From Prevotella sp. (GTDB lineage Bacteria; Bacteroidota; Bacteroidia; Bacteroidales; Bacteroidaceae), in NCBI GenBank assembly GCA_017389705.1, contig JAFPEE010000114.1, positions 1 to 48,334 of the forward strand: 48,334 bases of DNA, in the 5' to 3' direction. Numbering within the stretch: position 1 is the stretch's first letter; each line of letters starts with the position of its first letter. The position numbers were made by a program, and so were the translations under genes. A model generated the notes under the pieces. The model was not told the DNA's origin and did not search any database. It was given only the letters and a program-made list of their open reading frames with translations. Below are positions 1 to 48,334 of the stretch, one piece after another.

Positions 1-969
1 ACTCATCACATCCACAGATGGAACAACGGAAGAATTGGAGCCATTTTTCCAGGCGCAGATGGATACTTATTGGACTTTCGTGAATACGAATTATATGATG
101 GTATTGACGACGATTACCGATATCCCCAAGGATTACGCCCAATAAAAGAAGGCGATGAAGATAGCACAGAATGCAAGGAGCTCTTGGCAGCCGGAATAGT
201 AGCTTACTACCTTAACATGAGGAACAAAATGAATCCAAAGGATATCTTTGCAGAGTACTTAGAAGATGCAAAACAAGAATTCAAAATCCTTAGAGATGCA
301 GACATACGAGCATGGCACCCGGGATACAAAAAAGATGTTCCTTATTCAGAACACTACAAACGGGAACAACAAAAAATCCGGGTATCGTCAAGTATCTTTG
401 ATTATCTTGATGAAGCAGGAGTTTACGAAATAAGAAAAGTGATAGTTAACTATCTACGATTTGTGAAAAGTCTGATAACCCAATATAGAACACGCGATAT
501 GACACGGGAAGAGGAAAAAGCTACTTTCAAGAAGGCTGTGTTACGAGTTATGTGGGCGAAAAATGAGCAGGGTGATTTTATTTTCAATCATAATTCCCAA
601 TGGATAGCTATCTATTGCTATGCTGTTGATATTTATTTGCTAATTGATGATACCGAATTTTATAATTTAATTAACGACGAAGGTGTTATGGAATCCCCCA
701 TTGTTCCTGATACAAAGCAAAAAAAAGCTTTCGACCTTCTCACACAAGAACTGCAACTTGATCAAGAGTCCATAGTTCGCGTCCCTTTTAAGCATGACAT
801 TGATATGAGCATAGAAACTTATAAGCGCTATCGCTCTCCACATCCTTGGCCTAAAGAAGGATTAAAAGGTAAAAGCCTGTCATTATATAATGAACTAGAA
901 GAAATTTATACAAGATTTGATAAAGAGTTTCAAGATATAGAACAAGAAACTGTAGGTTTTTTAATCTAA
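1..969 (+). CDS. Uncharacterised protein, 5' end outside the window
   Basis: The reading frame is open from the first base of the window, so the internal TTG at 70 is not a convincing start and the gene begins upstream. About 322 codons are visible. The product is hydrophilic and charged, with no signal peptide, membrane segment or catalytic motif that I recognise. It is clearly richer in A+T than the genes that follow, which suggests a different origin, such as mobile or recently acquired DNA. It ends at a TAA and is followed by a good terminator hairpin. Function unknown. Confidence 0.75.
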   Translation, partial: THHIHRWNNGRIGAIFPGADGYLLDFREYELYDGIDDDYRYPQGLRPIKEGDEDSTECKELLAAGIVAYYLNMRNKMNPKDIFAEYLEDAKQEFKILRDADIRAWHPGYKKDVPYSEHYKREQQKIRVSSSIFDYLDEAGVYEIRKVIVNYLRFVKSLITQYRTRDMTREEEKATFKKAVLRVMWAKNEQGDFIFNHNSQWIAIYCYAVDIYLLIDDTEFYNLINDEGVMESPIVPDTKQKKAFDLLTQELQLDQESIVRVPFKHDIDMSIETYKRYRSPHPWPKEGLKGKSLSLYNELEEIYTRFDKEFQDIEQETVGFLI

Positions 970-994
970 GCCATATTAAAAGATATATTGTATC

Positions 995-1024
995 AGGTTA
1001 TTTGCATTGCAGATAACCTTTTTT
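995..1024 (+). terminator. Rho-independent terminator of the first gene
   Basis: AGGTTAT at 995-1001 pairs with ATAACCT at 1013-1019, with an inner TGC/GCA pairing, followed directly by a run of T. It lies 26 bases after the stop codon of the upstream gene. Confidence 0.75.
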
Positions 1025-1035
1025 GTGAGTTGTCT

Positions 1036-1135
1036 CGTTAGTTATTTTCGGTTAAGAGACTGAAAACGTTAGTTATTTTTGGAGAAAGGTGTCGAAGACG
1101 GTAGTTATTTATGGTGCATTGTCTTTTATTTTCGG
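1036..1135 (+). repeat. Phased iteron-like direct repeats
   Basis: The motif CGTTAGTTATTTTCGG recurs imperfectly: copies begin near 1036, 1067 and 1099, and a partial copy (TTATTTTCGG) falls at 1126-1135. Spacings are about 31, 32 and 21 bases, all close to whole helical turns, which puts the motifs on one face of the DNA. The array is the only structure between the upstream terminator and the primase-helicase operon. It may be an operator or an origin-like iteron set. Confidence 0.5.
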
Positions 1136-1212
1136 TGTATGCCCTATATAACATGATTTCCCCCAAATGGTATCAATTTTGTACTGCCATAGTCAAATCA
1201 ATATAAGTTACT

Positions 1213-1788
1213 ATGACAAATAAAGAACTACAAAAGAACGCGACACCTAAGGATAATAAAAGGTACGCGTATGAGACGGGAAACTTACAGGTTGTGGTTT
1301 ACGACAACTACTCGGGGACCCCGATTCTGGTGACGTTCCTCAGCAATCGGTGGTGGGTGACCACGCCGGGTGAGAAATTGCAGCCGCTGGTGAAGAGTTT
1401 CGACGGTAAGGATATCGGCTTCGTCACATTGTGCGAGGCAGGAGGAAAAGTAGGCGCGCTGGCATTGGCAAGAATGCTGGGCCATGCGTTGGAGAACCCT
1501 GAGGACGACGTCAGAGACGTGATGCACTGGAGGGTGGCGGAGCTGAACAGGTTGGGTGTGGAGTTCGACCTGATGGACGAGCCACTGCTGTTGGAATTGG
1601 ACGTATTCCCTAACGGGCAGAACAGTCGTCGCGAGGGTAAGTTCTCGGTGATGTGCTATGCCAAGGGAGCCTGCAACGAGTGCCTCTTCAACATCGATGG
1701 CTTCTACAGCAAGGCGGATGCCGAAGACAGAGCGATGTTCTATTTCGACTTTTTGGATCGCATTGGAATCAGATTCACAATTATTTAA
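1213..1788 (+). CDS. Hypothetical protein, first gene of the primase operon
   Basis: A 191-residue protein of unknown family. No signal peptide or transmembrane segment is seen. The N-terminus is Lys-rich, there are two Cys (CYAKGACNEC) near residue 150, and the C-terminus is aromatic. The ATG lies downstream of a weak promoter-like CAATTTTG at 1174-1181. The next gene starts 10 bases after its stop and the third overlaps the second, so the three genes are probably co-transcribed. Similar small proteins beside a VirE_N primase occur on Bacteroidota mobile elements, but I cannot name this one. Confidence 0.7.
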   Translation: MTNKELQKNATPKDNKRYAYETGNLQVVVYDNYSGTPILVTFLSNRWWVTTPGEKLQPLVKSFDGKDIGFVTLCEAGGKVGALALARMLGHALENPEDDVRDVMHWRVAELNRLGVEFDLMDEPLLLELDVFPNGQNSRREGKFSVMCYAKGACNECLFNIDGFYSKADAEDRAMFYFDFLDRIGIRFTII

Positions 1789-1798
1789 TCATCAGAAT

Positions 1799-2308
1799 AT
1801 GGAAACTTTAAACAAGAAAACAAAGAGAATCAAGGTTCGCGGCACGGGCACTTTTAACCCTGCCGACAACTCTTTCGGATTCGAGCCTTTCCAGGAAGGC
1901 CCAAGTACGCAAAAGGATGTCAAGAGCTGCGCCGGAGGCGGCAAAAGCTGGCTAACGACAGGCTCAGATCCATCGCGCATGATCAGCTTGAAGTGCAAGG
2001 CTTCGTCGCCCGACCCGTACAGCGACCTGGTGAGTCAGTTCAAGGCACTGACCAAAGGCTTGAAGCCCAAGAAGCCCGTAACACAGACAGACAGTCTGCG
2101 CGTGGTATCGGAGAGCGGGCTGCAATGCTGGCTCGACGAGGCAAAGGGCGAGGTGACTTACACCGGCAAGCTCGAACTCGCAAATCACACCTGCGACTGG
2201 CAAGCCGAGATTCTGCGTCAGGTGCAGCTGGTGGTCAGAAGACTGCCCGCCTCAGAGAAGTTTAACAAAGTAATCAACACGATTAAAAAAGGAGATAAGA
2301 AAGTATGA
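1799..2308 (+). CDS. Hypothetical small basic protein, second gene of the primase operon
   Basis: A 169-residue protein starting at the ATG at 1799; the frame is open further upstream but overlaps the previous gene. It is Lys-rich at both ends (begins METLNKKTKRIKV, ends INTIKKGDKKV), which suggests nucleic-acid contact, and has a Gly-rich segment near residue 45. No catalytic motif was recognised. Its stop overlaps the start of the primase-helicase gene by four bases (ATGA), consistent with translational coupling. Confidence 0.7.
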   Translation: METLNKKTKRIKVRGTGTFNPADNSFGFEPFQEGPSTQKDVKSCAGGGKSWLTTGSDPSRMISLKCKASSPDPYSDLVSQFKALTKGLKPKKPVTQTDSLRVVSESGLQCWLDEAKGEVTYTGKLELANHTCDWQAEILRQVQLVVRRLPASEKFNKVINTIKKGDKKV

Positions 2309-4923
2309 AACGTGTTTATCAACCAAGCATCAACACAGCTACAAAGGAGCTGGTAGAAGAGGGGCTCAAGACCATGATGGAGGCCCCCAGTAATAACGAA
2401 CTCATAGACAGTTACCGCAAGATGAAACGCCAGATGGCTGAGGCCGAGGCACGTCAAGTTGTGAATGAATTTGTGAGGGAAGTAACAGAGTGTGAGGCCT
2501 ACAAGAAGTGGCTGGCCAGAGAGCTGAAGAAGGACGAGAACCGTGCGAAGAAGCGTATGCCCAGCGACAATCTGGAACGTGTGAAGCTTTACATTACGCA
2601 GTTGAAGACCTCGCTGCCTGCCGTCATCCCCACGGTGACGCACTTCACCGAGAGTAAGGATCGTTGGGGACGCATCGGGCTGTGGCGTGTGCAGTCGAAC
2701 GGACAACTGTCGGGGCTGGCTGTGGTAGACGGTGACCACGTGCCCAACCCAGAGGCCCTTGTTGACGAGTGGCTCAAGCGCGAGGACTTCAAGGAGCTGC
2801 GTATCGTTTGGATTTTCATTACCCCTTCAGGCGAGGGTGTGAAGGTGATTTTCAAGGCACGTGAGGATTGGGGTAACCTGCAGGACAATGCCTACCAGAT
2901 GGCTGAGATACTCGGTATCCTGGACTACTGCGACTCACAGACGAAGAACGCTGACCACGCCCACTTCATTCCGAAGATGAGTGACGTGAAGTACATCGAC
3001 TGGAAGGAGCTGTTCAACTATGAGAATCCTGCCTACGAGGCACGCTACGGCGAGGCTTACCGCCGTGGTGAGTCGGAGCCTACACAACCTCGTTGGCAGG
3101 AGCTGGAACGCCAGCGTAAGGAGGCACGTAAACACACGACAGATGCTGCTGCCCAGCAGCCAGCCGTAGCCGTTGCCAACGTGTCAAGTGTTGCACCTCA
3201 GGTAGAGACAGCCGTAGTATTCTCGCCAGAAGACGAGGCGTTCATCAAGGTACTCAATGAGTACTATGGTCCCGCTCTGCCTCCTCACACGAAGCACGAC
3301 CGTATGCAGACTGAAACGTCGCACTGGCTGTGCTACTACAACGACAACGACGCGCAGAAGGCCATCCAGATGGCATACCGGCTGGACTGGGTAAAGGAAT
3401 GGAATCCGAACCCGGGCGAAGTTGAAGACCTGTGCCTGTCGGCTGCCAAGAAGAAACTGCTGTCACGCTATCCCAAGGCTCTGAAAGAGCTGATGGACAA
3501 GGCGGGCATCAACTTGGAGCAGACGGTGACGGTTACCAAGAATGCCGACCCCCTGGCTGTTCTCCCTTTTGACCGCTGGTGTGACCAGATAGAGGCGTTC
3601 TTCGACGTGTACCCCTGTCTGCGTGAAGTCTGCGAACCTCATCCGCGTCGTCTGTGGCCTTTCCTGCTCTTCGCGTCTGCTGCGATGCTGGGCACTTGCA
3701 TGGATTTGTGCTACTATTATTTCTATGCTAACGAGGGTGAGCGTCAGCGTCTGAATTACATCGTTTGGGGTGTAGGTGACCCTGCATCGGGCAAACATTG
3801 CCTGCAGCGTATTTGCGACCTGCTGCTGGCACCCATCATTGCTGAAGGAGCCTTGGCGGACGAAAGTACCAATGGATGGAAAGAGACCGATGCCGCAAAG
3901 GGTCAGAACAAAGACCACGACATTCGCCCGGCCATCTACAACCGCATGTTTGGATATCGAAGCAGTAATAGCGAATTCATCCGTTCGATGGCCAACTGCA
4001 AGGAGGAAGTGGATGGCGAGATGATGGGACGCCACATGGTGACCTGTTCTTCAGAAAAAGACGTTGAGATAGGTAAGGCAGGCAGCTGGATCAGCCGCTC
4101 TACTGCGGTTTTGCTCTCATTTCATGGGGAGTGGGATTCACAACACTACTCCAACAAACAGAGCGTATCAGGTCGTTATCGCGTTTTTTGGAACCAAATT
4201 GAGACGTTTTGCCCTATAACGCTTCCAAAGCTCGTGAACGAAAGGAATGTGAATTCAGGTCTTGACACGCGTACCTGTACCATCCCAATGGGGCGTGACG
4301 ATTTCAAAATCATGCCGCTACGCCGAAAGGAGGATTCACGTATCGATGCCTACAACGACACGCTGAAGCAGTGGGCCTACAAACTCGACCAGCGTCGCGG
4401 AGAACTCCCGCTATGGCCTTTGGTGGAGCACGTCCACGAGTGGCTCGACCAGCGCCGTGCCATTGCCGAGTTCAATGACGAGGACCGTGCGGACTGGTTA
4501 CAGCTGAAGAGAATCCCGTATCACATGATTAATGTGAGCGCGCCTTGGATAGACATGCGTCATTGGCAAGAACGTGAATCGACAGGCACATATACCATCG
4601 ATGCTACCGACCTTGTACTGGCAGATTTAGTAGGTGACATACAATACAAAACGCAGCATTTCTGGTATTACGAGCTGCATCGTCTCTACTACGACAATCA
4701 GTTGAAAGATGCCGCTCAGCAGCGTCGCCGCACGAATAAGTTCCAGGAGTGTTTCCGTCTGTTGCCTGAGGAATTCACTACCGAGAAATTTGCACAAGTG
4801 TTCGGTTATGCCAACAACCGGGCTGGGCAGAAGACCCTGCAGCGTCTGGAGGATGACAAGGCCATCAAGCGCACCAAACGTGGGCACTACAAGAAACTTT
4901 GCTCAGAACTTCCGACAATCTGA
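2305..4923 (+). CDS. VirE_N/BT4734-type primase fused to a DUF3987-like P-loop helicase domain
   Basis: An 872-residue protein. Residues about 1-290 resemble the VirE N-terminal (BT4734-like) prim-pol region, with VVDGDHV and the small-residue motif SGEGVKVIF. After a low-complexity linker (residues about 285-310) a P-loop ATPase region follows, with Walker A GDPASGKH near residues 490-497; the final His where Ser or Thr is usual is a variant. The last 60 residues look like a winged helix (EEFTTEKFAQVFGY). This layout is typical of replication initiators on Bacteroidota integrative elements and satellites. It is the last gene of a three-gene operon ending at a strong terminator. No integrase, relaxase or structural gene is nearby, so it may be a remnant element. 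Confidence 0.75.
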   Translation: MKRVYQPSINTATKELVEEGLKTMMEAPSNNELIDSYRKMKRQMAEAEARQVVNEFVREVTECEAYKKWLARELKKDENRAKKRMPSDNLERVKLYITQLKTSLPAVIPTVTHFTESKDRWGRIGLWRVQSNGQLSGLAVVDGDHVPNPEALVDEWLKREDFKELRIVWIFITPSGEGVKVIFKAREDWGNLQDNAYQMAEILGILDYCDSQTKNADHAHFIPKMSDVKYIDWKELFNYENPAYEARYGEAYRRGESEPTQPRWQELERQRKEARKHTTDAAAQQPAVAVANVSSVAPQVETAVVFSPEDEAFIKVLNEYYGPALPPHTKHDRMQTETSHWLCYYNDNDAQKAIQMAYRLDWVKEWNPNPGEVEDLCLSAAKKKLLSRYPKALKELMDKAGINLEQTVTVTKNADPLAVLPFDRWCDQIEAFFDVYPCLREVCEPHPRRLWPFLLFASAAMLGTCMDLCYYYFYANEGERQRLNYIVWGVGDPASGKHCLQRICDLLLAPIIAEGALADESTNGWKETDAAKGQNKDHDIRPAIYNRMFGYRSSNSEFIRSMANCKEEVDGEMMGRHMVTCSSEKDVEIGKAGSWISRSTAVLLSFHGEWDSQHYSNKQSVSGRYRVFWNQIETFCPITLPKLVNERNVNSGLDTRTCTIPMGRDDFKIMPLRRKEDSRIDAYNDTLKQWAYKLDQRRGELPLWPLVEHVHEWLDQRRAIAEFNDEDRADWLQLKRIPYHMINVSAPWIDMRHWQERESTGTYTIDATDLVLADLVGDIQYKTQHFWYYELHRLYYDNQLKDAAQQRRRTNKFQECFRLLPEEFTTEKFAQVFGYANNRAGQKTLQRLEDDKAIKRTKRGHYKKLCSELPTI

Positions 4924-4963
4924 AAAATGCGGAAAGTAGGAAAGTAGGAAAGCGGACAAGAAG

Positions 4964-5006
4964 CACCCTCATGTCAATCAAGGCATGGGGGTGTTGATTT
5001 TTCTTA
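4964..5006 (+). terminator. Terminator of the primase operon
   Basis: CACCCTCATG at 4964-4973 pairs with CATGGGGGTG at 4984-4993 (one G-T pair), followed by TTGATTTTTCTT. It separates the operon from the cobalamin promoter that begins some 20 bases later. Confidence 0.8.
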
Positions 5007-5014
5007 TTTTTTTC

Positions 5015-5045
5015 TTTGTATTTCGCTCGCTTATTCGTACCTTTG
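5015..5045 (+). promoter_or_regulatory. Bacteroidota-type promoter of the B12 uptake operon
   Basis: TTTG at 5015-5018 and TACCTTTG at 5038-5045, separated by 19 bases, match the phylum's -33/-7 consensus. The transcript would begin at the first bases of the riboswitch. Confidence 0.75.
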
Positions 5046-5240
5046 CAGGCGCTAAGTCAGGGAATGGGGTGCAAGTCCTCAACTGTCCCGCAGCTGTAAG
5101 CAGCCGTAAAGAGCGTACAAACACGAAGTCACTGATATTGTTGGGAAGACGTTTGTACTTTAGGGCTGCAAGTCAGAATACCTGCTATGGCGACGAAAAT
5201 GATGTCAGGAACAGTCCTCTGGGGTTAGGCGTTCCCGGCA
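5046..5240 (+). ncRNA. Cobalamin (B12) riboswitch
   Basis: The leader shows the expected landmarks: a G+C-rich 5' arm around 5057-5105 (GGGGTGCAAGTCCTC, CCGCAGCTGTAA) and the B12 box AGTCAGAATACCTGCTAT at about 5171-5188. The pairing after the box (GGAACAGTCC and onward) probably forms the expression platform. It sits in the 230-base leader between the promoter and a BtuB-like receptor gene, so B12 should repress the operon, as known for this RNA class. The boundaries are approximate. Confidence 0.88.
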
Positions 5241-5276
5241 AGCGAGTGTAGCAATGCATTCAGAATTAGAAGAAGG

Positions 5277-7268
5277 ATGAAGAAGACGGTTGCAACAGCA
5301 ACAATGCTTATTGTGTCGCTATGTGCTATGGCACAGACGGACACCATCGCTGGCAAGGTTCACGAGCTGGAGGGTGTCACCATCACCGAGTCGCGCCAAC
5401 GGCACACGGTCAGCTCGACAGCGCCCTTGCACCTGATGAACCGTCAGGACATGCAGACCATGGGCGTTACCGACATTGCCGACGCCCTGCACCGTCTGCC
5501 CGGCATCACGCTGCGCGACTACGGTGGGGCAGGGGGCATGAAGACGGTGTCGGTACGCGGCTTCGGTGCCAAGCATACAGGCGTCAGCTACGATGGTGTC
5601 ATGCTCAGCGAATGCCAGAGTGGCGAGATAGACCTGTCGCGCTATTCGCTGGACAACGTGGACGAGCTGTCGCTGGTCATTGGCGACAACGACGACATCT
5701 TCATACCTGCGCGCCAAGCCTCGACACCTTCCGTGCTCAGCATCCAGACGCTGAGAAAGCCGTCTGTAGACTTAAAACCCCATCTGACCACCCAGCTGAA
5801 GGTGGGTTCGTTTGGCTATGTCAGTCCCTTCCTTCGCTACGAACAGAACATCAACAGACGTCTTTCGTTCTCTGTCATAGGCGAATACACCTATGCGGAG
5901 AACGACTATCCCTATACTATCCAGAACGTGACGGAAACGGTAGAAGACCGACGCACCAACAGCCGGATGAATACGGGCCATGCGGAGCTGAACTTCCTCT
6001 ATCAGATGAACAGCAGGAGCCGGCTGACGGGAAAGCTGTACTACTACGACAACGACCGTCAGTTGCCAGGGCAGGTGCGTTACTATACGAACCTGAGCGG
6101 CGAAACGCTGCACGACCGTAACGCCTTTGGGCAGCTGGCATTCCAGACGCATTGGAACGAACGCCTCATGCTGAAGGTCAACGGCAAGGTGAACTGGGCA
6201 GAGTCCGTCTACCGGGACTTGCTGATGGCTGGCGGCGTGAACGATGCCAGCTACTGGCAACGGGAGGCTTACACCTCGGCGGCATTGCTCTATATGCCCG
6301 ACGACCGATGGGCTTTCGACTATTCGGCCGACTATGCGTTCAACAACCTGAACGGCTCATCATGGCGTACCGTCGTGGGAAAGCCCTACCGGCACACCAT
6401 CTTGCAGAGTGCCACTGCCAAGTACCACCACAAGCGGCTGACGGTCATGGGACGTCTCTTGTATTCGCTCTACCTGAACGACACCAAGGAAGGAGACAGC
6501 AGTGCCCGCAACATGCGCAGGCTGTCGCCATCGGTATCGGTTTCCTATAGGCTGTTGGACGACGAGGAGCTGTATGTGCGTACCGGCTATAAGAACATCT
6601 TCCGCTCGCCCACGTTCAACGAGAGCTACTACTACCACTACGGCAGTACGGACTTGCTGCCCGAGAGTACACACCAGTGGAACCTGGGACTGACGTTCAT
6701 GAGCGGTTCACCACAGCAGCGACAGCTGACACTGACCATTGACGGCTATCTGAACCATGTGAGGGACATGATAGTGGCCGTACCGTATAATATGTTTGTC
6801 TGGACGTGCGTGAATGTCAGCAAGGTTCGTACCCTGGGCCTTGACGCCACGCTGAAGGCCAGCCAGCAGCTGCCTGCAGGACATCGTTTGCAGGTGGCGG
6901 GCAACTATTCCTACCAGCGTGTGGCAAACCGCAACAACCCTGCATCGCCCAACTACGGACGCCAGATAGCCTACATGCCCGAACATACCGGCAGCCTGGC
7001 GCTGACGTGGGAGAACCCGTGGGTAAACCTGTCGCTGCACGGGGTGGGCATGAGTAGCCGCTGGCCCAACAACGACCATTATGAGGGTACGATGATAGAC
7101 GGCTACATAGACTGTGGCGTGACGCTCTGGCGCCAGTTCAGCTGGGGACGGCACAAGCTGGAAGGACGGCTGGACTTGAAGAATGTGTTCGACAAGCAAT
7201 ATGAGATAGTGGCACGCTATCCCATGCCGGGAAGGAGTTTTCTATTTTCTATTAATTATAAATTCTAA
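5277..7268 (+). CDS. btuB: TonB-dependent outer-membrane receptor, BtuB-like
   Basis: A 663-residue receptor with a signal peptide (MKKTVATATMLIVSLCAMAQ). A plug domain at about residues 30-150 includes DALHRLPGITLRDYGG and VRGFGAKHTGVSYDGV; a beta-barrel ends in an aromatic residue (INYKF). It lacks the N-terminal carboxypeptidase-like domain seen in SusC proteins, as expected for vitamin receptors. Its substrate is assigned as cobamides from the riboswitch directly upstream and the btuG-, btuF- and btuC-like genes directly downstream (8 bases to the next gene). Transport needs TonB-ExbBD from elsewhere. Confidence 0.88.
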   Translation: MKKTVATATMLIVSLCAMAQTDTIAGKVHELEGVTITESRQRHTVSSTAPLHLMNRQDMQTMGVTDIADALHRLPGITLRDYGGAGGMKTVSVRGFGAKHTGVSYDGVMLSECQSGEIDLSRYSLDNVDELSLVIGDNDDIFIPARQASTPSVLSIQTLRKPSVDLKPHLTTQLKVGSFGYVSPFLRYEQNINRRLSFSVIGEYTYAENDYPYTIQNVTETVEDRRTNSRMNTGHAELNFLYQMNSRSRLTGKLYYYDNDRQLPGQVRYYTNLSGETLHDRNAFGQLAFQTHWNERLMLKVNGKVNWAESVYRDLLMAGGVNDASYWQREAYTSAALLYMPDDRWAFDYSADYAFNNLNGSSWRTVVGKPYRHTILQSATAKYHHKRLTVMGRLLYSLYLNDTKEGDSSARNMRRLSPSVSVSYRLLDDEELYVRTGYKNIFRSPTFNESYYYHYGSTDLLPESTHQWNLGLTFMSGSPQQRQLTLTIDGYLNHVRDMIVAVPYNMFVWTCVNVSKVRTLGLDATLKASQQLPAGHRLQVAGNYSYQRVANRNNPASPNYGRQIAYMPEHTGSLALTWENPWVNLSLHGVGMSSRWPNNDHYEGTMIDGYIDCGVTLWRQFSWGRHKLEGRLDLKNVFDKQYEIVARYPMPGRSFLFSINYKF

Positions 7269-7276
7269 GTACAAAA

Positions 7277-8431
7277 ATGAAAAAGCAATTATTGAGTATG
7301 GCAGTAATGATGATGGGTGCAACCCTCTTTACTGCGTGTAACGACAAAGACAGCACACCTACCATTGTGCCTGTATTAACCAGCGATGGTGCTTACGTCA
7401 TTTGTGGCGGTAACGAGTGGAGTGCCATCAACAGCAGCGTGACGTACATCGACTACAACACGTCATCAGCAGCGCAAAACCAGTTTGCTGCCAAAAACGG
7501 ACGCAGCCTGGGTATGACTGCCAACGACGCCGTGGTCTATGGCACCAAGATGTACATCGTGGTCAGCGGCGAGAACACCATTGAAGTGGTTGACGCCAAG
7601 ACGCTGAAGAGCATCCGACAGATTAAGACCACCGAACTGATGGGTGCCGAGAAAGGGGTCATGCCCCGTCATCTGGCCATAGACGGAGGAGTGGTTTATG
7701 TGTCGACCTATGGCTCGTCTGCATCTGACTGGGAGACGTACACCACATCGGGTAACGGCTACGTGGCAGCCATCGACACGACGACCTATTCATTGTTGAA
7801 CACGTATACGGCAGGCAGCTATCCCGAGGGACTCGATGTGTATGGTGGCATTCTGTACGTGGCCAACTCTGACTACAGCATGGGTAGCAAGGCTTCTATC
7901 TCGGCCATTAACCTGTCATCAGGAGCCAGCAATGAAATCACCAATAGCATCATCGTGAATCCTACCGATGTAGCCGTTGCCGGCAATGGCATCTATGTGC
8001 TCGATATGGGTAACTACGCTGACGTAGCAGCTGGCGTGCGCAGAGTATCAGGCACTACGGTGACCACCTTGTTCGATGCGACACATTGCAGCTTCATAGG
8101 AAGCAACATCTACGCCTGCAACTCCATCTACGGAACCATTCCTTCTGAATTCTTCGTGTACAACATCTTAACCGGCAACAAGGAGACCTTCAGTACTGGT
8201 CTTGACAGGTTCTTCAGCCCCAACGTCGTAACAGCTGACCCCATCACGGGCAGAATCTATATTGCGTCGTACAACGAGAATGCCGACAACCCCGGCTATG
8301 CCAACTACAGCACCAACGGCTACGTGGCTGAATACTCGCAAGAGGGAAAGCTGCTGAAGACTTATGACTGTGGCGTAGGACCTAATGCCATTGTCTTCAA
8401 TACAGGCCTTAAGTATGTTGAACAGAAGTAA
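7277..8431 (+). CDS. btuG: Surface lipoprotein with YncE-like beta-propeller, BtuG-like
   Basis: A 384-residue lipoprotein (lipobox LFTAC at residues about 17-21) whose body repeats the YncE/DUF5074 blade pattern: IYVVVSGENTIEVVDAKTLK, GVVYVSTYGS, GYVAAIDTTTYSLLNTY, GILYVANSDY and so on, fitting a seven-bladed propeller. In Bacteroides the BtuG family caps BtuB and binds B12 very tightly; position in a riboswitch-controlled B12 operon right after btuB supports that role here. Its stop overlaps the next start by one base. Assignment to BtuG rather than another YncE paralogue is by context. Confidence 0.82.
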   Translation: MKKQLLSMAVMMMGATLFTACNDKDSTPTIVPVLTSDGAYVICGGNEWSAINSSVTYIDYNTSSAAQNQFAAKNGRSLGMTANDAVVYGTKMYIVVSGENTIEVVDAKTLKSIRQIKTTELMGAEKGVMPRHLAIDGGVVYVSTYGSSASDWETYTTSGNGYVAAIDTTTYSLLNTYTAGSYPEGLDVYGGILYVANSDYSMGSKASISAINLSSGASNEITNSIIVNPTDVAVAGNGIYVLDMGNYADVAAGVRRVSGTTVTTLFDATHCSFIGSNIYACNSIYGTIPSEFFVYNILTGNKETFSTGLDRFFSPNVVTADPITGRIYIASYNENADNPGYANYSTNGYVAEYSQEGKLLKTYDCGVGPNAIVFNTGLKYVEQK

Positions 8432-9561
8432 TGAATCGGCTGATTTACAAACTCTTATGCATCTCGATAGCTGTATTGCTATCCTCCTGTGGCGGGCGAC
8501 AGCTCCACCAGCAGGAGGACGGCGATACGCTGTCTTTAAAATATTCCACGCTGCTGACCATCATACAGCATGATGGCTACAAGGAGGTGAGTATTCGCAA
8601 CCCCTGGAAGCAGGGAATGACGCTGCATACCTATCTTCTGGTACCACGAGGAAAGGAGCTGCCCAAGGGACTGCCTCACGGTTCCATTATCCGCACTCCC
8701 GTTGAGCGTGCTGCCGTATTCACCACGGTTCATTGCTCGCTGCTTGACAACATAGGACACAGCGAGCAGATAGTGGCTGTGGCAGACCTGAAATACATCA
8801 AGGTGCCAGCTATCCACCATCGGGTAGAGGCTGGTAAGACGGTTGACTGCGGCAATGGCATGAATCCTGTGGTGGAGAAGATTATGGACACGAAGCCTGA
8901 GGTGATCATGCTGTCGCCTTTCGAGAACTCAGGAGGCTACGGCAAGCTGGAGGACATCAACATTCCGTTGGTAGAGTGTGCTGAGTACATGGAGAACTCG
9001 CCCTTGGCCCGTGCGGAATGGATGAGGTTCTATGGCATGCTGTTTGGTGCCGAGGAAAAGACCGACAGCCTTTTCAATGTCGTTGACAAGAACTACCAGA
9101 CGCTGAAGCAACAGGTTGCCAAGGCTGGGGTGGGGCGTTCGGTGTTGATTGACAAGATGGTAGGCTCGGTATGGTATGTACCTGGCGGAAAGAGTACCAT
9201 CGGACAGATGGTGCAAGACGGCGGGGCGCGCTACTACTGGGCTAAGGATGAGCATTCCGGCTCTTTGTCTTTACCCTTTGAGACGGTGCTGGAACAGGCT
9301 GGTGAGGCTGACGTATGGATGTTCCGCTACTCGAGTGACCATCCCTACAGCTATCAGGAGCTGCTGAGTGAGCACCACGGCTACAACCAGCTGAAAGCCT
9401 TCAAGAACAAAGAAGTCTATGGGTGTAACGTCGAGCAGTCGCTGTTCTACGAGGAGACGCCATTCCGTCCTGACCTGCTGCTGAGCGACTTCATCCAGAT
9501 AGTGCATCCGGAAACAACAAACCTTCCTCCGTTACGTTATTATAAGCGACTGGATGAATAA
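8431..9561 (+). CDS. btuF: ABC transporter substrate-binding lipoprotein, BtuF-like
   Basis: A 376-residue class III binding protein with lipobox LLSSC. It has the family hallmarks of two lobes joined by a long helix: IVAVADLKYIKVP early, KPEVIMLSPFENSGGYGKL (the 'pEvIl' segment), ENSPLARAEWMRFYGMLFG, then QDGGARYYW and a C-terminal DFIQIVHPE. In this operon its ligand is most likely cobalamin delivered to the BtuC permease whose gene overlaps it by eight bases. Iron-siderophore binding proteins share the fold, so the ligand is inferred from the riboswitch. Confidence 0.85.
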   Translation: MNRLIYKLLCISIAVLLSSCGGRQLHQQEDGDTLSLKYSTLLTIIQHDGYKEVSIRNPWKQGMTLHTYLLVPRGKELPKGLPHGSIIRTPVERAAVFTTVHCSLLDNIGHSEQIVAVADLKYIKVPAIHHRVEAGKTVDCGNGMNPVVEKIMDTKPEVIMLSPFENSGGYGKLEDINIPLVECAEYMENSPLARAEWMRFYGMLFGAEEKTDSLFNVVDKNYQTLKQQVAKAGVGRSVLIDKMVGSVWYVPGGKSTIGQMVQDGGARYYWAKDEHSGSLSLPFETVLEQAGEADVWMFRYSSDHPYSYQELLSEHHGYNQLKAFKNKEVYGCNVEQSLFYEETPFRPDLLLSDFIQIVHPETTNLPPLRYYKRLDE

Positions 9562-10576
9562 GGGAGCGATATATTGTCTGTTGCTGGCGCTACTGATAGT
9601 GGCGCTGTTTGTGCTGAATATTCTCGTAGGGTCGGTGTCGATACCTGCCAGGGACGTATTCAGCATTCTGACAGGCAATGGGGAGGAGCTCAAGCCTTCC
9701 TGGCAATATATCATCCTTCAGTCGCGACTGCCACAGGCTATTACGGCAACGCTGGCAGGGGGTGCCTTGGCTGTGAGCGGACTGATGCTGCAGACGGCTT
9801 TCCGTAATCCGCTGGCAGGACCCAGCATCTTTGGCATCAACAGCGGAGCTGGTTTGGGCGTAGCGCTGGTGATGTTGTTTTTAGGAGGCAGCATCTCGGC
9901 AGGATCTGTCTCGCTGTCAGGATTTGTGGCCGTATTGACAGCGGCATTTATAGGAGCAATGACGGTCATGGCCATCATCTTCTTTTTCTCTACGGTAGTC
10001 CGCAACAACGTCATGCTGCTCATCATTGGCATCATGATAGGCTATCTGTCAAACTCAGCCATCTCGCTGCTCAACTTCTTCGCTACCGACGAAGGGGTGC
10101 GCTCCTATATGGTTTGGGGCATGGGATCGTTCAGCGGCGTCTCTACCAAGATGATGCCGACCTTTGCCAGCATCACTCTGTTGGCTTTGGCTGGTTCCCT
10201 GTTGTTGGTGAAACCACTCAATGCCCTGATGCTGGGAGACCGTTATGCGGAGAATCTGGGTATTAATATTGTAAGGGTACGCAACTGGCTGCTGATGGTG
10301 ACAGGCTTGCTGACAGCGATTGTCACAGCCTTCTGCGGACCTGTTGCCTTCATCGGATTAGCAGTACCCCATATTGGTCGTCTGCTATTCCGTACCGACA
10401 ACCACCGGCTGCTCATGCCTGCCACCATTCTGTTGGGAGCTGTCGTTGCCCTGTTGTGCAACGTCCTTTGCTTTCTGCCTGGCGAGTCGGGAGTGATTCC
10501 TCTGAATGCGGTGACACCTGTCATCGGAGCACCGGTCATCATTTATGTAATTGTCTCTGGAACTCGGCGCAGGTGA
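9554..10576 (+). CDS. btuC: FecCD-family ABC permease, BtuC-like
   Basis: A 340-residue multi-span permease (about 9-10 helices). Family segments are LPQAITATLAGGALAVSGLM, RNPLAGPSIFGINSGAG and GPVAFIGLAVPHIGR; the last is the cytoplasmic loop that touches the ATPase. The C-terminus (ISGTRRR-like) looks complete. No BtuD ATPase gene follows: the gene runs 38 bases into a convergent methyltransferase gene. The partner ATPase must be encoded elsewhere or has been lost. Confidence 0.87.
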   Translation: MNKGAIYCLLLALLIVALFVLNILVGSVSIPARDVFSILTGNGEELKPSWQYIILQSRLPQAITATLAGGALAVSGLMLQTAFRNPLAGPSIFGINSGAGLGVALVMLFLGGSISAGSVSLSGFVAVLTAAFIGAMTVMAIIFFFSTVVRNNVMLLIIGIMIGYLSNSAISLLNFFATDEGVRSYMVWGMGSFSGVSTKMMPTFASITLLALAGSLLLVKPLNALMLGDRYAENLGINIVRVRNWLLMVTGLLTAIVTAFCGPVAFIGLAVPHIGRLLFRTDNHRLLMPATILLGAVVALLCNVLCFLPGESGVIPLNAVTPVIGAPVIIYVIVSGTRRR

Positions 10577-11273
10577 CGGCTGTGGCAATAGCCACATTAA
10601 GACTTTCTGCCGTCTCTGGGCCTTGGTGGTAGTTGGGGATGAACAGCTTGTGGGTAATGAGCTGGCGCACCTCGGGTGAGATGCCGTTTCCCTCGTTGCC
10701 CATAACAATGATGCCATTTGCAGAGAGTGCTTGCTGGTAGATGTTGTCACCATCGAGCAAGGTACCATAGACGGGACACGAGGTCTCGCGCAACAAAGCA
10801 GGAAGGTCACAATATATAATATGTACGTGTGCAAGACTACCCATAGTGGCCTGTACAACCTTGGGGTTATAGACGTCTGCAGTATCCTGCGAGCAGTAGA
10901 TGGTGTCTATGCCAAACCAGTCGGCTATGCGGATGATGGTTCCCACATTGCCTGGGTCCTGAACACCGTCTAATGCCAGGGAGAGACGGTCAGAGGCTGA
11001 TGTAAGGTCAGCACCAGGATGGTCATGGGGAATCTCCATGACTGCCAGCACTTCCTGAGGATGCTGCAAGAAGCTGATGCGTTGCAGCTCGTCATCAGTC
11101 ACCAGCTGTGCACCAGGCTGTTCACGGGTAGAGAAGATGGAGTGGGGGAGGTAGCCTGCCCTCAACAAGTCGCCGACAACCTTAGGCCCTTCAGCCACAA
11201 AAAGGCCCTCGCGCTTGCGGTTCTTTTTCAGTTCCAACGAGCGAATAAGCTTGATTTGATTCTTGCTAATCAT
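10539..11273 (-). CDS. TrmH/SpoU-family RNA 2'-O-methyltransferase
   Basis: A 244-residue SPOUT methyltransferase that would use S-adenosylmethionine to methylate a ribose in rRNA or tRNA. An N-terminal substrate-binding domain (KKNRKREGLFVAEGPKVV) is followed by the knotted domain with DPGNVGTIIRIADWFG (motif 1), IIVMGNEGNGIS (motif 2) and ESLNVAIATAV (motif 3). The exact target nucleotide cannot be told from sequence. It is transcribed divergently from tamL, with both promoters in the 55-base gap, and its 3' end overlaps btuC by 38 bases in a convergent arrangement. Confidence 0.87.
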   Translation of the reverse strand: MISKNQIKLIRSLELKKNRKREGLFVAEGPKVVGDLLRAGYLPHSIFSTREQPGAQLVTDDELQRISFLQHPQEVLAVMEIPHDHPGADLTSASDRLSLALDGVQDPGNVGTIIRIADWFGIDTIYCSQDTADVYNPKVVQATMGSLAHVHIIYCDLPALLRETSCPVYGTLLDGDNIYQQALSANGIIVMGNEGNGISPEVRQLITHKLFIPNYHQGPETAESLNVAIATAVTCAEFQRQLHK

Positions 11274-11292
11274 ATTTTTTCCTATTTGGGGA

Positions 11293-11321
11293 CAAAGTTA
11301 CGAATTATTTTCGTAATTTTG
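11293..11321. promoter_or_regulatory. Divergent -7 boxes between the methyltransferase gene and tamL
   Basis: Minus-strand TAACTTTG occupies 11293-11300 and plus-strand TAATTTTG occupies 11314-11321. The plus-strand box ends only seven bases before the tamL ATG, so that transcript would be almost leaderless. Confidence 0.6.
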
Positions 11322-11328
11322 CACGAAA

Positions 11329-13539
11329 ATGCGCAACAAGTTCACCATACTCGCTGCTATCGCCCTGTTGCTGACAGCCTGCTCGGAGACGAAATACGTC
11401 GCCGATGGTGAGTATTTGCTGGACCGTGTCCAGGTGAAGAGTGACGTCAAGGCGAGGGATATCAACACGTCTGAGCTGAAGCAGTTTGTACGCCAGCGGG
11501 GCAATGCACGCTGGTTCTCGGCGCTGAAGATTCCCCTCTACACCTACAACCTCTCAGGGCGTGACACTACCAAATGGATAAACCGCACCCTGCGATCCAT
11601 AGGAGAGGCTCCTGTCATTTACGATTCCTTACAGACGTTACAGTCAATGAAGAGCATCCAGCAACAGCTGATGAGCAAGGGATACTTGCGTGCCGACGTC
11701 GACGTGCTGACGCTGAGCAAGAAAAAGAAGCTGCGCACCGTCTACGAGTTGCATCCAGGCAAGGCTTACCATATACGGAATGTTGGCTACAATATTCAGG
11801 ATACGACCATTGCACGTCTGCTGGACATGGACAGCCTGAAGAACAGGGGTCTGGAAAAGGGTATGATGTTTAATGTGGAGAACCTGGACAACGAGCGCAA
11901 GCGAATCACCTCTCTGCTGACCAATCAGGGCTACTTCCGTTTCAACAAAGACTTCATCAGCTACCGGGCCGACTCGGTGGAAGGGACGACGGACATTGAC
12001 CTGACGCTGGTGCTGCACCGCTACCGCAACGGCCAGATTACCGACGCGCCCCACAAGCAATACACCATCAACAGGATACGCTTTCAGAGCGGTAACGCTG
12101 ACGACTCGGTGATACACCTGCGCCCCAAGGTGCTGCATAACAACACGTACCTGCAGGAGGGAAAGCTTTATTCGTCCAGCGACCTGCAATCTACCTACAA
12201 CCACTTCGGACGCTTAGGGGCTGTGCGCTATACCAACATCAGCCTGCGAGAGCATCCTGATACAGCATTGGTTGATTGCGACATCACCATCAGCACCAAT
12301 AAGCCGTCGACGATATCGTTCCAGCCAGAGGGTACCAACACGGCAGGCGACCTGGGTGCAGCGGCATCGCTGACCTATGTGAACCGCAATCTGTTCCATG
12401 GTTCCGAGGCACTGAGCATTGAGCTGCGTGGTGCCTTTGAGGCCATCAAAGGACTGGAGGGTTATTCCAACTCGAACTTCCTGGAGTACAGCCTGCAAAC
12501 CAAGCTGCAGTTCCCACGCTTCATAGCACCGTTCTTGCCGGAGTCGTTCCACAGGAAGGCCAATGCCACCAGTGAGGTGTCTTTGCTCTATGACCTGCAG
12601 AACCGTCCAGAGTTCCTGCGACGTGTATTCTCCGTGGGATGGCGATACAAGTGGGACTTCCCCAACAGAAGAGACCGATACCAGCTGGACTTGCTGGACC
12701 TGAACTTCATCTCCATGCCCTGGATTAGCGATAAGTTCAGAGAAGAGTACATGGAAGACATTGCCAAGCGTAATGCCCTATTGCTCTTCAACTATCAGGA
12801 CCTCTTCATCATGCGCACAGGTTTGCGCTATGCCTACAATAACGGAACATATGCCGTCAAGACCAATATTGAGACTGGTGGCAACCTGCTCAGCCTGATG
12901 GCCAACACCTTTGGTTTCCATAAGAACGATGACGATGAATATACCTTCCTGAATGTGGCTTTTGCCCAGTATGTGAAGGGCGATTTCGACTACTCGCGCT
13001 ACTTCCAGTTTGACTACCGCAACCAGCTGGTCTTCCACTTCGGATTCGGCATAGCCTATCCTTATGGCAACAGCGATGTGCTGCCTTTCGAGAAGATGTA
13101 TTTCTCGGGGGGTGCCAACAGCGTCCGTGGATGGAGTGTAAGAAGTCTCGGACCGGGTAACTATGACAACGAAGATGGGGGATACAACTACCTGATGCAT
13201 ACGGGTGACATGAAGCTCGACATCAACCTGGAGTACCGTGCACACCTGTTCTGGAAGCTGGGAGGAGCCTTATTCGTTGACGCAGGCAACATCTGGAACC
13301 TGCGCGACTATGAGAACCAGCCTGGAGGACACTTCCAACTGTCAGACTTCTGGAAGCAGTTAGCCGTCAGCTATGGTCTTGGCATCCGCTTTAACTTCGA
13401 TTACTTTATTCTCCGTTTCGATATGGGTATGAAGGCTGTCAACCCCGTCTACAAAACAGAAAAAGAGCATTTCCCCATCTTCCATCCAAAGCTTAGTCGC
13501 GACTTTGCTTTTCACTTCGCGGTAGGCCTTCCATTCTAA
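11329..13539 (+). CDS. tamL: TamL, lipidated TamA/BamA-family outer-membrane assembly protein
   Basis: A 736-residue Omp85-superfamily protein. It begins with a lipoprotein signal (lipobox LLTAC), which distinguishes the Bacteroidota TamL from TamA. POTRA-like repeats fill residues about 25-330, and a C-terminal 16-strand barrel carries the family signature FSGGANSVRGWSVRSLGPG near residue 600. It ends in Phe (AVGLPF), the usual barrel C-terminus. The family inserts proteins or moves lipids to the outer membrane, with TamB as the usual partner; no tamB gene is in this window. The 3' end overlaps a convergent lipoprotein gene by 47 bases. Confidence 0.87.
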   Translation: MRNKFTILAAIALLLTACSETKYVADGEYLLDRVQVKSDVKARDINTSELKQFVRQRGNARWFSALKIPLYTYNLSGRDTTKWINRTLRSIGEAPVIYDSLQTLQSMKSIQQQLMSKGYLRADVDVLTLSKKKKLRTVYELHPGKAYHIRNVGYNIQDTTIARLLDMDSLKNRGLEKGMMFNVENLDNERKRITSLLTNQGYFRFNKDFISYRADSVEGTTDIDLTLVLHRYRNGQITDAPHKQYTINRIRFQSGNADDSVIHLRPKVLHNNTYLQEGKLYSSSDLQSTYNHFGRLGAVRYTNISLREHPDTALVDCDITISTNKPSTISFQPEGTNTAGDLGAAASLTYVNRNLFHGSEALSIELRGAFEAIKGLEGYSNSNFLEYSLQTKLQFPRFIAPFLPESFHRKANATSEVSLLYDLQNRPEFLRRVFSVGWRYKWDFPNRRDRYQLDLLDLNFISMPWISDKFREEYMEDIAKRNALLLFNYQDLFIMRTGLRYAYNNGTYAVKTNIETGGNLLSLMANTFGFHKNDDDEYTFLNVAFAQYVKGDFDYSRYFQFDYRNQLVFHFGFGIAYPYGNSDVLPFEKMYFSGGANSVRGWSVRSLGPGNYDNEDGGYNYLMHTGDMKLDINLEYRAHLFWKLGGALFVDAGNIWNLRDYENQPGGHFQLSDFWKQLAVSYGLGIRFNFDYFILRFDMGMKAVNPVYKTEKEHFPIFHPKLSRDFAFHFAVGLPF

Positions 13540-13936
13540 CCTTCCAGCTTCCGTCGCGATTGACGACAGTAACGATGAACTCACCCTTCTCTGCCTGACG
13601 GACCTCCTGACCTGGGACGGAAGGCAGCAAATGGTTCCACACCGTCAGCTTGATGACACGAAGCGTATCGTAGGCAACAGGAAAGTAGTCGTCAGCCTCC
13701 ACCCTGGCATTTCTTTCACGCAACAGCTCCAGTCCTGCCTCTGTGGTGTTAGAGGCTGCAAAGCGCAACCACTTCTCACTCTCGGGGGTGGCATATTCCG
13801 CTGCCTCATGGAAGTCGCAGTTAAAGTAGGCGTCGGCCCACGCCACAGCAGCCTCCTGGGCAGCCTCATCACCAGTGATTCCCATGTCACAGCCAGCCAG
13901 AAGCAGGGCAGCCATACATATTTTTAGAAGTTTCAT
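13493..13936 (-). CDS. Small lipoprotein, NTF2/DUF4878-like
   Basis: A 147-residue lipoprotein starting at the ATG at 13936 (MKLLKICMAALLLAGC). An upstream in-frame codon is rejected because it lies on the promoter -7 box. After the lipobox, the layout of a helical segment (AAVAWADAYFNCDFHEAAEY) followed by strands and a final FIVTVVNRDGSWKVRM resembles the NTF2-like fold common in Bacteroidota lipoproteins. Ligand and partner unknown. Its 3' end overlaps tamL. Confidence 0.7.
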   Translation of the reverse strand: MKLLKICMAALLLAGCDMGITGDEAAQEAAVAWADAYFNCDFHEAAEYATPESEKWLRFAASNTTEAGLELLRERNARVEADDYFPVAYDTLRVIKLTVWNHLLPSVPGQEVRQAEKGEFIVTVVNRDGSWKVRMEGLPRSEKQSRD

Positions 13937-13940
13937 AGTG

Positions 13941-13999
13941 CAAAAATACAAATAATATTTAATTTTTCACGCTTAATCTTTATTTTATTTGTACCTTTG
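13941..13999. promoter_or_regulatory. Divergent promoters for the lipoprotein and MBL hydrolase genes
   Basis: Minus-strand TATTTTTG at 13941-13948 ends four bases before its ATG, implying a leaderless mRNA. Plus-strand TACCTTTG at 13992-13999 lies 20 bases before the ATG at 14019. Confidence 0.6.
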
Positions 14000-14018
14000 C
14001 ACGAAATTTGAACTTACA

Positions 14019-14822
14019 ATGCTAAAATTCATATCTTTCGGTAGTGGAAGCAGCGGAAACTGCTATCTGTTGGCAACGCCAACGGATGCCCTGCTCATCG
14101 ATATCGGTGTAGGCATACGGGGATTGAAAAAAGACTTCCGCGAGTACGGCATCAGTCTTTCGCAAGTTCATCACGTGCTGATTACCCACGACCATGCCGA
14201 CCACATAAAATCCGTAGGCTCTTTCAGTCACGACTACAACATACCCGTCTATGCCACCCGCAAGGTGCATGTAGGCATCAACCGCAACTATTGCATCACC
14301 CAGAAGATTGCCCCTGAGATGGCAAAGATACTGGAGAAGGACCAGCCGGTACAGATTGGCGAGTTCCTGGTGACGCCCTTTGCCGTACCTCACGACAGCA
14401 GCGACAACGTAGGTTACTTCATTGAGGCTGAGGGTACCAACTTCTGCATCATTACGGACGCTGGCGAGGTGACCGACCAGATGAAAATCCATATACAGCG
14501 GGCGCGCCACCTGGTGATAGAGGCTAACCACGATGAAGAGATGGTGATGAGCGGACCGTATCCCAAGTTCCTCCAGGAGCGCATACTCTCCGGTACGGGC
14601 CATCTTTCGAACCGTGCCTGTGCCCAGGCTGTGGTAGACAACATGTCTGACTTCCTGCAGCACATCTGGCTGTGCCACCTCAGCGAGGAGAACAACCATC
14701 CTGAACTGGCCCGCAAGACAGTAGAAACCATGCTGCGCAGCTACGGGGTGATACCTGGAGCCGATGTCCAGCTGGAGGTTTTGAAGCGTAACTCGCCTAC
14801 AGGACCCTACGACTTGGAATAA
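14019..14822 (+). CDS. MBL-fold metallo-hydrolase, YycJ/WalJ-like
   Basis: A 267-residue metallo-beta-lactamase-fold protein. ATG 14019 is chosen because the upstream in-frame start overlaps the promoter. Metal-binding motif THDHADH is at about residues 55-61; other expected ligands are in VPHDSSDNVGY, IITDAGEV and LCHLSEENNH. The opening FISFGSGSSGNCYLL is the YycJ/WalJ signature. Members are proposed to act as exonucleases or in cell-wall-linked signalling; the substrate here is not shown by sequence. It faces the cytidylate-kinase-like gene with a bidirectional terminator between them. Confidence 0.85.
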   Translation: MLKFISFGSGSSGNCYLLATPTDALLIDIGVGIRGLKKDFREYGISLSQVHHVLITHDHADHIKSVGSFSHDYNIPVYATRKVHVGINRNYCITQKIAPEMAKILEKDQPVQIGEFLVTPFAVPHDSSDNVGYFIEAEGTNFCIITDAGEVTDQMKIHIQRARHLVIEANHDEEMVMSGPYPKFLQERILSGTGHLSNRACAQAVVDNMSDFLQHIWLCHLSEENNHPELARKTVETMLRSYGVIPGADVQLEVLKRNSPTGPYDLE

Positions 14823-14839
14823 TGCTTTGACATAAAATA

Positions 14840-14873
14840 AAAGCGAGTGAAGTGTTACTGCCTCACTCGCTTT
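14840..14873. terminator. Bidirectional terminator between convergent genes
   Basis: AAAGCGAGTGA at 14840-14850 pairs perfectly with TCACTCGCTTT at 14863-14873. A-rich sequence before and T-rich sequence after serve both strands. Confidence 0.8.
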
Positions 14874-14896
14874 AGTTGTTCTGTCTGTACCGAAGG

Positions 14897-15541
14897 TCAG
14901 CCGATATAGTTCAGAATCAGGTCTACCACCTGGTCTTCCGTCTTTCCGGCCATGTCGATGACCAACTCGTAGTTGCGGGTGTCATAGCGCGATGTGCCGG
15001 TATACTTCTTCACGTAGTTCTCACGCATCTCGTCCACCTTCTTAATGGTCTTCTCGGCTTCCTCACGGGTGAGGTCCTGCTTGCGGAGTATGCGATCGAT
15101 GCGCTGCTCCATGGGAGCCTTGATCAGGATGTTCAGGTGGTTGGGATGTTTCTTTAAGACATAAAAGGCAGTACGACCTGCAATCACACAGGAGCGGGTC
15201 TCGGCAATACCCATCAGAATTTCCTTCTCGGCCTTCCAAATCTCCTCGGTAGTGAGCAGCTCCGGCTCGTCGTCCAGCTTGGACTGGTAGTAGAAGCGCG
15301 AATCGTTAAGTGCGTCACCGATTCCTATTGCACGTTCGAAGTCTGCCCACCAGCCATGCTTGCGACCTTTCAGGCTCTCAATTTCTTCTACGGTGAGATG
15401 ATACTTCTTTTCCAATGCCCTAATCAAGGCCTTGTCGTAAAAAGGTACTCCTAACTTGGCGGCAAGCTTCTCGCCGACGGTACGGCCACCAGAACCCAAC
15501 TCTCGGTTGATGGCAATGATGAATTTCTCGTTCTTGTTCAT
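14897..15541 (-). CDS. Cytidylate kinase-like family protein
   Basis: A 214-residue P-loop kinase-like protein. The N-terminal INRELGSGGRTVGEKLA is the Walker A region in the form typical of the cytidylate kinase-like family (Gly-rich with GSGGR), followed by VPFYDKALI and a lid-like segment RILRKQDLTREEAEKTIKKVD. It ends with a helix after YELVIDMAGKT. The family is related to but distinct from Cmk, and its substrate is unproven. It lies 14 bases after the Dcu transporter gene on the same strand, suggesting an operon. Confidence 0.8.
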   Translation of the reverse strand: MNKNEKFIIAINRELGSGGRTVGEKLAAKLGVPFYDKALIRALEKKYHLTVEEIESLKGRKHGWWADFERAIGIGDALNDSRFYYQSKLDDEPELLTTEEIWKAEKEILMGIAETRSCVIAGRTAFYVLKKHPNHLNILIKAPMEQRIDRILRKQDLTREEAEKTIKKVDEMRENYVKKYTGTSRYDTRNYELVIDMAGKTEDQVVDLILNYIG

Positions 15542-15555
15542 ATCTTATCGCTTTA

Positions 15556-17001
15556 CTAGTAAATAATCATAGACAGGACATATGCCACAATGGTAGAGGT
15601 AAAGACACAGATGAGTCCAGGCATCATGAAGGAGTGGTTCAGCAGGTACTTGCCAATAACGGTAGTACCGGAACGGTCGAAGTTGACAGTGGCAATATCA
15701 GAAGGATAGTTAGGAATGAAGAAGTATCCGTAGACGCTGGGGAGCACACCCAACAGCACGGGTCCGGCAATGCCCAGCGAGTAGGCGAGGGGCAGCATGG
15801 CTACCACTACGGCTCCCTGAGAGTTGATGAGCACGGAAACCAGGAAGAACACGAGGGCGATAGACCATGGATACTGCTTAACGATATCTGCCAGCATCAC
15901 CTGCATCTCGCTCAGATAGTTGGAGAAATAGGTGTCTGCCAGCCAAGCGATACCGTAGATGGCGACGACTGCCACCATACCCGACTGCCACACAGGACCC
16001 GATACGGCTTTCTTGGGAGCAGCCTTACAGAAGATTATCATCAGGGCGGCAGCGGTAATCATGACAATCTGAATGACCAGGTTCATAGCCAGAGGCTTCT
16101 GGAAGGTTTCCGTCATGCCGTCGACATGTATCTTGGCCTTTACCAGCTGGTCGGCGGTAACCGACAGGGCTGGCGTGATGTTCAGCGGCTCAGCACCCTT
16201 GATGGCACGCATGGTGTCGTAAGTGGGCAGGGCATTCTGGAAGATAGCAAAGAAGACAATGACTGCCAATGCGCCGATGAAGATGAAGACGGCACGCTTT
16301 GCCTCTGTGGGAATCTCTTTGTCGAGCGTCGTTGCAGAGCTGCCGTAGATATAGTCGTACTGTGCAGGATCCTTCAGTCGGGCTTGGAACTTTGGATCTT
16401 TGTCCAGGTCGAGACCACGGTGGTAAGATGCTGCTGCGGCAGCCATCAGTCCGCAGACACAGGCAGGAATGGAAATCATCAGCACGCCAGGAATAGAAAC
16501 GTCGAAGCCATTGGCATTGGAGATACTCACGAAAGCCACAACAGCTGCGGCGATGGGCGAGCAGGTGATACCTACCTGAGAGGCAATAGAGGCCACACCG
16601 CAAGGACGCTCAGGACGGATACCCTTCTTCAGGGCAATGTCGCAAATGATGGGCATCAAGGTATATACGACGTGTCCTGTACCTACCAACACCGTCAGGA
16701 AGAAAGTACATAGCGGTGCAAGGAATGTGATGCGATCTGGATGCTTACGCAACATCTTCTCGGCAATCTGAATCAACCAGTCCATGCCTCCCGATGCCTG
16801 CATGATACCTGCACAGGTAACAGCTGCGATGATAATGTAGATGACGTCAGTAGGAGGAGAGCCTGGTTTCATGCCAAATCCGAAGACGAGCAATGCAAGA
16901 CCAATACCTGAAATGGCACCCAGAGCCAAGCTGCCATAACGCGAACCAACCCAAAGTGCACCCAGCACTATCATGAGTTGTAGAATCATAATTAAAGACA
17001 T
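15556..17001 (-). CDS. Anaerobic C4-dicarboxylate transporter, DcuA/DcuB family
   Basis: A 481-residue inner-membrane protein with about 11-12 hydrophobic helices. Family segments include GTGHVVYTLMPIICDIA, RPCGVASIASQVGITCSPI and FIPNYPSDIATVNFDRSGTT. Dcu carriers exchange fumarate, succinate or aspartate in anaerobes, which suits the succinate-producing fumarate respiration of Prevotella. A loop of about 70 residues between two helix groups (residues about 200-300) is longer than in the Enterobacteria proteins. DcuA and DcuB cannot be told apart here. Confidence 0.87.
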   Translation of the reverse strand: MSLIMILQLMIVLGALWVGSRYGSLALGAISGIGLALLVFGFGMKPGSPPTDVIYIIIAAVTCAGIMQASGGMDWLIQIAEKMLRKHPDRITFLAPLCTFFLTVLVGTGHVVYTLMPIICDIALKKGIRPERPCGVASIASQVGITCSPIAAAVVAFVSISNANGFDVSIPGVLMISIPACVCGLMAAAAASYHRGLDLDKDPKFQARLKDPAQYDYIYGSSATTLDKEIPTEAKRAVFIFIGALAVIVFFAIFQNALPTYDTMRAIKGAEPLNITPALSVTADQLVKAKIHVDGMTETFQKPLAMNLVIQIVMITAAALMIIFCKAAPKKAVSGPVWQSGMVAVVAIYGIAWLADTYFSNYLSEMQVMLADIVKQYPWSIALVFFLVSVLINSQGAVVVAMLPLAYSLGIAGPVLLGVLPSVYGYFFIPNYPSDIATVNFDRSGTTVIGKYLLNHSFMMPGLICVFTSTIVAYVLSMIIY

Positions 17002-17103
17002 AAGCAGTTGTTTTTAGTTATTGTAAAATCCTTCTTGGATGCAAAAGTAAGAAAAATATCCGAAACGGCAAAGAAAAAGAGATAAACTTTTCTGCTTAGT
17101 ATG

Positions 17104-17193
17104 CTAATAATCAACATAAGTGTAACGATTCTGCCATTCTTCGCTCGTGAAGTCATAGAACTCCTCACTGCGCATCTTTTCAAATTGGGTCAT
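17104..17193 (-). pseudogene. Short 5' fragment resembling a sugar O-acetyltransferase
   Basis: A 29-codon ORF starting four bases after the stop of the acyltransferase gene. Its start (MTQFEKMRSEEFYDF) resembles the N-terminus of maltose/galactoside O-acetyltransferases, after which the frame stops. It is probably the surviving head of a deleted gene that followed the acyltransferase, though it could be a small gene of its own. Confidence 0.4.
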
Positions 17194-17197
17194 AGCT

Positions 17198-18370
17198 TTA
17201 GTCGTTTGTAGTAAAGAGTTTATGTTTCAGCCACTCACGTACGGGCAGATCGTAGAGACGGAAGGCTCCATAGGCAAAAGCAATGGAAAGGATGAAGATG
17301 CTTACAGCAACGAAGATGTGCTGAGCTAATGGGGCTTCGGCATGGCTGCGAGCCCATGACATCTGCATGTAAATAAGCGGATAGTGGGTGATATAGATAG
17401 GATAGCTGATTTCACCGAGGAACTTGTTGATAGCCTCTGACTTACCTCCAATGACGCTGCTGCCTGCACCGATGCTGACAATGAGGGGGAAGGCAATAAG
17501 GATGCACAGCATCTCGTAAAGTCCGTTGGTCCAGCGACCTTCACCCATGACATCCTGTCCCATCCAGGGCATACATAACAGCACAACAACCAGCAATGAA
17601 CACCACCAGAAGCCACCGCGTACCTTAATAAGCCACTGCATGCGCGAGAGCAGCAGTCCGCAGAAGAATGGATAGAGCAGACGTGTTAGGCCAACCTGCA
17701 ACTGGTCGGGTGTAGTGCTCCAGCCGCCCACAACGGTATAGCTGGCCCAGTTACGGGCTTCGAGGAATCCGAAGAGGTCGATGTTCAGGCAAAGCATCAC
17801 CGTGAGTGCTGCGAAGATGATGACACTGATGCCCAAAGCCAATTTTGAAAATTTGCGAACGAAAAGTGCATAGAGGATATTGGCGATGTATTCCCATTGC
17901 AGCGACCATGCAGGGCCGTTCAGCGGATTAGTCTCAGCCCATCCGCGGATATCCATCGTATTAGGCAGAGGAATCATCGTGAAACACCACAGCATCACCA
18001 GCATGACGAGCCAAGGAGAGGTTTCCTTTATCAACGGGAAGTCAGGACAGTCGCCATAATAGAACAAGATGGCGCCAAACAGCGTGCCGAATATCACCAT
18101 CGGGTGCAGACGAATCAGTCGGCGCTTAAAGAAGTTCAACGTCGACATCCTGTCCCAGCGGTCGTCGTATGCGTAGCCGATGACGAAGCCTGACAGCACA
18201 AAGAAGAAATCTACAGCAAGATAGCCGTGATTGATAGGCTGGTCAGGAGCACCGTGATAGTAGGTTTCAAACAAGTGATAGGCCACGACGAGCATGGCAG
18301 CCACTCCGCGCAGTCCGTCGAGGATCTCATAGCGCGGTTTCGAAGCGAGGTAAGTACTATTCTTAGTCAT
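17198..18370 (-). CDS. Membrane acyltransferase, OafA/YrhL (acyltransferase 3) family
   Basis: A 390-residue inner-membrane protein with about 10 helices that transfers acyl groups to sugars on cell-surface polymers. The start is ATG 18370 (MTKNSTYLASKPRYEILDGL); the upstream TTG overlaps the -7 box. Diagnostic segments are LDGLRGVAAMLVVAYHLFE (catalytic His in the first helix), DFFFVLSGFVIGYAY and FFKRRLIRLHP. The acceptor polymer is unknown and no O-antigen genes are adjacent. Confidence 0.86.
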   Translation of the reverse strand: MTKNSTYLASKPRYEILDGLRGVAAMLVVAYHLFETYYHGAPDQPINHGYLAVDFFFVLSGFVIGYAYDDRWDRMSTLNFFKRRLIRLHPMVIFGTLFGAILFYYGDCPDFPLIKETSPWLVMLVMLWCFTMIPLPNTMDIRGWAETNPLNGPAWSLQWEYIANILYALFVRKFSKLALGISVIIFAALTVMLCLNIDLFGFLEARNWASYTVVGGWSTTPDQLQVGLTRLLYPFFCGLLLSRMQWLIKVRGGFWWCSLLVVVLLCMPWMGQDVMGEGRWTNGLYEMLCILIAFPLIVSIGAGSSVIGGKSEAINKFLGEISYPIYITHYPLIYMQMSWARSHAEAPLAQHIFVAVSIFILSIAFAYGAFRLYDLPVREWLKHKLFTTND

Positions 18371-18388
18371 TGTATCGAAATATCGCTG

Positions 18389-18436
18389 CAAAGTTACGAA
18401 AATATTTGGATTATTCGTTATTTATTCGTAACTTTG
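18389..18436. promoter_or_regulatory. Divergent promoters of the acyltransferase and truncated HU-like genes
   Basis: Minus-strand TAACTTTG at 18389-18396 and plus-strand TAACTTTG at 18429-18436, both matching TAnnTTTG, in a short A+T-rich gap. Confidence 0.6.
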
Positions 18437-18442
18437 CAATCT

Positions 18443-18565
18443 ATGAATGTAAGTATTATGCCACGTAAGACTGACGGAATAGAATTTGAGATTCATCCGC
18501 GCCCAACGAAGGGTGAGGACGGCAAGCCGGTACTCTATGTTCGCCCTGCAAAGGAAGTAAAATGA
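18443..18565 (+). pseudogene. Truncated HU-like DNA-binding protein (N-terminal 40 residues)
   Basis: A 40-codon ORF (ATG 18443, or ATG 18458 giving MPRKTDGIEFE) that reads IEFEIHPRPTKGEDGKPVLY, which I recognise as the opening of a Bacteroidota HU-like DNA-binding family usually well over 100 residues long. It stops just as the conserved part should begin, and 36 bases later repeat arm IR-L starts. This looks like a gene head cut off by a rearrangement at the repeat. A functional short protein is not excluded because the promoter is intact. Confidence 0.5.
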
Positions 18566-18600
18566 GCTAAAACTCAGTTTCGACCGTTCGCTCCAACATA

Positions 18601-18766
18601 TAAGGGCGGGTGCTCCAATATATAAGGGCGCCCGCCCTAATTCATGCGGGCGGCCGCCCGAATCGAGCAAGATGCCGTCTCGCTCCCTGTTACATGCCGT
18701 CTCGCTCCCTGTTTGCCCGTACCTTTTCCCCGCTTAGAACGTCTTACCACGATATCCTTGGGAACA
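18601..18766 (+). repeat. Dispersed inverted repeat, left arm (IR-L), 166 bp
   Basis: This 166-base stretch matches the reverse complement of 42885-43050 over its full length, with scattered mismatches. It contains paired G+C-rich palindromes flanking TAATTCATGC (18629-18661) and two copies of ATGCCGTCTCGCTCCCTGTT at 18672-18691 and 18694-18713 (22-base period). Its inner end runs to GATATCCTTGGGAACA. The rest of the gene-free stretch (18767-18883) holds nothing I can recognise. Confidence 0.8.
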
Positions 18767-18883
18767 TTTGTTTCTCGTAGCACTATTTACGTATCTTGTG
18801 TATTACGATCAGCTCTGCGTTTTTCAGCTATTTCTTCCAATTGGAACTTGTAAAGAACAGATACAGTTGCAGGGCCTATCAGT

Positions 18884-19975
18884 CTACTGTACGATGTCTG
18901 TTGACATGACAGGTGTGGCTACTGTCCACGAGGCTTTCGTCAGGTCGATAGTGAGGGCAGGCAGCACGGCGGCATCATCACAAGTGACTGCCGTACCTTG
19001 ATTATACAGATAGCCGAAGTCGCAGATATATGTGATGTTACTGGGCGTATAGCCGCTGGTACGCATAAACCAGAAGGAGTTGCCGCGATAGCCCGTAACC
19101 GACGACCACCAGGCGCCTCGGCATTTGGCATAGAGCGTGGAACGGAAACGGCGGGCAGCGTCGTCGATGCCACTGCCTGCATAGAAGCCATAGTCCGTAG
19201 CCAGCGACGAAGCAAATACCTCCTTGTTGGAAAGGATGAACACACGGTCCTCAGTATCAGGTCCGCTGTTGGTGCCGTACGAGACGTTGGGCGCATTCTC
19301 CACACTGGTCGTCTCGATGGCATTGCGCTCCGTCTCTGAAAAGGCACGATTCATGAAATCGTTGTTAAGACACTGGCGCAGGAGACTTCCACTCCAGTTC
19401 ACATCCTCGTCTTTGTCGTGGAAGGGACAAGTGTCGGGCATGCGGTCGGCCAAAAGCACAGCTTTGGTACCACTGATTTTCAGGATGCGCCATTTAATAG
19501 GGGCGTATGCAAAGTAGTGCCAAGCCTCGGTATCCGTCCATCGGTAGTGCTGCTCGCGATTTGTAGAGCAGGTTACAGTCCCTGCTCCATTCAGTCTGTG
19601 GTAGCGTTTGCCGTCCATCTCCGTGTCATCGTCCGTCCACTCGGCCTGCTCCAGTTGGCTGTACAGCGTAGCATCGGTTATCACGTCGCCTTCCACCAGC
19701 GCATAACTGTCCACGGCATTGAAACTGCCACTAACCACCTCGTTGGCAGGATACGAGCCAAACAGGATGCACTCCCAGCGCGTCACATGAGTCTTCTGGC
19801 TGGGATCCTTCACCCAAGGGCTGTGAAGGTCTTGGTAGCTATCGCCCGTATACCGTTCCTCGCTACTAGGGGTTATGCTACCACCATCATCGTCGTCTTT
19901 GCTGCACGACGTCACGTCTGCTCCAAACATCAGCAGACATAGCAGGTATATGTATGTTCTTGATTTTCTGTTCAT
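18884..19975 (-). CDS. DUF6273-type lipoprotein, downstream paralogue
   Basis: A 363-residue lipoprotein (lipobox DVTSC, then an acidic KDDDDGG spacer typical of surface export in Bacteroidota). The body follows the DUF6273 pattern: CILFGSYPANEV, YFAYAPIKWRILKISG, AVLLADRMPDTCPF, LRQCLNNDFMNRAFSE, and a Trp/Gly-rich C-terminal half (SSVTGYRGNSFWFMRTSGY). The fold resembles formylglycine-generating-enzyme or C-type-lectin domains, but the function is unknown. It begins three bases after the stop of a close paralogue and is co-transcribed with it. Confidence 0.78.
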   Translation of the reverse strand: MNRKSRTYIYLLCLLMFGADVTSCSKDDDDGGSITPSSEERYTGDSYQDLHSPWVKDPSQKTHVTRWECILFGSYPANEVVSGSFNAVDSYALVEGDVITDATLYSQLEQAEWTDDDTEMDGKRYHRLNGAGTVTCSTNREQHYRWTDTEAWHYFAYAPIKWRILKISGTKAVLLADRMPDTCPFHDKDEDVNWSGSLLRQCLNNDFMNRAFSETERNAIETTSVENAPNVSYGTNSGPDTEDRVFILSNKEVFASSLATDYGFYAGSGIDDAARRFRSTLYAKCRGAWWSSVTGYRGNSFWFMRTSGYTPSNITYICDFGYLYNQGTAVTCDDAAVLPALTIDLTKASWTVATPVMSTDIVQ

Positions 19976-19978
19976 AGC

Positions 19979-20995
19979 TTATCGTTGGATAATATCGGTA
20001 GAATACACGGGTTCCGCAGGCTGATAGTCGGCTTTCGACAGGTCGAGGGTGATGGCAGGCAATACGGCAGCATCGTTGCAAGTAACTACAATGCCTCGGT
20101 TATAGGTGTCGCCCGATTCACCTACATAGACCACATTAGCTTTTGTATAGCCGACGGAACGCATAAACCAGAAAGAGGTGCCGCGATATCCGTCTACTGG
20201 CGACCACCATGCACCACGGCACTTGGCATACAGCGTAGAGCGGAATCGGCGGGCAGGATCGTTACCGCTGTCGCTGTCGTTGAAGCCATACTCAACGGCC
20301 AGTGGCGATGAGAACGACTCACTTTCCGAGAGCACGAACACGCGGTCCTTGGTGTCAGGGCCGCAGTCGGTGCCGAAATAATAGTTGGGAGCGTTCTTGA
20401 CATCCGTCTCCTCGATGGCATTCCTCTCCTGTTCAGTGAAGGCTCGGCTCAGGAACTCTCCGTTCAGCCATTGGCGCAAGCTGCAGTCGCTCCAACTCGT
20501 ATCTTTGTAGCTGTCGTTAAAAGGGTAGGTGTCGGGCATGCGGTCTGCCAGCAATACGGCTTTATCGCCCGTCTGCTTCAGGATGCGCCACTTGATGGGA
20601 GAGTATGCGAAGTAGTGCCACTTTTCTGGATCCGTCCATCGGTAGTGCTGCTCGCGATTCGTAGAACAGCTGACAGCCCCCGCTCCGTTCAGCCTGTGGT
20701 AGCGCTTGCCGTCCATCTCCGTGTCGTCATCCGTCCACTCTGCCTGTTCCAGTTGTTTGTAGAGCGCAGCATCAGTTATCACGTCGCCTTCCACCAGCGC
20801 ATAACTGTCCACGGCATTGAAACTGCCGCTGACCACCTCGTTGGCAGGATACGAGCCAAACAGAATACACTCCCATCGCGTCACCTTCTGCGGTGACTGT
20901 TCGTCATCCGCATCGTCCTTGGAACAGGAGGTCAGCCCTATTGTGCCGCATAGCGTCAGGATGGCGGCCAGCATCAATAGTTTCTTATGTATCAT
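19979..20995 (-). CDS. DUF6273-type lipoprotein, upstream paralogue
   Basis: A 338-residue lipoprotein (lipobox GLTSC) and the tandem paralogue of the next gene. From the shared RWECILFGSYPANEVVSGSF onward the two are nearly identical for about 70 residues, then diverge more in the C-terminal half (DGYRGTSFWFMRSVGYTK versus TGYRGNSFWFMRTSGYTP). The first half appears recently duplicated or homogenised by gene conversion. The signal peptide is of the MLAAILTLCG type also found in front of other genes in this window. Function unknown; probably surface-exposed. Confidence 0.78.
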   Translation of the reverse strand: MIHKKLLMLAAILTLCGTIGLTSCSKDDADDEQSPQKVTRWECILFGSYPANEVVSGSFNAVDSYALVEGDVITDAALYKQLEQAEWTDDDTEMDGKRYHRLNGAGAVSCSTNREQHYRWTDPEKWHYFAYSPIKWRILKQTGDKAVLLADRMPDTYPFNDSYKDTSWSDCSLRQWLNGEFLSRAFTEQERNAIEETDVKNAPNYYFGTDCGPDTKDRVFVLSESESFSSPLAVEYGFNDSDSGNDPARRFRSTLYAKCRGAWWSPVDGYRGTSFWFMRSVGYTKANVVYVGESGDTYNRGIVVTCNDAAVLPAITLDLSKADYQPAEPVYSTDIIQR

Positions 20996-21037
20996 TTCTT
21001 ATTGAGTTTCTTCATACCTTTATTTGCCTTTTGTGGG

Positions 21038-21045
21038 CAAAATTA
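21038..21045 (-). promoter_or_regulatory. -7 box for the DUF6273 operon
   Basis: Minus-strand TAATTTTG, 43 bases before the start of the upstream paralogue. Confidence 0.5.
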
Positions 21046-21156
21046 CGAAAAAATCTCTGATTATTGAGATTATACGTCAGAAATGTTACTTTTCGGCCAA
21101 TAAAAAGACCGGCAGAAATCAATGACGATGCTGTCAGTCCTTCCGATATTAGATGA

Positions 21157-21372
21157 AGGTCTGGCATCAACCGCAATAGCATCTTCAAGCTGAATCTCTG
21201 CAGCGAGGAGCTTATGACAAACATTTCCAACCACTCAACAGGTCGCATCACACACCATTCGTTCGATATCTATGCCTATGTCGAAGACGGTACAGCATAC
21301 GTGACGCTGAAGGATGCCGGCCGGCCGTTCAACCCGCTTATGACAGGCAAGATGGCCGATTCACACATATGA
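21157..21372 (+). pseudogene. Remnant of an RsbW-like (HATPase_c_2) anti-sigma/ATP-binding domain
   Basis: The frame after a stop at 21154 reads FKLNLCSEELMTNISNHS and then TAYVTLKDAGRPFNPL. This is the N-box region (helix with EE..TN) and the D-G-rPFNP segment of the HATPase_c_2 family. There is no start codon, no upstream substrate region, and the frame stops soon after the FNP motif. It is a degraded fragment of a larger gene. Confidence 0.5.
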
Positions 21373-21387
21373 TAAGATAACGGGGTT

Positions 21388-22761
21388 CTATACCTTTATG
21401 TGTATTATCTCTGACCAGCGCGTTGTGTAACATGGGCTTTTGTGGTCGTGCTTGATGGCATTGGCGAAGACATCGACTTTGACCTTCGGTCGAGCCTGCT
21501 TACGCTCGGCAGAGTTCAAGTCTGCTTGGCTCTGCTCTCGCTCAATCGCAGCCTTGACCATTGCCTCCTTACTTATGTACTGCTGAGAACCTAACACTAT
21601 CGTCTCACTACCATGAAGCCTGTTGATGCGGTCAACGATCTCGTCGAGCCGGCGCATCTTTTGGAACTGCTCGGCATTGATGTCGAAGAGATCCTGCTGA
21701 ATGGGGGAGTCGGGGCCGATGCCCATGACAATGACACCTGCTTTCTTGTACTGGTAGCCCTGACGGTAGATTCTCTGAAGGACATTGTTAGCTGCCTGGA
21801 CGATGGTGATGGTGGAGTTGGATGGTGTGACAAGACGCTGCTCCTGGAAGTTCCAGTACTGGGCGAGATCCTCTCTGAACATGTTGGTGTTAAGGAATAC
21901 GCCTATGGATGACGCAACAGTATTCTGCTGACGCAGCTTCTCAGCACACCGAGCCGCATAGTTTGAGACATGAGTCCGCAGGCCCTCCAAGTCTGGTATC
22001 ATGCCGTTAAAGCTCCGACTGGTACAGATGCTTTTCTTCTTGGCGAGTTCCTCGTTCGGTACGACATCCTCACCATTCAATTCCTGCCACGTGCGTACTA
22101 TATTAATATTATTGAACGTCAGTCGCACCCAGTCCTTATGGTGCTTGGCAAAGTCGAGTGCCGTCCTGCAACCGAGAGCTTGAAGCTTGGCGGCATAACG
22201 ACGGCCAATGCCCCAGACATCCTCTATCGGACACCATTCAAGTGCCTTCTCGCGCTTGTAGTCCGTGTCGATCATGCAGCAGTGCTTATACACCTCGTAT
22301 TTCTTCGCCAGTTTCGAGGCTATCTTGGCAAGCGTCTTGTTGGGAGCCAGACCAATACTGATGGGCATTCCCACTTCTCGCTTGATACGTTTGTGGAGGT
22401 TCTCGCCCCACTGTTGGAGGTGGTCAAGCTCTATGCCGTCGAGGTACATGAAGCATTCATCGATGGAGTATCTGAAGTAGGCGGGAGTCTCTTTGCTGAT
22501 GATACTGACCACCCGTCCTGTCAGTTCTCCATAGAGTTCGTAATTCGAAGAAAAGACTGCTATCTTCTGATTCGGGAAGAGTTGGGCCAACTGGAAATAG
22601 GGTGTTCCTTCCTTGATTCCCATCGCTTTGGCCTCATTGGAACGGGCTACTACGCAGCCATCATTGTTCGAGAGAACCACACAGGGCACTCCCGTCAGAT
22701 CGGGTCTGAAAACCCTCTCGCAACTCACGTAGCAATTGTCCAAATCGGCTATCCCGTACAT
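21388..22761 (-). CDS. umuC: Y-family DNA polymerase, UmuC-like
   Basis: A 457-residue translesion polymerase. It begins MYGIADLDNCYVSCERVF, with the catalytic DxD in DLDN, then VVLSNNDGCVVARS and YSIDECFM (second catalytic acidic pair, near residue 105), and a helix-hairpin-helix region DVWGIGRRYAAKLQALG. It forms an operon with umuD three bases upstream. The last 50 residues contain a stretch (EREQSQADLNSAERKQARPK) encoded by a dispersed hairpin element (HP1) that recurs elsewhere in the window, suggesting a tail modified by element insertion. Confidence 0.9.
   Translation of the reverse strand: MYGIADLDNCYVSCERVFRPDLTGVPCVVLSNNDGCVVARSNEAKAMGIKEGTPYFQLAQLFPNQKIAVFSSNYELYGELTGRVVSIISKETPAYFRYSIDECFMYLDGIELDHLQQWGENLHKRIKREVGMPISIGLAPNKTLAKIASKLAKKYEVYKHCCMIDTDYKREKALEWCPIEDVWGIGRRYAAKLQALGCRTALDFAKHHKDWVRLTFNNINIVRTWQELNGEDVVPNEELAKKKSICTSRSFNGMIPDLEGLRTHVSNYAARCAEKLRQQNTVASSIGVFLNTNMFREDLAQYWNFQEQRLVTPSNSTITIVQAANNVLQRIYRQGYQYKKAGVIVMGIGPDSPIQQDLFDINAEQFQKMRRLDEIVDRINRLHGSETIVLGSQQYISKEAMVKAAIEREQSQADLNSAERKQARPKVKVDVFANAIKHDHKSPCYTTRWSEIIHIKV
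21481..21554 (+). repeat. Hairpin element HP1, inside umuC
   Basis: Read on the plus strand: GACC-TTC-GGTC (21481-21491), a constant GCTCGG, a variable hairpin GCAGAG-T-TCAAG / CTTGG-CTCTGC (21509-21535), then CTCGCTCAATCGCAGCC. The same layout occurs at 26329-26397 (inverted), 29991-30066, 30511-30570 and 47701-47777. Confidence 0.65.
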
Positions 22762-22764
22762 ACT

Positions 22765-23202
22765 CTAAACTGTTTCAAATGTGCGAATCAGATGAATAAC
22801 CGTTCCCCATACCTTGAAATTATCAGGATCGTCAATCTTGAAGACTGGGAAATCATCGTTGGCAGGTCGTAGCTCTATATAGCCTTCGTCCCGATGGGTC
22901 AGGTCGAGATACTTCATCGTGAAGTCACCATTCCACCATGCCAGCACAATGGAGCCGTCATGTGGTTCTACAGCCCTGTCGATAATCACTCTGTCGCCAT
23001 CGAAGATTCCTGCATCCTTCATCGAGTTACCGCTCACATCGCCATAGAACGAAGCTTCCGGGTGCTTGATGTAATCCCGGTTGAAGTCCAGCGTTTCGTG
23101 CATGTAATCGTCAGCCGGTGACGGGAATCCTGCCACAACACTGGCATGTTCGAGCTCCAGCTTGGTCTCAAAAACACCTCTTATGATCTTAATGTTACCC
23201 AT
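22765..23202 (-). CDS. umuD: UmuD-like S24/LexA-family auto-peptidase
   Basis: A 145-residue protein. The Ala-Gly cleavage site is in SVVAGFPSPA (residues about 21-30), the nucleophile Ser in YGDVSGNSMKDAGIFDGD (near residue 60) and the Lys general base in GDFTMKYLDL (near residue 97). After self-cleavage UmuD' would join UmuC to form a mutagenic polymerase. It is three bases upstream of umuC with its own promoter; no LexA site can be recognised by eye. Confidence 0.9.
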   Translation of the reverse strand: MGNIKIIRGVFETKLELEHASVVAGFPSPADDYMHETLDFNRDYIKHPEASFYGDVSGNSMKDAGIFDGDRVIIDRAVEPHDGSIVLAWWNGDFTMKYLDLTHRDEGYIELRPANDDFPVFKIDDPDNFKVWGTVIHLIRTFETV

Positions 23203-23233
23203 ATTAAATCCTAATAATCCTCAAAACTTTTTG

Positions 23234-23271
23234 CAAATATAGTGATTTTAAGGCAATTCTTGTTACTTTTG
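23234..23271. promoter_or_regulatory. Divergent promoters of umuDC and the Sel1-repeat gene
   Basis: Minus-strand TATATTTG at 23234-23241 (for umuD) and plus-strand TACTTTTG at 23264-23271 (22 bases before the Sel1-repeat start). Confidence 0.6.
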
Positions 23272-23292
23272 TACTCATATTTAAATGTATTT

Positions 23293-23937
23293 ATGCCAAA
23301 AGAGCGAAACAAAGCAGACGATTACCGCGAAAAGGCTTATGCGGGCGATACCAAGGCGATGAATAACCTGGGTGTCTGCTACGAGCGTGGCACCGGAGTG
23401 AAGGTCAATCTGGAGATGGCCTTCGACTGGTATATGAAAGCCGCTCAGCTCGATGATGTCTATGGTTGCTTTAACGTTGGCGAGTGTTACTATCACGGCA
23501 AAGGCGTGGAACCAGACCCCGTACTGGCTTTTGAGTGGTATATGAAAGCAGCCAACCAAGGAGATACGCAGTCGCAGGTGAACGTGGCTAACGCCTACTA
23601 CCTCGGCAATGGTGTCGAGATGGATCACCACAAGGCTTTCCTCTGGTATCGCGAGGCCGCTTTCCAAGGACATGTCCTCTCACAGAAGAACTGTGGCGCT
23701 GCCTATTGGAATGGTGACGGTGTGGAGAAGAACCTCGAAGAATGCGTCTTCTGGTATGAGTTAGCTGCTAATGGTGGCGATGCCCAGGCACAGTTTGCCA
23801 CCGGCTGGTTCCTGATGACAGGCACAGGCGTTCCCAAAGATGAGCGTAAGGGCTTGAAGTGGATTCACAAATCTACGTTCCAAGGCTATCAGCCTGCCAT
23901 TGACTATTGCAAGGAACATAATTTGAAATGGTATTGA
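23293..23937 (+). CDS. Sel1-like repeat (tetratricopeptide-type) protein
   Basis: A 214-residue protein made of about five to six Sel1 repeats of roughly 36 residues, each with the pattern A.xNLG.xYxxGxGVxxxxxxAxxWYxKAA: NNLGVCYERGTGVKVN, FNVGECYYHGKGVEPD, VNVANAYYLGNGVEMD, KNCGAAYWNGDGVEKN. No signal peptide is seen; ATG 23293 (MPKERNKADD) is used because earlier in-frame starts lie across the promoter. It is probably a cytoplasmic scaffold; the partner is unknown. Confidence 0.82.
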   Translation: MPKERNKADDYREKAYAGDTKAMNNLGVCYERGTGVKVNLEMAFDWYMKAAQLDDVYGCFNVGECYYHGKGVEPDPVLAFEWYMKAANQGDTQSQVNVANAYYLGNGVEMDHHKAFLWYREAAFQGHVLSQKNCGAAYWNGDGVEKNLEECVFWYELAANGGDAQAQFATGWFLMTGTGVPKDERKGLKWIHKSTFQGYQPAIDYCKEHNLKWY

Positions 23938-23966
23938 GCGTATGATAATCCAAAAATAGAGATACA

Positions 23967-24890
23967 ATGAAGAAGTTTTTATTAGCATTTACAATGTTGC
24001 TGTCAATAGGAGCTTGTACTAACAAGCCTGTTACGGCAGTTGAAGACAACGAAGAAAGTAGTGAAGTGGCCTTTGAGGTAGCCAAGAACTACTTCTTTAA
24101 GAATGACCAGGTGATTCCTGAATACCCGAAAATCACAACGGAAGAGGTGTTTAACAAGCTCTTCGGTATGGCTACGACGATGGGCGAGAACGGCAAGCCA
24201 ACTGCTATCGATTTCACCAAACAGTTTGTGTTGGCCATCGTTCTGCCAGCAACAGACTTCGCAACGGAAATCAATCCTGTGAAGGTGGAAGAAAAGGGCG
24301 ACTCGCTCCTCTATACTTATGATGTGAAGACTGGCGAGAAACAGTCATTCACCATTCAGCCCGTTTCCATCATCATTCTCGACAAGCAATACGAGAACAA
24401 AAGAGTTGTGCTTGTCAATGAGCGGGAAACAAACTATTTCCCCGCCATCGACCGTTATCTGACTGATTCTATCGGTAGCCAGTATGCCAAGGGTGAACAT
24501 TGCGTACCCATCCACAGCATCGTGAGAGTTGACGAGCGTCATTCAGAGGACATCCTTGTATGGGGTGATTTCTGGGTCTTCAACTACAATCAGGTGGGTG
24601 ACACCCTGAAATGCGTCTCTGGCAGCAGCCATCCTGGACTGATGCACATCCGACAGACAGAAAAGGGCTTTGAAGTGACTGCCTTCGACCAGGTAGAGGA
24701 TGGTTCCAGATACTTGCCGACGGCTAAGAAGATCTTCGGTGACAAGTTCGATGTCTTTAAAACCATCAACAGCGATGAGAAGGCTCGTGAAAGATTGAGA
24801 GCCGAAGGATTGGCCACTTATGCCAAGAGGAATGGTCTCGCAGTGACTCTGTATCAGGACTATGGCTGGCCAGCCAAGAAATTGAGATAA
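23967..24890 (+). CDS. Hypothetical lipoprotein
   Basis: A 307-residue lipoprotein (lipobox SIGAC). I do not recognise the family. The first half is acidic with alternating strands; the second has SEDILVWGDFWVFNYNQVGDT and GSSHPGLMHIRQTEKGFEV, resembling an NTF2-like or lipocalin-like beta segment. A helical tail ends in YQDYGWPAKKLR. It starts 29 bases after the Sel1-repeat gene, so co-transcription is possible. Confidence 0.65.
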   Translation: MKKFLLAFTMLLSIGACTNKPVTAVEDNEESSEVAFEVAKNYFFKNDQVIPEYPKITTEEVFNKLFGMATTMGENGKPTAIDFTKQFVLAIVLPATDFATEINPVKVEEKGDSLLYTYDVKTGEKQSFTIQPVSIIILDKQYENKRVVLVNERETNYFPAIDRYLTDSIGSQYAKGEHCVPIHSIVRVDERHSEDILVWGDFWVFNYNQVGDTLKCVSGSSHPGLMHIRQTEKGFEVTAFDQVEDGSRYLPTAKKIFGDKFDVFKTINSDEKARERLRAEGLATYAKRNGLAVTLYQDYGWPAKKLR

Positions 24891-24905
24891 ACAACATGTA
24901 GTAGA

Positions 24906-25148
24906 ATGAACGTAGAAGAGTTTCGTGAATACTGCCTGTCGTTGCCTGATGTGACCGAGGCAACACCTTTCGAGAAATTCTCGAAGGGAAAGTTTACGAT
25001 ACTAGTCTTCTATGTCAATAGCCACATGTTTTGCTACTTCAATGTCGATGACTTCTCAAACATCACCATCAAATGTGAATCGTCTGAGATACCAGCGGCG
25101 AGTGGACGAGCGGTTGTCATTATACCGCGAACTGCCCATCCGTCATAA
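24906..25148 (+). pseudogene. Truncated MmcQ/YjbR-family gene joined to foreign sequence
   Basis: The first 55-60 codons (MNVEEFREYCLSLPDVTEAT, then PFEKFSKGKFTILVFYVNS and TIKCESSEIPA) match the start of MmcQ/YjbR proteins, normally about 110-120 residues. Sequence identity then switches at about 25090 to the 3' part of a DUF5131 gene in another frame, and the ORF ends shortly after. The C-terminal half of the domain is missing, so the gene is broken. Confidence 0.65.
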
Positions 25149-25431
25149 GTCAATCATCTGTGAACCGTTACTGGAGAGCATTGTCTTTCATGATGATCTT
25201 GGCTCTTGGTGTGAACAAGTGACTGTTGGTGGTGAGTCTGGCTCGGAGGCCCGTGTCTGTGATTATGCCTGGGTGCTTGGCATCCGTGAGCAATGCATCG
25301 CAGCCAACGTGCCGTTCCACTTTAAACAGACGGGTGCCCACTTCCGCAAGGATGGCCGTCTGTACAATATCCCACGAAACCAGCAGATGAAGCAAGCACA
25401 TAAGGCAGGAATAGACTATGCATACAAGTAA
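25090..25431 (+). pseudogene. 3' fragment of a DUF5131 (phage Gp37/Gp68-like) gene
   Basis: From about 25090 the frame ending at 25431 reads RRVDERLSLYRELPIRHKS, then ICEPLLESI, WCEQVTVGGESGSEARVCDY and FHFKQTGAHF. These are the conserved C-terminal blocks of DUF5131, a radical-SAM-related family with phage-linked members. The N-terminal half with the Cys motif is absent. The fragment directly abuts the MmcQ fragment on the same strand, indicating one deletion that removed the 3' end of one gene and the 5' end of the next. Confidence 0.65.
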
Positions 25432-25473
25432 TACTACCACTCATCACATATTTGTGCAGTTTATCCCAGATAT

Positions 25474-25504
25474 TTTGTAAATCTCGCAACTATCCATACC
25501 TTTG
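25474..25504 (+). promoter_or_regulatory. Promoter of the acetyltransferase gene
   Basis: TTTG at 25474-25477 and TACCTTTG at 25497-25504, 19 bases apart; the ATG follows at 25534. Confidence 0.65.
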
Positions 25505-25533
25505 CATCGTCAAAAGATAAAGAGAATAGAAAA

Positions 25534-26490
25534 ATGAATATCAGATTAGAACAACCACAAGACTATCGCGAAGTAGAAAACCTGACTCGCGATGCATTCT
25601 GGAACGTCTATCGTCCAGGATGCACAGAGCATTATGTGCTCAATCAGTATAGAACCAATCCCGACTTCATCCCTATTCTGGATTTCGTGATGGAGGAGGA
25701 CAGAAAGATTATCGGCCATATGATGTTCTCTAAAGCCGAGATCATACTTGACGATGGAAATAGCTTCCCGTCTTGGACTTTTGGCCCTATCACCATTCAT
25801 CCAGACTACAAACGTAAAGGCTATGGTTTAAAGTTGCTCCAATATGCGTTGGAGAAAGCTAAAGAGATGGGAATTGGACTGATTCAGATGGAGGGAAATA
25901 TCGAATTCTACAAGCACACAGGCTTCGACCTCGCCAGCAAGATGAAGATTCACTATCATGCAGAGCCGAGGGAGTCGGAAGTGCCGTATTTCCTTGCCCA
26001 AGAGTTGATTCCTGGCTATTGGGGCAACCGCGAGGGTACCTATTGCCCGCCAAAGGGCTACTTCGTTGCAGATGAGAATCCAGAAGCTTTCGAGGCATAT
26101 GAAGCTACTTTCTCCAAGAAAGAAATGGAATTCCAAGAAGGGCAACTGCCCCAATTCTGCCAGAGTTGTGGCATGCCACTCACTAAAAATGAAGACTGTG
26201 GCACAAACCCAGATGGTAGCATCAATTTTGACTATTGTAAGTACTGCTATGCTGACGGCAAGTTCTCGCAGGAATGCACGATGGATGAGATGATTGAGCA
26301 TTGCTCGCAATTCGTCGACGAAGTGAACGGACGGAGCAGTGAGAGCCATCCGAGCTCGCTCGAAGATGGCCGAGTCGTGACGGACGAAGGCGAAGCCAAT
26401 AAACAAATGCCCAAGCCAATGACGAAGGAAGAGTACAAGCAGATGATGAGAGGCTTCTTCCCAATGCTTAAAAGATGGAGAAAGGAATAA
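25534..26490 (+). CDS. GNAT acetyltransferase fused to a C-terminal zinc ribbon
   Basis: A 318-residue two-domain protein. Residues 1-150 form a GNAT N-acetyltransferase, with the acetyl-CoA motif HPDYKRKGYGLKLL and the strand-helix IQMEGNIEFYKHTGF. Residues about 205-260 form a putative zinc ribbon with CQSCGMPL and YCKYCYADG, the pattern of the zinc_ribbon_6 family. Residues about 266-288 are encoded by hairpin element HP2 and look like an in-frame insertion before the conserved tail MTKEEYKQMMRGFFP. Its end overlaps the next gene by 16 bases. The acceptor is unknown. Confidence 0.82.
   Translation: MNIRLEQPQDYREVENLTRDAFWNVYRPGCTEHYVLNQYRTNPDFIPILDFVMEEDRKIIGHMMFSKAEIILDDGNSFPSWTFGPITIHPDYKRKGYGLKLLQYALEKAKEMGIGLIQMEGNIEFYKHTGFDLASKMKIHYHAEPRESEVPYFLAQELIPGYWGNREGTYCPPKGYFVADENPEAFEAYEATFSKKEMEFQEGQLPQFCQSCGMPLTKNEDCGTNPDGSINFDYCKYCYADGKFSQECTMDEMIEHCSQFVDEVNGRSSESHPSSLEDGRVVTDEGEANKQMPKPMTKEEYKQMMRGFFPMLKRWRKE
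26329..26397 (-). repeat. Hairpin element HP2, in frame inside the acetyltransferase gene
   Basis: The inverted orientation relative to HP1. Stem GCCATC (26345-26350) pairs with GATGGC (26365-26370) around a CGAGCTCG core; it is followed by CCGAGT and GGACGAAGG, matching the CCGAGC...ACCGAAGG block of HP1 read on the minus strand. The encoded peptide is hydrophilic and in frame. Confidence 0.5.
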
Positions 26491-27002
26491 CCGAAGATAG
26501 ATTCAGACAGACGTTCAGCGAGGGTGGCGCTCAGGAGATTTACCAAGAAGTAAAGGCCAGTGGTGATTTCCTCGGCTTTGCTCGTCAGTATGCATTTAGT
26601 GAGGATTATCTCGTAGCAAGGAGTGCTTTGTGGGGACTTACCAAGGCCAGCAAAGAAGAATTGTCTCAGCTACAGGTGATACAGACCGAGTTTATCAATC
26701 AGGCAATGCAGACAGGGAATTCATCCGTCAGGCGATTGTCGCTGAACATCGTTGAACGTTTGGAGATGAAAGAAGATGATCTGCGGACGGACTTCCTTGA
26801 TTTCTGCTTCGAGCGCATGATAGATGTCGAGGAGTTCCCTGGCATTCAATCCGTCTGCATGAAACTCGCCTTCCGCATGTGCAAATTCTATCCTGAACTG
26901 ATGGACGAACTGAAGCGCACCCTTGAAACGATGGAGATAGACTATTACAAGCCTGCCGTGAAATGCGCCCGAAGCAGGATTCTAAGTGGTAAGCTCAAAT
27001 AG
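26475..27002 (+). CDS. Hypothetical HEAT-repeat-like protein
   Basis: A 175-residue, all-helical, charged protein with regularly spaced helix pairs (ARSALWGLTKASKEELSQLQ, SVRRLSLNIVERLEMKEDD, KLAFRMCKFYPELMDELKR), suggesting a small HEAT or armadillo-like solenoid. The family is not recognised. The start overlaps the acetyltransferase gene by 16 bases, so the two are probably translated from one mRNA. Confidence 0.65.
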   Translation: MEKGITEDRFRQTFSEGGAQEIYQEVKASGDFLGFARQYAFSEDYLVARSALWGLTKASKEELSQLQVIQTEFINQAMQTGNSSVRRLSLNIVERLEMKEDDLRTDFLDFCFERMIDVEEFPGIQSVCMKLAFRMCKFYPELMDELKRTLETMEIDYYKPAVKCARSRILSGKLK

Positions 27003-27069
27003 GTAATTGACAGTGCAACTTTTACGATGATAAACACGTCTAACAGATGAATTCAGTAATAGAGAGCAC

Positions 27070-27189
27070 ATGAAGACTTTAGGACACATCATCTGGATTT
27101 TCTTCGGTGGGCTGCACATTGCCCTTATGATTTGGCTGCTCATATCCTTTGGCAGCTACCTGTACTCTCTGCAGACATACATTATCTAG
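27070..27189 (+). pseudogene. 39-residue YccF::DUF4112 fusion left by an internal deletion
   Basis: The ORF begins MKTLGHIIWIFFGGLHIAL, almost the first 19 residues of the YccF gene at 38842. It continues MIWLLISFGSYLYSL, the C-terminal helix of the DUF4112 gene at 39214. It also shares ACGTCTAACAGAT upstream with the intact pair. The join falls on ATCGCCCT, present in both intact genes at 38890-38897 and 39634-39641. The result stays in frame and would encode one membrane helix. It could be expressed, but is most simply a deleted duplicate. Confidence 0.75.
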
Positions 27190-27250
27190 CGGATTCTTAT
27201 ACCGCTACCGAATCAAATGCAAAAAAACACAAATAATCGTGTGTAAGTGG

Positions 27251-27280
27251 TTGTTAAGAGCTGTTTTTTGAGTATTTTTG
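27251..27280 (+). promoter_or_regulatory. Promoter of the PHP-domain gene
   Basis: TTG at 27251-27253 and TATTTTTG at 27273-27280; the ATG follows at 27301. Confidence 0.6.
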
Positions 27281-27300
27281 CAGGGAAATTGTAATCGAAG

Positions 27301-28026
27301 ATGAGAAAAGTATTAATCGACGCACATACGCATACAGTGGCATCTGGCCATGCCTACAGCAGTCTGCAGGAGATGGCAAAGGCTGCTGCTGACAAAGGCT
27401 TAGAGGTGCTGGGCATCACAGAACATGGCCCTAAAGTTCCAGGAACCTGTCCGCAGTTGTATTTTAAGAATATGTTTGTGGTGCCACGCCAGATGTACGG
27501 CATCCGTCTGCTGATGGGCTGTGAAATGAATATACTCGACTGCCAGGGCACACTCGACCTGACGGAAGATTATATCGACTACCTCGACCTAAAGATTGCA
27601 GGTATTCATGGAGCATGGTACCAAGGCGGCACGAAGGAGGAGAACACTGAGGGCATGATTAACATTATACGACACCCGAAGATGCACATCATCAGTCATC
27701 CAGGCGACGGTTCTGCAGAGCTGGACTTCGAGAAGCTGGTGCTGGCTGCCAAGGAAGCCCATACACTACTGGAGATTAACAACCACTCGTTGGCTCCACA
27801 GCGTAAGAAGTCGGTAGCACGTGAGAACAATCTGGAGCTGCTGCGACTCTGCAAGACGCATGACGTACCCACGATTTTAGGTAGCGATGCACACATTACT
27901 TTCCAGATTGCCGACTACGAACGACTGTATCCACTATTAGAAGAGACCGACTTCCCTGATGAGCTGATTATGAACTACTGGCCAGACAAGTTCTTTGACT
28001 ATCTGGGTATCAACCGCGAAATATGA
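27301..28026 (+). CDS. PHP-domain phosphoesterase, YcdX-like
   Basis: A 241-residue metal-dependent PHP protein. Ligand motifs are DAHTHTVASGHAYS (residues 7-20), ITEHGPKVPGT, a Glu in GCEMNILD, IISHPGD and LGSDAHITFQ near the C-terminus. This length and motif order fit the YcdX group of standalone phosphatases rather than histidinol phosphatase or DNA polymerase PHP domains. Its stop overlaps the start of the next gene (ATGATGA), indicating an operon. Confidence 0.87.
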   Translation: MRKVLIDAHTHTVASGHAYSSLQEMAKAAADKGLEVLGITEHGPKVPGTCPQLYFKNMFVVPRQMYGIRLLMGCEMNILDCQGTLDLTEDYIDYLDLKIAGIHGAWYQGGTKEENTEGMINIIRHPKMHIISHPGDGSAELDFEKLVLAAKEAHTLLEINNHSLAPQRKKSVARENNLELLRLCKTHDVPTILGSDAHITFQIADYERLYPLLEETDFPDELIMNYWPDKFFDYLGINREI

Positions 28027-28619
28027 TGAAGATACTGTTCTTACACGGATTCTATGCCAGTGGCCAGTGCGTGCCGGCTGTAGCATTAAGTGAGGCACTT
28101 AAAGATATGGCTGAGGTTTTGACACCAGACCTGCCAATGCATCCCAAAGAGGCTATCAACTTTATTCGTGACCTGATAGACATCGAGAAACCTGACGGAT
28201 TGGTAGGCAACAGCTGCGGTTCGTTCTATGCGCAGATGATAGCACCAATAGTAGGACTGCCTGCATTGCTGGGCAATCCGCATTTCAAGATGACTGAATT
28301 CCTGAAACCGAGAATAGGCGCACACCAATACAAATCACCACGTCAGGATGGCAAGCAGGACTTCATCATCGATGAACAACTCATTGCAGAGTTCGCAGAG
28401 TTGGAAAAACATCAGTTTGACAACTATAATCCAAAGTATAAGGAACGTATTTGGGGAATCTTTGGCGAACAGGATACATTGGCACACTTCGAGCCGCTGT
28501 TCCTGCAATATTACAGCCACTCGTATCACTTTCCTGGAGGCCCTACGCCCACAGCAGAAGAAGTGCGCCAATACTATATGCCGCTAATAGAAAAGCTAAT
28601 GAAGGAGTTCGCTATCTAA
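28023..28619 (+). CDS. YqiA/YcfP-family alpha/beta-hydrolase
   Basis: A 198-residue esterase-like protein. MKILFLHGFYASGQ carries the oxyanion-hole HGF, GLVGNSCGSFYAQMIA holds the nucleophile Ser in a GNSCG elbow, and late Asp (GEQDTLAHF) and His (SYHFPGG) complete a plausible triad. YqiA-like proteins are short-chain esterases of unclear physiological substrate. It overlaps the PHP gene by four bases. Confidence 0.83.
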   Translation: MMKILFLHGFYASGQCVPAVALSEALKDMAEVLTPDLPMHPKEAINFIRDLIDIEKPDGLVGNSCGSFYAQMIAPIVGLPALLGNPHFKMTEFLKPRIGAHQYKSPRQDGKQDFIIDEQLIAEFAELEKHQFDNYNPKYKERIWGIFGEQDTLAHFEPLFLQYYSHSYHFPGGPTPTAEEVRQYYMPLIEKLMKEFAI

Positions 28620-28700
28620 TAATTATCTCACAGAGCTTCTGGTATAGTATGTTTTCACTATACTGCTCAGAATCGACGGAATTTATGAGTTCACGAAGTG

Positions 28701-29303
28701 TCATCCTTTAGGTACGGGTTTAGCAAGTTTCATGGCATCTTTGGTGCCGAATGTTCTTCTGATGATGGACTCAACGTATTTAGTGATGAGTACCTCATCA
28801 TTAATATGGGTGAAGAGTCTCAACACTCTCGTCTGGTTGTACCACACTATTTTGACTGAGTCGTTCAGCGTGCGGCTATGTCCGGAAATGCTCAGTTTAC
28901 CATGTTCCTCGGTCAGCCTTTCGAAGTTTTTCAGCCCAACTATATTCTGATTGTACACATGAGCCAGTTCTATGCCTGAATCATCTGTCAAATCTGCCAC
29001 TGCGATACTTTCTATCTTGTCAATGTCTGCCGACTCCATGTAGGCTGCCCAATCAACCATTGTTTCCCAGCCATAGTGCTGCGTTGCTAACAGAACGTCA
29101 TACTGCTTCCAAAACGCAATTCCAACATTTCCATAAAGATGTTTTATCTCCTGTATGTAGCTGGTATCATTAAGCATTGTTTCTGCTTCTTGGGCAACCT
29201 TTTCTTTCGTTTTCGCCTTGCGTCTACTTTCTATGAAGAAATAGGCTAAAATGCCTACAATAGGGCCTATGATTACAGCAAGAACTTGATAAAATGTCTC
29301 CAT
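28701..29303 (-). CDS. Hypothetical membrane-anchored protein
   Basis: A 200-residue protein from ATG 29303 (METFYQVLAVIIGPIVGILAYF), chosen because the longer start overlaps the promoter. One N-terminal helix is followed by a positive stretch (ESRRKAKTKEK), so the remainder lies in the cytoplasm. It has a helical region and a C-terminal RLFTHINDEVLITKYVESIIRR. Family not recognised. The gap 28620-28700 holds only a short GTATAGT/ACTATAC hairpin. Confidence 0.65.
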   Translation of the reverse strand: METFYQVLAVIIGPIVGILAYFFIESRRKAKTKEKVAQEAETMLNDTSYIQEIKHLYGNVGIAFWKQYDVLLATQHYGWETMVDWAAYMESADIDKIESIAVADLTDDSGIELAHVYNQNIVGLKNFERLTEEHGKLSISGHSRTLNDSVKIVWYNQTRVLRLFTHINDEVLITKYVESIIRRTFGTKDAMKLAKPVPKG

Positions 29304-29321
29304 ATATAATATTTTGGAGTG

Positions 29322-29379
29322 CAAAGGTACGAAAAAACAGGCAAATATGGTGATTATTCGATGTTTTTCGCTATCTTTG
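29322..29379. promoter_or_regulatory. Divergent promoters
   Basis: Minus-strand TACCTTTG at 29322-29329 serves the membrane-anchored protein; plus-strand TATCTTTG at 29372-29379 serves the flavodoxin-fold oxidoreductase. Confidence 0.65.
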
Positions 29380-29415
29380 CCGTTGAATATTCAATACTAC
29401 TAAACAAATACGAAT

Positions 29416-29931
29416 ATGAAAGTTCTGATTTTACAAGGCTCACCACGAGCAAACGGCAACACCGCATGGATGGCGGAAGAGTACAAAAAGGCTGCTGAAG
29501 CAGCAGGTCATGAAGTGACGCTGGTCAACGTAGCAAAGAAGAAGATTGCAGGCTGTCTGGCTTGCGAATACTGTCACAATAAAGGTAATGGTGCCTGCAT
29601 TCAGAAGGACGACATGCAGGAACTGTACCCGCTGATGGCTGAAGCCGAGGCTTTGGTATTGGCTGCGTCCATCTATTACTTCACGCTCTGTGCCCAGATT
29701 CAGGCACCCATTCAGCGCATGTACTGCGTGAATGCTCCAGCAAAGGTGAAGAAGATGGCCCTGCTGATGTCATCATACTCTCCTGGTGTCTACGATGGTG
29801 CCAATGCTGAGTATCATGATATCTGCAACTACTGGGGTGTCGAGGATATGGGTATTGTCACCGCCAAGGTTGACGAGCAGAAGACTGAGGAAACCAAGCA
29901 GAAGGTCATTGAACTGGCCGGTAAACTCTAA
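29416..29931 (+). CDS. NAD(P)H-dependent FMN reductase, flavodoxin-fold
   Basis: A 171-residue flavoprotein. The FMN phosphate loop is in ILQGSPRANGNTAWMA (residues 4-19); GCLACEYCHNKGNGACIQKDDM has the Cys-rich pattern of the iron-sulfur-flavoprotein-like or NADPH-dependent FMN reductase group. APIQRMYC and SYSPGVYDG follow. It probably reduces quinones or related electrophiles. Cys motifs could hold a cluster in the Isf subgroup, but its spacing is not decisive. Confidence 0.82.
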   Translation: MKVLILQGSPRANGNTAWMAEEYKKAAEAAGHEVTLVNVAKKKIAGCLACEYCHNKGNGACIQKDDMQELYPLMAEAEALVLAASIYYFTLCAQIQAPIQRMYCVNAPAKVKKMALLMSSYSPGVYDGANAEYHDICNYWGVEDMGIVTAKVDEQKTEETKQKVIELAGKL

Positions 29932-29956
29932 GCCTTTCAACAAGCCTAACAACATT

Positions 29957-29990
29957 AAGGCCCCGACCTGCGTTTTGCAAGCCGGGGCTT
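29957..29990 (+). terminator. Hairpin after the flavodoxin-fold gene
   Basis: GCCCCG at about 29960-29965 pairs with CGGGGC at 29983-29988. It is not followed by a strong T run; hairpin element HP3 starts directly after it. Confidence 0.5.
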
Positions 29991-30066
29991 GACCTTTGGT
30001 CGAGACTGCTTTGCTTGGAAATCTGAACGTGTTCTGATTTTTCTCACTTAATCGCAGCCTTCTTTG
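29991..30066 (+). repeat. Hairpin element HP3, intergenic
   Basis: GACC-TTT-GGTC (29991-30001), then CTTGG, a hairpin AAATC-t-GAAC-gt-GTTC-t-GATTT (30019-30040), then TTCTCACTTAATCGCAGCC. The first and last blocks are nearly identical to HP1 in umuC, while the hairpin stem sequence differs completely yet still pairs. Confidence 0.65.
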
Positions 30067-30084
30067 GGATTGTATGTAGAATGG

Positions 30085-30474
30085 CTATGCCATGAAGTGC
30101 TTGATATGGCGGGCTGATGTTACCTTAGCATCGTAGATGACAGTCACTTCGCGGGTGCGGGGATTCCACTTGGTGTCCATCACGCCCTTCATGTGTTCGA
30201 CCTTGGCAACCACCTTACGATGGGAGTCATGACGGCTTACCTTGAAGGTGCAGGTATTCACGTCAGGACGATAGGCGTAGTCTTTGTGATAGCTATTGTG
30301 CGAAAGAGCCCTGTCCACCTTATCGAAGTGCGAGCCACCTCTGTCATTATTCACTACGACAACAGTTGTCTTCTTGTCGTCTTTGTCGTTGTGATGCTTA
30401 TTACCTGCCATTGCCGGCATTGTTGTGATTGCCATCATCATCATGGCTGCGATCACCTTATTAATCTTCTTCAT
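30085..30474 (-). CDS. Secreted small protein with an HMA-like domain lacking the CxxC motif
   Basis: A 129-residue exported protein (signal peptide up to MPAMAG), followed by a His/Lys/Asp-rich linker and a C-terminal beta-alpha-beta-beta-alpha-beta-like domain. That domain reads NTCTFKVSRHDSHRKVVAKV, then HMKGVMDTKWNPRTREVTVI and YDAKVTSARHI. The pattern matches heavy-metal-associated domains, but the metal-binding CxxC position holds HDSH. A role in periplasmic metal binding is inferred only. The gene is flanked by two hairpin elements, HP3 at its 3' side and HP4 at its 5' side. Confidence 0.65.
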   Translation of the reverse strand: MKKINKVIAAMMMMAITTMPAMAGNKHHNDKDDKKTTVVVVNNDRGGSHFDKVDRALSHNSYHKDYAYRPDVNTCTFKVSRHDSHRKVVAKVEHMKGVMDTKWNPRTREVTVIYDAKVTSARHIKHFMA

Positions 30475-30510
30475 AACTTTGTCTCCTATTCTTTAAATGG
30501 TTTAACTTCG

Positions 30511-30570
30511 TTTGACTTTCTTCTTCGTTCGGCATAGCTCAAGTAAACTTGACTCTGCCCTCACTCATTT
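30511..30570 (+). repeat. Hairpin element HP4, upstream of the HMA-like gene
   Basis: CGTTCGG, then hairpin GGCATAG-c-TCAAG-taaa-CTTGA-CTCTGCC (30531-30559), then CTCACTCATTT. Its stem closely resembles that of HP1, while its left block (GACTTTC) is degenerate. The rest of the gap 30475-30774 shows nothing but A+T-rich sequence and a short inverted AGGGGACTTTCC/GGAAATCTCC-like patch near 30655-30690. Confidence 0.55.
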
Positions 30571-30774
30571 AAAAGTTCGACATTTGTTTCATAATCACGG
30601 TGCAAAGTACGGCATTTTTCACGGCATTTCAAAAGGAATATACCTATTTGGGGTAGGGGACTTTCCTATTCTTGCATAGGGAAATCTCCTCAATTATCAG
30701 TCACCCGTCATCAAGAGAACGAAAGTTTTTATGCTAAAATCGTTAAATCACGCATTATTCCACATTTTTTTCGC

Positions 30775-30782
30775 TACTTTTG
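30775..30782 (+). promoter_or_regulatory. -7 box for the small ORF and cupin operon
   Basis: TACTTTTG, 45 bases before the small ORF. Confidence 0.5.
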
Positions 30783-30826
30783 CAAATTGAATTAGTAATA
30801 GAAGACGATAATAATATACGAGATAT

Positions 30827-30955
30827 ATGAAACAAGAATATGCAAGGGTATCCGTTGAAATGCCCAAAAACAAAGATAAGAAAACCCTTAGTCAAGAGTT
30901 GACTTACGAGATAGAGAACAACGATATCAATGATGAATTTACGGTAAAGTTCTGA
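30827..30955 (+). CDS. Small acidic ORF coupled to a cupin gene
   Basis: A 42-codon ORF (MKQEYARVSVEMPKNKDKKT, ending DINDEFTVKF) following a promoter. Its TGA overlaps the ATG of the cupin gene by one base, a usual sign of translational coupling. The composition is charged and there is no membrane helix. It may be a real small protein or a leader; family unknown. Confidence 0.5.
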   Translation: MKQEYARVSVEMPKNKDKKTLSQELTYEIENNDINDEFTVKF

Positions 30956-31299
30956 TGATGGAAAAGAAAAGCGACACCTACCAGATTGCCTCCGACATCC
31001 AATGGGAAGATGCCGGTGAGGGCATTGTCCGACAGATTATGGCATACGACGAACACCTGATGATGGTGAAAGTGAAGTTTGAGCAAGGAGCCGTCGGCAC
31101 CCTCCATCAACATCCCCATACTCAGTGTACCTATGTGGCCAGCGGATGCTTTGAGGTGATTATCGGTGAGGAGAAGAAGGTTCTCAAAGTTGGCGACGGC
31201 TATTATGTGGCTCCCAATCTGCCACATGGTTGCGTCTGCCAGGAAGCAGGCATTCTCATCGACACCTTCACGCCAATGCGCGAGGATTTCCTGAAATAA
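30955..31299 (+). CDS. Single-domain cupin protein
   Basis: A 114-residue cupin. Motif 1 GTLHQHPHTQCTYVASGCFE supplies His ligands and Glu, and motif 2 YYVAPNLPHGCVCQEAG the last His. The short form and the HQHPH motif resemble KdgF-like or polyketide-cyclase-like cupins that act on sugar acids, but the substrate is not determined. A pectinesterase gene lies in this window at 39.7-41.2 kb, but without direct linkage. Confidence 0.78.
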   Translation: MMEKKSDTYQIASDIQWEDAGEGIVRQIMAYDEHLMMVKVKFEQGAVGTLHQHPHTQCTYVASGCFEVIIGEEKKVLKVGDGYYVAPNLPHGCVCQEAGILIDTFTPMREDFLK

Positions 31300-31313
31300 A
31301 ATCGGAGCTGTTT

Positions 31314-31613
31314 TCAGCACCCTCTTCCGTCAAGACTACATGTGGCACCTTCCTCCTGTGGCCTTGGCTCCAGCCCAACGTCCTTCGAATAGAGCGTGAC
31401 CGTTCCATCCTCAAGCACATAACATGGGATTCCCAGGTCATCCACAGCCTTCGCTTCATCGAAAGCGGGATTGGTGTCTCGCAACTTCAGAAACTCCTTC
31501 AGGTTCCTGACATGCTTTCCGATGTCAATCACCTCGAAATTCGGGTTTCCATCCACCTGCTTCTCCACGTATTCGCAGTCCGGGCAGGTCTGCATCACAT
31601 ACATCTTTATCAT
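31314..31613 (-). CDS. Glutaredoxin-like thiol protein
   Basis: A 99-residue thioredoxin-fold protein. ATG 31613 (MIKMYVMQTCPDCEYVEKQV) follows a good AGGAGA-type upstream region; the longer ORF upstream belongs to a different fragment. Active-site CPDC is at residues 10-13, and the cis-Pro in LGIPCYVLEDG near residue 68 is as expected. The tail ends with CSLDGRGC. It is likely a cytoplasmic redox protein or thiol-based electron donor. Confidence 0.78.
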   Translation of the reverse strand: MIKMYVMQTCPDCEYVEKQVDGNPNFEVIDIGKHVRNLKEFLKLRDTNPAFDEAKAVDDLGIPCYVLEDGTVTLYSKDVGLEPRPQEEGATCSLDGRGC

Positions 31614-31648
31614 ATTCTCACTTATTTTGCTGTTGGTAATCTCTCCTA

Positions 31649-31765
31649 TTATTGTTTTTCTCCATATTTCCAGTTCACATCCCCGTCTTTGCTGCACGAT
31701 GTAAGCGGTGGTAGTCCACAAACAATTAGGATGGCGGCTATCATCCATAATCTTGAACGTTTCAT
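31649..31765 (-). pseudogene. Orphan lipoprotein leader (38 codons)
   Basis: MKRSRLWMIAAILIVCGLPP followed by LTSCSKDGDV and a stop after 38 codons. This is a complete lipoprotein signal and lipobox with no mature protein. It starts in an ATGA overlap with the vanX stop codon. The signal is of the same AAIL-type found before other genes in this window, so it is probably the residual 5' end of a deleted lipoprotein gene. Confidence 0.6.
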
Positions 31766-32556
31766 TTACTCAGTTGCTTAACTGGAAAGGTGAAGTAGGT
31801 ATCAGGGAATGGCTCATCCTTCAGTGTGAAGTGCCACCACTCGGTGTCAAAGGGTTTGAAGCCATGACGGAGCATCGCCTGACGCAGGATCATGCGGTTC
31901 TTGAACTGCTCGGCGGTGATGCTGCGTTTCGGATTGACAGGGCTTTTGCTATTGTCGCCTGTGTACTCACCCGTCTCAGGATTGCCGCAGAAGTCGGGAT
32001 GACTCTCGGGACCGAACCAGTCGAAGGTTCCTCCCATGTCAAGTTCCTTCTCCGTCGTCATGTCGAACAGCGTCAGGTCAAGAGTGGAGCCGCGCGTATG
32101 ACCACTTTTCAGACAAATATATTCCTGAGGGAAGAGCACGCTCTTGTCGAGGTCGGGATAGAAATAGGACTTCATCAGCGTGTCGTTGATGTCCTCTGCC
32201 CAGCGCACGAAGTGGTCAACGCCCTTTTGCGGACGGTAGGCATCGTATATCTTCAGGCGATAGCCTTGGGCTTTCACGTCATCGCTTACAGCTTTCAGAC
32301 TATCAGCAGCCTGCTTGGTCAAAAGCGCCGTCGACTCTTCGTATCCGTCGATGCGCGTACCCACAAAGTTATACGTGCCGAAGTAGCGGATTTCCAATAT
32401 AGCATCGGGCACCACGTCGGTAATGGTCACAAACTGACTACAGTCGTCAGTTGCGCTGACCGCCGTATTTTTCTTCGTGTCCGAAAAGCATGACACCATC
32501 GTTATGCCGCAGATTGTCAGGATGGCGGCAAACACCCATAATTTGGTTTGTTTCAT
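31762..32556 (-). CDS. D-Ala-D-Ala dipeptidase-like lipoprotein, VanX/DdpX family (copy 1)
   Basis: A 264-residue M15D peptidase with lipoprotein signal (lipobox TMVSC). Zinc ligands and catalysis: SGHTRGSTLDLTLFD (His, Asp) and EWWHF (Glu, His), with the substrate-stabilising Arg in KIYDAYRPQKGVDHF. The family cleaves D-Ala-D-Ala; in organisms without vancomycin resistance it serves in recycling of wall peptides. Lipidation places it in the periplasm or at the surface. A near-identical second copy lies at 43116-43763. Confidence 0.85.
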   Translation of the reverse strand: MKQTKLWVFAAILTICGITMVSCFSDTKKNTAVSATDDCSQFVTITDVVPDAILEIRYFGTYNFVGTRIDGYEESTALLTKQAADSLKAVSDDVKAQGYRLKIYDAYRPQKGVDHFVRWAEDINDTLMKSYFYPDLDKSVLFPQEYICLKSGHTRGSTLDLTLFDMTTEKELDMGGTFDWFGPESHPDFCGNPETGEYTGDNSKSPVNPKRSITAEQFKNRMILRQAMLRHGFKPFDTEWWHFTLKDEPFPDTYFTFPVKQLSK

Positions 32557-32567
32557 ATTTTAAACAA

Positions 32568-32660
32568 TTAATCTGTTGTATAGAAATCGGCAATTGGTGC
32601 AACCTGCAGGGGACGGCGCGAGACAATGGCGGCTGAAAGCCAAAGTCTTGTTCGTTTCAT
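32568..32660 (-). pseudogene. Decayed lipoprotein leader (30 codons)
   Basis: MKRTRLWLSAAIVSRRPLQV and a stop ten residues later. The first 12 residues match the AAIL-type leaders used by neighbours, but there is no lipobox Cys. It begins five bases after the stop of the upstream gene and is a broken leader copy. Confidence 0.5.
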
Positions 32661-32665
32661 TTCAA

Positions 32666-34102
32666 TTACGATTGATTGCTGCCCTGCGACTGCTGGAAAC
32701 CGTTGACGAGCCCCTGCACATATTGCAGCACCTGGCGCACCACGATGATGCTCTGCTGCATGGGCTCGGCGGCGTGGTCGATGATGTTGATGCCGTACTG
32801 AACGGACTCGGCGTCGAGCAGGTCTAAGAGCGAGACATAGCCGTTCTCGTCGGCGAAGTTAAAGGCGGGCATCGTCCAATAGTCCACGCCGAACTTGGTG
32901 GTGACGAGCTTCATCGGAATCTGCTGGTTCACACCCTTGCAGGTCATTTCGGCCTTGATGAGCGCGTTCAGCTGCTGCGTGTATTGGTCGATGGTTGCCT
33001 CGTCGGCATAGTGGCGGCGGGCAGAAGCGGAGGCACGGGCCAGTTCCAGTGCCTTCGTCATGTCGCTGATGCTGAGCGTGGTGGTCAGGTCGTCGAGCAG
33101 CGTGAGCTTGGCTTCGTCCAGAGTGCGCGTAGTCATCCAAGCGGCGAGCAAGTCGAGAATTGACGACGTTGAAGTGAACTGCGTCAGGTCGAGGTTGGCC
33201 AGTCCGCCCTCGGCATCCCTGCTCTGCTTCAGCGTCAGGTCGAGCATCTTGCGCCCGTTCTGGCTCCAGCTGAAAGCATAGTCGCCCGTATGGTTCATAC
33301 GGTCGTTGGCAATGGAGAAGGTAAGCGTAGAAGCATCGTCTGTCGGCGTCGTCATATAATTAAAAAGGCTATTGACTGTTCCGCTGACGCAGAAGTTGCT
33401 GCGGCCTAACTGTGCATATTCTGAACCTGCGGGAGGCGTAGCTTGATTCTTGAAGGAACCCGTGAAGATATCTTCCCATGAACCAGTGGATTTGTTGGCG
33501 ATAGCGAACTGGAATTCTGAGGGGAAGAGGAAGACGATGGCGAGGCCCGGCTGCTGGGTAGAGGCATGTAGGAATTTGATGCTCGTGTCGCCACCGGCCT
33601 TCAGGGTCAGTCTAAGGCCATGGTGTATATACTGTTGGGTGACGGGGTTGAACCCTACACCGATAATCTCAAAGTCTTCGGCCTCCTCCACGTCGAAGCC
33701 AGTTTCATCAGCATTGATCGTGAAGCGATAGTTGAACTCGGTGAAGTCCACCGTGCCGTACATCTTGTAGCCCATCGCAGCCAGTTCGCTGCCCTCTTCT
33801 ACGGGCTTGATACTCTGTTTCACTTTCTGCATGAAGGTGTTGAGAACGACCTTCTCAAACTCAGGGTTGTTGAGCACGCTCTGATTGAAATTCAGGTTCA
33901 GCCTGTTGGCTCCTTCCCACGACGTGAAGTTCAGGTTCTCGGCCAGGTCCTTCATCGTGGCGCGGGTATGCTCCACGAACTCCTTGCGGTTCTTCTTCGC
34001 CTGCTCCTGGGCGGGGTTGTCATCGTTGTTAGAACACGATGTAAATACACTTGCGCCGCAAACAAGGGTGGCGGTGAGCACCCATTGAATCATCTTGTTC
34101 AT
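32666..34102 (-). CDS. Hypothetical lipoprotein (478 residues)
   Basis: A lipoprotein (lipobox VFTSC then SNNDDNPAQ) of unrecognised family. After a helical region (KKNRKEFVEHTRATMKDLAE), strands alternate (YRFTINADETGF, LRLTLKAGGDTSIKFLH) and a long helical C-terminal part follows. Its size and composition fit surface lipoproteins of Prevotella. The promoter, leader and signal-peptide DNA are nearly the same as those of the cupin lipoprotein at 36238-36705. Confidence 0.7.
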   Translation of the reverse strand: MNKMIQWVLTATLVCGASVFTSCSNNDDNPAQEQAKKNRKEFVEHTRATMKDLAENLNFTSWEGANRLNLNFNQSVLNNPEFEKVVLNTFMQKVKQSIKPVEEGSELAAMGYKMYGTVDFTEFNYRFTINADETGFDVEEAEDFEIIGVGFNPVTQQYIHHGLRLTLKAGGDTSIKFLHASTQQPGLAIVFLFPSEFQFAIANKSTGSWEDIFTGSFKNQATPPAGSEYAQLGRSNFCVSGTVNSLFNYMTTPTDDASTLTFSIANDRMNHTGDYAFSWSQNGRKMLDLTLKQSRDAEGGLANLDLTQFTSTSSILDLLAAWMTTRTLDEAKLTLLDDLTTTLSISDMTKALELARASASARRHYADEATIDQYTQQLNALIKAEMTCKGVNQQIPMKLVTTKFGVDYWTMPAFNFADENGYVSLLDLLDAESVQYGINIIDHAAEPMQQSIIVVRQVLQYVQGLVNGFQQSQGSNQS

Positions 34103-34240
34103 TGTATTGTTGTTCTTTAAATGATATCACAAATTTTGCTTGCAAAATTACAATTTTTTAGCAAATAACTGTCAAATTGTTCAAGTTTAACGCAATTTCT
34201 ATTGCAAAATGTCATATTTATGCAAAGAACTTAAAGAATG
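34060..34240 (-). promoter_or_regulatory. Promoter-leader-signal cassette, copy 1
   Basis: -7 box TAATTTTG on the minus strand at 34143-34150. The stretch from the first signal-peptide codons up to TTATGCAAAGAACTTAAAGAATG is repeated with few changes at 36650-36880, including GTTCTTTAAATGATAT and TGCTTGCAAAA. Confidence 0.65.
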
Positions 34241-35358
34241 ATTTTTTCTGCTTTACTGAGCAATGCCGTTTTATCAGCTTCAGGGAGAAAAGCGTGGTTG
34301 ATGGCTGTTCTCACCATGAGTTCTGCCTGTGAGGTAGTTAAAATGCCTGCATCGTAAAGTTTTTGTAGTTCTTGGCGAACGGTGGTACCCGATACAGTCA
34401 TATTGTCGGTATTGATGCAGACAGGCACACCGTCAGCAAGGAACGCCTGTAAGGGATACTGCGACATCTGTGTAACACCAGTTAAAGCCTTCGTCTGCAG
34501 GTTACTTGTAGGGCTGAGGGTCAGGCAGATGTCGTTCTGCTTGAGGATTTGCTTCATTTCCGCATCGTTGAAGGCTCTGATGCCGTGTCCAATGCGCTTA
34601 GCACCATACTCAACAGCCAGCATCATACTCTCAATGCCATCAGCTTCGCCTGCATGGATAGTGAAAGGAATGTCTTGGGCTTTGGCGTAAGCAAACAGTT
34701 CACGGTATTTCGATGTTGGAAACAGAGCCTCGGCACCTGCAATATCAATGGCGCAAACCCCTTGTCCAAAATATTTCTTGGCCACATCTACGGTTTCCTT
34801 ATTGAGATCATCGTTGCCTTCACCTCGCATACAGCATAGTATCAGCTGAGCCTTGATGCCGTTCTTGCTCTCGGCCAGACCCTCCCGCAACCCCTCGATG
34901 CTGGCAGCAGTCACCTCGTCCTGAGTCAGTCCCTTCTCGGTATGCAGTTGTGGTGCATAGCGTATCTCGGCATATATCAGCCCTTGTTGGTCAAGGCGTT
35001 TGACAAGGCTCTTCACGCTATATGCTATTGTTTCGCGACTCTGCATAATGCTCACAGGAAGGTCGAAACACTTCAGATATTCTGTCAGACTCTCACAATT
35101 CTCAGGACAGACAAGTAACTTCTCGATTTCGTTTTTTGATGTGGGTAGTGAGACATGCTCTACAGAGGCCATATAGATGGCATCATCAACACTTAGGGAG
35201 CCGTCAAGATGGAGATGTAAATCCACGAGGGCATACTTGCTGGCATCAAACACCGGTGTGACGGGTACCGAGTTGTCATCGTTAGTACACGCAGTGAATA
35301 AACTTGCGCCGCAGAATGTCAGGGTGGTGGTGAGCACCCACTGCATCATCTTTTTCAT
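34231..35358 (-). CDS. Adenosine deaminase with a lipoprotein signal
   Basis: A 375-residue metal-dependent deaminase. Zinc and catalytic motifs are VDLHLHLDGSL (residues about 46-56), TIHAGEADG, RIGHGIRAF, SPTSNLQT and CINTDNMTVSG. These are the full set of the adenosine deaminase family. The normal family protein is cytosolic and starts just before the HLHLD motif; here about 40 extra N-terminal residues encode a lipoprotein signal (lipobox LFTAC) and an acidic spacer, placing the enzyme outside the cytoplasm. Confidence 0.87.
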   Translation of the reverse strand: MKKMMQWVLTTTLTFCGASLFTACTNDDNSVPVTPVFDASKYALVDLHLHLDGSLSVDDAIYMASVEHVSLPTSKNEIEKLLVCPENCESLTEYLKCFDLPVSIMQSRETIAYSVKSLVKRLDQQGLIYAEIRYAPQLHTEKGLTQDEVTAASIEGLREGLAESKNGIKAQLILCCMRGEGNDDLNKETVDVAKKYFGQGVCAIDIAGAEALFPTSKYRELFAYAKAQDIPFTIHAGEADGIESMMLAVEYGAKRIGHGIRAFNDAEMKQILKQNDICLTLSPTSNLQTKALTGVTQMSQYPLQAFLADGVPVCINTDNMTVSGTTVRQELQKLYDAGILTTSQAELMVRTAINHAFLPEADKTALLSKAEKIIL

Positions 35359-35376
35359 AATTGTTCTTTTGTTACA

Positions 35377-36225
35377 TTATCCGATGACCTTCGGCAGTTG
35401 CTGCAGGGCATCTTCGGGGAGTCGGCCCTGCACCAGCAGGTCTAACATATAGGGCAGTCTGACGGCATAGTACGGCATGAGTCGTCTGGTGTATTGGCCA
35501 ATGGCTTCCTGGTCATTCGTTCCCAAGTAGGCGACGATGAAGATGTTCCAGTGGGCTTTGAGCGTCTCGGGGGTGATGTGGAGGATGAAGTCGCTGCGCT
35601 GGTCGTCAATCTGGTTGCAGATGGTCCACATCCACCCTAAGTCCCACTCCGGCTCACCATAACTGAACTGCCCCAGGTCGATCCAGAAATTGCGTTGACT
35701 GTCGGTGATAATATTGCCGATATGCAGGTCGCCATGCAGGCAGGTGTCGGCATCGGGCGACTTGTCGATGAAGTTCAGCGCGTGCTCCTTGTACTCTTCT
35801 GTCACCAGGTCACCTTTCTCCTGATAGAAACGGCGGAGCCTCTCCTTGACGGACGTGAAGCGCGACGTATCAGCCTTCTGGGTGTGCAGTTCCCGCACCA
35901 TGTGGGCGAAGGTCAGCGAAATCTCTTCCAGTCTTTCCGGCTCCTGAGAGATGATACGCGTAAAGGAGCGCTTGTTGCTGATGAGTTCGTACTCCACGCC
36001 CCGGCGCTCCCCGTCGGTTACTAAACTGAGAGGTTCAGGCGTTGGTATACCCATCTCGAAGACGGCACGGGCAGTCAGGAATTCCTTTTCTGCCAGCTCA
36101 GCTTCGTTGACTAGATTGAAGAGTTTGGCCATCGTGTGGCGAGTCTGATGTGTGTAGGTGAGGGATGTCCCTCCCTCGCCAGTCTGAACGTAGTCGTTCA
36201 GGTCAATTCGTTTGTACGTTTCCAT
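35377..36225 (-). CDS. Aminoglycoside-phosphotransferase-like kinase
   Basis: A 282-residue protein-kinase-fold small-molecule kinase. It has a Gly-rich start (QTGEGGTSLTY), a Lys (MAKLFNL), catalytic loop CLHGDLHIGNI and metal-binding FWIDLGQFSYGEPEWDLGW. The pattern fits the TIGR02172-type putative aminoglycoside phosphotransferases common in gut Bacteroidota; the substrate is unknown and resistance should not be assumed. An N-terminal fragment of a related kinase lies at 37870-38170. Confidence 0.8.
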   Translation of the reverse strand: METYKRIDLNDYVQTGEGGTSLTYTHQTRHTMAKLFNLVNEAELAEKEFLTARAVFEMGIPTPEPLSLVTDGERRGVEYELISNKRSFTRIISQEPERLEEISLTFAHMVRELHTQKADTSRFTSVKERLRRFYQEKGDLVTEEYKEHALNFIDKSPDADTCLHGDLHIGNIITDSQRNFWIDLGQFSYGEPEWDLGWMWTICNQIDDQRSDFILHITPETLKAHWNIFIVAYLGTNDQEAIGQYTRRLMPYYAVRLPYMLDLLVQGRLPEDALQQLPKVIG

Positions 36226-36237
36226 ATTTCACAATAT

Positions 36238-36705
36238 TTACTCCAATGGAATCTCCGGATGCTGTACGGCCAGGGGCAGGTCCTTCTGCGAGAGGTAGAA
36301 CATGTATAGGATAACGGGCTTCGAGCCGCGGTTCTCGCCGTGGTGGATGGTGTTCACCATCTCGACGACGGCCTCGCCCTCATGCACCACTTTCTCCTTG
36401 CCGTCCTGGCCGATAATGGTCAGCTCGCCCTGCATCAGCACGCCGTAATTCATCACAGGATGGTGGTGCCAGCCCAACTTTTGGCCTGCGGGAAAGACAT
36501 ACTTCACGGCAACCAGTTCTGGACGGCCCTGTAGATAGTCAGGCAGTTCCACGCCGTCCCAACTCTGCGAGGTACGGATCAGTTCTTCACTCGTCACCTT
36601 TTGCACTGGATTATCCTCCTGTGCGTGAGCTTCTTTACATGCTGTCAATACACTTGCGCCGCAAACGAGGGTGGCGGCGAGCACCCATTGAATCATCTTG
36701 TTCAT
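36238..36705 (-). CDS. Cupin-domain lipoprotein
   Basis: A 155-residue lipoprotein with a cupin domain. The signal (MNKMIQWVLAATLVCGASVL, Cys next after TA) is nearly identical to that of the 478-residue lipoprotein. Cupin motif 1 is GQKLGWHHHPVMNYGVLMQG and motif 2 includes GEAVVEMVNTIHHGEN. Such proteins are often isomerases, oxygenases or binding proteins; nothing fixes the substrate. Confidence 0.78.
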   Translation of the reverse strand: MNKMIQWVLAATLVCGASVLTACKEAHAQEDNPVQKVTSEELIRTSQSWDGVELPDYLQGRPELVAVKYVFPAGQKLGWHHHPVMNYGVLMQGELTIIGQDGKEKVVHEGEAVVEMVNTIHHGENRGSKPVILYMFYLSQKDLPLAVQHPEIPLE

Positions 36706-36880
36706 TGTATTATTGTTCTTTAAATGATATTACTATTATAATAAGTTGTATTTTCTTTCGCATATATTTTGCTTGCAAAACTACAACTTATTTATCAAAT
36801 AATTGTCAATTTGCTCAAATTTGACGCAGTTTCTGTTGCAAAATGCTATATTTATGCAAAGAAACTTAAAGAATGCTGTG
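36650..36880 (-). promoter_or_regulatory. Promoter-leader-signal cassette, copy 2
   Basis: -7 box TAGTTTTG on the minus strand at 36776-36783. It parallels 34060-34240 in order and sequence but has about 40 extra bases (TACTATTATAATAAGTTG region) between the GTTCTTTAAATGATAT block and the TGCTTGCAAAA block. Confidence 0.6.
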
Positions 36881-36889
36881 ATTGATTTC

Positions 36890-37054
36890 TTATTGAAGTG
36901 GACTTACGCGTGAATCCTTGACATCCATTTCTCCCGCACAAAGCTTCCCAAGACCTGCAAGTCCGTAGGCAGAGAGAATAAAGTCACTTCCTTCCAGAGA
37001 AGGGATGGCAGGATTAGTCATGGTAACGTCTATCCAAGGCGAGAGCAGGACAGG
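36890..37054 (-). pseudogene. Fragment of an alpha/beta-hydrolase (HSL/esterase type)
   Basis: In the frame that includes an ATG at 37021, the sequence reads PVLLSPWIDVTMTNPAIPSL then FILSAYGLAGLGKLCAGEMD and VSPLQ-stop. These are consecutive blocks of the hormone-sensitive-lipase-like esterase family after the nucleophile elbow. There is no oxyanion-hole or catalytic Ser upstream and no late Asp/His. It is an internal fragment spliced to a lipoprotein head. Confidence 0.55.
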
Positions 37055-37271
37055 CCAGGTTTCCATCGGTGAAGATATACTTCTGTCCTCCGGAAGCCTT
37101 GATGTCAGCCCTCATCTCTGCAGCCTCTTCACTCGTCGAGATGATTACTAGCGACTCGTCGACATCAGGAATGACAGGGTTGTCACTGCTACAGGCCACA
37201 AGGGATAGTGTCACTGTCACATATATATACAGCAGAGCGGTCATCGCCCATAACTTCGTTGACTTGTTCAT
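37014..37271 (-). pseudogene. Truncated lipoprotein head
   Basis: MNKSTKLWAMTALLYIYVTV followed by a lipobox SLVAC and about 50 residues (IISTSEEAAEMRADI, GGQKYIFTDGN). The frame then runs into the alpha/beta-hydrolase fragment out of frame and stops. It is the 5' part of an unrecognised lipoprotein gene, broken by a deletion near 37055. Confidence 0.5.
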
Positions 37272-37299
37272 GATGAACCTATTTCGTATCCGCTCAATA

Positions 37300-37866
37300 C
37301 TATTCCACCTTCGTCAGGTGGGCGGTGATGGTGTAAGTGGAGCCGTCAGCGCGGCGGTAGAAGGCCTTGTTGACCATCTTGCCGTTGTCGTAAGACACGA
37401 TTTCCCAGTTCTCGCGCCGGTCTATCCCTGCATCTCTCTTCTGCCATCGGAAACAGAACAGGGGACCGTCGGCGAAGTATTCAGAGTAGTCGGTTTCCTC
37501 TTCCACCCACTGTCCGTCGATGAGGTCGTAGAAACTACAGGTGCCGTCGGCGCGATACAATTCACGGTACGACTCCAGCGATTCGTGTTCGGGGGCGTCG
37601 CTGGTGAAGTATATATCCCAGAGACTGATGACGGTCTTAGCATAATCAGCTTCAGTCTTGGTGAAGTGCTCCTGGCGCGGACCGTAGGTGGCAGTCACCT
37701 GACCATCTTTCGAGAGTGTGGTTTTGGCCATAAAGCGCAGGTCATTGCCGCTGACGGTGACACCGGTCAGTTCAACCATTGATGTCACTCCGTCGGCCAG
37801 TTGTGAGGTCAGCGTCACGTTATTGCCGCTGACGGTTACATCGGTCTCTTGATTGTAGGCCCACAC
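37300..37866 (-). pseudogene. Lipoprotein 3' part with calycin/lipocalin-like beta structure, head missing
   Basis: A 188-residue ORF without signal peptide. Its strands alternate in a lipocalin-like manner (DVTVSGNNVTLTSQL, VTVSGNDLRFMAKTTL, GTCSFYDLIDGQWVEEETDY, STYTITAHLTKVE). Relatives are lipoproteins with a signal and an N-terminal strand region absent here. Its apparent start lies exactly where a kinase gene fragment ends, so the 5' part was removed. Confidence 0.55.
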
Positions 37867-37869
37867 GCC

Positions 37870-38170
37870 CGGTCATGCCGGCAAGTTCCTCCAGTCGCTC
37901 GGGATGATCGGCAATGATTCTACCGAAAGACTCCTTCCCCTGAATCCGCTCCACAATCATTCCATAACGCTGTCCGTCAGTAACATATTCAAGGGACTCG
38001 GCGGAAGGGATGCCCATATCGTAAACAGCCTTGGAGCGCAGGAATTCTTTTCTGGCAGCATCTTCAGAAATACTGGGTTTGTTGAGCTTGAGAATCACCG
38101 AGTCATCCGTCTTGTTGTAATAGGACGTCCCGAATCCTCCGCCGCCGAATGGTTCCCACTCCTGTGGGTG
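37870..38170 (-). pseudogene. N-terminal fragment of an aminoglycoside-phosphotransferase-like kinase
   Basis: About 100 codons matching the start of the intact kinase at 35377-36225: FGGGGFGTSYYNKTD, RKEFLRSKAVYDMGIPSAES, LEYVTDGQRYGMIVERIQG and DHPERLEELAG. The catalytic HGDLH loop and everything after it are missing. No good ATG is present; the first in-frame codon overlaps the -7 box at 38171-38178, so the extreme 5' end is lost or altered as well. Confidence 0.65.
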
Positions 38171-38261
38171 CAAAATTACAAAATAAATTGCATACTTCTA
38201 TTAATTTTTAGAATTCTTCTTCATAGAGATTCAAATGTTTTGCCGTTTTTTTGTAATTTTG
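38171..38261. promoter_or_regulatory. Divergent TAATTTTG -7 boxes
   Basis: Minus-strand TAATTTTG at 38171-38178 (upstream of the kinase fragment) and plus-strand TAATTTTG at 38254-38261 (32 bases before the thioesterase ATG). Confidence 0.6.
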
Positions 38262-38292
38262 CAGCCGATTTCAGCATTTGTGATTTAGAAAG

Positions 38293-38721
38293 ATGATAGA
38301 AGAAAGAGAAAACGAGTTTCACAATGTGGTGCCGCTTCAGATACGTTTCAACGACGTTGACAAGTTCGGTCACGTGAACAATACCATATATTTTCAGTTT
38401 TACGACTCTGGTAAGACTGACTATGTCTCTACTGTGTGCAAAGGCTTTGACTGGGATCTGTACGCTATATTCGTGGTGAAGATCGAGGTGGAGTTTTTTG
38501 CCCAAATCAAAGGCGCAGACAGGATTGCCGTCCGCACCCGTACAGTACACCTCGGCAACAAGAGTTTCCGTCTGGAACAGGAAATCTTCGACATTGATAC
38601 GCAGGAAGTGAAGAGCCGGTGCTTGTCGATATTGGTGCTGTATGACCTGGAGCAAAAGCAGTCTATACCGTTCCCCGATGAATGGCGCCTAGCCATCAGA
38701 GACTATGACGGTATTCTATAA
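38293..38721 (+). CDS. Acyl-CoA thioesterase, 4HBT hotdog-fold
   Basis: A 142-residue single-hotdog protein. The motif IRFNDVDKFGHVNNTIYFQF carries the catalytic Asp and the HVNN turn of the 4-hydroxybenzoyl-CoA thioesterase/YbgC group; FFVVKIEVEFFAQ-like strands and a VRTRTVHLGNKSF segment follow. It hydrolyses acyl-CoA thioesters in the cytoplasm; chain preference unknown. Confidence 0.85.
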   Translation: MIEERENEFHNVVPLQIRFNDVDKFGHVNNTIYFQFYDSGKTDYVSTVCKGFDWDLYAIFVVKIEVEFFAQIKGADRIAVRTRTVHLGNKSFRLEQEIFDIDTQEVKSRCLSILVLYDLEQKQSIPFPDEWRLAIRDYDGIL

Positions 38722-38725
38722 GTAA

Positions 38726-38765
38726 CTAAAGTTTCGCAGGTGTGCAATCACTTGCGAAACTTTAG
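38726..38765 (+). terminator. Terminator of the thioesterase gene
   Basis: CTAAAGTTTCGCA at 38726-38738 pairs perfectly with TGCGAAACTTTAG at 38753-38765, followed by TAGATTTTATAAT. Confidence 0.75.
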
Positions 38766-38841
38766 TAGATTTTATAATGTATTGCAACTTCTCGCCCATA
38801 TCATACGTCTAACAGATAGAAACTTTTAGAAAGAGGTTAGA

Positions 38842-39210
38842 ATGAAGACTTTAGGAAACATTATCTGGATTATCTTCGGTGGGCTGCATATCGCCCTGGA
38901 GTATTTCATCGCCGGGCTGGTACTGATGATTACCATTATCGGTATACCATTCGGCATACAAAGCATGAAGTTGGGTATGCTGGCTATCTGGCCGTTCGGC
39001 ACGAAAGTGAAGTGGAAGCCATCACAGCCAGGTTGTCTGAGCATATTCATGAATGTGCTGTGGTTCTTCGTGGGTGGCATCTGGATCTGGCTCACCCACA
39101 TCTTCTACGGCCTCATTTTCTGCATCACCATCATTGGTATCCCCTTCGGAAAGATGCATTTCCGTCTGGCAAAGCTGGCTCTGTCACCATTTGGCAAGGA
39201 GCTCGTATAA
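38842..39210 (+). CDS. yccF: YccF-family inner-membrane protein
   Basis: A 122-residue protein with two DUF307/YccF repeats: IIWIIFGGLHIALEYFIAGL with TIIGIPFGIQSMKLGML, then WFFVGGIWIWLTHIFYGLIF with TIIGIPFGKMHFRLAKLAL. It has about four membrane helices. Function is unknown. It is four bases from the DUF4112 gene. A deletion-derived fusion of these two genes lies at 27070-27189. Confidence 0.86.
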   Translation: MKTLGNIIWIIFGGLHIALEYFIAGLVLMITIIGIPFGIQSMKLGMLAIWPFGTKVKWKPSQPGCLSIFMNVLWFFVGGIWIWLTHIFYGLIFCITIIGIPFGKMHFRLAKLALSPFGKELV

Positions 39211-39213
39211 TCT

Positions 39214-39705
39214 ATGAATAAAGACGAAAAACGGCTTTTACAGCGCAAGCGGCTGATGGACAACCGAGCCTATCAGACCATGCAGGGATTGACTCGCTAC
39301 ATGGATCGCTACTATCTGGATGCGCTCATCGGAGTCATTCCCGGATGGGGCGATGCCATAGCCCTGCTCTGCGTTGCGCCGTTTGTCTATTTCTCCTCTC
39401 GCGTCATCAAGAGCGTTCCGCTGACATTGGCCGTACTCAACAATGCCCTGCGTGATGTGCTCTTGGGCATGATACCATTCTTCGTAGGTGACATCATAGA
39501 CATCTTCCACCGTGCCAACACCCAGAACATGCAGATGATTCAGGGATTCGTTGATGGAGACGAAGCAGTTATCAAGCAAGTGAATCAGCGGGCCTGGCAG
39601 TCAGTCATTGTTCTCATTCTTCTTCTCCTGCTCATCGCCCTCATGATTTGGCTGCTCATATCCTTTGGCAGCTACCTATACTCTCTACTGACGTCCATCT
39701 TTTAA
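39214..39705 (+). CDS. DUF4112 membrane protein
   Basis: A 163-residue protein. Hallmarks are LDALIGVIPGWGDAIALL and LLGMIPFFVGDIIDIFHRAN, the paired Gly-Asp motifs of DUF4112, and a C-terminal double helix ending SFGSYLYSLLTSIF. Function unknown; co-transcribed with yccF. The 3' end is duplicated in the 27-kb fusion. Confidence 0.84.
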   Translation: MNKDEKRLLQRKRLMDNRAYQTMQGLTRYMDRYYLDALIGVIPGWGDAIALLCVAPFVYFSSRVIKSVPLTLAVLNNALRDVLLGMIPFFVGDIIDIFHRANTQNMQMIQGFVDGDEAVIKQVNQRAWQSVIVLILLLLLIALMIWLLISFGSYLYSLLTSIF

Positions 39706-39722
39706 ATCTAGAGTCTACTTGT

Positions 39723-41225
39723 TTACCAGCCTAATACCCAATGGCTGTTTGAGTAATTTCCGATGAGTTCGGCATCGCTAATTGGGTTGAGCTGGCGCAT
39801 CTGTGGATTACGCTTTGAGATATCGACAGGCTGTCCCTGCGTATCGTGGCTGTTGAACTCAAGGATTGTCGCAGTATTGGCTCCGTCATCAATCCTTCCC
39901 CAGCCGTATGCAGGAATGTTCTCCAGCGTACAGTTCAACAACACGCACTCGGCATGAGGATAGTTCTTGCCTTTGTTGTCGGGCAAACGTCCTATCTCGG
40001 CATATTCCGATAGTCCCTTCAGGTGGCAGTCAACGAATACGTTGCCGTGATTCTCTTCCGTGTTGCGAATCCACATAAAGGCTCCATAGCTCGTGATAGT
40101 ACAATGGTTGAAGAACGAGGGTCCACGTCCTAAGATGGTGTCACCGCCGCCGTCTATCCGGCAGTTCAGCCAGTAGCAGCTACCATTGGCCTGCAGAGCA
40201 TCGCCATCGCCAATGATGTGGACGTTCTCAAAGAAGTTGCGCTCTCCATTCACCAGCAGTCCCTCTGCCTGCCCCTTGCAATCGGTCTTAATCGTTAGAT
40301 TGCGGAACGTGAGGTCACTGCAGTTGTCGGCGGCAAAGGCAGCACGACGTGAGGGGAAGGTCCCACGAACCTCATTGGTTTTGATGTCGGCAGGGTGTGG
40401 GTTAAACACCTCGTTATTCCTGTAATGTATCAGCACACCTTCACGGCTCTCGCCCTCGATGGTGACAAACCGCTTGTTGCGGAAATACACTAGTTCCTCA
40501 TAGTCACCGTTCTTCACAAAAACGCGGTAGCCATCTTTTTCTGAAGCTATTGAATCTGGAATGAAGTCCATCGCCCCCTGAACAGTAGAGAAGTCACCCG
40601 TACCGTCAGCCGATACCGTCAGCAATCGCTGGTTACTGTCAGGCGCTTTCTCCTTAGTGCGGAATATCCAGGCCTTCTTTCCCCTCATGCCATTGAATCC
40701 TTCAATCACACCCTTGTCGATGGTAACGTAATACTCATGACCATATTCGAGCATGTTATGATGCAGATAGATAGTCACTTGCTTACCCTGGGTGATTATG
40801 GGATAGAAGTGGAAACCATCAGAGAAACCACCAATGATGTCAAGCTGATAACGACTTGTGTCCCAGGCATTGACACCTGATGGTGTGCCTGCCTTGGTAT
40901 TGCGGTTGGTGATGTTCTGCGACCTATAAATATAAGGTACAGGCGTATATTGTGCTGCCGGATTCTTTGGTTGTCCCTGAGTAGGACCTGCAGGAATGCT
41001 CATGTCCAGACGGTCAACCAGTTTTCCCGTCTTCCGGTCATAGACTGACACAAACCCCTGCTGCCCGACGATAGCATCCTCTGCCATCGTCAGAATCAGG
41101 TGGGTATCAATATTCACGTCCGTTGCTCCGTTCTCAGGGAACATCTTAGTTACTCTATTTTCTGCCTGGCAAATAGATGCCATGCCAAGCAACAGCCCTT
41201 GTACAATAAGTAAATACTTTCTCAT
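39723..41225 (-). CDS. Pectinesterase (CE8) with an N-terminal Big_5-like domain
   Basis: A 500-residue secreted enzyme (signal ending CQAEN). Residues about 25-190 form an SbsA-type Ig-like (Big_5) domain (VTKMFPENGATDVNIDTHLI). A right-handed beta-helix of the pectin methylesterase family follows (VSADGTGDFSTVQGAMDFIP, GQAEGLLVNG, IIGDGDALQANG, DGGGDTILGRG, YAEIGRLPDN). The two catalytic Asp and the Arg can be placed, though with atypical contexts. It would demethylate homogalacturonan. No other pectin genes are adjacent. Confidence 0.82.
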   Translation of the reverse strand: MRKYLLIVQGLLLGMASICQAENRVTKMFPENGATDVNIDTHLILTMAEDAIVGQQGFVSVYDRKTGKLVDRLDMSIPAGPTQGQPKNPAAQYTPVPYIYRSQNITNRNTKAGTPSGVNAWDTSRYQLDIIGGFSDGFHFYPIITQGKQVTIYLHHNMLEYGHEYYVTIDKGVIEGFNGMRGKKAWIFRTKEKAPDSNQRLLTVSADGTGDFSTVQGAMDFIPDSIASEKDGYRVFVKNGDYEELVYFRNKRFVTIEGESREGVLIHYRNNEVFNPHPADIKTNEVRGTFPSRRAAFAADNCSDLTFRNLTIKTDCKGQAEGLLVNGERNFFENVHIIGDGDALQANGSCYWLNCRIDGGGDTILGRGPSFFNHCTITSYGAFMWIRNTEENHGNVFVDCHLKGLSEYAEIGRLPDNKGKNYPHAECVLLNCTLENIPAYGWGRIDDGANTATILEFNSHDTQGQPVDISKRNPQMRQLNPISDAELIGNYSNSHWVLGW

Positions 41226-41227
41226 GA

Positions 41228-41650
41228 TTAATCTGTTACCACTTCATTAAAATGCTCCTTTCCCCAGACACCAAAAAGTGCCTTCTTGTAGAAACGAAAA
41301 ATTCGCCGTACCTTTGCGGGGTGATTTGGAAATCTTCGCTCGAAGAGCAAAAAGTATTTTGCAATCGCACTCGCAGCTGTCGCCTCCAACAGATGCCACT
41401 TGGGGCGACCGAAGTCATAAGATTCTTTGTCGAGAATAATGCGGTTAGAAACAAAGTCAAAGTGATAGTAGCCTCCAGGATCTGCATTCTCGTTGATGCT
41501 CAGTCCGCAACTCGTATGTTTGCAGATTTGAGCATCCCCGTTAATCGGGGAAGCGGCGTAAGCCAAAGGGGCATATATCTTGAACCCACTTGGCTTACGC
41601 CGAAGTCCCGTTTGGCGGGACATCTCAAATATTTCTATTTGCTGAATCAT
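41228..41650 (-). CDS. Hypothetical protein with hairpin-rich 5' half
   Basis: A 140-codon ORF between the CDF transporter and pectinesterase genes, two bases from the latter. The second half (FGRPKWHLLEATAASAIAKY, FPNHPAKVRRIFRFYKKALF) looks coding, but I do not recognise the family. The first half (residues about 10-45) is encoded by a region with three stem-loops including a perfect 13-bp stem, which suggests an inserted repeat or a structured leader. Start and expression are uncertain. Confidence 0.5.
   Translation of the reverse strand: MIQQIEIFEMSRQTGLRRKPSGFKIYAPLAYAASPINGDAQICKHTSCGLSINENADPGGYYHFDFVSNRIILDKESYDFGRPKWHLLEATAASAIAKYFLLFERRFPNHPAKVRRIFRFYKKALFGVWGKEHFNEVVTD
41536..41620. 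repeat. Three adjacent stem-loops including a 13-bp perfect inverted repeat
   Basis: CCCCG/CGGGG at 41536-41550; CGGCGTAAGCCAA at 41554-41566 pairing with TTGGCTTACGCCG at 41590-41602; TCCCG/CGGGA at 41606-41620. The three stems are packed within 85 bases of an apparent coding region. Confidence 0.6.
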
Positions 41651-41651
41651 G

Positions 41652-42755
41652 TTATTCGCTATAATTATGGTCTATCACTATACTGATTTCTTCGCCAGGA
41701 ACAAGTGGTTGCAGTTCTTCCACCAGACGAGCGGAAAGGGCTGTGTCATCGTGTACGGAAATATCAGGGACAACGTCCACGGAAATCCGATGTTCTTCCT
41801 CAAAATAGTAGAAACCATGAACCTGTAATATCTCCTTGTGCTTGGCCAATGTCTGCATAACGGTACTTTGCAGCTGGCTTCGTTTGTTCTCACCCGTAGC
41901 TATAGCATAGACACCAACGGTCATAATGATGCCATGCTTCTCAAACATCTGTTCAGAGATACGTCGCGTCAGACCATGTATCTGGTGGGCATCCATCGTG
42001 TCATAGACGTTGATGTGCAGCGAACCTATCAAGACGCTAGGACCATAGTTATGTAGGATGATGTCGAACACACCATGAACACCATCAAAAGCCCCGACCT
42101 CCTGCTTAATGTCGTGAACCAGTTCCTGAGAGATCCGTGCGCCAAGAAGTTCGTTGATAGGAGAGGCCAGCATTTCGATACCAGCCTTGATGATGACCAG
42201 CGAGATGAGTGCGCCCAGGATGCCATCGAGCGAAACGTTCCAGAGGAGCATGATACCAGCCGATACGAGTGTGGCCAGTGTGATGACGGCATCGAAGAGC
42301 GCATCGGAACCTGATGCTATCAAGGCATCGCTCTTCAATTGCTGTCCCTGCTTTTTTACGAACTGCCCCAAAATCAGCTTTACCACGATGGCAACGACAA
42401 TGACCACCAGCGTGACAGTGGTATATTCCGGCTCGGTAGGATTAAATATCTTCTTAACCGATTCAATCAATGACGTGATACCAGCCGACAGTACCAGCAC
42501 GGCAATGATGATGGCGCTGAAATACTCCACACGTCCGAAGCCAAAGGGATGTTCGCGGTCGGCAGGTCGCTCAGACAATTTGGTACCGATAATAGTGATA
42601 ACACTCGACAGCGCATCGCTTAGGTTGTTTACGGCATCCATCACGATGGCTACACTACTGGCAAGGATGCCTACAGCCGCCTTGAAAGCAGCCAAAAGCA
42701 CATTGGCAATAATTCCAATGATGCTGGTACGGATAATCATCTGTGAACGATTCAT
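41652..42755 (-). CDS. Cation diffusion facilitator (CDF) transporter
   Basis: A 367-residue CDF-family exporter with six helices. ATG 42755 (MNRSQMIIRTSIIGIIANVL) is used because earlier in-frame starts lie at the promoter. Metal-site motifs are VMDAVNNLSDALSSV in helix 2 (D-x3-N-x-D) and SDALIASGSDALFDAV in helix 5. The C-terminal cytoplasmic domain includes DIILHNYGPSVLIGSLHINV. It exports a divalent metal such as zinc, iron or manganese; the Asn in site A argues against a clean zinc assignment. Confidence 0.86.
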   Translation of the reverse strand: MNRSQMIIRTSIIGIIANVLLAAFKAAVGILASSVAIVMDAVNNLSDALSSVITIIGTKLSERPADREHPFGFGRVEYFSAIIIAVLVLSAGITSLIESVKKIFNPTEPEYTTVTLVVIVVAIVVKLILGQFVKKQGQQLKSDALIASGSDALFDAVITLATLVSAGIMLLWNVSLDGILGALISLVIIKAGIEMLASPINELLGARISQELVHDIKQEVGAFDGVHGVFDIILHNYGPSVLIGSLHINVYDTMDAHQIHGLTRRISEQMFEKHGIIMTVGVYAIATGENKRSQLQSTVMQTLAKHKEILQVHGFYYFEEEHRISVDVVPDISVHDDTALSARLVEELQPLVPGEEISIVIDHNYSE

Positions 42756-42806
42756 TTTGCTGTAATAAAAGACCTTTTCTTCATAAACTATCCTAATTCT
42801 AAGGTG

Positions 42807-42814
42807 CAAATTTA
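42807..42814 (-). promoter_or_regulatory. -7 box of the CDF gene
   Basis: Minus-strand TAAATTTG, 52 bases before the ATG. Confidence 0.55.
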
Positions 42815-42884
42815 CAAAATCTTCTGAAAAATCACTAACATTGCCCTGTTAATACAACAAAGTTTAAGATATGACTCACGTACT

Positions 42885-43050
42885 TGTTCCCAAGGATATC
42901 GTGGTATGACGTTCTAAGTGGGGAAAAGACCCGTGCAAACAGGGATTGAGACGGCATGTAACAGGGAGAGAGGCGGCATCTAACCAGATTCGGGCGGCCG
43001 CCCTAATTCATGCGGGCGGCCGCCCTTATATATTGGAGCACCCGCCCTTA
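42885..43050 (-). repeat. Dispersed inverted repeat, right arm (IR-R), 166 bp
   Basis: The reverse complement of 18601-18766 with scattered differences, same length. The central palindrome block TAATTCATGC between GGGCGGCCGCCC arms reads in the same direction on the plus strand in both arms, so the core is inverted relative to the rest of the repeat. Its outer end abuts the vanX duplicate. Confidence 0.8.
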
Positions 43051-43115
43051 ATACTAAGGAAAGTACAGGGGGCAGCGCAACTGACGATGCCAGTCAGTTT
43101 GTAACCATTACCGAC

Positions 43116-43763
43116 GTGGTGTCCGATGTAATTCTGGAGATCCGTTACTTCGGCACATACAACTTTGTGGGAACCCGCATCGACGGCTACGAGGAGCCGA
43201 CGGCACTACTCACTCGTCAGGCTGCTGACAGTCTGAAGGCCGTCAGCGACGACGTGAAAGCCCAAGGCTATCGCCTGAAGATCTACGATGCCTACCTTCC
43301 GCAGAAAGGCGTTGACCACTTTGTGCGCTGGGCAGAGGACATCGCCGACACACTGATGAAGCCTTACTTCTATCCAGATCTCGACAAGAGTGTACTCTTT
43401 CCTCAGGAATACATCTGCCTGAAGAGCGGACACACACGTGGCTCTACCATTGACCTGACGCTGTTCGACATGAACACCGAAAAGGAACTCGACATGGGCG
43501 GCGCCTTCGACTGGTTCGGTCCTGAGAGCCATCCCGACTTCTGTGGCAATCCTGAGACGGGTGAGCACACGGGCGACAACAGCAAGAGTCCTGCCAATCC
43601 GAAACGTAGCATCACCCCCGAGCAGTTCAAGAACCGTATGATCTTGCGTCAGGCCATGCTCCGTCACGGATTCAAGCCTTTCGACACCGAGTGGTGGCAC
43701 TTCACGCTGAAGGACGAACCCTTCCCAGATACATATTTCACCTTCCCCGTCAAACAACTATGA
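43116..43763 (+). pseudogene. VanX-like dipeptidase copy 2, leaderless and with an active-site Arg-to-Leu change
   Basis: A 215-residue ORF almost identical to the mature part of copy 1 at 31762-32556. The coding match extends upstream without an ATG to about 43070 (SATDDASQFVTITDVV), then switches to repeat IR-R, so signal peptide and start are missing; the first in-frame start is a GTG at 43116. Zinc motifs SGHTRGSTIDLTLFD and EWWHF are intact, but DAYRP has become DAYLP at 43296-43298. That Arg stabilises the transition state in VanX. The copy is likely inactive. Confidence 0.75.
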
Positions 43764-43907
43764 ATATGGAAAATTTTGAAGAGATATTGATAAAGGACTT
43801 AAAAGCATATAGAATCCTTTTATCTGTTGCCGTGCACTCCTTGATGTGCATGACCGTGCATGCACAACTGCTGCATACAACAGCCCGTCCTCATATATAT
43901 TTCTACA

Positions 43908-45104
43908 TCACTCTTTATACTCCAAGGCAAGTCCACCTTCGCTGGTTTCCTTATAGAGCGAGGGTAGGTCGTGGCCTGTGCGCTTCATCACCTCCACCAC
44001 ATGGTCGAATGAAATGCGGTGGTTGCCGTCGGAAGCGATGGCATATAAGGCGGCATCGGTAGCCCGTGCAGCTGCAAAGGCATTACGCTCGATACAGGGA
44101 ATCTGAACCAATCCGCAGATAGGGTCGCAGGTCATACCAAGATGATGCTCCAGTCCCATCTCCGCAGCGTATTCTATCTGGTTGGGACTTCCTCCCCATA
44201 GTTGGCAACCGGCAGCCGCCGCCATAGCACAGGCTACACCTACTTCACCTTGACATCCCACATCTGCTCCACTGATACTGGCATTGTGCTTAACCACGTT
44301 GCCAAAGAGTCCTGCTGTAGCAAGGGCTCTCAGAACGCGCTGCTCGGAGAATTCCAAATTGCGGTATGCCCCATAGAGAATGGCAGGAAGAACACCACAA
44401 CTGCCACAGGTGGGAGCCGTCACAATCGTACCTCCACAGGCATTCTCTTCAATAACTGCCAATGCATAGGAATAGAGTAGGGCACTGTAATGAGCCGTTT
44501 CATTGTATCCTTGAGCTTTCACATAATAAGATACAGCCTTGCGCGACAAGCCTAACGGACCAGGCAGGGCACCTTCTGCATCAATACCTCGTTCTGCGGC
44601 TTTTACCATCGTATCAAAGACTTCCTTCAGAAAATCCCAGATTTCCGGTCCTTCACACTGTTCCACATATTCCCAGTATCCATGACCTGTTTTCTTGCAC
44701 CATGCCATGATGTCCTTGATCTTATGCATCTCATAGACATCGCCGCCAGCAGCGAACATGTCCCCTTCGGCCTTACCCTCCGAGAGTGCACCACCGCCTA
44801 CGCTATATACCGTCCACTCGTCGCCTCCGTCAGCTTTGAACTTCATGCCGTTAGGGTGGTACGGCAGGAAGATCTTGGGTTGCCAAACGATGCTCACAGG
44901 GGCTATCTTACTAAGTACGTCGATGATGGCGACATCGGTCATGTGACCTTTTCCTGTAGCAGCGAGGCTGCCGTAAAGGGTTACTTCGAAACTCTTGGCC
45001 TCGGGATGGCGCTTTGCATAAATACGTGCAGCATTGTCAGGCCCCATTGTATGGCTGCTTGACGGGCCTTTTCCAATACGGAATAGTTCTCTAAGTGATT
45101 TCAT
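43908..45104 (-). CDS. sdaA: L-serine ammonia-lyase (serine dehydratase)
   Basis: A 398-residue single-chain [4Fe-4S] serine dehydratase that converts L-serine to pyruvate and ammonia. It opens with ELFRIGKGPSSSHTMGPDNA (beta-subunit-like substrate loop). Cluster-region Cys are in TAPTCGSCGVLPA, SGADVGCQGEVGVACAM and TCDPICGLVQIPCIERNA. Prevotella uses amino-acid fermentation, which suits this enzyme. It is a complete gene next to broken ones. Confidence 0.9.
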   Translation of the reverse strand: MKSLRELFRIGKGPSSSHTMGPDNAARIYAKRHPEAKSFEVTLYGSLAATGKGHMTDVAIIDVLSKIAPVSIVWQPKIFLPYHPNGMKFKADGGDEWTVYSVGGGALSEGKAEGDMFAAGGDVYEMHKIKDIMAWCKKTGHGYWEYVEQCEGPEIWDFLKEVFDTMVKAAERGIDAEGALPGPLGLSRKAVSYYVKAQGYNETAHYSALLYSYALAVIEENACGGTIVTAPTCGSCGVLPAILYGAYRNLEFSEQRVLRALATAGLFGNVVKHNASISGADVGCQGEVGVACAMAAAAGCQLWGGSPNQIEYAAEMGLEHHLGMTCDPICGLVQIPCIERNAFAAARATDAALYAIASDGNHRISFDHVVEVMKRTGHDLPSLYKETSEGGLALEYKE

Positions 45105-45120
45105 ATTTTAATTCGTTTTG

Positions 45121-45300
45121 TTAATTTCCCCAACCTGGTGGCAAGACAATATTCTCCACGTTGTGCGCCTCGGCAAACAGCGGAGCGATTTCTTCAATAC
45201 TCACGGATAATGTCACCGCCGCCTTCACGAAAGCCCTTGAAAATCTCCTTTTCCGATAGCTTCAAATGATAGTTCACACTAATTTTGGCTATATTAATTC
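45121..45300 (-). pseudogene. Two short gene fragments upstream of sdaA
   Basis: One frame (about 45210-45300) reads ISVNYHLKLSEKEIFKGFRE then GGGDIIREY-stop; a second (45121-45213) reads SIEEIAPLFAEAHNVENIVL then PPGWGN-stop. Both look like coding C-termini without heads. Families not recognised. They lie between sdaA and ldhA and may be remnants of a deleted gene pair. Confidence 0.35.
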
Positions 45301-45340
45301 ATTTTTGTCATGTGATACCCCATACGCTTCAGCTGTTTAT

Positions 45341-46339
45341 TCATTTCACCTCATTTACCAGCTCCTTGCCCTCGCTGAAGTCGAGGATGTTCTGGAGGGT
45401 GGTGAGGGCGATGTTATGCACGGCCTCGCGGGTGAAGAAGGCCTGATGGGAGGTGACGATGACGTTGGGCATCATCAGCAGCAGGGCCAGCTTGTCGTCA
45501 TCAATCATCTTATCGGAGCGGTCCTCGTAGAAGTAGTTGGCTTCCTCCTCATACACGTCGAGGGCGGCAGAACCTACCTGATGGGAGCGCAGGCCGTCGA
45601 TAAGGTCTGCAGTCTTGATGAGCTTGCCGCGACCGGTGTTGATAATCATTACGCCATACTTCATCTTCGTGATGGAGTCGCTGTTGATGATGAACTGCGT
45701 CTCCTTGGTCAGCGGACAGTGCAGCGAGATGATGTCCGACTGCTCGTAGAGTTCGTCGAGCGACACAATCTTTACCTGATGCTCCTTGGCAAAGGCTTCG
45801 TCGGGATAGAGGTCGTAGGCCAGCACATTCATGCCGAAACCACGCAGGATCTTCACCAGTTCCTTGGCAATCTTTCCCATGCCGATAAGTCCTACGGTCT
45901 TGCCGTACATGTCGAAACCAAGGAGTCCACCCAAACGGAAGTTGCCTTCGCGGGTGCGATAAACAGAGCGGTATACCTTGCGGTTCAGGGCCAGCATCAG
46001 CGTGACGGCATACTCTGCTACTGCATGAGGCGAGTAGGCTGGCACACGGACTACGCGGATGCCAAACTGCTTGGCAGCCTGTACGTCGACATTGTTGAAA
46101 CCGGCACAGCGCAGGGCTATCAGTTTCACGCCATAGCCCGCCATACGCTCAATGACACGGGCATCGCACTCTGCATTGACGAAGATACACACAGCGTCAG
46201 CCCCCTGAGTCAGCGAAACGGTATTCAGGCTGAGACGCTCTTTGTAGTACTGAATGTCGAAACCGAAGTTCTCATTCACCTTGGCGAAGTTCTCGCGGTC
46301 GTAGCTCTTCGCATCGAAAAACGCTATTCTTATTGCCAT
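45341..46339 (-). CDS. ldhA: D-lactate dehydrogenase (D-2-hydroxyacid dehydrogenase family)
   Basis: A 332-residue NAD-dependent enzyme that reduces pyruvate to D-lactate. ATG 46339 (MAIRIAFFDAKSYDRENFAK) is used because the longer ORF crosses the promoter. Substrate Arg lies in IALRCAGFNNVDV, the NAD fold in VGLIGMGKIAKELVKIL, NTGRGKLI carries the second Arg, and the catalytic His is in VIVTSHQAFFTREAV. The stop overlaps an ATG of a 16-codon truncated ORF. A deleted copy is at 48033-48325. Confidence 0.87.
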   Translation of the reverse strand: MAIRIAFFDAKSYDRENFAKVNENFGFDIQYYKERLSLNTVSLTQGADAVCIFVNAECDARVIERMAGYGVKLIALRCAGFNNVDVQAAKQFGIRVVRVPAYSPHAVAEYAVTLMLALNRKVYRSVYRTREGNFRLGGLLGFDMYGKTVGLIGMGKIAKELVKILRGFGMNVLAYDLYPDEAFAKEHQVKIVSLDELYEQSDIISLHCPLTKETQFIINSDSITKMKYGVMIINTGRGKLIKTADLIDGLRSHQVGSAALDVYEEEANYFYEDRSDKMIDDDKLALLLMMPNVIVTSHQAFFTREAVHNIALTTLQNILDFSEGKELVNEVK

Positions 46340-46366
46340 AATCTTAAATGATGTTGTTTTTATTTG

Positions 46367-46374
46367 CAAATATA
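46367..46374 (-). promoter_or_regulatory. -7 box of ldhA
   Basis: Minus-strand TATATTTG, 28 bases before the ATG at 46339. Confidence 0.55.
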
Positions 46375-46539
46375 CGCATTTTGGGCGAGATTTATTAATT
46401 TTGCACAGAACTTTTACGATTTCTTTAGACATGGTCGAGGGAAGAGTTCATTTCTCACATTGAGAACGTCAAGGGTGAGAATCTTAAAATGAAAGCAAGG
46501 GACGGCTGACAATAGAGTTGGCCGTTCCTCTTATTTCTA

Positions 46540-47058
46540 TCATTGGCCTTCCAGTTTCTTTAGTTTGTCCTCTAACTCCTTTATCTGGTCTTGATGAATG
46601 GCTTCGCGCAAATTTGATTTGGTTCTTTCTTCCAGTACTTTGAATACGTCGTTAAAGATGTCTTCATGATCAAATGCACCAACAGGAGCACTTGATAATC
46701 CAAACCACTCAGCCTTTGCAGCGTCATCCTGGCCTTTCACCTCCACAGGAGCATCTATCTCTACAAGAAATGCTACGGAAACCGTGCGACCTCTTGGGTC
46801 ACGATCGACTTTGGAGTAAACACCAAGCAGTGTTAAGTCCGAAAGATCAAGTTTTATGCCAGTCTCTTCTTCCAGTTCACGAACGGCACACTGCTCTATT
46901 GTCTCATCCATTTCCATGAACCCACCGGGAAATGCCCAATAGTCTTTGAATGGTTCACCGCCTCTTTGAATGAGTAGAATCTTTGGGAACTCCTCTTTAG
47001 TGATAACAACACCGTCAGCTGTCACTGCTGGTCTCGGATATTTGTATGTATATGCCAT
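46540..47058 (-). CDS. NUDIX hydrolase
   Basis: A 172-residue Nudix enzyme. The complete Nudix box G-x5-E-x7-REUxEExGU is in GGFMEMDETIEQCAVRELEE and ETGI near residues 45-68. It begins MAYTYKYPRPAVTADGVVI, typical of the ADP-ribose/NrtR-like or MutT-like group with a YxYPRPAV start. The last 25 residues are charged and coiled-coil-like (IKELEDKLKKLEGQ). The substrate is probably a nucleoside diphosphate derivative. Confidence 0.85.
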   Translation of the reverse strand: MAYTYKYPRPAVTADGVVITKEEFPKILLIQRGGEPFKDYWAFPGGFMEMDETIEQCAVRELEEETGIKLDLSDLTLLGVYSKVDRDPRGRTVSVAFLVEIDAPVEVKGQDDAAKAEWFGLSSAPVGAFDHEDIFNDVFKVLEERTKSNLREAIHQDQIKELEDKLKKLEGQ

Positions 47059-47071
47059 AATCGATAATGTA

Positions 47072-47293
47072 TTAATCCCAGCCTTCTTCGTCGTTGTTCT
47101 CCATATAGCGGCTCATGCCGTTGTCATCCATGTCATCCTCAGATGCAGGGTCAAAACCACGCATATTATCAGGATTGTGAGAAGGACGACCTTTCCCGTG
47201 AGGCGGGGGAGGGCCGCCAGGGTGCATACCATCAGGTGGTGGAGGTGGTCGATGACCATCAACCCTGCCACTATCGGGTGGTGGCGGTGGCAT
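47072..47293 (-). pseudogene. Pro/Gly-rich fragment of an unknown protein
   Basis: A 73-codon ORF with proline runs (PPPPPDSGRVDG, PPPPPDGMHPGG, PPPPHGKGRPSH) and an acidic tail (ASEDDMDDNGMSRYMENNDE). It has no signal or domain. The reading frame ends upstream at the point where an unrelated plus-strand gene fragment begins, so it is probably a C-terminal fragment whose head was lost. Confidence 0.45.
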
Positions 47294-47674
47294 GTCTATA
47301 AGATAGTAGAAGGTGAATCTGAAACCGTGCTGGATGCTGAAACGTCGGCCAAGATGCGTAGCGACATGGGCATTAAGCCTGAATATGACGAGAATGGTAA
47401 CATCCTGCCCATGATTCTTTGCAACGATGAGTTGGTAGCTTATCTGTCACACGATGAGGAATTTCCTGATGATGCTGAGTTTGCTTCACCCATCAAGTCT
47501 ATTGAACAGGTCTCACTCTTTGGCATCGACTTCATCAAGGCAGTCATCTCCATCTGCCATGAGCCGGAAGAAACCTATGTGCCTCTTTACTTCAAGAAGG
47601 AATATCTGCCCGATGCCAAGAAAGGTACTTTGGTAAGAGGATTCTTATGGATGCAAGGGAAAATTAAAGCTTAA
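47291..47674 (+). pseudogene. 3' fragment of an unrecognised gene
   Basis: The frame ending at 47674 reads HVYKIVEGESETVLDAETSA, PMILCNDELVAYLSHDEEF and IDFIKAVISICHEPEETYVP then LVRGFLWMQGKIKA. It is clearly coding but has no convincing start (an internal ATG at 47355 is possible) and begins where the proline-rich fragment ends head to head. Family not recognised. The join is a likely deletion or inversion scar. Confidence 0.45.
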
Positions 47675-47700
47675 AGCTAATATTTGGGGAGGTTGTACCA

Positions 47701-47777
47701 CGATTTACCTTTGGTGAATCGTTACTGCGCTCGGAAAACTTGAAACAAGTTTCATTTTTCTCTCACTTGTCCCACGA
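47701..47777 (+). repeat. Hairpin element HP5, at the end of a broken ORF
   Basis: CGATT-tACC-TTT-GGTg-AATCG (47701-47721), GCTCGG, hairpin TGAAAC-aa-GTTTCA (47741-47754) flanked by AAA and TTTT, then CTCTCACTTGTCCC. The layout matches HP1 and HP3. On the minus strand it encodes the last residues of the adjacent ORF, and a TAATTTTG motif follows at about 47797. Confidence 0.55.
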
Positions 47778-48030
47778 TTTGAAACAACTTGATAATAATT
47801 TTGCAGTGTAAATGAATCAATGAAGATGGTCTTCGCCTCAGTTGCCTGAGCTGCAAAACGTCTTGCCATAGAAGCCTTGTACAGACCATCAACGGCATCA
47901 ACCATTGCCTTACGAGCGTCATCATCATAGAGTGCCAGCAGCTTGTTGGACTCTATCTTGTGAGTGACACCGGTGATAGGACGAGCCAGACGTACCTCCT
48001 TGGGGTCGAAGTATGCCTCTGCTGCATTGT
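47705..48030 (-). pseudogene. Headless gene fragment adjoining the deleted ldhA copy
   Basis: In one frame it reads YFDPKEVRLARPITGVTHKI, ALYDDDARKAMVDAVDGLYK and RFAAQATEAKTIFIDSFTLQ, then a tail encoded by HP5. It is clearly coding but lacks a start: the frame is open up to the deleted ldhA copy, where identity changes. The family is not recognised. The tail after NYYQ is derived from the hairpin element and may not be original. Confidence 0.45.
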
Positions 48031-48032
48031 AT

Positions 48033-48325
48033 TCATTTTACCTCATTTATCAGTTCCTTGCCCTCGCTGAAGTCAAGGATGTTCTGGAGGGTGGTGAGGG
48101 CGATGTTATGAACGGCCTCGCGGGTGAAGAAGGCCTGATGGGAGGTAACGATGACGTTGGGCATCATCAGCAGCAGAGCCAGTCAGCTCCCTGAGTCAGC
48201 GAAACGGTGTTCAGGCTGAGACGCTCTTTGTAGTACTGAATGTCGAAACCGAAGTTCTCATTCACCTTGGCGAAGTTCTCGCGGTCGTAGCTCTTCGCAT
48301 CGAAAAACGCTATTCTTATTGCCAT
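48033..48325 (-). pseudogene. Internally deleted D-lactate dehydrogenase copy
   Basis: The first ~50 codons (MAIRIAFFDAKSYDRENFAK to LNTVSLTQGAD) and the last ~48 codons of ldhA are present and nearly identical to 45341-46339. Everything between them, including the whole NAD-binding domain, is missing. The join near 48180 shifts the frame, so translation would stop soon after it. Upstream sequence (TAATCTTAAA) also matches that of ldhA and continues past the window end. Confidence 0.8.
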
Positions 48326-48334
48326 AATCTTAAA

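Follow-up and report, generated by a model that had tools for sequence, protein, structure and literature searches.

Short palindromic elements of Prevotella, probably mobile, with copies upstream of genes and in frame within genes

Among the described systems closest to the elements analyzed here are the Rickettsia palindromic elements (RPEs), which are outlined in PMC10969869 as dispersed palindromes inserted in frame into unrelated protein genes, with a cited length of ~150 bp. The GTAG- and CGTC-tagged REPs are characterized in PMC3733652 as single stem-loops of 20-40 bp with a GTAG or CGTC end and with changing stems, some of them lying within genes, including repair genes; in the same account the CGTC repeats also occur in Bacteroidetes, without a dedicated transposase. 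BrickBuilt, a promoter-bearing MITE of Bacteroidota, lies between genes and has promoter activity, and in the description given by PMC4596501 it is strictly intergenic, consists of a 23-nt tandem repeat with a leader and a tail, and has terminal repeats like those of IS5-family elements. PARCELs are presented in PMC2996958 as palindromic DNA that encodes a 25-residue motif and is tandemly repeated in particular ORFs.

The elements that we describe, from a 48,334-nt stretch of a draft Prevotella genome (hereafter the window) and from its relatives, share features with each of these systems. When compared by description only, they are like RPEs in being palindromic, dispersed and in frame in unrelated protein genes, and differ from them in the length of the inserts (~72-75 bp), in the phylum, and in the presence of a promoter-bearing variant. 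They are short palindromes with changing stems, as REPs are, but are 70-90 bp long, contain three pairing parts and have an end that varies in step with its arm, and are not single stem-loops ending in GTAG or CGTC; CGTC is found only within variant C, near its ends (HP2), pointing to a possible distant link to CGTC REPs. They differ from BrickBuilt in the structural features listed above, and from PARCELs in occurring as single inserts in unrelated proteins. In IS200/IS605 elements, the ends carry guide sequences, and a short stretch inside the element pairs with its end; our elements have a 5′ arm pairing with the right end, a resemblance in pairing only.

All five hairpins that an earlier note on this DNA had placed in the window were found at the positions claimed (Table 1). 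HP1, HP3, HP4 and HP5 scored 58.6-90.9 bits (E≤1.1e-10) against R1, a model built from 21 own-genome copies with these four among them, while HP2 reached only 15.5 bits (E 0.12) and was assigned to a sister variant, C, with its own model, R2. HP1 is antisense to umuC (21388-22761, minus strand), adding ~25 in-frame residues (403-427) near the C-terminus, and HP2 is a 72-bp in-frame insertion contributing 24 codons (residues 265-288) to a GNAT/Zn-ribbon ORF (25534-26490), confirming that both lie in frame inside ORFs. HP3 is located between an FMN reductase-like gene (29416-29931, plus strand, Pfam) and a small minus-strand gene (30085-30474); HP4, which has the least typical right end of the five, is upstream of the latter. 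HP5 had been taken for the end of a broken ORF, but it starts 27 nt past the stop of ORF 46970-47674, and is bounded by a 9-bp direct repeat, CCACGATTT (47698-47706 and 47772-47780). The 3′ part of a variant A element at 5006 lies at the very start of a cobalamin riboswitch match (4999-5203, Rfam).

Table 1. Family members in the window and their matches to the models R1 and R2
Element	Positions	Strand	Match
3′ part of variant A element (TTTG, 19 nt, TACCTTTG)	5006..5051	+	R1 21.6 bits (weak), E 0.0066
HP1, variant B	21481..21555	+	R1 90.9 bits at 21483-21562
HP2, variant C	26326..26397	-	R2 104.2 bits at 26324-26402 (HP2 in R2 building set)
HP3, variant B	29991..30066	+	R1 58.6 bits at 29993-30068
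HP4, atypical right end	30505..30585	+	R1 62.4 bits; right end unclassed
HP5	47698..47780	+	R1 61.1 bits at 47708-47787

The five sites belong to one family with a shared layout, although copies split into three variants with different settings. The layout comprises a mini-hairpin, P1, a 5′ arm and a right end that together form stem P2, the conserved blocks ACG(A)CTCGG and CTCRCT, and a variable two-part hairpin, P3. The ACC-TTY-GGT mini-hairpin is thus present as claimed, but is only one part of a larger structure in which the segment following it pairs with the right end. P2 is 4-7 bp long, usually with a central mismatch, and its sequence varies between copies. The claim that stem pairing is kept through compensatory change also held, as P3 and P2 both covary strongly. 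The share of paired cells is 87.2%; shuffles give 66.1% and slid partners 32-49%. Double changes number 54 versus 23.4, while the pair-type count was no better than in shuffles (20 versus 19.2). The structure was hand-drawn from the sequences, so the P3 pairing counts are biased towards it; the P2 counts in A3 and A4 are free of that bias, since P2 is no part of R1. RNAalifold on A1 returned only 5 pairs.

A dispersed structured family, as originally suggested, is evident from the model search, which yielded 77 R1 matches (E≤0.01) in this draft genome and hit 57 of the 60 genomes of the genus, its own among them, at least once; variant C was found in 39 of the 60. A less sensitive phylum-wide scan gave matches in 3/296; among plasmids there was a single weak match, and likewise among phages. 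The pattern CTCGG-N15..45-CTCRCTYA matched the genome 31 times, versus 6 for a reversed control, and 19 of the 31 were full copies, as judged by eye from their flanks. Both dispersed near-identical copies and tandem arrays are seen; genome G049 has 28 very similar copies over 20 loci, which points to recent spread. Copies lie within genes more rarely than random stretches do (14/54 and 11/110 versus 144/300), the copies in these counts, as in those of flanks, gene orientation, promoter boxes and -7 boxes below, being mostly best-scoring rather than randomly sampled. Searched titles and abstracts, with preprints and most subscription papers outside the search, contained no description of the family.

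Orthologous loci in filled and empty states were found for GNAT, UmuC, HsdR and the valS and secA promoters. The HP2 insert is missing from all 78 judgeable GNAT relatives (80 were fetched), two of which (L195, L202) have its peptide at another site; the HP1 insert is missing from 28 of 30 UmuC relatives, being whole in L106 and represented by a shorter piece in L242. Insert-free orthologues, which the note had made one of the checks on its proposal, thus exist for both proteins; the other two outcomes that would have spoken against it, scarce genomic hits and chance-level covariation, did not occur either. In-frame insertions were seen at two sites in GNAT, at two in UmuC and in HsdR, where the empty state was seen by comparison with PDB 3h1t, and the anticipated RPE-like behavior is borne out in these three; PDB alignments of inserts in an ABC-F protein and a thioesterase gave nothing clear. 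We consider it probable that these are non-autonomous mobile palindromic elements of ~70-90 bp, RPE-like in behavior and so far almost confined to one genus.

Variant C is often found within genes, where it occupies ~23-25 codons in frame, while variant B (HP1, HP3) is at or within gene ends; both are mostly devoid of the promoter boxes of variant A. The left flank of variant C is AAC in 35 of 43 copies, and the right flank often differs from it, so that no clean target duplication can be discerned. Coding selection on the element itself was rejected, since composition explains most of the frame openness: by an approximate custom shuffle, the mean number of open frames out of six was 4.00 versus 3.71 in shuffles for C, 3.02 versus 2.66 for B, and 2.43 versus 1.52 for A. 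For variant A, openness exceeds that of the shuffles, though this variant is rarely within genes.

The right end of variant A is TAnnTTTG, and a TTTG, located in P3, precedes it by 19-20 nt in 36 of 43 copies (mean 1.3 and maximum 6 in shuffles), which bears out the earlier suggestion of promoter parts in the elements; in the analyses described here, no sign emerged of the terminator parts that had been suggested alongside them. The sigma-ABfr promoter consensus is given in PMC7366714 as TTTG near -33 and TAnnTTTG near -7, a layout that the variant A boxes match in sequence and spacing, and variant A may start transcription. The P3 TTTG is mostly embedded in TAAATTTG, a sequence that in its own right agrees with the -7 consensus, making the start point ambiguous. 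Of 47 copies, 34 have a gene of the same direction within 100 nt downstream and 4 one of the opposite direction. Direct repeats flank variant A (from a comparison using 99 copies, with 9 left out and duplicates eliminated), and a -7-like box is present to the left of P1 in 38 of 50 copies versus 6 of 50 in a control stretch; the own secA copy lacks such a box, so that plain duplication of the box is not general. The element is missing from 27 of 30 valS and 28 of 30 secA promoter orthologues.

Other origins have to be weighed. The elements could be MITEs of a classical DD(E/D) insertion sequence bounded by terminal inverted repeats, being short and geneless, with ends that pair through P2 and direct repeats at variant A and HP5; we regard this as unlikely, since P2, at just 4-7 bp and with a sequence changing between copies, is unlike fixed terminal repeats, and no transposase was recognized by eye when ORFs recurring next to copies were grouped by relatedness and the 22 largest groups inspected, several of these groups stemming from one locus retrieved twice or from orthologous loci. 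It is likewise doubtful that they are REP/BIME-type repeats mobilized by a host RAYT (a Y1 HUH transposase), even though the conserved mismatch in the hairpin and the pairing of a short arm with the end are reminiscent of REPs (as sketched in PMC3733652) and IS200/IS605 ends, and, in contig C91, an element and one of the genome's three Y1_Tnp genes are ~0.7 kb apart. In pattern searches, the other two Y1_Tnp genes have no copy nearby, and none of the three is flanked by copies. Of the 60 genus genomes, 35 match PF01797, a model that may miss diverged enzymes; genomes G032, G035 and G027 (97, 94 and 79% complete) have no match to it, yet contain 78, 52 and 74 R1 copies, whereas G016 has three Y1 genes and zero copies. 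Y1_Tnp/RAYT was therefore rejected as the mover, its presence not following copy number. Immobile regulatory RNA structures or terminators evolved by descent, which would account for the strong covariation at RNA-like stems and the regular placement near genes, are highly improbable in view of the empty sites, the occurrence of in-frame insertions both in proteins unrelated to each other and at two positions within a single gene, the patchy presence at orthologous promoters, the near-identity of dispersed copies, and the lack of any Rfam match to the elements.

If the elements are mobile, they would be moved in trans by an enzyme recognizing them as folded single-stranded DNA, and copies would persist where harm is small, with a promoter restored, a frame kept, or at a gene end. 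Variant A adjoins a -7-like box and brings TTTG and TAnnTTTG at promoter spacing, so that a recipient gene could keep a promoter. Tentatively, and with rather low confidence in the combination, variant A may be a promoter-seeking element: folded as single-stranded DNA, it would insert into the melted -7 region of an open promoter, its 5′ arm would serve as a guide by pairing with the element's own newly formed end, and a whole promoter would be rebuilt, making insertion tolerable in front of the essential valS, pheT, secA, holA and ysxC; with the promoter lost and another end, the same scaffold would become an in-frame protein-inserting element. A location of this kind, at -7 boxes and with the promoter rebuilt, seems to be new.

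Rickettsia RPEs are known to add peptides inside proteins, and PMC3733652 describes such behavior for REPs in several other bacteria. Here, some copies of one family are situated before genes and appear to offer a ready-made promoter, and others are inside genes with the frame intact. A single system may thereby address two questions, namely how short palindromes that encode no enzyme are moved, and why hosts tolerate them, and it may be of use in annotating promoters and odd 24-residue inserts in Prevotella proteins. Since in this genome elements are directly upstream of valS, rsmG, pheT, secA, ysxC, holA and dxs, core genes of a rumen Prevotella-type bacterium may run from mobile-repeat promoters.

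All five hairpins described in the earlier note (HP1 to HP5) are present in the window, and they belong to one family of palindromic elements of ~70-90 bp. Read in its own orientation, an element has a mini-hairpin, P1 (e.g. GACCTTCGGTC), and a 5' arm (for instance GAAGGTAC, GAGCCTGC or GAAGTTGC), then the block YACGCTCGG, a variable hairpin in two parts (P3) and the block CTCRCTYA; its right end, for instance TCGTACCTTTG or TCGCAGCCTTG, pairs with the 5' arm to form stem P2. The proposed covariation of the stems beyond chance was borne out in 21 own-genome copies (set A2), with 87.2% of cells paired versus 66.1% in shuffled and 32-49% in slid controls. Fifty-nine distinct genus copies were 93.6% paired, with 150 double changes versus 41.1; the figures for P2 alone were 87.5% and 74 versus 20.4 in the genus, and 84.2% and 69 versus 24.5 in 58 distinct own-genome rows. 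By number of pair types, neither A2 nor P2 across the genus exceeded shuffles, 208/500 and 237/500 of which reached the observed value. P2 has a recurring mismatch, one position being unpaired in 35/57 and 34/57 rows. When left flank and right end were unlike, the arm paired better with the right end in 6/7 copies, with one tie, and thus belongs with the element's own end. In variant C, the HP2 type, P2 was 53.8% paired versus 34.5%, with 33 double changes versus 10.6 and two middle positions mostly unpaired.

In the draft assembly of which the window is one contig (3.5 Mb, 265 contigs, 85.8% complete), a conserved-block pattern gave 31 matches versus 6 when reversed, 19 of the 31 being full copies by our own judgement. 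The R1 model, trained on the 21 A2 copies, yielded 77 own-genome matches at E<=0.01 and 115 at E<=1 (150 of 1000 candidates scored). As anticipated, searching the genus with a model built from the copies recovered many more, in 57 of 60 genomes (E<=0.01, own included), at 0 to 79 R1 copies per genome with 79 candidates scored in each. Across the phylum, with only 16 candidates scored per genome, R1 matched 3/296 genomes at E<=1e-4: our own, one from a sister genus and one from another family. R2, a separate model of nine variant C copies including HP2, matched 39/60 genus genomes at E<=0.001. The cobalamin riboswitch was the only Rfam match over the window, and three element loci gave none at E<=0.5. 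Weak matches in a phage and a plasmid record are listed in the table.

Variant A, with right end TAnnTTTG, resembles a promoter. A TTTG lies 19-20 nt upstream of the right-end box in 36/43 copies (31 at 20; shuffled mean 1.3), and at that distance in 12/62 copies without TAnnTTTG; the sigma-ABfr consensus, in the available text of PMC7366714, has TTTG near -33 and TAnnTTTG near -7. The upstream TTTG is usually inside TAAATTTG, which is -7-like as well and leaves the predicted true start ambiguous. With neighbours called by our own simple gene caller, 2 of 49 copies lay within genes; of the remaining 47, 34 had a same-direction downstream neighbour no more than 100 nt away and 4 an opposite-direction one. 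Among the genes downstream are valS, rsmG, pheT, secA, ysxC, holA, dxs, YifB-like, pdxB and cobJ; NCBIfam named all ten proteins scanned, secA and pdxB falling below the cut-off with ends missing at the locus edge. In one locus (L030), a back-to-back pair of elements separates two divergent genes, each element facing one of them.

A -7-like box also occurs left of P1 in 38/50 variant A copies versus 6/50 in a control stretch, and left flank and right end agree at 6.33 of 9 positions versus 5.57 when shuffled among copies, a value reached in 0/1000 shuffles. We compared 30 valS and 30 secA loci (51 and 53 genomes matched), among which R1 found upstream elements at 3 (own, G007, G055) and 2 (own, G014), respectively. 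Within 230 nt before the start, the 27 element-free valS loci have one TAnnTTTG in 23, two in 2 and none in 2; the 28 element-free secA loci have one in 16, two in 1 and none in 5, the start motif being missed in 6. Our valS has TACCTTTG on either side of the element. The closest secA match (G007, 94%) is an empty site with its box 43 nt from the start, equal to the distance of our own right-end box. Our secA copy lacks a box on the left of P1, where simple duplication would predict one.

Variant B, the HP1/HP3 type, ends in GCAGCCTT or alike. Fourteen of 54 copies are within gene calls; of the 40 outside, 18 have an opposite-direction right neighbour within 100 nt and 4 a same-direction one, indicating that copies tend to follow gene ends. 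HP1 adds ~25 residues to UmuC, and 28 of 30 aligned relatives (29 loci plus L106) lack this insert, which is present in L106 and as a shorter piece in L242. The UmuC of G020 (L248) carries another element copy in frame mid-protein, in opposite orientation. UmuC also varies in a second stretch, near residue 110, where other species (L238, L249, L260, L261) have unrelated in-frame inserts, those of L260 and L261 apparently derived from short tandem repeats.

HP2 does lie in frame in an acetyltransferase gene, where it inserts 72 bp (24 codons); by Pfam the protein is GNAT/Zn-ribbon, and the nearest relatives of the gene are mostly from MAGs labelled rumen Prevotella or Prevotellaceae. Among the best 80 of 415 relatives, all 78 that could be judged lack it at this site; L176 ends before the site and L213 has a deletion across it. 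In L195 and L202 the same 24-residue peptide appears 40 residues earlier, its DNA being 98.6% identical over 74 bp. Of 54 variant C copies, mostly best-scoring and with repeats of one locus excluded, 14 are intragenic, flanked left and right by coding signal; 13 of the 14 are antisense, and 12 of those 13 read in the single frame RSSESH..GRVVTDEG. The same test gave 11/110 for R1 copies and 144/300 for random stretches, so that both kinds are under-represented inside genes. Pfam families were assigned to 8/10 host ORFs scanned, including GH97, HsdR, an ABC exporter, ABC-F-like, acyl-ACP thioesterase and a sigma-54 activator. In HsdR, residues 4-217 and 243-601 align with PDB 3h1t and a single chain residue separates the two aligned blocks, which identifies residues 218-242 as the insert; one PDB alignment of the ABC exporter has ~27 extra residues at the exporter's own insert. 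Read in the coding direction, 35/43 copies have AAC on the left; the right flank is AAY or similar, often unequal to the left.

G049 has 28 very similar copies over 20 loci, within TTCAATC/TTCAATTTT-type short repeats; together with tandem arrays of elements, these point to recent spread. Copies amid ~7-bp tandem repeats (TTCAATC, GACCATT, CAATGTT) occur at L314-L333 (G049), L105/L078/L115 (G037) and L109/L112 (G040). Among the 22 largest groups of related ORFs found near copies, inspection by eye revealed no recurring transposase. PF01797 was found in 35/60 genus genomes and not in G032, G035 and G027, carrying 78, 52 and 74 copies, and none of the three own Y1_Tnp genes has flanking element copies, apart from a single copy ~0.7 kb from the gene in C91.

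Coordinates of Y1_Tnp genes, individual element copies and weak matches
Feature	Record	Position	Strand	Remark
Y1_Tnp gene	own contig C197	48223-48582		
Y1_Tnp gene	own contig C202	597-827		
Y1_Tnp gene	own contig C91	14621-14848		one element copy ~0.7 kb off
Variant A element	L030	1352-1432	-	
Variant A element	L030	1478-1568	+	
3' part of variant A element	the window	5006-5051		cobalamin riboswitch promoter region; possibly a decayed copy
Weak variant C match	MT836274.1	734-811		phage, unannotated, faecal; 75.6% over 90% of query
Weak match to variant B blend	OY726012.1	19027-19070		Phocaeicola plasmid; 86.4% over 57%

RPEs, REPs inside genes and promoter-bearing MITEs are already known, according to the available text of PMC10969869, PMC3733652 and PMC4596501, respectively. 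As far as our literature search shows (titles and abstracts, mostly of open-access papers), the family itself is new, as are the placement of elements at -7 boxes with a rebuilt putative promoter and the use of one scaffold across promoter, gene-end and in-frame settings.
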